A stretch of DNA of 64,000 nt, taken from the NCBI GenBank assembly GCA_020543525.1, contig JAHYIO010000006.1:1922001-1986000 (forward strand), written 5' to 3'. The DNA is from Coriolopsis trogii. Taxonomy: Eukaryota; Basidiomycota; Agaricomycetes; Polyporales; Polyporaceae. Positions 1 to 64,000 of the stretch are shown here, piece by piece. Position 1 is the stretch's first letter, and each line of letters opens with the position of its first letter. The notes beneath the pieces were generated by a model. It had not been told where the DNA came from. It worked only from the letters and a program-made list of their open reading frames with translations, and did not search any database. Both the position numbers and the translations under genes were made by a program.

Positions 1-3000
1 GACCAGTTCTTGCAGCTGAAGTTCCCCAACTTGAAGCGCTATGGACTCGAAGGAGGGGAATCGATGTTGCCGGCACTTGACTCCCTGTTTTCGTCTTCGG
101 CTCAGGGTTAGTGCGTACACACCTGTCTTCCTATTCTCTATGCTGACTTGGGCACGTAGCTGGAGTCGAACATCTAATCATTGGAATGCCACATCGCGGT
201 CGTCTGAACTTCCTCACCGGATTGCTGGACTTCGCACCAGCCGCATTGTTCCACAAGATCAAGGGTGGGTCCGAACTACCAGAAGAGTACGGCGCCGCCG
301 GCGACGTGATCAGTCACTTGAGTGAGCATATAACCACTCACAATCGATTCGTCACTCACTGTGTTCCAGCCGCCTCTCCGAGCTTACAGTATCCAGGCGC
401 TCCCAAGCCATTGCACGTGTCTCTGCTCCCGAATCCCTCGCACCTCGAAGCGATCAACCCCGTAGCATTGGGCAAGACGCGTGCGAAGCAGTTCGCCCTT
501 TTGAAAGCGCTCCAGCGCGCTGGCGAGACGGAATGCAAACCGGGCGATCGTGTCATGTGTGTGCAGCTCCACGGTGACGCGAGCTTCACTGGGCAAGGGG
601 TTGTCATGGAGGGTCTTGGCCTGAGTATGTCCGCAATCGTACTCAGTATATCATCCCACTAAAAGGAGACAGGCAATCTCCCGCACTACACCGTTGGCGG
701 AAGTGTACATCTGGTGGTCAAGTAGGTGCCCTTGTCTTCCCTGCTGCGAAGGATGGTCATTGATATTGTCTTGCAGTAACAGGTATGCTACCTAGCATAT
801 AGTGCTCACCAAAGGCTGAGGGACAACCCTAGTATCGGGTACACGACGCCTGCGTCGAGTGCGCGGTCGTCACTGTACTGCTCGGATGTGGCGAAGATGA
901 TAAATGCCCCCGTTCTGCACGTCAACGGAGATTATCCTGAGGGTCAGCATACGTGGTCTCTTGCCCTCCAGGAACCTGACGTAGTCCGTTCCCAGACGTG
1001 CAACGCGCCATGGAAATCGCATTCAAGTATCGCAACTATTTCCGCAAGGATATTATCGTGGACTTGATTGTCTACCGCCGCTGGTGAGCCGAGGTGTTTT
1101 CCAGGAATGTCGCACCTGTCGCCCCTGACGCCGTAACTTGTGAACAGGGGGCACAATGAACTTGACGAACCGGCGTTTACGCAACCGCTCATGTACGAGA
1201 AGATTCGGTCGCGCCGCTCTGTGCCCGCACTATATGAGGAGCGCCTGATAGTATGTTCTCTTTCCTCTTTACTACCACCTGCCCCTCGAGATGAACGATC
1301 GTACTGTGGTAGGATGAGAACGTCCTGACCAAGGAAGAAGCGGACGGCGTCCGTACGAGATACAAGGAGTTCCTGGCTGCCGAGCTCGCCGCTGCACCTT
1401 CCCACAAGCCAGGCAGTCACCTATCGGTGCTAGAAGGGCAATGGAAGGGGCTCGTGTGGCCAGGCAGCACAGCGGCAGTGCACGATCCCGAGACTGGTGT
1501 GGCGAAGGAGACTCTGCAGGAGATCGGAAAGGCGAGCGTATCCGTCCCGGATGGCTTTGAGATCCATCCTCGTCTTCAACGACACGTCAAGCACCGTCTG
1601 CAAGTTATGGAAGGCGGGCAAGGCTTGGACTGGGCCACGGCGGAGGTGTGCGGTCTGACGTTCGTGTGCACTCGACGTGCCTGACTGACGTATGTACGTG
1701 AAGGCTCTCGCATTCGGTTCGCTCATGCTCGAGGGCTATGACGTCCGGATCTCTGGACAAGATGTCGGGCGCGGAACATTCAGCCAGAGGTAAGTTTAGA
1801 AGTTCCGAGTCATATTTGCGTCCACTCGTCCATGTGCACGGCTGCTGAGTGTCTGATAGGCATGCGATGCTCGTGGACCAGCGGACCGAGGGTGTCGTCG
1901 TCCCGCTCAATCTCTCATTGGACTCGGTGGGTCGGCTCGAGCTTGCCAACAGCTCGTTGAGCGAGATGGCCGTTCTCGGGGTATGTCATTTGTCAAAAAG
2001 GCATCCGCGTTACGAGACTGGGAACTGACCATGACGCAAGTTTGAATACGGCATTAGCTGGGAGAAGCCAGATATGTTGCCCATATGGGAGGCGCAGGTC
2101 GGTACCTTGCAATCGGTGTTGTTAGTTTGATGTGCGACTGACAGTATTGGATGGGCGCCTGCGCAGTTTGGCGATTTCTTCAACGGCGCACAGGTATGTG
2201 TCATGCTACTCCATGCGCTTTCATTACAAGGTTCAAGTTCAACGACAGGTTATTATCGACACGTTCATTTCATCGGCAGAGAGTGAGAAATCAACCTACG
2301 CATTTTTCGAGTTAACATTGACGCTCCGCTACAGCGAAGTGGCTGAAGCAGAGTGGTTTGGTGCTTCTTTTGCCCCATGGGTACGTAACCCATTATGCTT
2401 GTTCTCGGAAGGTGTGCCGAGATCATTCTACTTCAGGCTGGACGGCGCCGGTCCCGAACATTCATCGTCTCGGATTGAGCGCATGTTGCAGGTACGCAAA
2501 CTTTACTGTACACATGTCGCAGGCTGAATATGTTCTCACAGCTTACGAATGACGCATTCGAATTCCGCGATGAGTCCGACAACGTGAATGTGAACATGCA
2601 CGTCGTGTTCCCAACCACGCCCGCGCAATACTTCCATCTCCTAAGAAGGCAAATGAAGCGCAATTTCCGCAAACCACTGATTGTCGCCGGACCAAAAGGG
2701 CTCCTTCGTCTACCAGTGAGTGCCCACGTCACTTAAGCCACGAAATAGCTCATCACAACTCTGTTCAAAGGCTGCTGCTTCTAGCCTGGACGAACTTAAC
2801 ATTGGCTCCAAATTCCAGCCAGTACTCGACGATCCGGCTATTCCGAACCACGCTGGCGTCACCCGCGTAGTTCTTCTGTCAGGCAAGCTCTACTACGACC
2901 TCGTCAAAGAACGACAGAAACGTCAGCTGGACGGCAAGGTCGCATTCGTCCGTGTGGAAGAGCTCAGCCCTTTCCCATTTGCCTCCGTCCTCGACGTCAT

Positions 3001-3229
3001 GTCTCGATACTCGAACGCGGGTGACGTTGTCTGGCTGCAAGAAGAGCCCCGGAACCAAGGCGCATGGATGCACGTCGAGCCCCGACTGAATGCGGTGATG
3101 GACCGCCTCGGGAGACGGAGAGTGGGCTATAGGGGAAGGAAGGAGGACGCGGTGCCTGCTCCTGGAATTGCGTCACTGTATGCCGCCCAGCAGAAGGCTG
3201 TCATCAATGCGGCGTTCGAGGGTCTGTGA
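1..3229 (+). CDS. DHTKD1: 2-oxoadipate dehydrogenase E1 component-like protein (DHTKD1 family), 5' end missing
   Basis: This is a thiamine-diphosphate-dependent 2-oxoacid dehydrogenase E1, a mitochondrial enzyme. The family decarboxylates 2-oxoadipate (lysine/tryptophan breakdown). Diagnostic stretches in order are GMPHRGRLN (about 183), [75 protein letters not shown] and a C-terminal EEPRNQGAW. Wording around GLLDF and the short C-terminus fit DHTKD1 better than the Krebs-cycle OGDH. Exons I read: 1-106, 160-321, 370-624, 673-721, 777-782, 833-942, 996-1083, 1148-1250, 1313-1645, 1704-1789, 1860-1980, 2041-2097, 2167-2193, 2249-2282, 2335-2380, 2437-2491, 2542-2715, 2771-3229, all in phase. 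The N-terminus lies before the window. Exon 777-782 is only 6 nt (see findings). An OGDH paralogue remains a weaker alternative. Confidence 0.9.
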
Positions 3230-4108
3230 ATTCTTGGGCAGGTCGCCGCCGGGATCCTGATAGCGTCGGGCCAATGGGCTACGGACGCGTTCGCTGTACC
3301 AGTACGTCATCTCGAAAACTTTTCTACCTACCGAAGGGCTTGATGTCAGGCGTGGACATGAACTATTGTGGTATGTCGGTTTGCTCTCTCAGCGGCTAAC
3401 TATTTCTTTGCGCGAAACGTTCAGCTCCGTGGCTTCCAGCGCTTGGGATATCCGCGATGCGCGCTCAGGATCCCGCTTGCAAGTTTTGTGACTCTGTGAG
3501 GCACCTCCATACCAGGTCTCTGTTTCCTTGCCTTCCCTTGTAGATGGTTATCCCCTCGCCCGTTGACGCATACAAAATCTGGTGCGGGCTTTTCTCTACA
3601 GCCCAATCGCGCTCGCCGCATAAGACCCATTTTCCAGGTACGCCTTTCGTAAAGCAACAGCACGTCGCTGATGACGAGTGTGACTCGTCGCACTCTGGTC
3701 GAGTGAACATATGTAGCATGTTCGTGATAGGTACCTCGCCTCAGTCCATTCTGTATCGGCGGCGTATCGGCACATCGGCGAACTTCCAGTGGGCAATCTT
3801 GTGCATGGTTGTGCTTACTACATGCTGACAAGTCGCCTTCCATCTTCATAGATCTCAACGTCCCCCTTTTCTTCCCGAACTGTTCTTGAGGGCATAGAGC
3901 CTCGTGGACACCTCTGACGGAATGCATTCCCAATGTCGGCATATTCACAAGAGCAGCACCTGACGCTGTCAAAGACCCTCAATCTACTTCCGCCGAGAAC
4001 AACATAAGCTACCTCGGGGTTTACCATTGCAGAAACTCAAGGTGCAGAATGAGGCATATGTGCGTCATCGTGCTCACTTTGCATCGGCTGCTCGCCAGGT
4101 TTCTCGAT
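3230..4108. other. Intergenic, no supported gene
   Basis: Open frames here are short and broken by stops. Splice-like motifs occur (for example around 3350 and 3640) but no chain of exons gives a recognisable protein. It could hold a decayed gene, the 3' UTR of the dehydrogenase gene and the promoter of the next one. Confidence 0.5.
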
Positions 4109-4117
4109 GTATATAAG
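4109..4117 (+). promoter_or_regulatory. TATA box of the first DUF1996-WSC gene
   Basis: The run gtatataag lies about 65 bp upstream of the ATG at 4178 and has no other gene to serve. Confidence 0.6.
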
Positions 4118-4177
4118 CTGCATGCGACACCGCACACTTTCCTCAGCTCAGTCGACTCACCTGCAGCTTCAGTGACC

Positions 4178-6308
4178 ATGGCCTTCCCCTCTTACTCCAA
4201 GCTCTTGTCTTTCGCTCTGCTCGCTACGACCGTCAATGCCCAGTACTGGATTTTCGGTGGCAGCAGGCCTCTCGTGACCACCCGCCTCGACCCCGTCATC
4301 TTCCCCGACCAGGCAAGTACTACTGTTAAATGTATTAGTACTATGGTGTATTGATAGGGCATTGAGCAGATCGGCTCCCACGTCCATTCAGTCGTGGGCG
4401 CGTCCCGGTTCAAGGACGTCTACGACCCCGACGACCTCATGCAAAGCAACTGCACGACGATTCCTGTCCAACCTGACAAGAGCAACTACTGGGCTGTGTG
4501 TCCTGGTTTTGCAGATACATTTGAACGCATTCGCTGACTGTTCTTCAGCCTCAACTGTACCATCAGGATCAGCATACCGGTCAACTCACCCCTATTCGTG
4601 AGTAATCCCAACTCTCTATCTTTGCGCCTGTTTTTGTCGGCCCCTACGGATTGCACCCGTGGGCGCACCACCAACCTTACTTCTTGCCATGATTGGGAGG
4701 CGGCCGGTCGAACCCGACGCCACTCTGATGGTCGTCTAATTGACATGTCTATTTTCTTCGCGGAACCGGGCGAGTCGTGAGATACCGGACAAGCGTCGGG
4801 GCATGGACGCGTTTGGTCTTCGTTGGAATATCAATCGAGTCTTCAGTCATACGGAGATACCTGACTGCCCGCTTCGGTATGCTTCGCAAGGAAGTGACGT
4901 CGGGGGTTCGTCTTGTCAGAGACCGAGCCAATCAAGCTCTCCTCGTTTCTGGTTCCCGAATGCTCTGCGGGATGCACTGTTTTGGGACATTTGTGCTCCT
5001 CGAGTGCTGATGATCTCGCCATCATTGTTTTGTGCTTCCTATGACGCGCGTAATTGACATGCTCTCTACACAGCTACCAGCTTCAACATCTACTACCTGA
5101 TGCGTAACGGTCCCAAAGGCGCGCCCATTAAGGCCTTCCCGCGTGGATTCCGCGTACGTCTTACAGTCCTCCCGGTGTGTTGTTGATTAACACGGCGTAC
5201 CGTCGTAGATGATCGCTGGTGATACCAACAGAAAGACCTTCAACGCTTCCAGTCACGCTGACCAAGCTATCACGTTCGTGTGCCAGGGTGAGTTTGGCTG
5301 CGGCCACACCACATTGTTCTCAGCTGAGTCTGTCTCTCTTATAGACTTCAGCGGAGGCCATAACGGGGACCCCGACTGGGACGAGCGCCCCAACTTCTTC
5401 GACCATAACTGCCCGGACGGCATGCGAGCTCAAGTCTTCTTCCCTTCGTGCTGGGACGGGGTGAACCTTGACTCACCTGACCACAAGTCCCACGTCGCTT
5501 ATCCCATTCAAAACTTCAACGGCGGCGACTGTCCCGACTCTCACCCCGTTCAGCTCGTGTCTCTCTTCTACGAGATGATTGTCACCATCGACAGGTTCAA
5601 CTTCTGGGGAGCGGGGACGTGGGTCCTCGCCAACGGAGACACCACTGGCTACGGCCATCACGGCGACTTCCAGAACGGCTGGGACATAGATCTTCTTCAG
5701 GACGCGATCGACAACTGCCCCAACATGAACGGCAATCTCATGGACTGCCCCGCCCTCGCCGCCGCCTTCGACCAGGACTCCGCCGACGCGTGCGTCATCG
5801 AGACCACCATTGTGGACGAGCCTACTGGCTTCAATGCTCCTATCACCACTCTCCCGGGTTGCAACCCCCTGTGGGATGGCACGGGCGAGAAGCCCGCATG
5901 TCCTAACCCGAACGCCCCGACCCCCGCTCTCGTGCCCGCCCAGACACCCCTTCCTGCTGGATGGAGCGAGGTCGGCTGCATCGCCGAGGGTACGAACGGG
6001 CGCGCACTCACCGGAGCGTCGACGACGGCCGCGAACATGACCCGGGCCGTGTGCGCCGGTTTCTGCGCCTCCAAGGGCTTCCGCCTCGCGGGCGTCGAGT
6101 TCTCCGACGAATGCTACTGTGACAACCAGATGCGCAACGGCGCTCGGGCTGCCACCGTGACGTGGAGCGAATGCACCAACCGTTGCGCCGGAAACAGTAC
6201 GTTGTCCTGAACTGTGTACAGGCATGACACCATACTCACCGACTTCATAACGCAGGCAACGAGATTTGTGGAGGACCTATGAGGCTTACTTTGCTTACGA
6301 CTAACTAA
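4178..6308 (+). CDS. Secreted DUF1996 plus WSC domain protein, copy 1
   Basis: A predicted 457-residue secreted protein. It starts with a signal peptide ending near residue 21 (TTVNA, then QYWIFGG), followed by DUF1996 (about 35-320; SHVH, FPSCWDGVNLDSPDHKSH and GHHGDF are visible) and a C-terminal WSC domain (about 365-445; GWSEVGC, FCASKGF, CYCDNQ, CAGN). WSC domains are cysteine-rich carbohydrate-binding modules; the activity of DUF1996 is not established. Exons: 4178-4312, 4370-4495, 4549-4597, 5074-5153, 5209-5287, 5345-6196, 6256-6308. The total is an exact multiple of three and ends in TAA. The first intron appears to use a GC donor (gcaagt). The third is unusually long (476 nt). A close paralogue with the same exon lengths follows at 8373, so this is a tandem duplication. 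Confidence 0.92.
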
Positions 6309-8280
6309 CGGCTGAACAAGCCTGGGTTTCAAGAATCTTTTGGAAGCGAACAACGTCGATAGGTTCGAAGAATCGGATGATGATCCACCAGCAGTCGCAA
6401 TGCCAGTCATTGCCGCTTTCAGTGGAGATTGTACTTAAATTTACGACGTTGTGACGAAAGAACATCTGTATTATCAGCTATATGTCCCAATTCCTCTCGT
6501 ATCTGGCCCTCCTTACAAGCGCATACCACTACCCCTACGAAGCTTGAAGCGTCGGACGCGTAGCTAGATATCACGTGATGAGAATAGAGAGCCCGAGTCG
6601 TTCCGCGGAACCATTCAATTTTGTGCCACCAACGACGTTCACGGTACGGTGTCATCACTACATGACGAACGAACCCGTACTGATATCTTCATACTTTGAT
6701 CCAGATCCCGACACTTCCTTGTTCTTGATGCGGCCTGTGAGGACGCCCCGCAGTGCCACGTACAGTCGTCCGCGAAGTACGCAAGGACGCTACGAGGCTT
6801 GCGTCTTACGACCACGCGCACTGATCACTCACAGTAAGTATTTCCATGACCACTGTTGCTGGGTGCCAGTGGGATGCGTCTCTCAGATGGTCCGAGGGCA
6901 ACAAAAGCATGCTGCTACTGGTTAATGGGCCCTAGGTACCTTGCTCTAGGCCACATACCTTCACCACTTCGGGTGGGCTTGGAGGGATCACGGCCCATCA
7001 TGATGATCAACGTACCGGTTGAGACCTTCAGCATGGATGCCATCGAATGGCCAGCTGAGCAAGGAAACGCAGAGGTCCGTGTTCCTGTCCATTCTGATAC
7101 TACGTCGCTTATATTGGATCGCGGAGTTCAGTCTTCCTTCTTGCCATGTCACATGCTAGCGCACGGGGGCTCGCATACATGTGCATAATACACCATGGCG
7201 ATCGCTAGTAGTTATCCCGTCCTCGGGGTCACGACTCTGAAAGGGCGGAGTTCCCGGTTTAGCGCTGGATTCTAACTTCATGCCGACACGCTCTAGTCAA
7301 TGGGCCTGTTGTAAAGGTCAGGTGTATGCTCCGCAAAAGGGTATGAGGTATAACAGGCATGACTACTCCACTGGGATACGATCAGCCGACTAAGAGCTCT
7401 GGGTTGCGAAGTCACTGTATCTCTAGAATGGGAAGAACTCACAATCACGAAGGTACGTGCTCATCTTCACGTGTTTCGGGAGAATGCCATGTGCTCATCA
7501 AGTCCGTGCGCAACCACAGGACTTCACGCGTGGCTATTCGCAGTGAGCGAGATCGTTCCTAACGGGGGTGCCTACCACCTGCAGCACTGTACGTCTGCAG
7601 TTACGTTTGGTCCACGGCGCTGTCAGCAGGTCATTGGCCAAGATGACTCGGCTGAGCAAGGCATTGTCGACGTCCACTCCTACCCTGAGGAAGCCATTCT
7701 TGGTCCGTTGAGTGATTGGCTAGAAGTCTTCAGAGTTGGTAGGTCGCGGTAGCTCTCGCCACGATGCCCGAACGATCATTGGCTGAAGCTATACCATTCC
7801 CGTTGTCCCTGGAGCTGCCGACGTGGTCTCGCGATCTTCAGGGCGTGATGCTATGTCTTACGGTTCGGAAGGTATAGTAGGCTCAGTCAATTTTTTGCTG
7901 TCTGGATGAACGCTGAGTGTTCACATTGGCAGACTCATGGAGGTACCTTATTCCGTGCCGTTCGTGTGATTGAACATATTCCAGTGTTTCAACCAGCTGT
8001 CCAGTTACCATATGGTGCTGAACTCCGACATACTATTTTCGCCAGTGGTCTGCCCTGGCACTCTGGCCCCCTAGCAAGCTTCTTGCCGGACATTTTCGCA
8101 CAAGAAGCATCATCGTTTGTCAGACATGCTACTTCCATAGTGTCCGGGAGCCTACAGGATCTTCCACAGCATGCTCACTGTAGGCAGGCAACATGGGCGC
8201 ACTTCAAGATCCATTCACACAGAGGTCTGCATCCGGAATTGCTAGCACTTGAAGCGCAACAAGTGAGAGTCGCGGCACAT
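6309..8280. other. Long spacer between the two DUF1996-WSC genes
   Basis: About 2 kb with no convincing coding exons. Several splice-like signals and short open frames exist (for example 6856-7188 and 7471-7752), but none resembles a family I know. The words GAGACCTTCAGCAT (7020-7034) recur almost unchanged downstream of copy 2 near 10882, which may mean the duplicated unit included flanking DNA. Confidence 0.5.
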
Positions 8281-8288
8281 GTATAAAG
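8281..8288 (+). promoter_or_regulatory. TATA box of the second DUF1996-WSC gene
   Basis: The sequence gtataaag lies about 90 bp upstream of the ATG at 8373. Confidence 0.6.
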
Positions 8289-8372
8289 CCCCAGTCGCCA
8301 GAATCCCCCTTGTCGTTGGACTATCCCTCGCTGTCGACGCTTTCTCTACCCCCGAGCTCCTCGCTCTTTACC

Positions 8373-10487
8373 ATGCGCTCTGCACTTATATCGCTCTGTA
8401 CTCTCGCCGTCGCCGTTCAGGCCGATCGGTTCTTCAGCCTCGGTGGTGTGCAACCCATCGTCACTACCCGCCTCGACCCGGTAGTAAGCCCTAATATGGT
8501 AATCAGTCCCTCCTGTATTATATCTTGGCAGTAGGTTGATACACACGTGTCCAGGTCAGCACGCACGTCCACACGGTCGCGGGCGCGAGCCGCTTCAAAG
8601 ACGTGTACGACCAAGATGATCTGATGCGGAGCAACTGCACATCCGTCCCAGTCCAGCCTGACAAAAGCGCTTACTGGATGGTGAGTGTCGGCCCTCGGGT
8701 GTCCACATGGGTCCACCGTCCATTCCGAGAAGGGCCCTGATCACTTGTCGTTTAGCCACAACTATACCATCAGGATCATGCGACGGGCGAGTTCACTGCA
8801 GTTCGTGCGTACAATCCCGCTTCTCCTTCCAGTCTGGCTGTCAGCCCCGGTTGCTCTTCGCCTATGCGGCCGGCATATGCATATGCATCTTCGCGGGAAA
8901 GATTGCAGACAACACGCGGGTGCAATCAGTCTAGCTACTATTCACAGTGCCTCAGGACGTTAAGTGATCGTTCAAGCCAGACGCGCTGAGGTCGTCCACA
9001 TATGGGCGAGTCTGAGAAGGTGCTCAGGCTATTCTTCTCTTTGGAGTCGGAGATATTAGCTATACGATTCCCACTGATCCCGCGAAGCACGCATGCTGCA
9101 ACATATGGGAAGGCACCGGGTTTCCTCGACTCCGACTGTCACCCATACCCACGACTTCTTGTTCCCGATGGAGGACCTTCGACATATCAATTCATTCCCT
9201 CGTGGTTGACGTCTGAACACTCGTTGTCAATTACTGACTGTTCTTGCTCCACCCAGCTACTATTTTCAACATCTACTATTTGTTCCGGCCGGGGCCCAAG
9301 AACGCAACCATCACAACATTTCCTCCAGGATTCCGCGTGAGCACACTCGCATTTCTTGTAGCTTGAGTCGGGGAAATTCATCGCCAACGGCAGATGCTGG
9401 CGGGCGACACGAACAGACGTACTGTCAACACGTCCGACTTTACAAACCAAGCTATAACATTTGTCTGTCTGAGTATGTTGCCGGCGATCTACCGTGTCAA
9501 AGATACTTACCTGACTGTTTCGCTGTAGCAACGGACGACAGCCACGACAACGACCCGGACTGGGCCCAGCGCCTCGACTTCTTCGACCACCAATGCCCCG
9601 GCGGGATGCGCGCCCAAGTCTCCTTCCCCTCCTGCTGGGATGGGGTGAACCTCGACTCGCCCGACCACAAGTCGCACGTAGCATACCCGATCCAGAACTT
9701 CGACGACGGCGACTGCCCCGATTCTCACCCCGTCCACCTCATCTCGCTCTTCTACGAGATGGACGTGTCGGTGAACGAGTTCGACTTCTGGGGCCCTGGC
9801 GCATGGGTCCTCGCCAACGGCGACCCGACCGGGCGCGGCCACCACGGCGACTTCATCAACGGCTGGGACGCCGACCTCCTCCAGTCCGTGATCGACGACT
9901 GCCCAGACATGAACGGCAACCTCCTCGACTGCCCTCCGCTCGCCGCCGCGTTCGACCAAACCGTCGCCAACGCGTGCGTGCTCGAGACGGAGATCGTCGA
10001 CGAGGATACTGGGTTCAACGGCCCCATCCCCAAGCTCCCTGGATGCAACCCCGTCTGGGACGGCACCGGACCCCGGCCGACATGCCCCGGACTTCCGACC
10101 CCAGCGCTCGTCCCCGCTCAGTCCCAACTTCCCGCAGGGTGGTCCGAGTTCGGGTGTATCGCGGAGGGCGCGACCGGCCGCGCGCTCACAGGCGCGTCGA
10201 CGACCGCGGCGAACATGACGCGCCAGGTGTGCGCCGGCTTCTGCGCCTCCAAGGGGTTCAGCCTCGCGGGCGTCGAGTTCGCGGACGAGTGCTATTGCGA
10301 CAACCAGCTGCGTAACAATGCGACGATGGATATACGCGTTTGGACAGAGTGTGCTATGCATTGCGCGGGAAACAGTGAGTGCCGTTCGAGTCTTGAATAC
10401 TAAATGTATGGTTCGAATGACCATTGTGGAACAGGCAATGAGCTCTGCGGTGGGCCCAACAGGCTCACCCTCCTCACACATGCATGA
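8373..10487 (+). CDS. Secreted DUF1996 plus WSC domain protein, copy 2
   Basis: A predicted 452-residue paralogue of the gene at 4178, with the same order: signal peptide (cleavage after AVAVQA), DUF1996 (STHVHTVAGAS, FPSCWDGVNLDSPDHKSH, GHHGDF) and WSC domain (GWSEFGC, VCAGFCASKGF, CYCDNQ). Exons: 8373-8498, 8555-8680, 8757-8805, 9257-9336, 9394-9472, 9529-10374, 10435-10487. Exons 2, 3, 4, 5 and 7 have exactly the lengths seen in copy 1, and the long third intron (451 nt) is at the same place. Here the first intron uses a normal GT donor. The protein probably acts at the cell surface or outside the cell. Its biochemical role is unknown. Confidence 0.92.
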
Positions 10488-11270
10488 AAGTGGCAGGATG
10501 GTGGTTTTCATATGCGGGTTTTCCTTGACGCTCCACGATCGTTTCTATCTCCATCCTGGGTTTCGGCATGTCAATGCTCTCATGTTCAATTTTGTTACGG
10601 GTCCTCAAGTAATCACACGGGTTATCTATTACATTCCGACATGAAACTTTCTCGTGCTCGTTTGTGGCTCCATTAGCAGTAACGACCCTGTATGCAATGA
10701 CGGATGAAACAGGTTCCGAAGAATCTATGAAGCATTCGACACGAGTGCCAGGTATTCCTGGACACCTTTGGTTCCAGGTCTGCGGTGGACAAAGGTTAAG
10801 TCCATCTGGTTGCACACAACATATTTTCCAACATGATAGGGTGTCTAGCGCGCCCCTCTGGCTAGGGCCAAGTGAAGACATCGAGACCTTCAGCATTCAG
10901 GGCAGGGTAGGCACACATCGTCTACGTTTCGCTGCTGCAGTGACGCCAGCATATTGGTTTTTTGGAAGCGCAAGCATGACCCATCTCGACCGGAAGGGAT
11001 CAGGATGTCGATAACATCGATTAAATACGTGCAGGCACAAGATCAAGGCTCACCGAACGTCGCCATCTGTGTCCACATTCGCACGCGCTTAGGTGAGCCG
11101 CAATGAGCTGATATACAACATCTGTGTTATCCCGCACGCAGCGTACAGTTCACCATAAGTCGCATGGATGAGATTGCAGGGGAGATGAAGGAGAGCAAAG
11201 GACATGACTATACGTAGAACCATACAACGTGCGACCGCATAGGATAAGTGAGGGGACCCCAACAAGGCTT
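10488..11270. other. Intergenic, no supported gene
   Basis: This holds the 3' flanks of the convergent DUF1996-WSC copy 2 and RPS6 genes. I see no further exon chain. Confidence 0.5.
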
Positions 11271-12226
11271 TTATGCAGTAGCCCTGATTGAGGAGCGATC
11301 CATCAGTACCTCGAGACAAAATACGGAAGATTACGGCGTACTTCTTGTGGGACGCCTTGATGGCTGCCGCCTTCTCCTTCTTCTCGGCGATGCGCTTTGC
11401 GAGGAGCGCGTCGTACTCGGCTTTCTGCTCCTTCTGGTGCTCGATACGACGGCGCTTGAGGGAGCGAAGGTGACGGCGGCGCTGGAGACGGAGAGGAGTG
11501 ACCAGACGCTGGATTTTGGGACTAGAAGAATTCATGACCGACAGCACTATATGCAATTAGGAGGTGACGTACGCCTTGGTGTAAGGCTTCGCGTTCTCCT
11601 TCTTTGCGCTCTTCACTTCTCGCCGTACGACGTACTTGCGAACGTCATCTTCCTTGGAGAGGTTGAAGAACTTGCGGATCTTGGTAGCACGCTTGGGACC
11701 AAGACGCTTGGGCAGGATGTTGTCGGTGAGACCGGGGATCTCGTTCTCGCCCTGCTTGACGATGACGAGGGAAAGGACAGCGATATCGGGGCCAACGATG
11801 CAGCCACGAACGGACTTGCGCCTGCGCTCACCCGTACGACGGATACGGTAGCAAGAGTCACCATCCGAGAGAAGGAGGCGGACACGGTAGGGGAGGAGGA
11901 CACCCTGCTTCATGGGGAAACCCTGCTTGTCATTGCCACCAGTGATACGGAAGATGTAGCCCTTCCACTCGTCGCCGAGAGAGTCGGCCGGGACCTCCTG
12001 CGAGATGCGCTTGTCGTAGAAGATACGGCTAAGTAAACGCAGGTTGGAATGTGAGATGGCATATACACGGATAGAAGAAAGGTGTGCGCACTATTTCTTC
12101 TCATCATCGTAGTCGATGGTCTTTTGTGCCCCAGTTGCGGGGTCTAACACAGTCACCCTGGTCAGAACACAGATCCTCCGACTTCCTCCTCACAAGCGCG
12201 AACTCACTGGCGATGTTGAGCTTCAT
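11271..12226 (-). CDS. RPS6: 40S ribosomal protein S6 (eS6)
   Basis: A structural protein of the small ribosomal subunit. Reading the minus strand, the protein starts MKLNIANPATGAQK, then [65 protein letters not shown] and a basic helical tail rich in [10 protein letters not shown]. Exons, high to low: 12226-12208, 12143-12092, 12028-11573, 11521-11342, 11283-11271. They sum to 720 nt, 239 residues, the normal size for eS6. The first exon is 19 nt and the last only 13 nt; the final stop is TAA. The C-terminal serine cluster known as the S6 kinase target in animals is not evident. RPS13 is transcribed divergently 395 bp away. Confidence 0.95.
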
Positions 12227-12621
12227 CCTGTGAACACGAGAATACAATGAATCCCAGCAGAAACAAAAATACAGGTGGGCACGGACCTTCAGTCGTTGAT
12301 GGGCGTATCTCGGCGACGGCGGCGGCGACGACGAGATAGTCTTGAGCTCGGGAGTCGGATGGCTTGAGGCGTGTACAAACACGGACAACGCCCAACGCAT
12401 GTGGCGGAACAAGGTTTGCAACTGTATAGTCCCATCAGCCACCACGCTCGGAGCACGTGGTCGCTCGTGCCCTCCGCAAATTCGAGTACACCGCTGAGCC
12501 CAACGGCACGCACGACGCCCTCAAGACCTCAAGACCGTCCTTTCCATTAAAACTTGTCAGTTCTCGCCGCTGCTGTATTGTGTTTTGCGAGTGTGCTGAG
12601 CGTTTGGAGAGCAGAGTCACC
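12227..12621. promoter_or_regulatory. Shared divergent promoter of RPS6 and RPS13
   Basis: The 395 bp between the two start codons must hold both promoters and 5' UTRs. It contains pyrimidine-rich stretches and a GC-rich core around 12300-12370. A 5' UTR intron in RPS13 is possible but I cannot place it. Confidence 0.6.
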
Positions 12622-13155
12622 ATGGGTCGCATGCACGCTCCCGGAAAGGGCATTTCGTCCTCTGCCCTCCCCTACCGCCGCGCTCCCCCTTCCTGGCTCA
12701 AGACCACGCCTGAGGACGTCGTCGAGCACATCACCAAGCTCGCCCGCAAGGGTCTCACCCCCTCTCAGATTGGTGTTACCCTCCGTGACTCGCACGGTAT
12801 CCCCCAGGTCCGCTTTGTGACCGGTAACAAGATCCTCCGTATCCTCAAGTCCAACGGTGTGTATCTTCGCCTGTCATATGTATTGTGTCTCGGGATGTGT
12901 GCGGTGGGACCAGTGGCTTATCGGAGACGAATAGGGCTTGCACCTCAGATCCCCGAGGATCTCTGGCACCTCGTCAAAAAGGCGGTCGCTGTGCGCAAGC
13001 ACCTCGAGGTCAACCGCAAGGACAAGGACTCCAAGTTCCGTCTCATTCTCATCGAATCCCGTATCCACCGTCTCGCTCGTTACTACAAGACGAAGCAGCA
13101 GATTCCTCCATCCTTCAAGTACGACTCCGCTACCGCCTCGACCCTCATTGCATGA
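12622..13155 (+). CDS. RPS13: 40S ribosomal protein S13 (uS15)
   Basis: A structural protein of the small ribosomal subunit. It reads [20 protein letters not shown], then [75 protein letters not shown] and [15 protein letters not shown]. Exons 12622-12856 and 12935-13155 give 151 residues, the exact length typical of eukaryotic S13. The single 78-nt intron has a normal GT-AG pair. The start ATG in caccatgggt fits a eukaryotic initiation context. Confidence 0.97.
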
Positions 13156-13602
13156 GTATGGATGTCGCTGTGGTTGTATGTTGAAGGTGCGGGACGGGTC
13201 GATCGCGCTATCAGGGCGAGGAGAGGACGCGACGCCGACGGCGATGGGTGGGCTGTCGAGACTATATGTTATCGCTTGTACGTTTTCCACCATGACACCC
13301 AATGCAGAACCTAGGGCTATGCAAATACACATCGACCCCTGCTGTATGCGCGCATCTCCAGGTGTGTTCAGGATACGTCACGAGTATGCGAAACTCGGTC
13401 CTGAGTCGATCGTCGTGCATCTGGAAGGAAATTGGCGTGCTGTACCGACACCAGATAGCTTGCCCCAGGCTTTTCCTGTCTGCACCTATTATCCACGTTC
13501 CCACTGGTGGAGTATGCGGCAAGTCATACAGAGCATTTACAAGAGTACAGTCCTCGTTCATGCATGAGAATAAGATATGTAGCACTACATCGTGAATGAA
13601 GA
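13156..13602. other. Intergenic between convergent RPS13 and the VPS68-like gene
   Basis: The open frames seen here on both strands overlap each other and match no family. This is probably 3' UTR sequence. Confidence 0.5.
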
Positions 13603-14359
13603 CTAGATCGAAAGCGTATACTCGTACTCTGTACTGACACTCTGCGAGATCCAGAGAACGATTGCAGACAGCATGAGGGCGACGTTCTGGGAGACATTCG
13701 CATAGCCGTAGTAGGTGAACTGCTCCGAATAGTGGTGCAAGATATACTTCAGGACGAGCACGGTCTGGAGCACGAGCGTAGTCAGTACTCGAAGCAAGCC
13801 TACGCACTCTCGCAAAGGAAGACAAGGTATGGAGGGACAAGTCGAGAAGAGAAGACTCACCACACTGCCCGCCAGGCCGCCGGCCATAAGCGCAAACCCG
13901 ATGAACAGGAGGAGCCTCGCACGCCACACCGCTCGGGCATCGCCAAAGTCCTCATGTCCCTGCACACGGTCCTTGTCGATGAGGTTGATGACGATCATGC
14001 CGAAGAGGGAGCAGAGACCGGGGAGCCAGTCGAGGAAGGTGACGTGCACTGGGGGCGACCAGTCCGCCTCATCCCTCGGCGCGTGGGCGTGAGCGGAGAG
14101 GATGGCGGCATCGAGGAAGGTCCAGTTCGCTAGGGCAAACTATGTGCGTGATTTGTCGACGCAAGTATGCCGAGTGCCCCGGAGAGTGATTATGCGACGG
14201 TTGCCGTTAGAGTGCGATGAGAGGCGGAGGCGAGAGGGAACGTACGAGACCACCTGCAAGGTATATGCCAATCGTCCTCCTATGCTTCCCCAGGGTTATG
14301 GCAGGGAACGGGTTGATGCAAACACGACGAGGATCATAGTTAGCGCGAGGAAGGGCCAT
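13603..14359 (-). CDS. VPS68: VPS68/TMEM50 (UPF0220) family membrane protein
   Basis: A predicted 184-residue protein with four hydrophobic segments. Family members sit in endosomal or ER membranes; yeast Vps68 takes part in vacuolar protein sorting. Three minus-strand exons: 14359-14246, 14139-13861 and 13764-13603, all in phase. The N-terminus (MALPRANYDP) is followed by GKHRRTIGIYLAGGL, then FALANWTFLDAAIL, FGMIVINLIDKD, the family-typical ARLLLFIGFALMAGGLAGS, VLVLKYILHH and VALMLSAIVLWISQS. I chose the acceptor before ACC at 13764 because it gives the usual segment with no insertion. A nearer acceptor would add about 14 residues. Confidence 0.85.
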
Positions 14360-15148
14360 GGCTGGTCGTCGGTGCTGAATAGGAGGGCGTTGCGGACAAG
14401 GAAGGGGGCGTCACCGTAGTGACTGTTAGGCAGCAGCGGGCGCTTCGGCCACTGTGTAACAGGTAGACGCTCTCGCCTTGCATGGCTTGCTCAAGTCCAC
14501 GACTACATGTTCTCCCTTCTCCTGGCGAACACCTTTCACAATGCCTCTAAAACGCTAGGCGACAGTATGGGAGACAAATAGATATATGAACTTGACATTC
14601 GGTCGCATATCCAGCCGGTCGGGAGGGGGGATTCCCGCCATACAAACCGTCCTCAACTTCAGAGCCTTGCTGTAGTGTCGGGGCTCTTCGTAGTCATCGT
14701 ACGGTGAGTCGAATATCTGTTCGAATTCTTACTGCTATATCATGGCAAGTGCGGGTGAAAACGACACGGTATGGGGGAGTATTGCCGCATGAGCTCGGCT
14801 CGCGATGTCGCAACCACGTCTACTACCAAAAGGACCCCTCAGGGACCGAAACATCCTGTGCTTCTGCGTATACAAAGTCCCAATGTTTCTGATATAAGCA
14901 TATTCCCATATGTACTCAAGGAAGGATGCGAGGTGCGTCATCTGATGAGTATACGCTTGAGTATCCATGTCCCAAGCTCTGAAGCAGGCGTGTCAACGCG
15001 AAGAAAGGGGAAGAACGGTGATGAACACATACATCCATACGTTGTCCGATACATGCTTCAACTTCCAAGTGAGCATCCGCGATTGCCCTGATCAACCTAG
15101 CTCGCCACGAGGTGGTGGTCTCTCAAGGCACGTGGCCGCGTTTGCGAT
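14360..15148. other. Intergenic, no supported gene
   Basis: This separates two divergent genes. An open frame at 14771-15091 overlaps others on both strands and shows no recognisable domain. Confidence 0.5.
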
Positions 15149-15157
15149 GGTATTTAA
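15149..15157 (+). promoter_or_regulatory. TATA-like box of the kelch-MYND gene
   Basis: gtatttaag lies about 65 bp upstream of the ATG at 15218. Confidence 0.5.
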
Positions 15158-15217
15158 GAGTGTCCCTCTTCCGCTCGAGCCACCACCACACCGTAACACA
15201 CAATCATCAACCCATCA

Positions 15218-17785
15218 ATGCCGAGACAGCAAAAGCAAAAGCATATTGACATTCTCCAGAGCCCCGAGCTCGAGACCGCCTTTGCTGAGTATCTGGACCG
15301 TCTCGCTCTAGAAGGTGCGCAATCAATTCCAGCCACCACCTACCAAGCGAGCTCCCGTATCTCTGACAGGAAACTCTGATACACAGAGCGCAGATATCGC
15401 GAAGCGGACTGCAAGTTTGCGCTCGTCCAGGCAGAGAATTTTGAGCGAGAGAAAAACTTCACCGACGCGAGCAGCAAGTTTGTCGACGCGCTCAAACATC
15501 TTCTGGGCTCCGATTTCCAGGTCCCCATAGATGCGACGAACGATGGAGGCGTACGCTGCGCTGCGTATCTGAACCTCACCATGGATGAATGCCTTACCGC
15601 TATGACATGTGCAAACGGCGTGTCGCGATGCCTGTATGAGACGGGCAAATACGTGGAGGTATGCTTGGAAATTTTCGTCTTGTCGGGCATCGCACGGGTA
15701 CATGTATGGGTACGGGTACAGGTACGGGTACGGGTACGGGTAAAACAACCTATACCCGTACCTTTACCCGTGCGGGTATGAGACCCCGTAACTCGGAGAG
15801 TATCGAAGGATATGTGGCCTGTCATGTCCTGCCATCGAGACCTCTATCACTATCAGCATTTGCTGAACGAAACGATAGGCATTGGATTGGACTACTGAAG
15901 TTGACGTATTGCACAAGAACGCGCGTTTTGCATCGAAACCTTTGTATGGTAAGTACTCTTGCGAGTTTAACTTGCCGGAAGTGCCTGACTGCAGTTCCAC
16001 AGATTGGCAGCCCTACCACCCTTCCCCGCCTCATCTGGAGTTCCACCGGCAACGTCTACTTGGGCTCCTGACTGCCTCCGACGTGTTCCTCAAGCTGGGC
16101 AACACAGGTGCGGCCGCCTACTGTCGCAACCTCGGAAATGATTTACTGGGCAGCTTGCCGTCGAGCGACGAGTACGTTCTGCGCCGTGAGGTACTTCCGT
16201 TGTCCACCTTCCGCTCGACAATGCAGACGCGCCATCCGGACCCTGTAATCAACCGGAACCACGACGTCACGGAGCCGGCGCTGCAAGTCCGTGGTTCGTG
16301 GCGGAAGCTCAAGGTTCAGGTCCATTCCCGTATCGCCTCTCGCATGGCGCACGCATCCTTCATCTACAAAAGTGGGTGTACAGTTCGTGTCTCTACCGAG
16401 CGCTATTGCTGACCCTGTTCTTCCACTTGTCCAGGTAGGTTGTACGTATGCGGAGGGCAACGCAGCGGCACTTTCGACGTGTACAAGGACCTTTGGTGCC
16501 TCGACCTCATCAAGATGAACGGCTGGCGAGAGCTGCCGTCGTACAGCCGCCAGTTCCTGAATTGCCAGATGGTCGTACACGCTGATAAAGCATATCTCTT
16601 CCGCGGCAACTCCGCCGTGGACTTCTTCGACCTTGAGCGCGAGTGCTGGGGCAAGATACAGACGCAATTCGTCAATGCCAAAGGCCGGCGGGAGGAGTGG
16701 CCGTTCAAGCAGCTCCTGCTCGACTATATCTCCGTCGTGGTCGACGGGAAGATGTACGTGTTCGGGGGAACGTGCAAGCGCGCGGTCGGCTCGAACCTGT
16801 TCGCCGTGCTCGATATCGAGAAGAAGACGTGGACGCGCCTGTCGGGGACGACCGACTCTGAACCGCTTCTGCCGCAGTTCGATGTACCAGGGGTGCGCAA
16901 GCAATTTGCGGGCTGGGTGGACGGTAAGGGAGAGAAGATATACGTCATGTACGGGATGGCGGATCGCCAGGCAGCGGAGCTCAAGAGGCAGGAATTTGCA
17001 TCGGCGGACGGCTTCGCGTACGATGACTGCTGGTCCTGGGACATCGCAAAGAAGGTGTGGCGCCGCGAGCGGGTCGTGGGGAACTTTCCCTGCCCCCGAG
17101 CGGAGATGTCGTTCTGCTATGTGAGTAATCTTCAGTATGATCGCGCATGCTCCGACTGACGGTTTCTTTGCGTCGGCCAGAATCCGAACATCAACTCGAC
17201 GGTCATGTTCGGGGGGTACAATCCCGCGTTGCCGTACTATGCGGACCTAACGACGGGAGTCTGCTACGGGTTCCATTACTTCTCGGACACGTTCATCCTC
17301 GACCACGCTTCCCCGACGCCGAGGTGGCGGCAGGTCATCACCCCCAGCTTCCCGACGTACCGCGCACAGGGCCAGATGCTCACGGACCCGGCGACGGGCA
17401 AGATGTACCTCTTCGGCGGGTACACGAACACGGATTGGGTGCCGGCGGGCAAGAATGAAGTCACGAAGAGCTATGGAGATATATGGCAGCTCGTTGTCGA
17501 CGTCCCTGGCGGCCTATTTGACGGCGTGGACTGGGCGGACGAGAAGCGGACGGCGAACCTGGGCCCCTGGCAGGTGTGCTACACGTGTAGCGCGGTAGGA
17601 ATTCATAAGAAATGCGGAGGTACGTGTCGGTACTACTTTTCTCAATTCGGGGAACTCATCGACGAGATATGGATTATGGGTTCGCTTGTACAGGATCATG
17701 TGGTGGACGTGCTTTCTTCTGCACTCCGAAGTGCCAGAAAGAGGGCTGGGCCGAGCATAAAGAGAAGCATGAATGTAGACGATGA
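15218..17785 (+). CDS. Kelch-repeat protein with C-terminal MYND zinc finger
   Basis: A predicted 674-residue protein. Residues about 1-270 are helical and TPR-like. Kelch blades follow, with RLYVCGGQ, GKMYVFGGT, STVMFGGYNP and GKMYLFGGYT marking repeat starts. The C-terminus is a MYND finger: CYTC, KKC, a conserved CGG, FFCTPKCQKEGW, then HKEKHEC. MYND fingers usually mediate protein contacts and kelch propellers present binding surfaces, so a scaffold or regulatory role is likely; no enzyme domain is visible. Exons: 15218-15314, 15387-15658, 15879-15948, 16003-16371, 16435-17120, 17181-17619, 17694-17785. The MYND finger is split by the last intron. The second intron (220 nt) holds a GGGTAC repeat. 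Confidence 0.88.
15695..15778. repeat. GGGTAC microsatellite with inverted C-rich arm inside an intron
   Basis: Several copies of GGGTAC run from 15695 to about 15742. They are followed by a short AT-rich loop and a complementary CCCGTAC/TTTACCC tract to about 15778. The two arms can pair into a hairpin. It lies wholly inside the second intron of the kelch-MYND gene. Confidence 0.85.
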
Positions 17786-18658
17786 GGCTGTTAGCGACGG
17801 TACGTTCTTGTAGGAGTCAGACATCTCGCTATAGGCTTCATAGCAAGGTCTTCCATGCTCGATATGTGCGACATGAAATTACGCCAACGAGGCCATGCCC
17901 CAATCGTCCGTATACGTATCTGAGGTCATTCTCATGAAGAGGTACGTGGGACTAGTCTCTACCATACTAAGCCCAGGAGCATGGAAACACGCCCTTGCTG
18001 AGCTGGGGAACGCACTTCAATTCGATCAACATATGGTGCATACCGCGGTTTCCTTGAAGTTGCGTACCAGGTACAGTCGCCCTGCTTTCACATTCATCTT
18101 GTCATGTATGGGAACAATAGTCGCGCGATTGCCATCACGTCGTACTGCATAACGGTGCCCGATGCTTTCCGGGGTGTCACATATGTCCCGCGTACATGGC
18201 GTGATGCGTGCGGTGGGAGTGAATACGCCTCGATGGGCGCGAGTGCATTGCATTGATGGTTTAAGTACCGAGGCGCCGTCTATGGGCGCACATGGATAGG
18301 TCCGAGCTCATTGGGACAGCATACCAGGTACGCCGGCATGTCAACGATCCGTGAGGCCAGAAAGGGTGCCTTGGACCAGCGCGACAGGACATGCCGATGA
18401 CCAAGCCGAGGCCACAGCCCCAAGATCGCAATGGTCGGAAGTGGAGAGTGTTCGGTGTATGGGTGAGTAGTATACTTGGGATATACGTACTTGGAACAGG
18501 TCAGCTGACGAAGTTGACGAGGAAACAGAGGACTGACGGCATGAGACGAGCAAGCGCGCCAGGGGGCAATGACTGTGTCACTGCCTCTTGGTTGACATCT
18601 CTCCACCGACTCCGCTAAACGCTGTCACCTGGCCCGGTGGCTATCTCCCACATGTACG
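17786..18658. other. Intergenic, no supported gene
   Basis: The open frame at 17895-18152 has no recognisable domain and no clear splice partners. Confidence 0.5.
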
Positions 18659-18667
18659 GTATATAAT
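18659..18667 (+). promoter_or_regulatory. TATA box of Gly-rich tail-anchored family copy 1
   Basis: gtatataat lies about 80 bp upstream of the ATG at 18740. Confidence 0.6.
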
Positions 18668-18739
18668 CCGCTCTTGCATCTGGCCCACTGGACACAACAA
18701 TCTCACACTCCCTCTAGCGCTCGCACATCCGAGAAACGC

Positions 18740-19926
18740 ATGTACGTCCCCGGCATATCCGATCCCAAGAAGCGCCTATACCCTCGTAAAGGTGGTGGAG
18801 GCAGGGGAGGGGGCAGAGGAGGTAAGAGCGGAGGGGGGAAGAGCGGATCAGGATCGAGTGGATCAGGATCGAGTGGTACGGGCACGAGTGGTTCAGGACA
18901 CAGCGGGTCCTCGGGAAGGTCAGTTGATTTCGTATGTCTCGCGTCCCGCAAACACTCAAGCGTTGTGGATTATAGCAGTGGCACCGGCAGTTCTGGATCT
19001 GGTACGAGCTCCAGCGGACGCGGCATTGGCAGCCGGGGCGGCTCGGTGCCAGTTTCTGGCTCGACAGGGGGGAGGTCGCAAGCCACATCATACGGATCCG
19101 GAAGTACGAAGGTTACTACTATTCCCGCTGGTCAGCCATTCGCGGGTCGTATGTCGGGCGGCGCGACGCGGGACTCCATATATGGCAACCGGTATGTGGA
19201 ACAGTTTGTTAATCTCCTCGTTGGTGTACTTGCGACTCAGACTCGCGTTCTGTCAGTGCGTACGGTAGTGGCTATCCAGGGATCAACGGTCTTGGCGTAG
19301 CAAATCGCGGATTCCCCTTCGTCTACTGGCCTCTCGTGTGGGGTGGTGGACTGGGCTACGGTGCGGCATACTTGCACGATTCCCGAGAGGTGAATAAACC
19401 AGTGGGTTCCATCGTGTCGCGCCATCGCTGATATATTTTGCGCTAGTACGGCGAACCGAACAACTCCAGTCGACCGGGCGGCCGCATGACTCAAGCTGCG
19501 TTTTCGTCAAAGACATCCAACTCCACCTTTCATATCGTCGCCGACAACAGTACCGTCGCGTCACTCATCGCCTCTATCTCTGCGAACTGCTCCAGCTCGA
19601 TCGCGTCCAACTCGTCCAAAACGCCTGTCGCCTTCAACGGCGCTGCTACGGACCCTCTTCCCGAGCAAGCGATCCAGTACTATCGCGCTAGCAGTGTCGT
19701 CCTCACCTTGGACGGGTACAACGACACGGCGGCGCTCACTGGGGACGATAAGGCGCAGCCTCCTCCGCTGCCATCCAATGTGGATACGACCCTGTTGAAT
19801 TGCCTCAACGCGACTATTGGCGAAGCCGTTCCGCTCTTCTCCGATTCGGCATCAGGTCTGCACGTACCCAGCTTGGGCTTAGTCGGCCTCGTATACGTGA
19901 TTTGGTGTCTCTCCTCGCTCGTCTGA
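18740..19926 (+). CDS. Uncharacterised Gly-rich protein with C-terminal hydrophobic tail, family copy 1
   Basis: I do not recognise this family. The predicted protein has 335 residues. It begins MYVPGISDPKKRLYPRKGG and continues with a Gly/Ser-rich low-complexity stretch to about residue 110. Next come TTIPAGQPFAGR, the motif YGSGYPG, FPFVYWPLVWGGG, an Asn/Ser-rich region with several N-glycosylation sequons, QYYRASSVVLTLDGYNDTAA, LLNCLNATIGEAVPLF and a hydrophobic C-terminus (GLVGLVYVIWCLSSLV). The tail could be a GPI signal or a single membrane anchor. No N-terminal signal peptide is apparent, which argues against a simple GPI protein. Exons: 18740-18918, 18976-19191, 19257-19389, 19447-19926. 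Two paralogues lie at 27859-28989 and 30590-31665. Confidence 0.85.
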
Positions 19927-21188
19927 TATCTGTGTTTTTAATCATTCGTGCGTGCTCGTTGCCGTGCAGTACCTCCCCTCTCTATTCTTCTCATCACCGA
20001 CTCGGAAAGTTCTGCCTCGGGTGCTGGACTGGGGTGCCTAGTATGCGCGTGGTCATGGGCCTTGTGTACGTGCTTTGGTACCCCATTCGTCGCCTTCGAC
20101 GAGTTACCGGGTTGCATGAGCGATCGGGATGTACTAGCTCCATCTACTCCTCTCACGACGGGCAATATGCCTTTAATCATGAATCATGGACTCACGAATC
20201 TGGACGTCACTAGCTTATACCATCAACTATGTTCAAGTCGATACATATTGCATACTATACGGTTCTACTAATACTTATCGGTAGTCTGTTTCATGCGCGC
20301 CGAAGAGGTTGTTCTTACAGACTCTGATTCGATGATGAGATGCCCGCTTACTCCTGCATGTCCATTCATTCGCCCCGCGTTCGAACGGAAGGAGTACAAA
20401 CCAGCCTTCGGCCAGCGTCTAACGGAGCGATGCTGGGCGCGAGAAGACTCACCGGCCCCGACACGTACGGATTCCTTCTCATCACTCTAAGTCATTCTGC
20501 TGGAAGGGCTGTCGCGACAATCCTACGCGTGCTCCTGTCTGTCTGCTAAATTCGTTGAGGACCGTCCATCCCCCCACACAATAGGTCCGTAAATCGTCTG
20601 CCTAGGGGAGACAAGCTAATCTCTGCCATTCGGACTATCATGAGCCCAACTTTGCTCCCTGCGAATTCGCAACGTCCTCATCTTGGTTGCCCCTTTCGAC
20701 CTAATATCCCGACTACCGGCACGCTTCACCTGAACGACTAGGCCATGTCCTATGCGAGAGCCATTTCCGTGCTTGAGATGGATTGCGTTGCGAGTTCTAC
20801 AACCCAGAGTTGATGTCGACGCCCGGGGGTTGCCTTCGTTCCTCTCTGAGCCTGTACGTTCCCATGCATGATTACCGCGTGGCCGAGCCGTACAAGTACG
20901 CACCCAACCTCCGTTCTTGTTTCCTCACGATGTCCTCGGATTGGGACACAACTGTGAGGATGCGAATGTGAAGGTGAGTGCTGTCTTCACGTGGACAGGA
21001 AGGGAAGGAGGAGACCTGCCGCAGTCGCAGTCTGGGTGGGTTAGGTTAGCAGACAAAGAGCGGGTCCGAGCGAGTCATGCCACTCACCTTGTCCTTCGAC
21101 CACCGCCTTCGCTGCTGCAGCCTGGCCTCCGTACGTTCATACCAAGCCCTCCTACTCTTGCGCTGACTCTCCCTCGCCGCACCCCAGA
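19927..21188. other. Intergenic, no supported gene
   Basis: About 1.26 kb. Open frames near 20616-20971 overlap on both strands without domain signatures. The last few hundred bases are probably the promoter and 5' UTR of the F-box gene. Confidence 0.5.
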
Positions 21189-23304
21189 ATGGCCTCGCAA
21201 ACCGTAGCCAGGCCGGCTTGGTCAAGGTTCGATCCGGATCCTGACTGGCCTATGGATACCGGTCGACCCTCGTCGTCGGCCACCTCTGTCGAGTCATGTC
21301 TTCAAGACCTGCAGCGGATGTCGTCCGAGATAGGCGAGATCGTTGAGGGCCACAACCATTCCAATGGCGGGAGCGGTGATGCACAGTACGCCCACATTCA
21401 TCTTGCCGCCCTTGCTGTATACTGACTCGTGTTGCACTATCCAGGTATCGCCATAAGGCATGTATCTGTCAAGCTACTGCTCGTATAACTGACATTGACG
21501 TTCTCTACAGCTTCGTACCCTACAAGAACGTCTCAAGTCCGCGATTGCTGCTGTCGACTTGCTCCGCAGCACCGCTCTCCGGATAAACGACCTCCCCTCC
21601 GAGATTCTCATCCATATCTTTGCATTCATTAGGCATGATTCAGCAGTCCCCGTAGAGTCTCCAGCACTCTGGCCGTTCACAATGCATGGTCCTCACACCC
21701 TCCCACCCATCCTCACTGTCTGTCGGAGATGGAGGAACATCATACTCTCTACCCCACTCCTCTGGACCCACATCACTACTCCCTGTCTCAATCATCATGC
21801 ACTATCCCTCAGCGGCTCGTGCCCGATCGTCCTTGACATTTCGCTATCCGCATTCACGCCACGGGTCGATGACCTACTTCGGAACGTCGGCTCCCGGATG
21901 CGAGAGTTGCACATCGACGCTCCCATCATACTCTACCATAATCTCGGACGAGAGAGTGCTATCCTGTTATCCTTTCTACAAACCTTCGATGCCTCGCATC
22001 TCCAACATTGCAAGATCTACCTTCCTGTGGTTCCGAGCGCATACAGGCAGGCGGCATTCCTGCCTCTATTCTGCGGCACCGGCACGCGCTTGCAGTCCTT
22101 ATACCTGGACTCGACACCATTTCTGCCCGAAGGCAACTTCACTTCTCTCACCCGCCTCACACTATCATGTACGCATCCATTTTCTTCCGCCAGGTTCCCT
22201 CCCGCGCAGTGGGACCTTGACCATCTCGTGAGCTTCTTGGCCCGGTGCCCGCAGCTACGAGAGCTGTCCCTCTGTCACATGAACATTGCCCGACGAGAGT
22301 CTCTCGGGAGGGCCGTCGCAAAACCTATCACCCTCCGTCACCTGCGCCATATCGCCCTAGGTCACGAGCGTTCGACGCACAACGCCCTGCAGAGGCTGTG
22401 TGCACGTCTCGTCCTGCCATCCAACTGCCACTTTGCCTTGACGGCAGCTCATCCCCTGGACCTCGCCAAGATCCTATCATCAAAACCCGTCTTGAAAGAA
22501 TACACGAAGCTGCGCGTGGACCTCTCATCCGCCCGGCCTTTCCTCCAACTCCTCCACCCGGCTACGAACGACGCCGTCTCCGTCTGGTTCCCAGCACGAG
22601 CCGTACCTACCCAGCCTCTCCCCGGCGGGGGAACGGACACGTGGGCGGACTTGCGCGAGATCTTCGCGCACCTCCCCTTCTTGCACCACATCGACGAGCT
22701 CTGGCTCGCGCTCGCCCCGAGCGATTACCTCCCTTTCCCCGGTCACACCAACACCAACACCACCAGTCTCAGCGGGCCGACGACGTCTATCCTCGTCCCC
22801 TTCCCGCGCATCAAGCGGCTCGTCGTCAGCCAACCCGCCGTCCTCCCGAGCCCATACCACGCCCCCGCGCAGGTCTCCCAGCGGATGCTCGCGCCGCTCG
22901 GGACGCTCATCTACCCCATCTGGGACGAGTCGAGCTGCGAGTCTGAGGGGTGCGTGGCGAGGGCGGCGGGTGCCCCGTGCACGCTCGCGTGTCCCCGGCT
23001 CGAGACGCTCTGTGTGAGTGTGCCGGCGTACACGGGCACGAGGGAGGTGGGCGTGGTGAGGGAGGCGCTGCGGGAGAGGTGGGAGAGGGGGCATCGGGTC
23101 CGGAAGCTTGTGATTGGGTGTTTTCCGGGGGTGTTGTTGAATGTGGTGGCTCAGCTGGAGACGCTGAGCGCGTATGTGGACGAGGTTGTTTGTACGAGGG
23201 ATGTCGAGGGCCGTGGTGGGCTGGCGTCGGATTGGCTCTCGGGGGTCCCTGAAGTGTTTGATGAAGGTGATGGGCTTCATTCAGGATGGGGCGAGTTTGA
23301 TTGA
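21189..23304 (+). CDS. F-box domain protein
   Basis: A substrate-adaptor-type F-box protein; such proteins bind Skp1 in SCF ubiquitin ligases. The main exon, 21511-23304, carries a short coiled coil (LRTLQERLKSAIAAVD) and an F-box: INDLPSEILIHIFAFI, then ILTVCRRWRNIILSTPLLWTH. About 450 residues follow with Leu-rich stretches such as LTRLTLSCTHPF and CPQLRELSLCHM. The upstream exon from ATG 21189 (MASQTVARPAWSRF) ends before 21423. Its join is uncertain: either a GT donor at 21417, or a 59-nt intron followed by a 13-nt exon and a GC-AG intron ending at 21510. The 3' end is unusually G-rich but remains open to the TGA at 23302-23304. The target is unknown. Confidence 0.82.
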
Positions 23305-23514
23305 GATGTGTTACTGTACGATAGGGCTGTACTCAGGGACATTAGTGGCCACGCTCACTTTGAAGGCAGGGCGGTTGTACTTTCATGACGCGTACGTGCG
23401 TCAGGCTCGCTGGACTCTGGCATGTAATTCGTATATCCACACGACCTGCATACATACACAAGAAGCGCGAGGACCCAATACATAACTCATCCCTCTGAAC
23501 GATAGCGCGATCGT

Positions 23515-25098
23515 TTAGAACTTCATCGCTTTTGCGTAGCGCTCCAGTGCCTCGGCGGCATCTTTCCATACATTCGCTGAGGAGGCCGGCGGGGCATGAC
23601 CGCCGTCTGCGGGCCGGGAAGCTATCTGCGAATGATGCGTGGTGGTTAGTGGTCAGTTACGAAGGGAAGGGTCGACGAGGAGTGTCTACCTTGGAGGTGA
23701 CGGCAGCGTTAGGGATAGTCAACGCCTCGGACAAGGTGGCTTGCAGCTGCATAGCACGGACGGAGTTAGCGACAACTGACGTCCACATGCCACGGATGAG
23801 CCCACCTCGGTCGAGACTTGGAAGCAATCTCTGAAGAGCGCGACTTGTGTTTCGAGCAGGGACTCGATCTCTATGATGCCCTCTTCTATCGTGTTCAGTT
23901 CGACGACGACGGCCTCCAGGCCGGGAAGCTCGTGGCTCTCCGAGTCTGGAGGCCCGTTAGGGTCACAGCTTGGCGGACGATCGGCTGCATTAGGGAGCGA
24001 GCTCGATAGGTTATGTTGTGAGACATCGTCACGGGATGGGGAGGGGTGCACACCCGACTGGGATCGGATGGTAGCGTCCGGCGGCGTCGTGGTCTCAGTG
24101 CTCCCGATCGTGGCTTGACTACTACTGTTGGTCCTCGGACGAGGCTCGACTGCGCTGCCTGACCATCAGCAGATCCAGCATCACATTAGCAGCCTGAACG
24201 CCAGCTGTGAGTGTTGAGCCCATACCAGGGTCCTTGCTCGCGCGTGTGGACTGCTGTCCGTCCGCCACTGCGCTCTTCGGGTTCGAAGCGAACTTTGACT
24301 TGAGTCGCTTGGGGATCAGGTTGGGCTGGGTCAGTCTCGTCAGCCTAGCCGAGTCGCCGAGATTGAAAGATGACACCTTCTGCGTCTCCCGCGAGAGTTT
24401 ATGGACGATCGTAGGGCTACTGCCAGTCACGGGCGACGTTGGCACTGCCGAGGGTGGTTTCCTGGGATGTCTGATGGCTCTGAGTTTCCGAAGCAGCACC
24501 GCTCGACGTCTCTCTGCCGGCGCTGGTGCGCTCGCAAACAGCTTGTGTCGCATGTCACGAACGGCGGCGCGCAGGGTGTTGAGTTCGGGGGACGCGTCGA
24601 AGCCTGGCGTGGCATCCAACCTCTGGCGAAACGGTCGAAGGTGATCATCTTGGCCATGGAGGGGCGTGTTCCGCGTACCGTCTGCAGACTCTGATATTCG
24701 TCCGCCAGATCCTGCCGCACGGCAGGAGACGAGCCCGCGAGCGGGCCGTGGTGAGTGAGCAGACGCGTATACGCTGCCCCGGCCCGGGTCAGCGGATTAC
24801 GTCATCAGAGGGCGACACGCACTGTTGATGGTCACGGAGAGTTCCATGGCGTATGTGTTCGATCTCTTGACCAAGCTCTCGTATGTCTGTTCCATGTCAG
24901 GCCTCAGCTACTGCAGCACGCTCACGGCCAATCTCCTACTTCGACATAGGACTGCCACACTTTGAAATACTCAGTGGGATGCGTGGAAGCGGCGTCGACT
25001 TGGCTCATGATCCCTTTGTAGCTCGTGAAAGCTTGGTGAAGCCGTGTCGTGGACTCTGCGAGCTTCGAGGTGGCCGAAGGGACGCCTGAGGGATGCAT
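23515..25098 (-). CDS. Helical paired-gene family, subfamily A, copy A1
   Basis: An unrecognised protein, probably largely alpha-helical. Supported minus-strand exons are 25098-24940 (53 codons), 24886-24823 (exactly 64 nt) and 24773-24679. Further coding blocks lie at about 24640-24130 (many Arg/Lys/Ser), 24050-23810 (LNTIEEGIIEIESLLETQV) and the terminal block ending at 23515, where the protein ends ALERYAKAMKF. Shared landmarks with copy A3 are FKVW near the end of exon 1, SNT in exon 2, the LLETQ/MLGIQ helix and the ERYAK ending. No signal peptide or membrane segment is evident. It is transcribed head-to-head with B1, with 353 bp between start codons. The middle exon joins are approximate. 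Confidence 0.7.
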
Positions 25099-25451
25099 TG
25101 GAAGACGATATGGAGGACTGCGTGAGCTGGTGAGTCGAGTTCGGAGGATGGTGTGTATTGTCCACTATCGACCAAAGTCAACATATATATCCGCTAGCGA
25201 CATGCAAACGCGTGTCTTCAACATCCCTGCCTCGCCATTCATTTGGTCCCTGCCGCCGCGTGATAACCTCGCATCTATGGCCCACCTTGAGGCCACACAC
25301 GCGCTGGGTGGTCTTCCCTTGACCCTGCGACGTCCTGGGGCGGTCGCCGTGTTATAAAATCAGTGTGTGCAGCTTGCGGACGCGGGTAATTGCTCCCTCG
25401 TTCTCGACATTGCTTTTTACATCAACTCTGGGCTGGATTCCGCCAATCTCT
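25099..25451. promoter_or_regulatory. Bidirectional promoter of the A1/B1 pair
   Basis: A TATA box for A1 (catatatatcc, 25183-25193, read on the minus strand) lies 85 bp from its ATG. Another for B1 (ttataaaat, 25352-25360) lies 92 bp from its ATG. The two boxes sit almost symmetrically in the shared interval. Confidence 0.7.
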
Positions 25452-27104
25452 ATGGACGTCTACACATATCCGGACTACACCGCCATGTTCGAATGCTCCA
25501 CGACCTCGACATGTCCTGTAACGGACCCTTCACTTGCCGCCGAACTCAGCAGAGAGATCGGGAAGATCCTGATCAAGCCAGAAGTGCGAAGAACAGCAGT
25601 GGAAGAAGTGATCAAAGCGAGCGAGAGCGCCCGGGCTATCCGCAACCTCTTCCAGAGTGTCAAGAACGACCTCGAGATCCTGCGCGAATCGGGTATCGTG
25701 CTTCGTTACAAGCTACGCAAATATCCAGAGAGATGGACATGCCTCTCAGAGGTACGAGAGCAGCGTAGTGAGACATCTCAGATTCTGGATTCACTGCGGT
25801 AGAGATTCGAGGACCTGTTGAAGTCCAGTCGACAAGAGGCTATTGAAGCGTCCACCCTCATGGACAGTGAGTCGCGTCGAGGTGTTGGATACATCTGTCT
25901 GACACGTATCCAGGATACGTCACCTTGCTGAAGGGAGGAGACATACACTCCGCGACTTATCTTCAGGATTTGAGGATAGAACTAGACAGTTTCTTGCAGG
26001 TGCGCGGATTGCCACGCATCTTTGCCTTCGAGTTCTACTGATCACTGGCACTGAGCAGCACCTGGATGATCACCACCGCAAGGCAGTCAGCCTCTCCGCC
26101 GACTTCATGAGGCTGTCCAGCGAAATTGACGCGTTCAGGCTTCGACTCGGGCGCCTGGGGGACGTGTCAAAGAAGATGAACGAGGCTCGTAACAAGCTGT
26201 TCACCCTCAAAAAATACCTGCAGCGGTGTGTCGTATTAAGATCATGCTGACGTTCAAGCGCACTCAATTGGGCCGTGCCAGAGCTGACCAGGAGGTCATA
26301 CGTTTCGTGGGCCATGCATGTATCCACGCTCATGATCCTCTCCTTTGCTCAGCGAACCGACAAGTGGACACGAGCGGTCTCAATCATCGTCAGCTTGGCT
26401 ATGGTAGCTGGACAAGCCGCGGTGGCCATCCTGACAATGTCACCAATGACCATTGGAGCTCTGATCGTATGCGGAATGTTTTTCCTTCGTGGCGAGCGTA
26501 CTCATCCCACGTCCTCGAATGCAGGTCGGGATTGTGAACTTCGTGACCAACCTTATCACCGCTGAACGTGAACGAAAGAAATCACTCGGTCGGTAAACAC
26601 GCTGTATCGGTCCCAACTTGCGTCATTCACCTTGTCTCGTTTGAAACCGGAGTACAGCTGAACAGCAAGAATTGCTGGACTGTCAGCGGAAGATTGACGA
26701 CTTGCTTGAGCAACAGCGCCTGATAGCCGAGTTCACGGAGACATTCAACCAGAGCACGAACGAGAAAATCACCAACATCATCAAGGACGTCCAGGCTGTA
26801 TCGCACTTTTGGGAGAAGGTGGGTTGCCGCAGTACCAACTTGACGTGCCCGCACGGCTGACACGGTCCGCGGGCTGCAGCTCAGGCTCGATGTCGTCAAG
26901 CTCCGTGCATCCCTCATCGCGGCAATAAACGACAAGGCGACGGAGAATGTGAGCTCTCCGAGTCACGCTCATGTATTCGCATCGGGAACTGACACAGAGT
27001 ACGAACGCTAGTTCTTCCGGCTCAAGATGGACGCTGCTTCGGATATATATGCGACTCTGATCGTACTGTATGACGAGTATGCCAAGAACACCGACTTGAT
27101 GTAG
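25452..27104 (+). CDS. Helical paired-gene family, subfamily B, copy B1, with central hydrophobic segment
   Basis: An unrecognised 376-residue protein, apparently intact. Exons: 25452-25751, 25803-25866 (64 nt), 25914-25999, 26059-26225, 26282-26294 (13 nt), 26353-26466, 26525-26588, 26658-26818, 26881-26949, 27012-27104; the total is in phase. Predicted structure: helices to about residue 210, a hydrophobic segment in residues about 215-248 containing GQAAVAILTMSP, then two long heptad-rich helices (LLEQQRLIAEFTETF; AVSHFWEKV) and an ending DEYAKNTDLM. There is no signal peptide. One central membrane-prone segment between long amphipathic helices is the layout of alpha-helical membrane-inserting proteins such as the ClyA/Hbl superfamily, but I see no sequence identity to them. 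It forms a divergent pair with A1. Confidence 0.8.
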
Positions 27105-27858
27105 CACAGTAATTTCTCAGCCGCGGATCATGAGTATCTATGTACCGGTATGCAGCATCGACAACTCCAGTAGTAGTAATCTTTATCCGTTGACCCTCTC
27201 AACCGACCGACTGAACGAGGGCGACCGAAGCCAAGTCCGCAGCAGCAGTACGTGCAGAAGCCTCATCAGGCCCTGCACATTCAGGTTCCTTTCAGCGACT
27301 GCTGACCCCCACAGGACGAACCGGGTCTTGGTGTCGAGATAAGGTGCGAGGCAGGAGAGTGCAGACACACCTTGTCATACTGCACAATCGTCTCCGCGCG
27401 AACGCTCGGGTCGACAGCAGGCTCTGGATACGTACAGCGATGACCGAACCTCAAGCTGAGGCCGGCGTATATGGATTGGTGCGCTCAGGGTCGTTGTGAT
27501 AGCGCGTACCAAGCCAATTGAAGGCTGAACTGGTCTAGGTTCGGTCGGTCATGCACGCGGCATCGTGTGTCGATTGCAAGCGTGCCGCGCGCGTAGTCTG
27601 TCGACGACAGTGGAGGACCTGGCTGTACACGATGCGGCCTGTGAGAGCGGAGAGAGCGAGCAGAGCGTGAGTTACCGGGCGCTGTATCGACGCTACCTCC
27701 ATCTACCATCGATCACGCAAATGCGCTTGGGTCGTATCTGTAGAGTAGATGCTCTAGCACGGCATTGCACTGGACAAACAGATGTGAACTGAACATGGGA
27801 CGACACACAAACGAGCGTGGGGGCTACATATGCACACTGTCCTTTCCTGTCCGTATAC
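27105..27858. other. Intergenic, possible gene fragment on the minus strand
   Basis: On the minus strand, about 27450-27260 reads as a plausible coding fragment (VRAETIVQYDKV, then APYLDTKTRFVLWGSA), weakly reminiscent of the C-terminal helices of glutathione transferases. I find neither start nor stop exons that complete it, so I do not call a gene. Confidence 0.3.
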
Positions 27859-28989
27859 TCAGAACATACGCCGAACGACATGCATCACGAACACGAGTAT
27901 CACGACCGACATCATCCCAGGTAACGCCCTCTGTCCGTCCGCCCCGTTGAAGAGCGGCACACTCTCCCCGATCGTCGCGTTCAGACAGTCGAGGAGCGGT
28001 CTGTCGACGTTCGCGGGGAGCGGCAGAGGCGCGGCGGGCGCGTGGCCGTCGGTCCGGAGCACAGCGGTATCGTTGTACCCATCGAGCGTGAGCACGACGG
28101 AGCTCGCGCGGTAGTACTGCACGGCCTGCTCCGGCTGCGGGTCCCTACCCGCCCCAGTGTAGGCGGCGGGCCGCGTCGAGGAACGGGCGGGGTCGTACTT
28201 GGAGCTGCAGTTGGTCCGGATGGAGGCGATGAGCGCGACGATGGTGCTGTTGTCCGAGAGGATGTGGAAGGTCGAGGTGTGGGGGGATCTGGAGGCGAAG
28301 GTGGCTTGCATCTCGGGGCCGCCGATGCGGGACTTGTTGTTCGGCTTGCCGTACTGGAACGGAGTGCTGAGGGTTAGAACATGTGTGGCGGAGGAACGAA
28401 GGAAAGAGAAGGTGGGACGTACCTCGTGTGGGTAGAGGTACGAGGGCCTGTAACCAGGGCTGGGCACGTCGTAGACCACTGGCCAGTAGACGTATGGGAA
28501 GTCGCGCCCCGCCACACCGAGCCCGCCACTCTGCCCGGGGTAACCGCTGCCATAGTACCTAGCAAGCAAAGACGAGTCCGTCAACGCCCGTTCCGTGAAG
28601 AGTTCGTAACCAGTCTCGGATACGTACGGGGTACCATAGACATTCTCTCGCGTCCCGCCACCCCTCGTCCGCCCCGCAAAAGGTTCCCCGGAGGGTATCT
28701 TCTCGCGCTTGGTGCTGCCGGGCCCGTACGAGGTCGCGCTGGAGCCGTACTTGCTGCCCGACACGGCCACAGGCGCTCCTTTGCTGCCCACAGGCGGTGG
28801 TGGCGACGACGCCTTTCCGCCTCCGCCTCTGGCGTGCCCTCCGGAGTGCCCGCCACTGTGTCCGCCACCGCCCTTGGGTTCGGGGACGGGCACGGGCGCT
28901 GGTGCACGCGGAGCTAGGGCCTGGTTGGAGTCGCCGTTGTCTGACGCTTCATGTTGCTCGGCGCTGGGGGAGCGGGAGATGATAGGCAT
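27859..28989 (-). CDS. Uncharacterised Gly-rich protein with C-terminal hydrophobic tail, family copy 2
   Basis: A predicted 330-residue protein, the most diverged of the three copies. Its N-terminus (MPIISRSPSAEQHEAS) differs and is followed by a Pro-rich stretch and a His/Gly repeat (GGHSGGHSGGHARGGGG). The shared core follows: EKIPSGEPFAGR, YGSGYPGQSGG, FPYVYWPVV, STFHILSDNSTIVALIASI, AVQYYRASSVVLTLDGYNDT and LLDCLNATIGESVPLF. The hydrophobic tail is MMSVVILVFVMHVVRRMF; ending in Arg-Arg rather than hydrophobic residues, it looks more like a membrane anchor than a GPI signal. Minus-strand exons: 28989-28628, 28558-28423, 28353-27859. The first Gly-region intron of the other copies is absent. 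A TATA box (tttatag on the plus strand) is near 29065. Confidence 0.85.
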   Translation of the reverse strand: MPIISRSPSAEQHEASDNGDSNQALAPRAPAPVPVPEPKGGGGHSGGHSGGHARGGGGKASSPPPPVGSKGAPVAVSGSKYGSSATSYGPGSTKREKIPSGEPFAGRTRGGGTRENVYGTPYVSETGYELFTERALTDSSLLARYYGSGYPGQSGGLGVAGRDFPYVYWPVVYDVPSPGYRPSYLYPHEVRPTFSFLRSSATHVLTLSTPFQYGKPNNKSRIGGPEMQATFASRSPHTSTFHILSDNSTIVALIASIRTNCSSKYDPARSSTRPAAYTGAGRDPQPEQAVQYYRASSVVLTLDGYNDTAVLRTDGHAPAAPLPLPANVDRPLLDCLNATIGESVPLFNGADGQRALPGMMSVVILVFVMHVVRRMF

Positions 28990-30589
28990 CGAGGTGGATG
29001 TTTGAGAAGAGAGGGGTGGGCGCGTAAAGGGTGCGCGGAGAGTCCAGTTGGTGGAAAGCTGCGCTTTTATAGTCGGGGAGATCTACGGATCGTCGCGTAT
29101 CGAAGAGAAGCCCTAGCACGCACGAGCCCGGAGTAGGCTGTGCGGACAAAAATGAGTAAACAACCAACCAACGGTGGTAATAGCACGAAGGTGGCAGGGA
29201 TGTAAGTTTCGGGTTCATGTATGGTCGAAAGCTGTTGGCGTGAACCGGTGCTGTTGTACCCACAATCTGCCTTTGGCAGGGAACATAATGGGCGCGGCTG
29301 GGATATGCAGGTATCTGGCATGTCAGAAATCCTCAGCGCCTTGTTGTGTGTTATTGTTGCGTATCATGATATAGCAAGCCATGTTGCAGAATAATTACGC
29401 TGCGATATCAGCCTTGTTCTTCCCCGGACACGAGGAGTCAGCGTCTGGCAACGGAGTCACTCGAAGACATACACACCTATACAAGCGAGAATCCTGTACA
29501 CGCGCTGCAGTTAGTCGTTTCGCAGCATATCTCTGCTTCGGGGGCGCGAGGACTTTCCGCACAGCGTTCACAAAGGCGTCGCATATGTGCAGGTATGCAT
29601 GTGATGGTATCGGATAGCGATTCCTCCCCATGAGACTCTGCAATCGACATACGGAGAACCTAAGGCAGTGATGGGGTCAGACAGCGCGACATCCGAACAT
29701 TTGTCACTCACAAAAGGGCTGGACGCAAACTCAAGGTACACGCGGAGGACATCGAGGACAGCACGGAAATGGCACTTGCGACGTGGAAGAAAGTGGATGT
29801 AAACACGGACAGAATACTCTCGCCACTGAGACGTGCGTATGCTCGGTGAACCTCGATGCAGCACCTTGAACAGGGGGAACGTTGGGATAGAACAGGGTGT
29901 AGGATTTGGATAGTTGTAGCAGACAACGGATCTCTCACAGCTTTCCAGAGCATGTAGAAAAGCTCTCATCGCGTGTCCTAATACCCTGATCTTGTCTCGA
30001 CAATACACTCGCCGTTGGAATGCTGGACGGCCTGGTACGCCTAGCACGGTCCCAGTTGTGTCTGAAGTGGCCATGCATACGTTCGTCACGAAGGTCGCAA
30101 GGGTATGGGAGTTATTTACAGGAAAGTCAGATCGGCGACGATAGTAGGTGGAACTCAGTAGGAGAACAAGGTTGAACCAGGCGTCTAAGATACCATTCCC
30201 GGTTGTCTTGGCTATCCTCAGTAGCCTTTTTTTGGATCTATTGTATGATTAGAAAACTAATCCTCGGTAGCCTTTTCGATCTGCAACTTCAGCAGACAAC
30301 AGGTAGAGACGTGACATCTCACAAATGTACCAGAAGATGGTGCGATAGTTGTTCATACAAGCAATGACCACTATGCTACAAAAGGCTGACAAACAGTAGC
30401 GACAACATTGCGTGGGCTGTAAAGTAATGAACACGAGTCCCAGACCAGGGACACAATCCGTGATCCGTCGTGAAGGGTATCATATCCATCATGAAGACGA
30501 AAGCAATAGCGTGTAAAGATCAGAGGGTGAAGAAGATAAGGAGAATATCGCACGGCAACGAGCACACATAGATGACAAGCACACAGAGA
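28990..30589. other. Intergenic, promoter of copy 2 and otherwise no supported gene
   Basis: Beyond the TATA box near 29065 I find only short overlapping open frames. About 30100-30589 is the 3' flank of the next minus-strand gene. Confidence 0.5.
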
Positions 30590-31665
30590 TCAAACGAGCG
30601 AGGAGAGACACCAAATCACGTATACGAGGCCGACTAAGCCTACACTAGGTACGTGCAGACCTGATGCTGAATCCGAGAAGAGCGGCACGGCTTCACCGAT
30701 GGTCGCATTCAGGCAATTCAACAGGGTCGTATCCACGTTGGACGGCAATGGTGGGGGCTGGGCCTTCTCGTCGCCGGTGAGGGCCGCCGTGTCGTTGTAG
30801 CCGTCCAAGGTGAGGACGACACTGCTAGCGCGATAATACTGGACGGCCTGTTCCGGGAGAGGGTCCGTGGCAGCACCATTGAATGCTGACGGAGTCTTGG
30901 AAGAGTTCGACGCAAAGGAGGAAGAGCAGTTCGCAGAGATGGAAGCAATGAGCGAGACGACGGTGCTGTTGTCGGCGACAACATGGAAAGTGGAATTGGA
31001 GGTCTTTGACGAGAACGCTGCTTGAGTCATCGGGCCGCCAGGTCGACTTGAGTTGTTTGGCTCGCCGTACTGTGAGAGTATTAGTCGCTGCGCAACGCGG
31101 TCGACATCAAGACTGCTCACCTCATGGTTTGAGTGCAGGTATGCCGCGCCGTAGCCTAGTCCACCACCCCATACAAGGGGCCAGAAGACGAAAGGGAAGC
31201 CACGATTCGCAACGCCAAGGCCGGTAGTGCCTGGATAGCCACTGCCGTATGCACTGAGAGGAAGCGAGTCTGAGCAGGGAAAATCTTGAGCAGGGGCTGT
31301 CATACTCACCGGTTGCCAAATACGGAGTCACGCGTCGCGCCGCCAGACGTACGACCCGCGAAAGGCTGACCGGCGGGAATGGTGACGGCCTTCGTGCTTC
31401 CAAAGCCGTACGAGGTGGCCGACGACCTCCCCACTGTCGAGCCCGAGACCGGAACGGAGGCCCCGCGGCTGCCTACGCTGCCACCCCCCGTGCTACCACC
31501 GCCGCTGAGGTTCGTGATGTTTGAGCCTCTGCCACATCATGATCTGCGAGAAGTGACTGACCTTCCTGATGATCCGCTCTTGCCTCCCCCACCTCCACCT
31601 TTGCCTCCGCCTCCCTTGCGGGGATACAGGCGCTTCTTAGATTCGGAGATTCCGGGAACGTACAT
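30590..31665 (-). CDS. Uncharacterised Gly-rich protein with C-terminal hydrophobic tail, family copy 3
   Basis: A predicted 303-residue close paralogue of the gene at 18740; the C-terminal exon is nearly identical. It starts MYVPGISESKKRLYPRKGG, followed by a shorter Gly-rich tract. The core is VTIPAGQPFAGR, YGSGYPG, FPFVFWPLVWGGG, AVQYYRASSVVLTLDGYNDT and LLNCLNATIGEAVPLF, and the tail is GLVGLVYVIWCLSSLV. Minus-strand exons: 31665-31562, 31504-31310, 31253-31121, 31069-30590. The last two have exactly the lengths (133 and 480 nt) seen in copy 1, pointing to a recent duplication followed by inversion or transposition. A TATA box (tatata on the plus strand, about 31748-31756) lies about 85 bp upstream. 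Confidence 0.87.
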
Positions 31666-32462
31666 GCGCGCGCGTGAGTCTTCGTGAGGCCTGTGCGAGA
31701 GATCGACTCTGGGGTGTTTGTTGGGCTGTGAGGCTAACAGGTGGGGGGTATATAGCAGATGGTGGTGGGAGTTTGGGAGGGTGACTGCCAAGCGTGGGGG
31801 GTGAGCAGACAACAGACGCCCAGAGGCAGTGTGGAGTTACAACACACGACTTGCCCCTTCTCACCATTCAGTCACCTTGGACATCAGGCTACTGAACGAC
31901 ACATTAACCATCTCCGTCTCTCTGCCCACCAGCTCACATTGGTTGTTCAGAGATAGTTTACTCAGGCAGAGTAGCGGCCAGCGAGTCAGATTGGGACATT
32001 CCTCGAGGCTAGCTGTGGCAAGCTTTACGCTGCAAATCAAATCGACTCGCAAGGGCTGTGGCTCGGCTTGGGAGAGCCGCGAGGTACTGTGGAAACACAC
32101 ACACTTCCTGTGTCATGCGCCATAAACGTTGACCCTATGGCTGACATGCTGACTCAATGACACAGCCCTTCGACGCTGCAAAACGCACACGCATCGTCCT
32201 ATAGGCTATAAGGACTAGAAGCCGTTACTGCGGTGCGTCCACGCAGGCCACGTACGCCATACGCGCAAGTCACCGAAGTGGGCGCAATGGCACAGGCTCT
32301 CGCAAACCGGTGGGTACTGCATATATCGTGTAACTGTAGTTCCATGTCTGACGGATCCCTCTGCTTCGCTAGTGACGCACACCGATAACCACATCGAGAG
32401 CCACGATAATTATGATGGTAGGAGACCATGGGTTCTGACAATCCGACCAGCGACGATTAGAA
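31666..32462. other. Intergenic, promoter of copy 3 and otherwise no supported gene
   Basis: Apart from the TATA box near 31750 the stretch shows only short open frames without domain features. Confidence 0.5.
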
Positions 32463-33888
32463 TTAGTGCCGTGTTTTTCCCTTCGCATATCCATCAATCA
32501 AGAGGTTGGCCCGCGCTTGCCACGTCTGGGAGCGAGCAATAACGCCCTGATGGACATTACGGCACGTAAGCTGGTTTGCCTGCACGTTATTGCCACCGGA
32601 GTATACATGCACGCGTAGCCAATACGTTAGTACTTTAAGTGAGGCGTAACGTCTCACAAGACCTACCGGAGAGGGATGATCCCGTTCTTCCTTCGCAGCG
32701 TTCAGCAGCTTGTTGACTTCCGACTTGAGCTATAGAGATTGGTGAGTATCTATCACTCATCCTACCGATCCAGACACTCACCTCGTTCGTAACCTCCGAG
32801 AAAACCTTGAGCAGCTGCGATTGCACTTCCAAGTTCGCCCTGATCTCCTGAGCGGCCTTCAACACGGCGTCAAGTTCAACCCCTTTGTGCAGCCGTGCGT
32901 CCTTCCTCGCTTGCAAGACCTTGGCAATAGGAGCGTACAAACCTGTTTCGCCGCCCCAGCGTGTGTTTCAGTTACGGACATGAGACGAATTCGACAGTAC
33001 TTACGCGGGCTACTAACAGATGCTCCCCTGTTATCCTCCGTTGCGACTATCGTGCCCACGTCGTGAACTGCCTTTGCGAACGGTGTAACAGCTGAACTCT
33101 CCTTCCCAGCGTTCTTCTCACTGCCCTTTGTAGACGTTACGGGTATTACTTCATCATCCAGAGTGTTCGACTGTCTACCGCCGCAAATAAAGTGGTTCCA
33201 GGTTGAGCTGCATATGTAAGTTGTGGCATGTACCAACGACTATATGCACTTACTCGCGTTGTGCTTTGTAGGATTCCAAATCCGGTATGGCTAGGATGGC
33301 CTTGACGTGATCTTCATGTTGGTGGACGGTCTGATCGATCTCAGCCGCAAGTGCTTGTACCCTGCCCTTCAACGACTCGAGTCGTCCAAACAAGGTGACG
33401 TCCAATTGACATACATTCTATTCACCTGTGAGTCACTCAAGGATATACGGTATCGATGGTTGACGAACCTCCCCTGCGAATGGAGTTAGCTCCGCAATAA
33501 AGCCATCCAGAGTGTCGGTGGGACGGAAGCCGCCGTTCACGGATAGGTAAGCTGACACCGGACATTCAGTAATGTCCATCGCATGCTAATCATCACGTAC
33601 ATCGTATGGTTGCACCGAGAGTCACAGCGGTGGATTTCGAGCTATCCATAATGGCCTTGTACTCCTGGAAATATCGTGATCATTAGTAGCTCGTTGCAGA
33701 AACAGTCGGGTATGCCATACCGAAGCGATTGTCGTCCATGCCTCGAGATACTTGGTGTGTGCGAAGTTATCAACCTTAGCGATCCGCGAGTAACTGCTTC
33801 TCAGTAGTGTCTGGGTTTCACGAACTTTGTCCCCAAGCGCAGCAATGTCGTCGGCGAAGCTGGAAAGGGTGTTCGGCGAAGTCGACAT
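32463..33888 (-). CDS. Helical paired-gene family, subfamily A, copy A2
   Basis: An unrecognised, mostly helical protein. Exon 1 is 33888-33721 (56 codons, MSTSPNTLSSFADDIAALG). Exon 2 is 33664-33601, again exactly 64 nt. Later blocks include a polar low-complexity region near 33230-33020, the helix AVLKAAQEIRANLEVQSQL at about 32880-32820, and the terminal block WQARANLLIDGYAKGKTRH ending at 32463. The ending matches the (E)RYAK ending of A1 and A3. No membrane segment is visible. It forms a head-to-head pair with B2 (323 bp between starts). Exon joins between about 33600 and 32700 are approximate and I cannot exclude a small lesion there. Confidence 0.65.
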
Positions 33889-34211
33889 CAGGATGAGCAG
33901 GTAAGCTTCTCGCCCGTTCGGATGGTCGTACTTAAGTCTTCGACTCCAGGACCCTTGAACCCTGTCGGCGCGTCCACCATGCCGTAATGGTCCACCACGG
34001 CGAATCGTGCGTGTGGCAAGTTGCAATGAGGACACGTCCACAAATTGTCAGCAGACGGCGGCGCCGAGCCGCAGACTGACGTAGCTTCTATGCGTGTCGC
34101 ACACGCCTCCAGTGGCAGGGTGGACGAGTCGTGAAGCTAATAAATGTAGCTCGAATCAGCAATTGCTCATCACTACTCCCTTTGACTGACCCCTCTCCGC
34201 CGTTCGCCAGC
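33889..34211. promoter_or_regulatory. Bidirectional promoter of the A2/B2 pair
   Basis: The 323 bp between divergent start codons must contain both promoters. A weak TATA-like run (taataaatg, about 34137-34145) precedes B2. No clear TATA box is seen for A2. Confidence 0.5.
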
Positions 34212-35972
34212 ATGCCTCTTTCCGCTATGCGCACGACGCTTTTCGCACCGCGCACGACTCTTCTCGCGCCTCACGCCTCCCACTCCGTTGCTTCCTGTGT
34301 TCAGGACGCCCTCAATGTGCTCTTCACAGGGGATGCCCCAGAGTTGTTCAGCACTTCATCCGCTTCTGTCAACGAGAACATCAAGGCGATCCGGAGACTC
34401 ACATCAATAGTCCACGAAGTCCAGGCTGACTTCATGTCAGTCACAAGGCAGTTGATTCGTTTCGACAAGATGAACTATCGTGATCAGCATGGGTCGGTCA
34501 TCAAGCCGCTAGCGCCGACATGGAGAGAATACCACAAGGTGAGGCCGCGCATGTGACGTCCAGCTACCAGTACGCAGGGCACCCCTGAATGTCTCATGCA
34601 GAAGTTCAAATCCGTTCTGAGGAAGAGCCAGGAGAATGCCAACAAAGCCAGAGTATACATGAATAGTATGTGTTATGATACTCTATTGATAACCCCGACT
34701 TGCCATGTCGAAAGATCTCACATGGGCGAATTTGAAGCTTATACAGATGCGATCTTGAGAGATGTGGACGATTCCAAACTAGAGGGACTGCAACGTGAGC
34801 TTGGAGACTTTGTGAATGTGAGTTGGCCGGGTCATGTCTTCCGCCGCACCCGGGGCACTGAGTCTCCAACGGCCTCATCACTTTCTTTATTCAGAAGCTA
34901 GATACTGCCTACATACAGGCGCAAGGAGTGTCGGAGGATCTTGAAGATCTATCCGAGAAAATCGCTGACTTCAAAGTGTTAATTGAAGTCACGATCGATG
35001 ATGCTTTCGAGGCGGCTCGGGCAAAGATTTCGAGCCAACTCGATACTACTCGGCTTCAGTTGGATCGGCTTCACTCTCGTCTGACTCAGTGAGTCTGCAT
35101 GCACTACACTTGCGACGCCCACCGTGCTGACGCTACAGGGAACAGGATGAAGGAGGTATACCTGATGCTATGAACACGATAAGTCCGGATGTCACCTGAC
35201 GGAGGCTTGTGGCAGGCACCTGGAACAGGCTTCGACGTGATCGCTTCGATCATTGGTTCTATTACTGTGGGGGGTGCCTCCGCAGGCATTGCTGTCCTGA
35301 CACTGTCGCCAGCTTCCATTGCTCTTTCCTTGGTACGTTTTCTAGGAGCAGTTTCCTCACTCATGCTGTCCGCGAGCGAAGATACTGACTATACACATAG
35401 GCGTCGATCATTACTGCGATCAAGGACGCGATCGATCTGATCAAAAAGAAAAGACAATCCGGTGCGTACTTCCCCTTCATATATACCAAAGGCGCCGTTT
35501 AAACCAGATTTTCGTCCATGCAGGGGGGCAGCGCAGAGAGATCGCAGAGTGCGATCAAAAGATTGAACAACTGGAAGCTCTGGAACGTGCTCTCAAGGAC
35601 CATGAGGCGGACCTCAGGACGTCGATGGAGACTATGGATCGCATTGTGGAGAAAATTCGCGATATAGGAGAGACGTGGAATATCGTAAGGCTTCTAGTTG
35701 ACCGTCTCTGCTCCGCCTAGTGACCCCAGGATTCAATGCGTTAGCTTAAGACGGATGTCGACGCCCTGAAGCAACAACTGACCTTGGCTATCGAGATGGG
35801 AACACCTGTCACCGAGGTGAGTAAAATCAACGAATACTAGCCGTTTTGCGTATCTCTCACATCGGTACGTCCAACTCAGCGCTTCGACAGGAAGATTCAG
35901 GCGACTAGAGGCTTGTACCGGCAACTCTCCAAGATGCTGGAGGAATATGCAAAGCAATCCCTGAGCATTTGA
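34212..35972 (+). CDS. Helical paired-gene family, subfamily B, copy B2
   Basis: An unrecognised helical protein. The first exon is 34212-34538 (109 codons, MPLSAMRTTLFAPRTTLLAP) and the second 34602-34665 (64 nt, starting KFKS). Later blocks give a long coiled coil (about 34895-35090), the hydrophobic segment near 35225-35335 (ASAGIAVLTLSPASIALSL), a basic stretch (DAIDLIKKKRQS), a heptad-rich helix (KIEQLEALERALKDHEAD) and the ending LEEYAKQSLSI with TGA at 35970-35972. It follows the B1/B4 plan but is the most diverged B copy. The N-terminal 40 residues are hydrophobic/basic and could be taken for a targeting peptide. It is paired head-to-head with A2. Confidence 0.7.
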
Positions 35973-36837
35973 ATAGCACAATGATCCATAAGTATTGGTG
36001 TCAGTGGCTGTAGCTATACATGTATTCTCAACACGTATTTGTACTTGGTCCTGTCCTCTTGAATGTTCGAATATGAGCTGACTGCGAGGCATAGCTGCAC
36101 AAAGACGGCGTATGTTGACTTGTAGCAAAGACTCAACGGGGTACACTTGTTCGAGAAAAAGGCACAGTACGCCGAATGTCGGCACGTGGAGGGGTCCGTA
36201 AGATGGTAGGCATACAAGGTTACGATTCAGACTACTGAGTCCCAACACATTCCGGAAGTCGAGCTGGGCAGGAGGGCGGTAGTACTGAAACATCGCCCAA
36301 TTGGAGGCATAAGTATGTTGAAGCACATAAGCCCAAAGGAGGACAATCTTCAGTCCGGCGGCGGAGCTATCGCGGCATTGCTCCTTTTCTACTGCTATGT
36401 GATAGCACCAGGCCCCGAGTTTGCGGACGCCACGAAGCGACACCACGATGAACTCTTCTCCGGCCAACATGTGGTCCTGGTCCGCCACGCCTACGGGTTC
36501 ATATGATCGGACGGGTATCACGCATTGAACGAGGCTCGCCGGCGCCGAGACTACGGCCCAAGACCCTGGATGAACATGAGTCAGGGAGATAGTGTCCACC
36601 ACGATGCTATCGCACGGATGCAGAGTGCGGTACCACTGATCATATCGACCGCATGGAAGTGTACCACCGTGCGGCAAACCAAGCGGTGAGTGGCCGCGTG
36701 TGTGTCTGCATCGGGGAGATGTCGCACCTTGGAACTCCATCTCGTCCTATGTACAGAGAACATGACAAATAAATAGGTTGAATCGAGAATCGAGACCCGA
36801 GCCGAGGGACACGACTCTCATGCACCGAATCTGCCGT
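35973..36837. other. Intergenic, no supported gene
   Basis: A long minus-strand open frame (36740-35733) crosses this region but runs into the antisense of B2, and I treat it as chance. Confidence 0.45.
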
Positions 36838-38648
36838 CTACCACCCAACGTATCTGGTCACCGGGCCAGTCTGCAACGAGGAGTCGAGTACAACAAGCCC
36901 CACGGGCCCGATACCAGTGTCTCAATTCTCGAGCGAAGCCATGCAAGACTCGTCCGGCTCAATCTCGCACGTGTCAGCAAAAAGCGAGAGCAGCGCATAT
37001 ACTCGAGGCCACGCATCCGACGAGGGACCATCCTTGATAGCCTCCCACTCCACCGACTCGACGAGAGGAAACACAGCCGAAATCAACGCAGCAGTATGCG
37101 CCGGCTCAGCGGGCTCCGCGCATCCGAGGTACAAATTCGAGACAAGCGACCATCCGGGCGGCACGGGGCCCCTCAGCCCAATAGTGAGCGAAGGCGAGAG
37201 GTCGTAGACGGTTCGCGTTGATCGTGTTTGCGCGAACGCTGGGGTCTACGGCGACTTGGAGAGTATGCAGATGCGGACAACGATATGCGAACGGGACAAG
37301 GCCTGCGAGCGTCGCCTTCAGCGGGGTGTTGTGGTAGCATTCATGAAGGTCCCAGGCTGGTTCGAGGTTGAGATACTCGAGGTTTGGCCATGCGCGCGAC
37401 ATCGCGCCCAGTGTGCGGTTGTCGAGGATGATGGGCTCCCAGCCGTGCATGGTGAGGGAGGTCAGAGCAGAGAGCGCCAGGAGAGGGGTGAACACCTCGT
37501 CTGTCATATTGCATAGTGAGGTTTCGTGTCTTGCGAACTTCACGTCAAGAACGCGAAGCGAATGTTGGAAATAGCTCCGCTTCAAAGTCGAGAACAACTT
37601 GCGCAGGAGGGACGGGTGATCAGCGAGGGATGAAGTACTGTAAGTTGTGATGAGCGTATCCAGCTGGGGAGAGGATATAGCATCGAGGAGTGAACGCGTC
37701 GTCCATTGTAGGTTTTCCGTGTATAGCTTGAGCTCTGTCAGAACGGGGAAGAGACCTTGTACGCCCTTGTACGAGATGTTGGAGTCGCGGCCGACACTGT
37801 GTGTGCATGTCTGCGCCTGGAGCTCTCGGAGCTGCGGCAGGCTTCCTAGGATCCATATGCCTTGGGAAGTGATGTCTATCGGCTCGATGGCCAGACATGT
37901 AAGGTGGGAGAATCTGATGAACGAATCCGTGAGAGATGTCCAAGGAGTGGCGGGGCCATGGTATCCGCTGATCATCTAATCCCAGTCTATTCGGAGTTTT
38001 GTGATGCCGTGGCATAGGGTAGCCAAGCGGTCGAGGTTCCGAGGAAGGACAACGGCGGCGTCGCAGATTTTGAGGCTAACGTCGTCTAGCGTGGGTGCAA
38101 GAGCGAGGTAACTGACGGTATGGTCCAAATCAACGTACGTGAGAGATCGCAGGCGAGGAAAAAGGGGAACGGGACCAAAGCCGAAGAGAGCCGCCAGCGT
38201 GTTGGGATTAACACCAAGATAGATCCCGTCGCTTCTGCTGCTGAAGACTGCGTGATGCGAACTCGAGAGGTGTAAAGGCGGAGGCGGGCGAAATCAGCAG
38301 GAAGCGGGTAGCGTAGGAATGTCTGAGGGCGTATTGGCTAAATTGGAAGACAAGGGCAGCAAAATACACATACCAAAGTCTCCTAATACTTACCAGAGGT
38401 ATTTACGACTGGTGCGATCGCACAAAGGTCGGAAGGGAGAGTGGCAAGAAGAGGCAGCAGCGAACGGAGCTCGTACCACAGAACGTCGAGGGCTGGCTCA
38501 TGAAACGCCCTACAGGTCCTCGCAAGTGCAGATAGGGTGCAGAAATCGCGTTCTAGAAGTAAGTAGGATTTGTGGCAGCGTACTATGCAAATTGAAAGAC
38601 CAGATCGAGGAGCTCAGGTGGTAAGGCGAGAATACCCATGCGAGACAT
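36838..38648 (-). pseudogene. Decayed F-box/LRR protein gene
   Basis: Aligned by eye with the intact paralogue at 39166-41013, this copy has several lesions. The first exon starts MSRMGILALPPELLDLVFQF but meets a stop almost at once. A frame change lies near 38250 after SRVRI. An in-frame TAG follows KLRIDWD near 37976. Another frame change lies near 37200 after NANR. The stretch 37975-37200 is still open and reads like Leu-rich repeats (LGSLPQLRELQ; HTLQVAVDPSV). The final VGW and stop at 36838-36840 match the end of the intact gene. It may still be transcribed but cannot encode the full protein. Confidence 0.85.
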
Positions 38649-39165
38649 TGGGCCTGTTCAATGCGGAAAGTCAGATGCTGCCATGCATCAATCATGTTCC
38701 GTTACTCACTCCTTACTATGGCCAGGACCTCTTATTGCGCTTGGAGCTGGAGGAGTGCAGAGTCAAGGTACGAAATCAGTCAAACCTGGATCTGTCGGCG
38801 AGCGACAAAGGCCTGGGCGCTTCATTACACGGCCCGGGTGCAGCCGGAAGGAATGCGCATCCCCCTCAGTCCATCCTCCCGACCCTTGCGCACATACAGC
38901 CGGTACATAGTCCCGTTATCCTCGGATAATGCCCTGCATGCAATCGACCTTATCATACAAGTGAGTACTATAGACATTGGTACCTTTGAGGCGGTATGAT
39001 AGATGAGATAACGGAAGAAGGGTCCTTGGAAATGCAACGCATTCGAGAATGGAGAGTCACGCATACGAGTTTGCCCGGAACAGGAGTCATCCGGCAGGTA
39101 TATGGGGTTGTGGAGACCAGGAGCATGGCAGATGATAGGACTAGCGGGCAATTGCGGAGAAAGTG
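38649..39165. other. Intergenic, no supported gene
   Basis: This lies between the decayed and intact F-box copies. It contains short plus-strand open frames only. Confidence 0.5.
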
Positions 39166-41013
39166 CTACCACCCGATATACCTCGTTGTCGGGCCAGTCG
39201 ACAACGACGAGTCAAGAACCACCAACGCCGCAGGCTGGGGGACATCTTGGTTTGCCATCAGAGCGGAGGCAAGGTTTGCAGATCCGGCAGAGAGGTTCTT
39301 GTCAGACTCCACTTCCGGCTTGCACGTCTCAGCAAAGAGCAACAGCAACGCATGCACTCGAGGCCACGCGTTCGACATACGGCCATCCTCGATAGCCTCC
39401 CACCCCAATGACTCGACTCGCGGGAACACAGCCGAGATCAACGCAGCAGTGTACGCCGGAACATCGGGCTCCGCGCACCCCAGGTACAGATCCGTGACGC
39501 GCGACCGTCCTGGCGGGACGGGGCCCGTCAGCAGTACCCCAGGAGCGACCGAAGGCGAGAGGTCGTAGATCGTCCGCGTCGATGTCGCGATCGTGTTCGC
39601 GCGGACGTTCGGGTTGACGGCGACGTGGAGAGTGTGCAGGTGTGGACAGCGGTATGCGAATGGTATGAGGCCCGCGAGCGTGGCTTTCAGCGGCGTGTTG
39701 TGGGAGCATTCGTGTATGTCCCAGGGGTGTTGAAGGTTGAGATGCTCGAGGTTGGGCCATGCGCGCGACATTGCCTCGAGGGTGTCGTCGCTGATGATGA
39801 TGGGGTCCCAGCCTAACATGGTTAGGCGGGTCAGAGCGGAGAGCCCGAGGAGAGGGGTGAACACCCCGTCTGTCATATCACATGGCAAGGACTGGTCTTG
39901 TTGGCAATTGATGTCGAGGACGCGCAGGGAGTGTTGGAAAGAGCTCCCTTTCAGTGTTTGGAACAGCTCGCGCAGGAGGGACGGGTGATCGGTGAGGGAT
40001 GAAGTGCCATAATTCAAGTCGAGCGTATCCAGCTGGGGTGAGGATATGGCATCGAGGAGAACATGCATGGACCATGTCAGATTGCTCGTGTACAGTGTGA
40101 GCTCTCTTAGAATGGGGAAGAGACCCTGTACGCCTTTGTACGAGGTGGTGTCTCGGCCGACGCCGTCCGTGCATGTGTGCACCTGGAGCTCTCGGAGCTG
40201 CGGCAGGCTTCCTAGGATCCATACGGCTCGGGAAGTAATGTCTATCGGCATGATTGACAAAGATTTGAGATGGGAGAATCTGATGAACGAAGCCGTGAGA
40301 GATGTCGAAGGAGTAGTGGTACCGCGGTATCTGCTGTTCTCCCAATCCCAGACAATCCGGAGCTTTGTGATGTCGTGACACAGAGTCGCCAAGTGGTCGA
40401 GATTGTGTGGTAGGTCAACTGCCGCGTCACAAACTTTGAGAACGACGTCGTCCAGCGTGGATGCAAAGACGAGATAACCGACGGAGTGGACAAAATCGAC
40501 GTATGTGAGAGATCGCAGGCAAGGGAAAAGGGGTATAGGTCCGAAGCCGAGGAGCGCACGCAGCGTAGTGGGAGTAACGCCAAGATAAGTGCCATCCCGT
40601 ATGTTGGAGAATTGTGTGTCCAGGATGCGAACGCGGGAGGCGTAAATCCGGAGGCGGGCCAAGTCAGCAGGAAGCGGGTAACGAAGAAATGTCTATAGGT
40701 GATTGAGTAAAAGAGACAGAAAGGGGGATTATACACGCACCACTGACTCGTGCAATTCGTCGGAGGCGTTCTTCTCTCTCGTGATCACGCAGAGGTTGGG
40801 AGGCAGAGTGGAGAGAAGGGGCAGGAGCGAACTGAGCTCGTACCATAGAATGTCAAGAGCCGGGTCATGGAACGTCCGACATGTCCTCGCAAGGGCAGCC
40901 AGAGTGCAGCGGTCGCGTTCGAGGAATATTTCGGACTCATGCCAGCGTACTATGCGTCGGAAGACAAGGTCGAGGAGCTCAGGTGGTAAGGCGAGAATGC
41001 CGGTGCGGGCCAT
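39166..41013 (-). CDS. F-box/leucine-rich-repeat-like protein, intact copy
   Basis: A predicted 599-residue protein from two minus-strand exons, 41013-40741 and 40692-39166, joined in phase. The N-terminus is an F-box: MARTGILALPPELLDLVFRR, then TLAALARTCRTFHDPALDIL with LWYEL. The rest is built of irregular Leu-rich repeats (FSHLKSLSIMPIDI, GSLPQLRELQVHTC, LSALTRLTMLGWDPI, WPNLEHLNLQHP, CPHLHTLHVAV). This is a common Agaricomycete F-box layout, in which the F-box contacts Skp1 and the repeats choose the substrate. No frameshift is seen, in contrast to the sister copies at 36838-38648 and 45505-46220. Confidence 0.85.
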
Positions 41014-42026
41014 CGCGCCCGACTGTGTTCTCAGATGTTAGTCAGTTGATGCTTGAAGTACGCGGTCAGTCCAGTACTTACCCGCAGAAAGTAAGACAAG
41101 GAGGTTGGTGATGTCGAGGCGAAGCGAGCGCGAGCCACGAGATGACCGGCAGAGTCAGAGTCAGAGTCAGAGTCGCGCGACGCGGCCCGCAGCACGCGCT
41201 TCGCTTCGGCGCTACTCCGCCCTACTGACGGCCCGGCTGCCGGCAACACCACTCAACCACCACTCGCACTCGAGTCTCGCAAAGTTCAATACAATGCATC
41301 GCGCCTCGATGATGATATTCACTACTAAATGCTTTCAAGGCTGTGATCAGGATATACTTCTCATGATCTGAATGCAAAACAAGACGTAACGCGGACTCAG
41401 AGATGATGACTCCAGTTCGGAGAGTCCGACTGGTGAAAGTCACCTCTAAACGCGAATGAGTGATCTGTTCAATTCCAAGGTAATGTACGCACTCATTGAG
41501 ATTCGTCATGGCGGCTCAGCATGAAGAGCCTTCAAGTTTGGAGCCTTTTGGAGGATGGGGAAGCGGCCCGGTTGGGGAGGCACGTGATAGTGAAATGCGA
41601 CTTCACCAGCGCTTCTCGGTTGTACCTCAAAGGCTCGACCTGAACCATTTCCATCGCTAGGTCGGACATGGACATTGTAGTTACCCATGCGCAAGCTTAT
41701 ATTCTTCGAGCCTTGCTCCCATATACGCTGATAAGCCCTTAGGCAATGAACTACCTCCAAGCAATCTCTGCGGAGTTCGGAAGCATCCTCTCGAGTACTA
41801 CTAGTCGTTTTCCGATGTTCTCCCGCTCTTCATGAACCAGTCAAGATGAATTCCCAGACGACCGCGGCCTCCGCCATGGCTATTACTGGAACAAGGAATA
41901 CTCCGCATGTCTGCATGCGTCGACCCAGTGGAATGGCGGGGCGCCGATTCCGGATACAGATGTCATATTGAGGCCGATGTCAACATAACTTGCATCCGTC
42001 CCTCCACGTCCTTCACTGCGCCTGAA
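41014..42026. other. Intergenic with a hexanucleotide microsatellite
   Basis: Four or so copies of AGAGTC run from about 41151 to 41174. I see no gene in the rest; it separates the divergent F-box and SDR genes. Confidence 0.55.
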
Positions 42027-42969
42027 ATGACGGACAAGACTATTTGGCTGATCACTGGGTATGTGGCTTGGAATCATGACAGGAACTGAGCTGATAGTGC
42101 TTGACTTTGTCACCAACAGAACATCCCGCGGTATAGGACTCGAGCTCACCAGACAGCTCCTCGCAAACCCGTCCAACATCGTCGTAGCGACGTGCCGCAA
42201 TCCTGCAGGAGCGAAAGAACTCAAGGCTCTCCAAGAGACCGCCAAGGGTACGCTGCACATGGCAGCAGTAGACGTTGCAGATGAGGCTTCGATCCGGGGC
42301 TCCGTCAAGGTCGTCGAGGGTCTCTTCGGAGAGAACGCGAGCTTGGACTATCTGTACAACAACGCCGCCATCGTGCGTGTTCCCCATCTTCCTATCACCT
42401 GCGAAATCTCTATAATAGCATGGGGCGCAGAACGAAGGCGATGACGGCGCGTTCTCGTTCGACCCGGCCGTCCTCAGGCGAACGATCGAGGCGAACGTTA
42501 TCGGGCCTGCGCTCATGGCCCAAGTATACCTGCCGTTGCTTGAGAAGGGCAAGAAGAAAACAATCATCAATATGACCAGTGGGCTAGCGAGCATTGGGCT
42601 CAACTGCGGCCCCAAGTGCACCACTTACAGCGTCTCCAAGACGGCTCTGAACATGCTGGTGCGTCCGCATGGTGTAAGGAGTGGGCTCACGGAATACTCA
42701 CAGCCCGTTAGGCGTACAAGCAGAAGATGGCGAAGCCGGACTTCACGGTCGTGGTTATCGATCCTGGTTGGGTGAAGACAGGTGCGTGAGCACGCCTTGT
42801 GTTCGACACTTAGATCATGCTGATCGGGAGTATCGCAGAAATGGGCGGCGAGGGAGCAATGCTCGAGCCCGAGTTCAGCGTCTCGCACATCCTGAAGGTC
42901 GTTACGTCCTTGACGAACAAGGACAGTGGAAAGTTCTTCCGATACAACGGCGAGGAGATCCCTTGGTAG
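42027..42969 (+). CDS. Short-chain dehydrogenase/reductase (SDR), C-factor-like
   Basis: A predicted 237-residue classical SDR, presumably cytosolic and NAD(P)(H)-dependent. The Rossmann fold starts at once: MTDKTIWLITG, then TSRGIGLEL (the TGxxxGIG motif). It also has VVATCRNP, DVAD, the structural motif YNNAA, the catalytic Ser region (INMTSGLASIG), the catalytic Tyr/Lys pair in TYSVSKTALN, and VVVIDPGWVKT. Its length and the missing C-terminal extension fit the csgA/C-factor-like group. The substrate cannot be inferred. Exons: 42027-42058, 42120-42372, 42431-42658, 42712-42781, 42839-42969. Confidence 0.92.
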
Positions 42970-43084
42970 GTCATAGCTACATTCACCATTGTACCGAATC
43001 GTCGTCTACACCAAATACAACACGAAGATGAATGGATACAGTACGGCAGACCGGAACACGTACATAATACAGATATGCGCGAGC

Positions 43085-45150
43085 TCATGAATCCTCCAAC
43101 GTCATCTCGTCGAAGTCTTCTAGCAACTCGTCCAGCTTGACTTCCGGGAAGTCGGGCTCTTCCTCCTCCTCGGTGTCGGTCGCGTCTTGAGACACGACCT
43201 GCGCCGTAGCGGCTGCCCCACTCTCGTCCACCTCCATGTCGAACTGACCCTGACCCTTCCTCCTCGTCTTTCCGCCCGCCAGACCGGACCCCGCGCCCGG
43301 CTTCTGCGCGCGGTACAGGTTGACAGCCCCACGCATCTCCTCGTCCTCCTCGAGCTCGCGCAAGAAGAGCTCGTAGTCCTCCTCGACCTTCCGCTGGTCC
43401 CGGCCGCCCATCCGCCCAACAACCCCGCGCCCTCCACCCGTCTCGCCCTCCTCGCCCTCCTCCTTGGCGATACTCCGGAGCTTCCACGCGCGCGGCTTGT
43501 TCTTCTTGCGCCGGTTCGGGTACGCCTTCTTCACGAGCACGATGTCCGGGACGCGGTGCGCGGGCAGCGCCGCAAAGTCGTCCGAGTTGAAGTTCGCGTT
43601 CGTGAGGAAGTAGCCGAGCGCGGCGTCCCCCGGCTGGAGGATCCCGCCGAGATGCGTGCGCGTGTGGAAGATCTGGGTCGTGTCTGCGCCGTCAAAGTCG
43701 TAGTCCATCATCCGGTCCTCGTCGTCGCCGCCGCCTGCGCCCGCAGGGCCGTGCGAGCGGAAGGCACCGGAGAGCGCGACTTGGGCGTCCGCGAGCACCC
43801 ATTTGCCCCGTGTGGCACCTGAGGGCTCGACGTCGAGCACGGTGAACTCGACGAGGTCAGTGACGCTTGCGAGGGACTCGAACGGTGTGCGCCAGTATAC
43901 TGGGGATGCGATCTCGCACGATTGAAGCGTTCCGGGATCGAGGAGGTGTAGCGAGTTGCCTACGCGAACGCACAGGGTGAGCGGGGAGATGTTACTCAGC
44001 TGCCGCGCGAGTTTTGGGGGTATGCAGACAAGGTCGTCTTTGCAGATCGGGGTGATCTCGACGGAGTATGTGTACTTGAAATTCGCGGTGTTGGTATGTG
44101 TGTCCGTGGAAAGAAGCTGCTCGGACGCTTTTGATCTACGTCGAGGCTCAAAATGAGAGGGTACTGTGGAATGGATGCGAAAGTAGGACGTACCTGACAG
44201 GAACGACGCCCGTCAAAAACTCGACCATCTTCTGCGCATGACTGCGCGAGCTATAGAAGAAGTCCAGTCCATCCCGCACCTCCTTCACTGAGATCGTGTC
44301 CTTTTGCGCGCCGTGCTTGAGGATGAGCTGCTCGAGGAAGAGGAACGTCCGCTTGTGCGGGACCTTTTGTCGGACCTGGACCAGTGCTTTCCAAGTGTTC
44401 TTCGCTGCCAGCTTGGTGCAATCTGGACACTGGCCGTATTGCACGAGGTACTCGATCTCAAACACCTGTTCGAGTATCGTCGCTGTGAGCACCTCCTTCT
44501 GGATCGTAAGCGATACTCGTAGCCGTTTTGAGTGCGGTTCCGTCCAGATGAAGTGCGCTTCCGTGAGGCGGACCTTGTTCAGGCCTTTAAGCTTCTTGAG
44601 GCATATTGCGAGGAGTTCCTGGGATTCTGGTCGTGCGATCACCCAGCTTGAGGGTGGTGAGAGGAACCGTTCACAGTTGCGACAGAAGGAGACGGAAGCT
44701 ACATGTAGTTAGTCAGCTGAGTTGATCATAAGATCGGATAGTAACGAGCGAAATCAGCGTTGGCCGGGGCAGCTCGACACTTGAGCTGCGCGCAATGGCA
44801 GCGCAAATTGGTGTAGAGGGAAGCATATAAGGATGGGAGGACGCTCCCAACGTCATGCGCTCCTTCATCCTGTATCGGCATTTTGCCTCCCATTAGCTCT
44901 CCATCGTCCGTGTATAGCGTCGACATGGCGTACGCGCATGGACGCGGGGACTCGATGTCATACCGCCATACTCGATTCCACCTATACGGGTCCTCAATGC
45001 AGTAAACGCACCTTGTTTTGGGATGCCCTCCGTTATATCAACGGTGTTCCTCAAGCAAGCTACACAGAGATTGGCCGAGTTTGGGACGATGGGGGTACCA
45101 CAGTCCGCACATAGGACTCGGTGCACGGCCGGAGCAGGGACGAACTCCAT
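43085..45150 (-). CDS. NMD3: 60S ribosomal export protein NMD3
   Basis: This adaptor binds pre-60S ribosomal subunits and carries the export signal for Crm1-dependent nuclear export. Visible features are the N-terminal zinc-binding CxxC pairs (VLCADCGTPI, LCVACLRN; FCRNCERF), VDITEGIPKQ, ELLAICLKKLKGLNKVRL, WTEPHSKRL, EYLVQYGQCPDC, VRQKVPHKRTF, LEQLILKHGAQ, HAQKMVEFL and an acidic Ser/Asp/Glu-rich C-terminus. Minus-strand exons 45150-45012, 44698-44194 and 44135-43085 give 564 residues. The start at 45150 (MEFVPAP) fits the family; an upstream in-frame ATG at 45231 would add an atypical extension. The first intron is unusually long (312 nt). Confidence 0.94.
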
Positions 45151-45504
45151 CCGGAGGTGTGGATTGCGACGGTCGTGAGGTGCTCTAAGAGAGTCGAGAC
45201 GGCGTATTTCAGGATGACAGGATGAGAGCAAGAAGTATTTTATAAAGCCTAAGGAAATGTCTCTGACTGAGTAATGAGGATGCGGACCCGCCGTCGCTGA
45301 GAAATCTGGTCGCTACAAACCCTTATCTAATCGAGTCGGCGTCTATCTACTCCCACAGCCGAAGACTGCAGTGGACTTGAACAAAACTTGACTCTACCCT
45401 TTAGCTTGGCCACCAATATACTCACAAGCTAGAACTCTGCCAGTGAGTTCCAGGTATATAACGCCAGTAAACGATTTGTTGGTACTCACTTATAACTCGC
45501 GCAA
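45151..45504. other. Upstream region of NMD3
   Basis: Contains no coding evidence beyond an in-frame 27-codon extension of NMD3. Presumably the promoter and 5' UTR. Confidence 0.5.
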
Positions 45505-46220
45505 TGCGATGGCCAATACCGGCATTCCCAACCACCTGACTCGCTCCGCAACCTCGTCTTTCGCCGCGTGCTCTGCTTCCACAAGCCATGCCTCACCTGG
45601 ATAGGTATGTAGCCTTACAGTGCCTCCCTGGCTGCACTAGCGACGCAGTGCCGCGCGTTCGATGAATCGGCCCCTTTCATGCGAACTCTCCTTCGATGCT
45701 GCCTCTCCTCTCCGTGACTCTCCGTTCTGATCTATTGGTGATATGAGTCACTACGAGCAGATCATGTATCTGGAATACCGGTAATTGAGTATGTGGTACA
45801 TTCTCATCTCGTCTCTACTCCATTGTGCCTAATGCGTTAGTAGGGTTTCTTTCTTTCCTGTCGACTTCGACCGCTTCCCCTGCCCTAAACTGCACACCCT
45901 CACCGCAGTCGCTGTCGACACAACTGTCTGCGCAGACACGATAGCCACGACAACGAGAACAGTCTATGATCTCTCGCCTTCTCCCGGCCCGTATTCAGGC
46001 TTATGGGCCCGTGCGATGGGAGGCTCTCATAGAACGCTCTACGTCACATGCGTGGCCGCGAGTACATGCGCTGTTGTCGCTCTTCGCTGAGATGTCCGAG
46101 GCGGGGTTGCAGCTCGTCTGTGCGGATTCAGCTGATGTGGATGGGAGTGTCGTACCTAATGCGTTGGTGGTGTTAAAATTGGTACATCACGGGTCGGTAG
46201 CGAGATATATTGGGTGGTAG
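45505..46220 (+). pseudogene. Internally deleted F-box/LRR gene remnant
   Basis: Reading the plus strand, fragments of the same family as 39166-41013 appear in order but in different frames: MANTGIP at 45510, a LVFRRVLCF-like F-box piece, SLAALATQCRAFDE near 45640, and a C-terminal piece WPRVHALLSLFAEM through ARYIGW with its stop at 46220. Most of the Leu-rich repeat region (over 1 kb in the intact gene) is missing. It is in the opposite orientation to the other copies. Confidence 0.75.
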
Positions 46221-47788
46221 ATTACAAGACTGGTGCGTGATGAGTATTCTGGACTTGTTTTCCGTCGCCTATCCTAGGCAGGTACGATAGCTGCTGCCCT
46301 TCAAGGGCGCCGGGCTCCGCTGGTGTCTGTGCAGCTGGACGTACTCATCCATGTGATAAGCCCGTATCGGTAACGACGAAGTCGTTGAGCACGTCGATGC
46401 ACTCACTTCTTTTATTTTCCTGTTGAACAAAGTGACCAACTTCTACAACGACGCAGCTCATGAAAGTTCGATCGACTTGGCTCAGTTCAAACCATCTCTC
46501 TGGCTTAATCACTAGGCGATGCATATCCAGACGTAATCGACATTCGCACGTCGTTCCCTGCCATCAGATAATGAGCATGGCGAACGTGAAACTCGCGATG
46601 CCCGCGATCTGGCTTTAGTGGTGACTCTCAGGGCTCTTGTGGATACAACATGGCCAAACGCAATGGTGTGCGGTGAGTCATACTAAGTTTCAGGTCGTAG
46701 CTCCCGTCGCTGACTTTGCGTTTATCAGCGACCTCCATGCAGCCTCGCTTGTAAATGGCTCCGCCATACTCTAAGCCCGGCCTGCATCCTTTCGCTCTGG
46801 ACCCAACACGATGTATCAATAAGAAACGCTGATGTGACTGGATCTGGGGCTTTACTCTAGACTCGAGGCTTCTGATGCTGTCGCTCTCTCCTGTGAGTAG
46901 TCTCTTACGTAGCGGCTATCGCGCTGTCCTGATACAAAACAGAGTTTTTACCCCATGTGTCTTGACCAAGTATTAGGTCTGCTATGCACCGCGCGAAGCT
47001 CAGGGCGTGGACGCATGACTTGCTCAATATAACTTCCCCGCGCGCATTTTCGTCCATGGGCGCTAGTATCCGAGCCACGTTTCTGCAAATTCCCGAGGCT
47101 GACGATGGATGCGCACACCTCGCAAATACCCCTGGTAATATCCTTAATTGATCTGACTCTATCATACTGCCTAAGCCCGAGATAGAACATGACCGCTGCT
47201 CCTATTTCGGACATGCGAAAGCATCAGGACGGTGTTGTTCCCTGCAGGCATTTCTCAAATGTAGACATCCACACGCCACGAGGAGGAGACGGTAGGCACA
47301 TGGCCAGACCGAAGCACGGCCTTCGATGGACTCGCAGCAAGCGAACACTCATGCCGCACTCTCGCCAGCCTGCACTCTCATGTCAGATCAAACCTTGTAG
47401 GCAACTCCGTCACCTGGCCGTTGCGTCGCCACCTGCAACACAGGTCGCTGCATCAACTGGAATGTCTCTTGCCCGTTCATCCATACTCTCGCGCACGCCG
47501 ACGGGTTGGCGCAGCTCATCAGACGTCCCAGCCGTTCCTCCTGCTGGCTTCCCCACGGCGTCATGACTCATATGGTAATCTACATCCTCGCATGTGTCCC
47601 TTGAATCCTGCTCGATCCCGATCGAGCGCGGCCAGTGATGTGCTAACGGTGTTACATTTTTTTCGTGAGGGAGTAGTACTAACCTTTGCGCCATAACGTT
47701 CTCACCCCTCCCGTCCGTCACCGTCATGCAACGGCCACATGCACTAGGAGCGAAGCCGGAGGCCCCGGCCAGTGCAGCCAGGTGAGGA
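46221..47788. other. Intergenic, no supported gene
   Basis: About 1.57 kb. Open frames (for example 46905-47214 minus and 47189-47566 plus) overlap and show no family features. The end holds the promoter of the next gene, with tatata near 47789-47794. Confidence 0.5.
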
Positions 47789-47841
47789 CTATATAGCTAT
47801 GGACAGAGGAGGGTCCTCGGTAGTGTTCAGCACTGACTAGA

Positions 47842-48267
47842 ATGGCTGTCAACAACGGTACGTCTTCAATCCCTCACCTCCCTTTGTGGGCTTCCCGGCT
47901 CATCCATTTTGGTGACAGACACGGGAATGGTTGGGCTCAATAACTGTATGTTGAATGGGCCATCCCCCGACGCATGGTAGCTCACTTTTAGCATAGACCT
48001 TCAGAACATCGGCAAGGGGTCCGCACTCAGCTGGGAGGACCATTTCACTGGCACGCGTCATGCCGGTGAATGGACGTCGGTGTGCAAGAGTGAGCTTTCT
48101 AGTCTGGTCTCTGGAGGCGCACACTGATTCGATTGTGATCAGTTGACGGCCAGGCTTATGGTACCGGCAAAGCAACTCAGAGGGATGTCGCCAGAGACGT
48201 GGCTGCGTCGGCCGCCTTGGGTGCCTACAAGGATGCCCTGGCCGCTCAGGCAGTTGCCAACGCCTAG
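47842..48267 (+). CDS. Small dsRNA-binding-domain-like protein
   Basis: A predicted 86-residue protein from four exons: 47842-47857, 47919-47945, 47997-48089 and 48143-48267, all in phase. After MAVNN and VGLNNYLQ it reads SWEDHFTGTRHAGEWTSVCK, then GQAYGTGKATQRDVARDVAA and ALGAY. The alpha-beta-beta-beta-alpha order, the G-x-GxGxG(-)x(K/R) turn and the Ala-rich last helix are those of a double-stranded RNA-binding domain, and there is nothing else in the protein. Such stand-alone domains are small and easily missed. Binding to dsRNA is an inference from the fold signature; a role in RNA silencing or as a regulator is speculative. Confidence 0.75.
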
Positions 48268-48568
48268 TCGTCGCTCACCGGCCTAGTCTAGACGAGCTTC
48301 AGTTCTCACCGCCCCGTTCATCCACGTTCTTTGTTTGTCTCCACAGTGTCCGCCATGTTGTACCCATCGTCTTTTGGTCGTTGACGAAGAGCGTTTACTA
48401 TCTCCGCAGCTCCGCAGAAGCAAATCATGATTCAAATCCGTGTACAGTCATAAATATAGTTACTCCGTTCGCGATCATCCTCGCCCCCCTGCTCGCTGAA
48501 AGCGATCCGTGATCGCTCTTGCCTGACACCTGCTCACGCGCGTGCGCGCTGCTATCAAATGGGATAAG
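48268..48568. other. Intergenic between convergent genes
   Basis: 301 bp of 3' flanking sequence, with no gene seen. Confidence 0.6.
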
Positions 48569-49173
48569 CTAAATCCTGGAATATCCTTCGAACATGATGA
48601 TCAAGGTCGGATATATTTTTACAGCCGTCTGCAACTTAGCCTCGAAGAACTGCAGTTGCATAAGTCACGGTTGATGACAATCTTTTGCAACACTCACAGT
48701 TTGTGTGTAGTCTTGTTTGATTGCGATCTCCAGTTCTGCGTTGAGCCTGACGAGATCGTTCTTCAGCTATAAAGGGCGACATGAGATGTACGGTTAGTAT
48801 ACGTCCGAACATATGTTAGTGGGAAGAACGCACGATATCCCAGAAGTGGGACACAACCTTCAAATTCGATACTACGCTTGTGACTTTGTTTGTAGTGTCG
48901 CAGAACGTCTGGGAGTAATCCTCGAGGAGTTCTTGTTGCTTCAACAATGCGTTGATCTGGCGTTTGCAGCGGCTGATATCCAATCCGGCCTCGTCTGCGC
49001 GAATTATATCGTCAAGAGTCAGATCTGCTGATGTGTTCGTGGTACTTACCCAGTCGTTTCTCCTCTCCGCGTAGAGCATTGATTATCTCTGTTACGACGT
49101 TCAAAGCCGCTGACTGAGTCAGACTGTTAGTATACGCCGTAGGTACGTGGCTGACGACGCACTATTGCAGCAT

Positions 49174-50647
49174 CAGGAAAAACCTGAAATCCTAATAAGA
49201 TATAATTTAGAGAGGTCGGCCAATAATCCGAATAATACCTGATAATGTCTGCTATCTCTGCCCCGGGTGTATGTTCGAGCTATGAAGGTGTTCGCTGCCG
49301 TCGCTAAGGTCACATCCGTACATCCGGCACGAGAATTTGTGTCATAGTAGGTAGACTCGACATGAACTGACTGAATCAAGTAGCGACCGTGGCAAGCGCT
49401 CATGATTGCCAGATCCGTCAAGTGCTACGGGACCTGCCCTAAACACATCCGGCGTTCTCCGAAGATCGTTCGGGTGCCCTCCAGTGTTGAACTTCGCGGC
49501 TCTGACCACCACCGCGCTTCCTTTCCTCCTGCTGTCTCGTTTTGGGGCTATCTGGGCTCAGTTTCTGGACTTGGGCTCGCTTCAGGCTCTTGAACTACGT
49601 CTGTGGCTTGCTCACTATCTAAACTGCCTCGACTGTGATCTGACTGGGACACCTACTGATGTCGGTCGGTCGAACGTGCAAATGTGAAGTTCCGGGTGGC
49701 GGTCATGGGAGCCGAGGAAGTTGGAGGGGCTGTCCTGGTACATTGCGTGGTGTCCAATTCCTTTCTCGGTCAGTCTCTGGTAGGGTCTCTGGTAGGGCGG
49801 CGGTATGTGCAAGGGTACCACACACAAGCATACAGGTGGCCGTGTTCATCGGGTGAGGTGCCAGGCCCATTCAATGTACGTATCGCTTCATCACTGATTC
49901 ACTCTTCCTCATTGTGACGTTTAGTCGTGGACGCCCCGAAGCTGAACTGCGGCAAGTGTGAAGCCAATCCTCGAAAGCAGGTAGCAGTCTGTTCAAGCTT
50001 CGGGTCATATCGGCCACTGACGTGTGTCTGTTTGTAGTGATAGACCGACGGAGAAGGGACACCTGATACTCACGACCGATAAGACTGGAAATGTGTGGGA
50101 GCGGTGATGGTTCGTACTGAGACGGTGCGTGTATGACATGGACATGGAACGTTGTGAACACGCTAATGAGATTTGACCTTCTACAGACCGTACCTGCATG
50201 TAGCACACTCGAACCAGGTCGAGGACATGATGTGTTCAGCCTGAAAAGCGTCAACGTCAAGGGCTACATTGTACTAACTCAGCTGGAGGCACTTCCTCCG
50301 ATGTCCGTCAATGCTTGATGGTATTGGATATGCGTTCACGTTTCTTCTTTCTCTACGAGGGGTTGGGCCGACACTTTTGTCTTTATCTCGTTGTAGCACA
50401 TGCGCTTGTACTGTTAGTAGGTACTCGCAATATCAATGTGTTTTTGCCGTTCATGTGCTGCAACTGAGTGCGTGAGTGCGTGATAATCTGGACCTAAATA
50501 ATGGAATGTGGCAGCACTTGTACAACTAATGGTTCTCTAATCGCGCTTGTTATTTGGGGACCTAGCGAATTAGACTAATGAACTAATGGTCCGTATTAGT
50601 GATAATTAGAGATCATTACACCTAAATAGAGTTTTGGGTTTTCCCTG
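49174..50647. mobile_element. Insertion element of about 1.47 kb with short inverted ends
   Basis: The left end reads CAGGAAAAACC. The right end, reversed, reads CAGGGAAAACCC. Both ends continue into AT-rich sequence with TAAT-type words. The element sits between AT dinucleotides (49172-49173 and 50648-50649) in the coding sequence of B3. It can be read in two ways: an inverted-repeat element with a 2-bp AT duplication, or a TC...CTGA element inserted between A and T without duplication (Helitron-type rule). No transposase is visible, so it is presumably non-autonomous. Confidence 0.75.
49682..50320 (+). other. Gene-like cargo inside the smaller element
   Basis: Plus-strand segments look coding: VKFRVAVMGAEEVGGAVL near 49690, APKLNCGKCEANPRKQ near 49930, and STLEPGRGHDVFSLKSVNV near 50200-50260, separated by splice-like GT/AG pairs. 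I do not recognise the protein and cannot fix the exon joins. Confidence 0.35.
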
Positions 50648-50987
50648 ATGAGGACCAATAGCCATGGGAGACATGGTCAAGATTGCGAATACAGCCTGCC
50701 CCGCCGCCATAGCAAGCTGGACCAAAATGGGGATCGCCTGTTCCCACTTGTCGATGGGCTGCCAGCCGATGACGAGATGTGTGAGATATCCGTCTCCGTC
50801 GAAGGGACACAATTGCTCACCTGGTCCTGCACCCTGTTGACGATATCATGAGTCCGTTGCATGAGCAAGAGCAAAGTACTTACCGTTGCAACTCGTCTTC
50901 GAGAAAGGAAAGATGCCTCCGAGTCTGCTCCAGCTCGTTTGGGATCTGTTTGAGGCGGCCAAAGTCCTGATCGATGTCCTCCTTCAT

Positions 50988-52748
50988 CAGGGAAAGTCCC
51001 CCTTGCTAATTTGCGTTAATAGACGTTAATAAGCGCTTATAGTCGTGTTTTCCGACTTAACGCTAATGAGCTTACCCCTTTGCTAATTTACTCATTTAAA
51101 CCAAGTACTTTCACTGTATTAACCCATGTTAGACGGTCGTATACGTACTCTCAACTTAGACTAGGATCATAGTTGATACTAAAAAATCTTATATATAGGC
51201 AGCGTACAATACGACATGATTATGGACATATACAGGGGTGCATGAAGGACGACCAAATGGGATACCTTTTTTACCTCCGCGTGCTGACCACGGTTCGAGT
51301 AAGATGTACGACAAGCCGGGTGCCGATGGGATTACAGAGGCGATGCTCAAGGGTCTAGACGGACTCCTTGGAGAGGAGGTGCTTGCCGGTGTCTTCACTG
51401 CTCACAGTTGTGCGTGATCAGGAGAACAGAGTCGGAATTGTAGCTGAACAAGAACCAAGTATATACGCACTCACCAAGGTTTGAACCAGAGTCTCAAGAG
51501 ATCAAGACTATAACTGGCGACGGCATACAACTGTGAGGAGATAGATGTGAGTCCCATGAATGCTCAGAAGGACAACCCACTTACCCTCTGAGCACTGACC
51601 TTCTGGTCGTGACGCCTACTGATACCCTGCGGGTGGGACAGGACTAGATGAATACATTGCAGACGCTGATGACATAGTAGGACTCACTTATGATACATGC
51701 AGAGTGGTGTCTGTTGCGAACGCAGAATGGAATGGGAGTTGAGGACACTCAGACAGCTTGACAGCAGAGCACATAGCCAGGGCGAGGACAGTGCCAGCAC
51801 AGTTTCGAGGATGTGGATGAAGTTCAAAAGCGGACAACGGGAGGAGTGGGAGGGACGCGTCATCACTGTTGCGGAGTTTGAATTACTCGGATGTTGCTGT
51901 CAGGTGCCGTGCCAGTGCCACAATCTTCGACTGACCACCACCAAATACTGTAGCTCGCTTTCCTCGACGTTCCCTGGGGCTTCGACCTGCTCGGCATCAA
52001 GCACTGAGTCTCGATTCGCAAGTCCGGTGCCCGGGTGGTCAAGCTGGACAAGCCACTCCTCGTGGTCATGGCCCCCGGTCAGTGTCTTTTTGACCCGTCA
52101 AGAGCCGATCCACCCACCGCATGCCACCTCGACCTTCCGCTCCGCTCGGCCCAATCTCAGTCAAGGGCACAGCCGTCTTGTGGAAGGACACCAACCCGGA
52201 CAGCCTCAACGACGTTCTTCGACTGCAGTGGGAAGGTACATGCAAGCATGGTATGTCGGTGCATCGCCCACCTTCGCGCTTACCCTGAAGTTAGTCTGGA
52301 GACTAACACATGAGGCCCCTCTTAACTCCCACATGGATGACAATACCTCGTGCCATTCACCGTGTATGATTCTTCCCGTGCCATGTTCGCACTAACTCGC
52401 CCACACCCGTAGTTCTACAATTTGCAACGGTTTGAAGTCCCGGCAGGTGAGCAGTCGGTGGTGTGCACCATTCAGTGGCCGAGTGGTAACACACACTTTG
52501 ACATCGTGTTGAAAACTATGTCTAGCAATATGTGATGTATCATATACACGTCTTCGTTCCAAGCACTACAAATACACGCTGACCTGACCAAGACGAGCCT
52601 CAGTCTTTCTGAGATTTACTGTCGATTTTCCATGTTTTCGGGAGTGAGCAGGCTAGAGTTGCAAAATAGCGAGCGGCGAGCGGATGAATCTGGAATATTC
52701 CCCAAGTAGCGTTAAATTGGCGCTAATTTGCAGGGGGGAGTTTTCCTG
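50988..52748. mobile_element. Insertion element of about 1.76 kb with inverted ends
   Basis: The left end is CAGGGAAAGTCCCCCTTGC and the right end, reversed, is CAGGAAAACTCCCCCCTGC; both continue with AATT(T/A)GCG. A subterminal repeat of CCCYTTGCTAATTT recurs near 51072-51090. The flanks are AT on both sides (50986-50987 and 52749-52750), in the middle of a B3 coding exon. The terminal CAGG(A/G)AAA is shared with the element at 49174-50647, so both belong to one family. Confidence 0.8.
51950..52536 (+). pseudogene. Gene-like cargo inside the larger element
   Basis: Plus-strand blocks read FLDVPWGFDLLGIKH, then an in-frame TGA, then GARVVKLDKPLLVVMAPG. A splice-like gap is followed by KGTAVLWKDTNPDSLNDVL and a final block FEVPAGEQSVVCTIQWPSG ending at a TGA at 52534-52536. 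Unrecognised. The internal stop suggests decay, unless a short intron covers it. Confidence 0.4.
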
Positions 52749-53440
52749 ATGTTAAACCGTTCAATCTTTTTCGCAAGCTTCATGAACCCCTCCGCCGCCC
52801 TGTTTGCGTTCTTTCGCTTTTTGTGAAGCTCCTGTGCAAGAAAACCAATAAGAACTGAACCGTCGCGCGGTATTGCAGAGGTATCATACCTTCCAAAAAC
52901 TATTAAGCTCAACTCGTAAGTCTTTCAAGCCATCTCTGGTCGGTTGAGCTCCATTCAAGAGCATATAGTAGTCTGCGACGGAAGTCAGTGTCGGGAAGAG
53001 AGAACACGGGTAGAAATAGCTGACTTCGGAGAAGGACGGCAGCATGCACGGCATCCTCTCGGCTGGACCTGAACAGCTCCTCGAATTTCTGAATGAAGTC
53101 ATCAGCCAGGAGCACGAACACTGAAAATAGATTGTACCTCAATGTAAGCATTCCATCGTTTCAAATATTGGCGGGGGCTTGTGCGGAGGTTGATATTGAC
53201 TCTCATGATTGTAACGAGGTCGCTTTTGACTTTATCGAAGAGGTCTTTGATGACACGGACGCTCTCAACAGCCTCAGAAACGTCCTTGATTGCCTGTTCC
53301 TGTACTCCCGGAAGGGTGAAGATATCTCCATATTGCTTGATAGCCGGGCCGGACATTGAGCTCATGTCCGACCATGAGAGTTCCAAATTGAGGTTGATGT
53401 TCGTAGGCATCGCCGGTGCCGGACGTGTTCGAGTGAACAT

Positions 53441-53831
53441 ATTGAAGGCTGAGGCTTTGACTCAGAATCTGGCAGAAGACTTGGGTGGATTTCTGTCAGC
53501 CCTTTCCACGGTCAGCGTTATATATTGTGGCGTCATGAATCACAAGATTAGGGTTTGGGTTTGGATGCGGGTGGACCACACTACTGGCTGGCTCAAGGTG
53601 GTTCACAAAATGGAGACATCCATGAGGACGCAGGCGTACTGATCGACGGCCGGGTCTTCGCATTCATATTGCAACACGCGTTTGCGTTGCTCTCAGCTGC
53701 GTTGACACGTGGGCTGAGCTTGCTCGGTTGAACGCCTATAAAGCCCGAGGCTGTCGTCCATATATACCCACTGGGGTGGACAGTGGGGCCGCATCATTCG
53801 CAGTTTGCACACTATCTCGCATCTCTACACG
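53441..53831. promoter_or_regulatory. Bidirectional promoter of the A3/B3 pair
   Basis: A TATA run for B3 (gttatatattg, 53517-53527) lies about 80 bp from its ATG. Another for A3 (ctataaag, 53736-53743) lies about 90 bp from its ATG. The spacing is nearly the same as in the A1/B1 promoter. Confidence 0.65.
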
Positions 53832-55229
53832 ATGACCTCTCTGAACCCTTTGAACACACTTCCGGAAGCTAGCAAAGCGTTAGATATGCTCGGAAACTCT
53901 GTATGTGACCTCCACCAGGTCTTTTCAAGCAACGCCTCCATCCTCCGCCAATTTGATCAGTCAGAGAATACCCACTTCTCCAAGGTGTGGTCGAAGAACA
54001 TCGAAGTAAGACTCCGGGATTGGCCAAGGCTTCCTGTCGCTGACTAGATCAAAGAGATACGAGCGGGTAATCAACCAGTCAAACACTGCTTCTATTGAGC
54101 TCTCGGTGAACCTGAATAGTACGTGCTACGCTTAACTTCGCTGACCAAACTAACACCACTGTAGCATATGCTACATTAATCAAGAAGAAACCGACTGACC
54201 TGCCGTCTGGAACCGAGGATTTGACTCGCGAAGTTGCGAGTTTGCAAAAGGTGAAAACAATGTTTTGCCCATATTCTCCCTGCTTACTGGCGGACATGAC
54301 TGCAGAGATTGAGCAGCAAGACGTTCAATCCCTCGCAAAACTTGACAGCATTGCAGAAGTCGTTTCACAGCCTGGGCGAGAAGCTGTCTGCCAGGGCAAC
54401 AAAGCGTGAGGCTGTACGTCGTCGTCAGTTTGACGCGGCTTCGAAGAACGAAGCTCTAACCCCTGCCAATACAAGGTACGTACTGTGTACCTCTTCTGAC
54501 ACAGTCGTATTGATGCGTGGCCAACTTTAGATCTGGTGCAAGTCCGAAGGTAAGACAAAGTGCTGTAAACCCTTCTGCCCTGAATCTGACTGCACGGATG
54601 GCGCAGAACGGGAAGAACAACCAGCAGGATAAGCCGAGGATGTCGTTCTTTGCCAGATTGCTAGGTTGCTTCCGAGGGAACGGAGACGGTCCCGACGCAA
54701 GGCCCAGAAGTATCAAGACCACAACTACTGGTATGTAGGCAGCACTTCAGAAACGCTAGCACACGAGCGAGAATTTTTTGCAGCGCTGAGACCGACTACT
54801 GAGGCTCTCACAAAGCCACAAGCAACAAAAGACATAGAAGAGCCGACAGCAGTCGATTGCCAGACCCTGATCCGTGGAATTCAGACTATTGAATCAATGC
54901 TTGGGATCCAGATCGACCTCTTCAAGAAAGTCTTTCAGGTTCATGACGAGGTACGTGCAGTCCGGCATGAGCTATGATCGCTATACCTGTTGTTCATACG
55001 CAGTGCCACAGCTCAGGGCAGTTTTGGCGGCATTGTCGGCGTCTCTGAAGAGCAGAGATGCCAAGGTCGCGGTAAGCATATTCCTCTCTTATACGCCACT
55101 ATTTTACTCACCTTCCTGCAGAACAAGCAGGCATCTACCACGAATGGTAGCGAGGCAACTCACCCGGTTGAAATATGGCAGCAAGTTGGAGAGGCATTCG
55201 AGCGCTATGCAAAGCGGATGAAGTACTAG
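53832..55229 (+). CDS. Helical paired-gene family, subfamily A, copy A3
   Basis: An unrecognised helical protein. Exon 1 is 53832-54005 (58 codons, ending FSKVWSKNIE). Exon 2 is 54055-54118 (64 nt, RYERVINQSNTASIELS). Exon 3 is 54165-54250 (86 nt). Later blocks give LQKSFHSLGEKLSARA (about 54330-54400), a basic low-complexity region to about 54730, the helix block IRGIQTIESMLGIQIDLF (about 54870-54930) and the terminal VGEAFERYAKRMKY with TAG at 55227-55229. Exons 2 and 3 have the same lengths and phases as those of the B genes, although the protein lacks their hydrophobic segment. It is divergent from the broken B3, so this copy may now lack its partner. Confidence 0.72.
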
Positions 55230-56893
55230 AGTTCTGATATGATTCGTCCGATCGGGTGGCACCGTGTGCATCTACCTGGTGAACTGTGGTCAGATATCTA
55301 TAGTCGGTTGCAGGACATTTCTGTGCTTTAATAGACCCAAGCCTGCGAGTGACTTAGCTTTCGTTTCTCGCAGTGATCGTTGTGGGTATACTTCTCAATA
55401 CTGCTTTGAATATTGAGTCTGCTGAAATTCCATTTAACCCCAATTATATGAACACGCCATCATGATGCTATAGTACCATCATCCCGAAGCTGTATGATGT
55501 ACTTCATCCGGCCGTCACTTGGAAGCACGAGTATTGTGAATGGATACAAAGTGCAGTCCTAGAATAATCCCTTTGGCGCCATAGGATATGAGTGAGCCTC
55601 CCGAAGATCAATGCAGTGGCCGAGCTCTGCTGGACTCGGACCAGTACAGTAGCTGGAGTAGTGCAGTAACAGGATCGTAGGCAATACTAACCAAAAAGTA
55701 CGCAACACGCAGCTCTGCCGCAAGGAAATGGTGAGTTTGTACACCATGCATGTTCACCGCGATTCTGTCTACCTATCTACTTGCACGAGGTTTTGATCGG
55801 GTTTTTTGAAGCCCGTACTTCATGAAATTGTAATAACAGCGAGTCTGTCATCGAGCATCTTCGGTAGGATGGATGCATCTCAGGACGGTAGTGTCCGTCA
55901 ACAGGAATGCATCTGAAGTCCCATGGATGTCGGTAATGTTCATTTTCCATATCCATATAGGATTTCGATACAATGACTTTTCGTTGACCTCATCCGCGCT
56001 AGGAGCGCTAGCCCCGGCGTCCGACAGAGGCAGCGGGAGCGTGCGGCCGCGGCCGCGACGACGACGAAAACGACAGTGAGCCCGCCGGAGAGCATGAATA
56101 CAAACACAGGTTTGGAAAAATTGTTGCACCTGCCAGTGCGGATATGAAACCTGAAAGCATGGCGCGACAGCGGATGTGAGACATGGCCCGACGTCGATTA
56201 CTATGGGTGGCCAACAATGTCCACTCAGGATACTCCCAGTAGTTCCCTACTAGCGAGTCTTTGGGGTCGCTCCGCCTCAGCGTGGTGGATGGCGAGGTGG
56301 GCGCGGCGGTCCGGCATCCGAAGCCGGATGCATCCTGCCTGACGGACGCTACCGTATGGGATGCACCCATCCTATTACTCCATATCTACAGATGACTGTA
56401 CGAGAAAGTCGGCAGAGAGAGTCGTGGTGGTCAAGTGGGAGCTGAGAGCATGGTGGGCGAGACAGTGCAGGCTGACTAGGCGCAAAACGTCCCACGGAAT
56501 TGGCTCACACAGCACGAGACCCCTTCTGGGTGCTTGATGCTAGCATGCCCAGTTATTATTTTAAAACGATTACTTATTCGAATCGTTACCACTTCATAAG
56601 ATCAGAAGAATTTCAGTTGACCATGGACGCGCGCGCTCACAGTGAGTTCAAGTGGACTACTACCTTACTTCAAGCAAGCCTCATACACCTCGATTCTGGT
56701 GGGCCACTCTAACTCACCGCAGAAGCATGGGCGAATTTACTTTTGCCATGGGTTAGCATGCACAGTGAACTAACACACGGTCTTAGCAATCGGAGCCTCA
56801 CGGTCGCCTTGCAGTTGTTGTCCACCTCGAGGTCATACCTCGGGTGTGCTTCTACGCATCGCGTGCACACTCATTTGCCATATGGTTTGGTGG
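55230..56893. other. Intergenic, no supported gene
   Basis: A minus-strand stretch near 56085-55980 could encode a short hydrophobic segment (LTVVFVVVAAAAARS) but has no convincing neighbours. No subfamily A partner for B4 is visible here. The end contains the TATA box of B4. Confidence 0.5.
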
Positions 56894-56903
56894 CATATAT
56901 ATG
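56894..56903 (+). promoter_or_regulatory. TATA box of B4
   Basis: gcatatatat lies about 95 bp upstream of the ATG at 56996, the same distance as in the other B genes. Confidence 0.6.
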
Positions 56904-56995
56904 AGGCAACATGATCGGCCAAATTGAAGTCAGCCCCAATACCCACCTACCCCTTTTCTCTCTCCGTGACTGTCTAGCTGCCTCCCAAGCCCCCG

Positions 56996-58599
56996 ATGCA
57001 GGAGGCACCTATCACTCAGCCATCACCCCTTTTAGAGGAGAAAAGCGTCCTCGCCAGACTCCATACAGAAGCCGTTGAGGAATTTGTGCCTCGCTCAACC
57101 GAAACGGCAGTCGATGATGTCAGGAACATGGGTGAGAGCGTCCGATACATTCGGACTCTCTTTGCGGAGGTCAAGTACGACTTGGATGCCTTGCAACCAA
57201 CCCCGATCTACCTCCGCGCAAAGATTGCTGCGTATAAATACCGTTGGAATGTCTACACACAGGTACGAATTTACCATAGTATGAACTACTATCATTGTAT
57301 GCAAACCTTACATGATCTGGTCGCAGAAATTCGAGAAGCTCTTGAGACTTAGCCGTGAAGATGCTATGGATGCGTCGATCCTCTTGAACAGTGGGTCCTA
57401 CCAATCACATGTCTGAGCGAGGTATCTCATTTTTCACAGACTACACTTTCATACTGGCAAAGAGAGTGACATCGGAAGATACTCTGCGAGATATGAGGAC
57501 CGAGCTCTGCAACTTTTGTGCAAGGTGCGACTAATAGTTGTAACTGTTGACGAGATGCTAATCTGATTGGCCTCATATAGTCCTTGAATGTGAAGCACGG
57601 GAGCAGCAAAAGATTTTCTAACGACTTCAGACGTCTCACAAGAAGGATAGAGGAATTTAATCGCGATATCACCACAACTTCTGCAGGGGTCCCCCGACTC
57701 AGAGAATTTGCAGATGTTCAAACGAAGCTTTCCGCTCTACAGAGTCATCTACAAGTGTACGTTCCCTATCCTTCGTACCATGTGTTATGGGATTTAACAG
57801 AGGTTCTTAGAGCCAATGAGGAGGTGAGACACCGTCACTATACTGCTCGTAGTCTATGATATCAATCATACACCATTCAGGACCACGATCCCGTGATCTC
57901 GTCAATTGCTGAATTGACTGTTGGAGCGGGCCAGGCCACACTCGCAATTTTGACGATGTCTCCAGGGCTTAACCAAACGGTAATAGTATGCGTTTTCGCA
58001 TATAATTTTCTGACCATATGTCCGAGTCGCTTCAGACAGGAATTGCGCATGCCGTCAATAATGCAGTCCAGGTTCTGCACCAAAGGAAGCAACAACTTGG
58101 TGAGGAAGCATTACCGTCTTCCCTCATTTTCGCTGCTCACTATACAACTCAATTCAGAGGATCAGGACGATGTTGGGGCCCTCGAATGTGACCGCCAAAT
58201 CGAAAGGTTTACCGAGCACCAGCGCATTCTAGCTAGGCGCATAGAAGCGTTCACTAGTGCTGACACAAGAATCTCTGATGTGGTGGAAAATATGAAGGTT
58301 GTCGCGAAATTCTGGGAGGATGTAGGTACTCAATGACGTTGCTGCCACCCCACAACTGACTATCGATCTCGTTCTTTTAGCTGAGACTTGATGTGTACAA
58401 ACTAAGTCGCGAGCTCACATTAGCGGTCTTTCAGGACTACACGGCATCGGTACGTCCACCAGACGCGTGCGGCTGTGTGGGGTCTGACTATCGGAATGGA
58501 TGCTAGTACTTCTCAGACAAGATGAATGCTTCTCTGAAGACCTATTCAATCCTTTGCGTACTGTACGAAGAGTACGCCAGGAATCGCCACTTGATGTAG
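56996..58599 (+). CDS. Helical paired-gene family, subfamily B, copy B4 (unpaired)
   Basis: An apparently intact protein of 382 residues. Exons: 56996-57262, 57327-57390 (64 nt), 57440-57525 (86 nt), 57581-57823, 57881-57979, 58036-58099, 58158-58321, 58381-58449, 58507-58599. Exons 2, 3, 6, 8 and 9 have exactly the lengths of their B1 counterparts. Visible features are a helical N-terminal half, a hydrophobic segment at residues about 225-245 (GAGQATLAILTMSP), long heptad helices (FTEHQRILARRIEAF; VVAKFWEDV) and the ending YEEYARNRHLM. No signal peptide is seen. In the place of the 13-nt exon of B1, the sequence here is read straight through. It is the only B gene in the window without a divergent A neighbour. 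Confidence 0.82.
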
Positions 58600-61539
58600 C
58601 TCAGCCCTGGGATCGAACTCATTGTATTCGCATGCTTTGACAAGGCAGCGGGCTGGAGGGCATTCATATTCAGAGCCGTTTACTTAGCATCATAGTAATA
58701 TTATATAAAATAATAGGCTCATATTGCGTCGCTTTGCCTTAAAGTAGAGCTGCGTGCGATCAGAGCCCCTTCAGATGCCAAAGTCTAGCAGAAAGGCGCG
58801 AAGCGGCGGAGCATGTCTAGGTATGCGCCGACTGCAGAGATGTTTGCCCGGCCTGTATTCGGTGCTATTGGGCATTCATCAATCATCCTACAGTCACTTC
58901 AACCAGCACATTAGTTGCCCATCACCCCAGCTAAAGCGTCGCCTGGGTGGCTGAGAGCTATAACAAGTGTCAGAGATTGCCTGGGTATATATTTTCGCCA
59001 ACTAACTCCGACCTTATTTTCTCCATTCTTATACTCGCAAGTATTACTCTCCTCGTATTTGCGACAGTATTCTATGAATGCAGTATTTGTGCATAGGCAA
59101 TATCACTGTTGGGCGCGTCACTGTGAGCAACATGAGATTGCTGCGACATGAGTTGTGACGCGGTGCAGCAACCCGTGCCCCAAAAATTCTGCATATTATC
59201 GCTTTGTGCGCAGCTGAGAGCTTGCACAAATGCTGTAGAATGGTGTGACGAGTCATGTGGGATGTGAAGGAGGTGCAGCGGTATGCGGGCAGCGGTGGGA
59301 GGGTATATTCAAGCGCCGACCGGCCCCTTTAGCCGTGGTGCATTGACGCGCTCTGTTTCGCTGGCTCGGAGCTTTCGCAGTCCACTCACTCGTTCCTCTC
59401 ATCCTCGTCTCCGGGCTTTGCTTTGCTCACGATCCCTCTTACCGCTCCGCAAGCGTCTTTCTACCGCAAAAGCAGAGCTGAAGCTTGGTATGGGTGGACA
59501 AGCTGAAGATGTGGGACCCTGTCACAGTATGTCTTGAATCTTATTGAACTCCGATTCCGTTGCCCCCTCCACTTTTCCCGCAAGTCTCGTCTTGCGTATG
59601 GAGCCAGTGTCCTCGGACGCCTCACGTGTAACATGCACATTCCCCGTTAGGCCCGCCATGGGGTGGCGGTCGCAGTCCGATGGAGCGTGGGCTCCAGAGG
59701 CTGGCGACAGCCTGACCATGCACCTCTTCAGGCGTGACACCCTTGAGGCGTGCTGGGAGTCATGCGGACGAGTTTACCATGGGGTAGCAGTCGAATTCCG
59801 ATGAGAGGTGGGTCTCTGAGGCTGGCGGCGATTCGTCCATAGTGCATGAAAGGAAAGTGCTCGTTGTGAGCAGTTGAGAGTGCGTTCCGGGGTCACTGTG
59901 AGTCCATATATGCATTCGCAACACACACCACCCGAGTACGTCTATTGTACAGATACAATGCGGTTCTGCTCGCTGGGTCGCACCATGGCCCTATGTACAG
60001 TCTCCGTATGTGTCACCGACCTACAAGCGGTTGTCATCGCAGTGCACGATTGCTCGCTGGGCCGCGCCATGGCTCTATGAGCTGGTCTCAATTGCACCAG
60101 GCGGACAGCTGTGCTGAGGACACGACATGAAACTTCGTTTGTAGTGGAGTCACCCGCTCATTTCACCAAGTCTTTCATGCGTCTCCCATATCTTCATAAT
60201 GTCCTACATACGTTCAATACTTCATATAATCTCGATCAGCCTGCGTGATACTATTTGCCTGCTAAGCTTGCCCTTATCCCCTAGATATCGCAGACCTCAG
60301 ACCCTCAAGAAGAGTCCGCCGCAGCGTGAGTAGGCGCGCAGTAGCGGGACTCGGTTTACATCTCTGCCGCACTATGTCGTATTTCCAACATGTCGAGCTC
60401 TATGTCAGGTAAGCAACGTTCTCCGCCTCCCCTCAGGAAGCTCTGCGGTAGAACTAGCAACCAGCAATTGCCAGCGCGCGTTCGCCGTAGTTTCCCGCCC
60501 GTGCTCGAAGCTATCTGCGTCTTCCGCTCTCGGCTGTGGGGCCGCTGCTTCTCATTCTCTGCCCCACCCCACACATGAGCATCACCCGCAATGTGCAACA
60601 CGACCAAGGAAGACGACGAGCATGGAGCACGACGACACAGCCCAGGCGCGCATACGCGCAGAGACCGCTCGCTGACCGTAGCTTCTCGCAGATACCAATT
60701 CAATCCTTCATATCCTCCTATCCTCATCATCGTCCCGCCGCCACAGCCACTCACCACAGCCATATGCACCACCGGGGCGCGTTGCCTATGCTACCCAACT
60801 CCCTCCTCTTGACGTCTTCGAACGATGCCATGCATGGGTACGGCTTCGCCTCCTCACCGCTGTCGATATCTAGTCGTGACAAGGTACCTACCGTCGGCAG
60901 GCCAGGGAATGGCGCGCGATATCAGGTTCTTCGACAGACCCGGCAATACCAGCGCAGTCGGTGATAAGCCAAGACGAGTACATCTCGTATTTCTTCAGAT
61001 ACGGGCGAGCCTATACAGCGTCCTACTTCCTGTGAGTGTTACGAAAATCCGAGCCTACCGTATCTGTTAGACTGGTCGCGAGCGCGTCAGCGAAATCTGC
61101 GCCGTCGATATTGTCCGTTTTCAACAATGATCCGCTTAACGACCAGCGATGGACTAGATGTCCGTTCTCGATGTCTGAGGATTGTAGGGTCGGTATGGGG
61201 CGCACGACCTGGATAATCGTTCACTTCTCCTGAGAATGCGCGGCACACTTCCGTGAAGAACAGTCGCTGACCTCCCGTTCGCATGCACAGTTCGTCCAAT
61301 CCGATGCCGACGGTACCATCGTTCATTCGCTCTGGGCCCTCGCAACACTCTACCACGCCCGATTCCGGATAGCGGAGAGCCCGCAGCCGATCTTTGAAGG
61401 CCGGACGCAGAGACGTCCGTCTTGCGCCAATGCTACTAGTGGGCAATCGTACGCCTCCTGCACGGCCCGCAGACGAACGGCCTTGGGCGGTCCTCTGACG
61501 CGGATCCAGTCGCTGCCGTGCAACTCATCACCTACTTCC
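58600..61539. other. Gene-poor stretch of about 2.9 kb
   Basis: No gene can be supported. The open frame 59283-59537 starts after a possible TATA run (ggtatattc, near 59299) and is rich in Ser/Arg/Leu without a domain. About 59640-59830 shows a diverged duplication (ATGGGGTxGCxGTCG...GAGGCTGGCG). A 27-bp unit (gctcgctgggtcgcaccatggccctatg-like) occurs at about 59969 and again 84 bp later. Confidence 0.45.
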
Positions 61540-62035
61540 TCCTCGCGAGGCGGGCGAGTCAACGGACTGGCAAATTCCCCTCAACTTAGGGTATGAGTGT
61601 ACGTCGCAGGGTCCGACGGGCATCTACAACGAGGAGACCCCGAGGGTGGCGTTACTCACTATGTCTCCTGGCGCGGTTCGCGGCCAAAACGATGATGGTG
61701 CGTCCCTCTGTCTTCGCGACGTGGTACGTTTTGGACCACGATGGGACTGACTTGCGCGTACCTACCAGCTGATTCACATCGTCGCCTACATCACGCTCAT
61801 GCAGCTGCCCTGCGACCTGTCGCTCTATACGCATTTGATGGGAACCCAGCAGGCTTCTACTGTCGCCACATTGCGACCGCGAAAAACTGTCAGAGCTGCG
61901 CATGACCTCGTTCTCCGAATGCCCGAACAAAGCCTCGCTGGCCGTCGCAGCGGTCAGGCCAACATAGAATGGGGTGACGTAACGCGGGTGCAGAAAAGCG
62001 CAGCGGACCCGTGCACAGAATCTTGCTCGACCTCT
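61540..62035 (+). repeat. Direct repeat copy R1
   Basis: Aligns by eye with 63541-64000 over its whole length. Shared words include GGGCATCTACAAC, GAGACCCCGAGGGTGGCGTT, TTTGGACCACG and GACCTGTCGCTCTATA-like sequence. The copies differ by scattered substitutions and small indels. Confidence 0.8.
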
Positions 62036-62838
62036 GGTGGTTGCAAGCTTCGTTGTCACATCGTTCGGCTTAATATCCACTAGCACAAGGATTGCTCCTC
62101 AGGATTACCAGTGTCCTTCATCGCCTTCCCCCGCCTACGATTCCGACATGTCCACGTATCACGCGTTGACCTCGCTATGCGGACGTCTCCTTGCTATCCT
62201 AACCAAGCTTGGCTCGTCTCCGCGATAGATCGTTTCTGGCCAGCAGCAATGCTCAGATCTGACCGTTCTGCAAATCTCATGGTGGCGGCGAGCCTCGATC
62301 GCGCGCGATTTCGTGGGTGGGGCGCCCATGTTCCTCGACGGTGCTGCCTCTGGCGCGAGCCGGTCATGGCGGAGGTGGTCTTCGATCCGTGGATTCAGGA
62401 GAGTAAACGGAGCAGACTGTCTGCGTCGGTCCCTTGTCAGCCTGAACGAACCATCCCGGAGTTCGGCATCAGGGGTCGGTGTCAAGGCGGTCACGGAGAC
62501 GAATGCGCGCTTCTGCGAGGACGAGGAGTCGCCTGCTGTTGTGTACCAGACCCGGGCACTGTCTGGACACGTACATTGAGGACAAGGAGGAGAGTGACCT
62601 GCGGCTTGCCATCGGGAGCTGCTTCGCCGGTGTTTCCCCGTCCGGCGTGGGTCGACTCGTCGCAGAAAGTGCATAGCCATGCACCCTATGGTCCGGGCGC
62701 AGACGCGGAAGGAGCCTCCACCTATGCCGTCGAACTTGCTATCGCATGAGTGCGATACTCTCGCAACTGGAGAGGGTGCGCTGTCGCCGAACGTCTTGCT
62801 CTGTCAACCGCCCAAGCTCTGCGCGCCTGTGATTCAGT
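62036..62838. other. Between repeat R1 and the truncated WSC gene
   Basis: Open frames run on both strands (for example 62111-62749 plus and 62680-62159 minus), mutually overlapping, with no recognisable domain. The missing 5' part of the DUF1996 gene is not here. Confidence 0.4.
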
Positions 62839-63524
62839 ATGGTGAGGACTCGATCCATGACGACAGGCGTGACAGAGAACGTACATTGGCTCGTTGACGA
62901 AAACGGCGGGCTCACCACTCCCATCACTCAACTTCCTGGTTGCAATCCGATCTGGGACGGCAAGGGCACTAAGCCCGCCTGCTCTCCTAACTGCAGCGCT
63001 GCCCCCGCTCTCATTCCCGCTGAAGTTCCGCTTCCCAGCGGCTGGAGCGAATTTGGATGCCCTGCCGAAGGTACCTGTGGCTGCGCGCTCACCGGAGCGT
63101 CGACGAAGAGCGACAACATGATGCGCGCGGTGTGTGCCAACTTCTGCGCTTCCAAGGGCTACAAATTGGCTGGTATCGAGTTCTCGAGTGAGTGTTACTG
63201 CGACAACCAGGTCCGCAACGGCACCTCGCGAACGGCGCTCAAGTGGTCGTCGTGCAACAACCACTGTGCGGGCAATGGTGAGTATGCGACTCAATTCTGC
63301 CGTTGAGTGTTTCTGACGATGTCGTCTCAGCCAACGAGATCTGTGGTGGACCTGCGAAGCTCACTTTGTTGACTACTGCGAACCCGGGCACCGTGAACCC
63401 GGGCACCGTGAAGCCGTCGTTCGCCTCGTCCGTACAGTCTACCACCATTAAGGCGACCAGCTCTGCTAACGTTCTCGTCGTCTTCGGCGGCGCACACCAC
63501 CATTGCAGCGGTCACACAGTCTGA
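62839..63524 (+). pseudogene. 5'-truncated third DUF1996-WSC gene copy
   Basis: Only the last part of the DUF1996-WSC protein is present: the end of DUF1996 (LPGCNPIWDGKGTKPAC), a complete-looking WSC domain (GWSEFGCPAEGTCGCALT, VCANFCASKGYKLAGIEF, CYCDNQ, CNNHCAGN) and, after an intron 63278-63330 at the conserved position, NEICGGPAKLTLLTT followed by a short Thr/Ser/Pro extension. The signal peptide and the core DUF1996 motifs are absent upstream. A 15-bp tandem duplication (AACCCGGGCACCGTG) is at 63381-63410. It could be translated as a WSC-only protein but lacks a secretion signal, so a remnant is more likely. Confidence 0.75.
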
Positions 63525-63540
63525 ACCGCTCGTCGCTTAC

Positions 63541-64000
63541 TCTCTGCTCGCAGTTGAGCAGACGGACTGACAAATCCCGCTCAACTGCCGCTGTCGCAGA
63601 CGGGCATCTACAACTTCGCGGAGACCCCGAGGGTGGCGTTGCTCAACTTGCTTCCCTGGTGCTGTTTGCGGTGAAGCCCGCGACGACGGTGCGTACTTTG
63701 ATCGTTGCGATGTCGTACAATTTGGACCACGGCGGAACTGACTTGCCCATACATAACAGAATATGAACCTCTTATCCAACGACGCTCATGCAACCGCCCT
63801 GCTACCTGTCGCTCTATAATCACCAAGATTCTACGGCTGCCACATGGCGGCCGCGAATAGTTGAAGCTGTGCACGTCCTTGTCCAAGTTATCGTCGATGC
63901 CCTCGCGAGCAACACGCAATGACCGCGACGTGAGGCGAGTGCAGCAAAGTGCAGCAGATCCGTGCAGAAGCTTCTGCTGTATATCGCACGACCTCTGCCG
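63541..64000 (+). repeat. Direct repeat copy R2 (continues past the window)
   Basis: Second copy of the repeat at 61540-62035, in the same orientation, immediately after the stop of the truncated WSC gene. Similarity still runs at the window edge (GTGCAGAAxx and CGACCTCTG words), so the full length is not seen. Confidence 0.8.

Follow-up and report, generated by a model that had tools for sequence, protein, structure and literature searches.

The window, a stretch of 64,000 nt, contained the divergent gene pairs A1/B1 and A2/B2, a third A gene (A3) opposite an interrupted B gene (B3), and a solo B gene (B4); two additional divergent A/B pairs (A5, A6, B5 and B6) were found just beyond it. The initial annotation had described three pairs plus one solo gene, a layout that we recovered, except that B3 is interrupted and the series of pairs continues past the window. 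A1 (23515..25098, minus strand) encodes 411 amino acids without a hydrophobic segment in exons 25098-24940, 24886-24823, 24773-24679, 24622-24226, 24158-23806, 23746-23690 and 23625-23515, with the donor of its 64-nt exon 2 (24886-24823) picked by hand. A2 (32463..33888, minus strand, 340 amino acids) and A3 (53832..55229, plus strand, 342 amino acids) have eight exons each, including a 64-nt exon 2 at 33664-33601 and 54055-54118, respectively. The ending ERYAKxMK that had been ascribed to the A members was present in A1 (ERYAKAMKF) and A3 (ERYAKRMKY) and absent from A2, the most divergent A, which ends in DGYAKGKTRH. The intact B genes of the window, all on the plus strand and with ten exons, are B1 (25452..27104, 376 amino acids), B2 (34212..35972, 390 amino acids) and B4 (56996..58599, 355 amino acids), with a 64-nt exon 2 at 25803-25866, 34602-34665 (curated) and 57327-57390, respectively. 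The model of B4 is less certain than the others, because its exon 3 is 85 nt long (vs. 86 nt in B1 and B6, 80 nt in B2 and 83 nt in B5) and the next acceptor is shifted, making the exon 3/4 boundary atypical.

The interrupted gene B3 (48572..53440, minus strand, first ATG at 53440) consists of family pieces at approximately 53461-52900, 50845-50609, 49082-48819 and 48664-48572, which occur in order with two inserts between them and which we kept separate, neither joined nor mended. The insert at 49150..50560 (the stretch as searched) is a dispersed repeat with eight near-full-length copies in the genome including itself, of which three others are 97-99% identical to it and four are 82-83% identical. 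The insert at 51052..52720 also belongs to a repeat, of which a 91-95% copy lies split in two at C6:17088-18870 and fragments are found at other sites. Inverted repeats of 14 nt (51052-51065 and 52707-52720), 86% complementary and possibly due to chance, lie at the ends of this second insert.

The first automatic gene models over-split these genes and were set aside. In the curated set, the introns are GT-AG, and codon position 2 was the most and position 3 the least conserved in all seven of the paralogue comparisons made (the two subfamilies allow 20), a pattern that argues that the coding is real; together with the introns common to the genes, it led us to reject chance open reading frames and to accept the annotated genes as genuine. 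Exon 2 was 64 nt long in five automatic models (A2, A3, A6, B1 and B4) and, after curation, in all ten intact genes. The division into two subfamilies was likewise supported, and a profile alignment of A against B (hhalign; local probability 95.7%, E = 1e-8; global 97.4%) showed in addition that they are homologues, which goes beyond mere co-occurrence.

Across the whole genome we counted at least five A and six B genes, arranged as five head-to-head A/B pairs and the solo B4, so that every A (5/5) is head-to-head with a B and all B genes but one (5/6) with an A, which supports the earlier suggestion that the pair is retained as a unit. Every copy detected lies in one cluster of approximately 59 kb (C6:1945515-2004536) near a contig end, probably a subtelomeric site; whole-genome searches with seven members as queries found no copies outside it. 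Among the four pairs in which both genes are intact, A-A and B-B identities covaried (r = 0.89, six comparisons), which is the pattern that pairwise duplication would give. The further suggestion that whole pairs move was not borne out: because all copies found constitute one cluster, local duplication is sufficient, and we rejected transposing pairs.

The regions shared by divergent starts in the window span 353 bp in pair 1 (25099..25451), 323 bp in pair 2 (33889..34211) and 391 bp in pair 3 (53441..53831), matching the 323-391 bp initially reported. TATA boxes had been described in two of these pairs, and we found the motif TATAWW upstream of A1 and B1 (91 and 99 nt from the ATG, respectively), of B3 (84 nt) and, twice, of A3 (71 and 95 nt), with none in pair 2; B4 carries one 100 nt ahead of its ATG. 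Overall, TATAWW was present 71-107 nt upstream of the ATG in eight of 11 genes (3/5 A and 5/6 B), relative to a background of 4.4% of 5000 random 110-nt windows; in pairs 1, 3 and 5 both genes have it, in pair 2 neither. Comparison of upstream k-mers revealed no 7-mer common to the five pairs and no 8- or 9-mer common to four.

The claim that only B has a hydrophobic segment held when the best 19-residue hydrophobicity means were compared, as these were 1.36-2.28 in five B (lowest in B4, 1.36) versus 0.83-1.35 in five A, with no A window above 1.35. Short patches do occur in A linkers (MSFFARLLGCF in A3; a 12-residue patch of 2.35 in A6, whose 19-residue maximum of 1.35 lies elsewhere in the protein). 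As expected of the ClyA-like superfamily, all five intact B proteins have a hydrophobic, putatively membrane-active segment in mid-chain, which forms a hairpin around an invariant S-P (residues ~216-262 in B1, ~228-276 in B2 and, weakly, ~198-217 in B4), and the hydrophobic stretch measures 46-54 residues in B1, B2, B5 and B6. The longest proline-free stretches in the five B span 88-159 residues on the N side of the hairpin, extending to it only in B1 and B2, and 101-135 residues on the C side, and amphipathic-helix periodicity gave z 3.6-7.4. ClyA-like superfamily proteins are described as five-helix bundles in which alpha4 and alpha5 enclose a membrane-active region (PMC6162564), and the proline-free arms, helical periodicity and central hairpin of B indirectly support such a predicted bundle. 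No signal-like N-terminus was seen in the A or B products.

Searches with the B proteins returned matches to the XaxA model NF033928, which was the best-scoring ClyA-type model for B2 (2.9e-6, 26.8 bits; residues 103-349 on model positions 104-307 of 339) and B6 (3.0e-4, 20.2 bits; residues 127-333 on 117-307) and which also matched B5 (6.3e-4, 19.1 bits; residues 69-354 on 103-325). These alignments span the hairpin in all three proteins, at scores far below the curated cut-off of 125 bits, and B1 and B4 were not among the matches listed. Further ClyA-type matches were to NheB and NheC (B2), NheC and MakE (B5) and MakB (B6), and a weak match to NheA (0.063, the fifth match of B4; residues 57-187) ended before the hairpin; B1 had no ClyA-type match in NCBIfam at E up to 5. 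The Pfam HBL family (PF05791) matched B5 (8.5e-4, 19.6 bits) and B2 (10.9 bits) below its gathering score of 29.1, and B6 was not listed. With reversed B sequences as decoys, ClyA-type families were never matched (0/5, E up to 1), and none of the five A matched a toxin family, including the XaxB model NF033927 (cut-off 40 bits). A six-frame search of the genome with the XaxA and XaxB models gave no matches, an uninformative outcome that is expected because the genes are cut into short exons, and the XaxA model gave below-cut-off matches in six of 14 control genomes. Sequence searches of the PDB yielded nothing above coiled-coil noise among the matches listed, and we rejected matches to influenza HA2, lamin and spike as such noise from small profiles. 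Profiles of B (three and five members) and of A (five members) found no homologue among the approximately 8000 candidates scored per search of a large protein collection, and none of 14 pattern matches in a genome_contigs search for related loci was confirmed. The earlier statement that no described family matches is true at curated cut-offs, but B is remotely and collinearly similar to bacterial ClyA-type alpha-pore-forming toxins. ClyA-type toxins were the only functional family to recur among the matches listed for several B, always at scores far below curated cut-offs; membership of B in a known family of these toxins is not established by such matches.

With slightly better than even confidence, we propose that the cluster encodes a locally multiplied fungal system of two-subunit pore-forming-like proteins, in which a hairpin-bearing B would be co-expressed with a helper A. 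Resembling NheB/AhlB or XaxA, B would be a helical bundle with a pair of long arms plus the hydrophobic hairpin and would serve as the membrane subunit, and A would be its homologous helper lacking the hairpin, like NheA/AhlA. The divergent, putatively bidirectional promoter would produce both subunits together, the B hairpin would insert into a membrane, and A would bind the helical bundle of B to complete a hetero-oligomeric pore. As no signal-like N-terminus was seen, the products would act within the cell or be freed by lysis, and their role may be defense against predators or competitors, or that of a cell-death effector.

Two known bacterial systems resemble this arrangement. In XaxAB/YaxAB (NF033928/NF033927), two helical subunits are also paired, with YaxA and YaxB described as pairing 1:1 (PMC5935710), and collinearity with B runs through the hydrophobic region. 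Adjacency of the two subunit genes, which characterizes XaxAB-type systems, was found here for all five A, each divergent with a B. However, both XaxAB/YaxAB subunits have membrane-active feet, the fungal A has no XaxB match, and the fungal genes are intron-bearing and divergent. The subunit split in Nhe/Hbl/Ahl (PF05791) mirrors B and A, as NheB and AhlB are reported to have a hydrophobic stretch of 54-63 residues and NheA and AhlA none (PMC6602965), but these systems have three components, with a 22-23-residue hydrophobic stretch in NheC/AhlC (PMC6602965), versus two kinds in the fungal cluster. Ostreolysin A and pleurotolysin B of Pleurotus are likewise fungal and are described as two components that act together to form pores, but as an aegerolysin and a MACPF protein their fold is unrelated, and neither family was among the Pfam matches listed for A and B.

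It is possible, but rather unlikely, that A and B are instead intracellular coiled-coil partners, with B membrane-anchored and A soluble, serving a structural, trafficking or tethering role without a pore, and that the toxin matches reflect long amphipathic helices and a hydrophobic hairpin. Generic coiled-coil models matched B2, B4, B5 (where, at 1.1e-11, they outscored the toxin models) and B6, as well as four of five reversed decoys, and weak Pfam matches of B2 to a spectrin-like repeat and of B1 to Pex24p, like the lack of a signal-like N-terminus, are consistent with such a role. However, among families of definite function it is the ClyA-type toxins that recur in several B, through the hairpin in three of them, and that the reversed decoys never produced; moreover, genes that are highly diverged, repeatedly duplicated in place and close to a contig end fit a role in conflict better than housekeeping.

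Less probable still is a system of non-self recognition or programmed cell death, compatible with pore formation, in which A, or a mismatched A or B from another pair, would silence or unleash B against self membranes. The clustering of several diverged pairs, the partnering of a hairpin protein and the missing signal-like N-terminus would suit it, as would weak matches to the fungal NLR-associated domain SesA (PF17107) in B2 (E = 0.0011, 19.5 bits, residues 259-331) and A5 (E = 0.14, 12.7 bits, residues 100-128). However, these matches lie below the gathering score of 26.3, in different short parts of the proteins and in two of ten genes; B5 had none among its best 25 of 68 matches, and B6 was not listed. 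HET-S/HeLo-type proteins are also described as fungal, membrane-active, pore-forming cell-death proteins, but only these sub-threshold matches of B2 and A5 link them to the cluster, and the A/B system differs in its obligate pairing and in the long hairpin in the middle of B. Basidiomycete mating-type HD1/HD2 loci also contain several divergent, heterodimer-like gene pairs, but we rejected this highly improbable identity on domain content, as no homeodomain family was among the Pfam matches listed (all seven families for A1-A3, all six for A5, none for A6; the best 25 of 35 for B1, B2 and B4 and of 68 for B5; the matches listed for B2 and B6), and a transmembrane hairpin is, to our knowledge, foreign to HD proteins.

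Returning to the two-subunit pore-forming reading, we suggest more tentatively, at somewhat less than even confidence, that the cluster is an arsenal of two-component ClyA-type alpha-pore formers in a eukaryote, encoded by genes with introns. A bidirectional promoter would take the place of the bacterial operon, and the several diverged pairs at a chromosome end would provide a set of pores of different, perhaps mixable, specificities. The ClyA-type members discussed in PMC6162564 are bacterial, the review in PMC9558359 covers bacterial members by design, and we found no fungal or eukaryotic member in the literature among the matches listed. If correct, this interpretation would make the ClyA-type two-part toxin architecture new for a fungus, reaching another domain of life, and would show that an obligate two-subunit machine can be held together without operons. 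It would also offer a tractable case, because A and B intron positions still match, of one ancestor giving rise to a subunit with a hairpin and a helper without one.

We identified the exons of the A and B genes, two subfamilies encoding helical proteins of which only B carries a hydrophobic hairpin, by homology between open frames, and built gene models with a small splicing program followed by mutual curation. A1, A2, A3, B1, B2 and B4 each give an uninterrupted reading frame from ATG to stop once their GT-AG introns (46-87 nt) are removed. The start codons of the divergent pairs are separated by 353 bp (pair 1), 323 bp (pair 2) and 391 bp (pair 3), in agreement with the 323-391 bp claimed in the initial annotation. 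In all seven paralogue comparisons made (of 20 possible), codon position 2 was the most and position 3 the least conserved, indicating that the A/B genes are under protein-level constraint. The exon 3/4 junction of the solo gene B4 (window 57440-57756) departs from the family pattern, with an 85-nt exon and a shifted acceptor, and B4 may be drifting.

The window occupies positions 1922001-1986000 of contig C6, one of 39 contigs in a source genome of 38.8 Mb, and both its intron organisation and the genes it encodes (NMD3, S6e, F-box, WSC/DUF1996) look fungal. Single-protein searches of the whole genome (queries B1, B2, B6, A1, A2, A3 and A5) confined the family exons to C6:1945515-2004536; B4, B5 and A6 did not serve as queries, and the resulting counts are lower bounds. 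Three isolated matches, on contigs C1, C28 and C33 (E 0.49-0.54), were taken as chance. Two further divergent pairs, open from ATG to stop in both members, lie beyond the window on C6: B5/A5 (pair 4, L055; about 1988673-1992056, start-to-start gap 362 bp) and B6/A6 (pair 5, L056; about 2001111-2004536, gap 447 bp). The genome thus holds at least five A genes and at least six B genes, five of the latter six being paired. The minus strand carries the A gene in pairs 1 and 2 and the B gene in pairs 3-5. As all five A genes are head-to-head with a B gene, the excess of A/B adjacency expected of a pair retained as a unit does hold within this genome. Two TTAGGG repeats close contig C6 at position 2033327, as would be expected if a chromosome end lay approximately 29-88 kb from the cluster, which is therefore probably subtelomeric.

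Three Gly/Ser-rich paralogues with a hydrophobic C-terminus lie near or within the cluster, at window 18596-19926 (+; assigned by eye), 27862-29082 (-; the only one of the three scanned, with no Pfam family at E 0.001) and 30593-31536 (-). An LRR-like gene with sub-threshold Pfam LRR and F-box-associated matches is present as a tandem duplicate at window 36841-41037 (-), whose copies share approximately 72-75% identity across their longest stretches; an additional fragment lies near 45833-46217. DUF1996/WSC-domain genes are dispersed at 9210-10403 (confirmed by Pfam) and at 5209-6210 and about 62833-63306 (both assigned by eye).

Several features place A and B in a single family. The second exon measures 64 nt in all ten curated models, and because five of these (A2, A3, A6, B1 and B4) came with this exon straight from the automatic program, the length common to both subfamilies is independent of curation. 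Elsewhere the program gave 68 nt (A1), merged exon 2 with the next exon (B2 and B5) or returned no model (A5), and B6 was hand-built; the exon 2 sites of these five genes were picked with the 64-nt pattern in view. The phases of introns 1-4 are 0,1,0,2 in eight of the ten, the exceptions being A1 (fourth) and B4 (third). Profiles of A and B aligned across 117 N-terminal columns (probability 95.7%, E 1e-8) and, in global mode, over 307 columns (97.4%), and the C-terminal helix is alike in A (W...ALERYAKRMK) and B (Y...LYEEYAK). A-A and B-B identities correlated (r 0.89; a small sample of four complete pairs and six comparisons), as whole-pair duplication would predict, and the greatest divergence, among A as among B genes, is that of pair 2.

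The B hairpin spans 46-54 residues (B1 216-262, B2 228-276, B5 216-261, B6 210-263) with an invariant S-P at its middle, and is weak in B4 (198-217). The longest proline-free stretches in B cover 88-159 residues on its N-side and 101-135 on its C-side, with some prolines between the N-side stretch and the hairpin in B4, B5 and B6. At the hairpin position A has a low-complexity linker, which contains a short hydrophobic patch in A3 (MSFFARLLGCF), A5 (MSFFAKLLGWF) and A6 (SILVLLLGCF) and none in A1 and A2. Amphipathic-helix periodicity exceeded that of shuffles in all ten A and B proteins (z 2.5-7.4), and hydrophobicity windows, the one measure applied, found no strongly hydrophobic N-terminus in either (best 10-residue mean at most 1.69).

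In NCBIfam scans, the alpha-xenorhabdolysin A (XaxA) model matched B2 (2.9e-6), B6 (3.0e-4, its top match) and B5 (6.3e-4), each alignment spanning the hairpin. Other ClyA-type models, those of the bacterial alpha-pore-forming toxins, matched B2 (NheB 0.028, NheC 0.14), B5 (NheC 6.0e-4, MakE 0.004) and B6 (MakB 0.017); the sole such match of B4 (NheA 0.063) ranked fifth and stopped before the hairpin, and B1 had none. Pfam HBL matched B5 (8.5e-4) and B2 (0.4). No toxin family matched any of the five A genes (A1, A2, A3, A5, A6) in either scan. Long helices alone would not readily explain the toxin matches of B, because none of five reversed-B decoys matched any ClyA-type family with an E of 1 or below, while four of the five still matched generic coiled-coil models; ESAT-6-type models matched reversed B2 (0.022) and reversed B5 (0.12). 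The toxin matches nevertheless call for caution: all toxin-model scores of B fell far under the curated cut-offs, coiled-coil models ranked highest for B5 (1.1e-11), and sub-threshold matches to the XaxA model also occurred in 6 of 14 control genomes. As neither XaxAB nor HBL/Nhe membership was obtained at curated cut-offs, we did not file A/B under either. The literature matches listed, which cover the field in part, included no relevant fungal or eukaryotic ClyA-type member, and an excerpt of a bacterial-toxin review mentions aerolysin-family pore formers in fungi and names no fungal ClyA-type toxin (PMC9558359).

The pieces of B3 are collinear on the minus strand and split by two inserts, so B3 is probably a recent casualty that left A3 without its own partner; the start of the solo gene B4 lies 1.8 kb downstream of A3. 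The first insert (searched as 49150-50560) is a 1.4-kb dispersed repeat with eight near-full-length genome copies including itself, three of the others 97-99% and four 82-83% identical, and is apparently a recently active element; no inverted repeats of at least 14 nt were found in 49050-50650. The second (searched as 51100-52700) has a 91-95% identical copy at C6:17088-18870, further fragments, and short, weak inverted repeats.

Eight of the 11 genes have a TATA-like box 71-107 nt upstream of the start codon, against 4.4% of random windows, which would suit regulated, bidirectional transcription; no such box precedes either gene of pair 2, and no 7-nt upstream word is common to the five pairs. 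That A/B works like XaxAB or Nhe is suggested by the pairing of hairpin with no hairpin and by remote collinear similarity. In YaxAB, A is described as binding the membrane and recruiting B, in 1:1 protomers (PMC5935710). A hydrophobic stretch of 54-63 residues is reported in AhlB and NheB and none in AhlA and NheA, AhlA being proposed as the hydrophilic lining of the pore (PMC6602965). Because the fungal B/A split fits this Ahl/Nhe pattern, we propose that B would insert its hairpin into the membrane, that A would pack against the helical bundle of B, and that the bidirectional promoter would hold the two in proportion.
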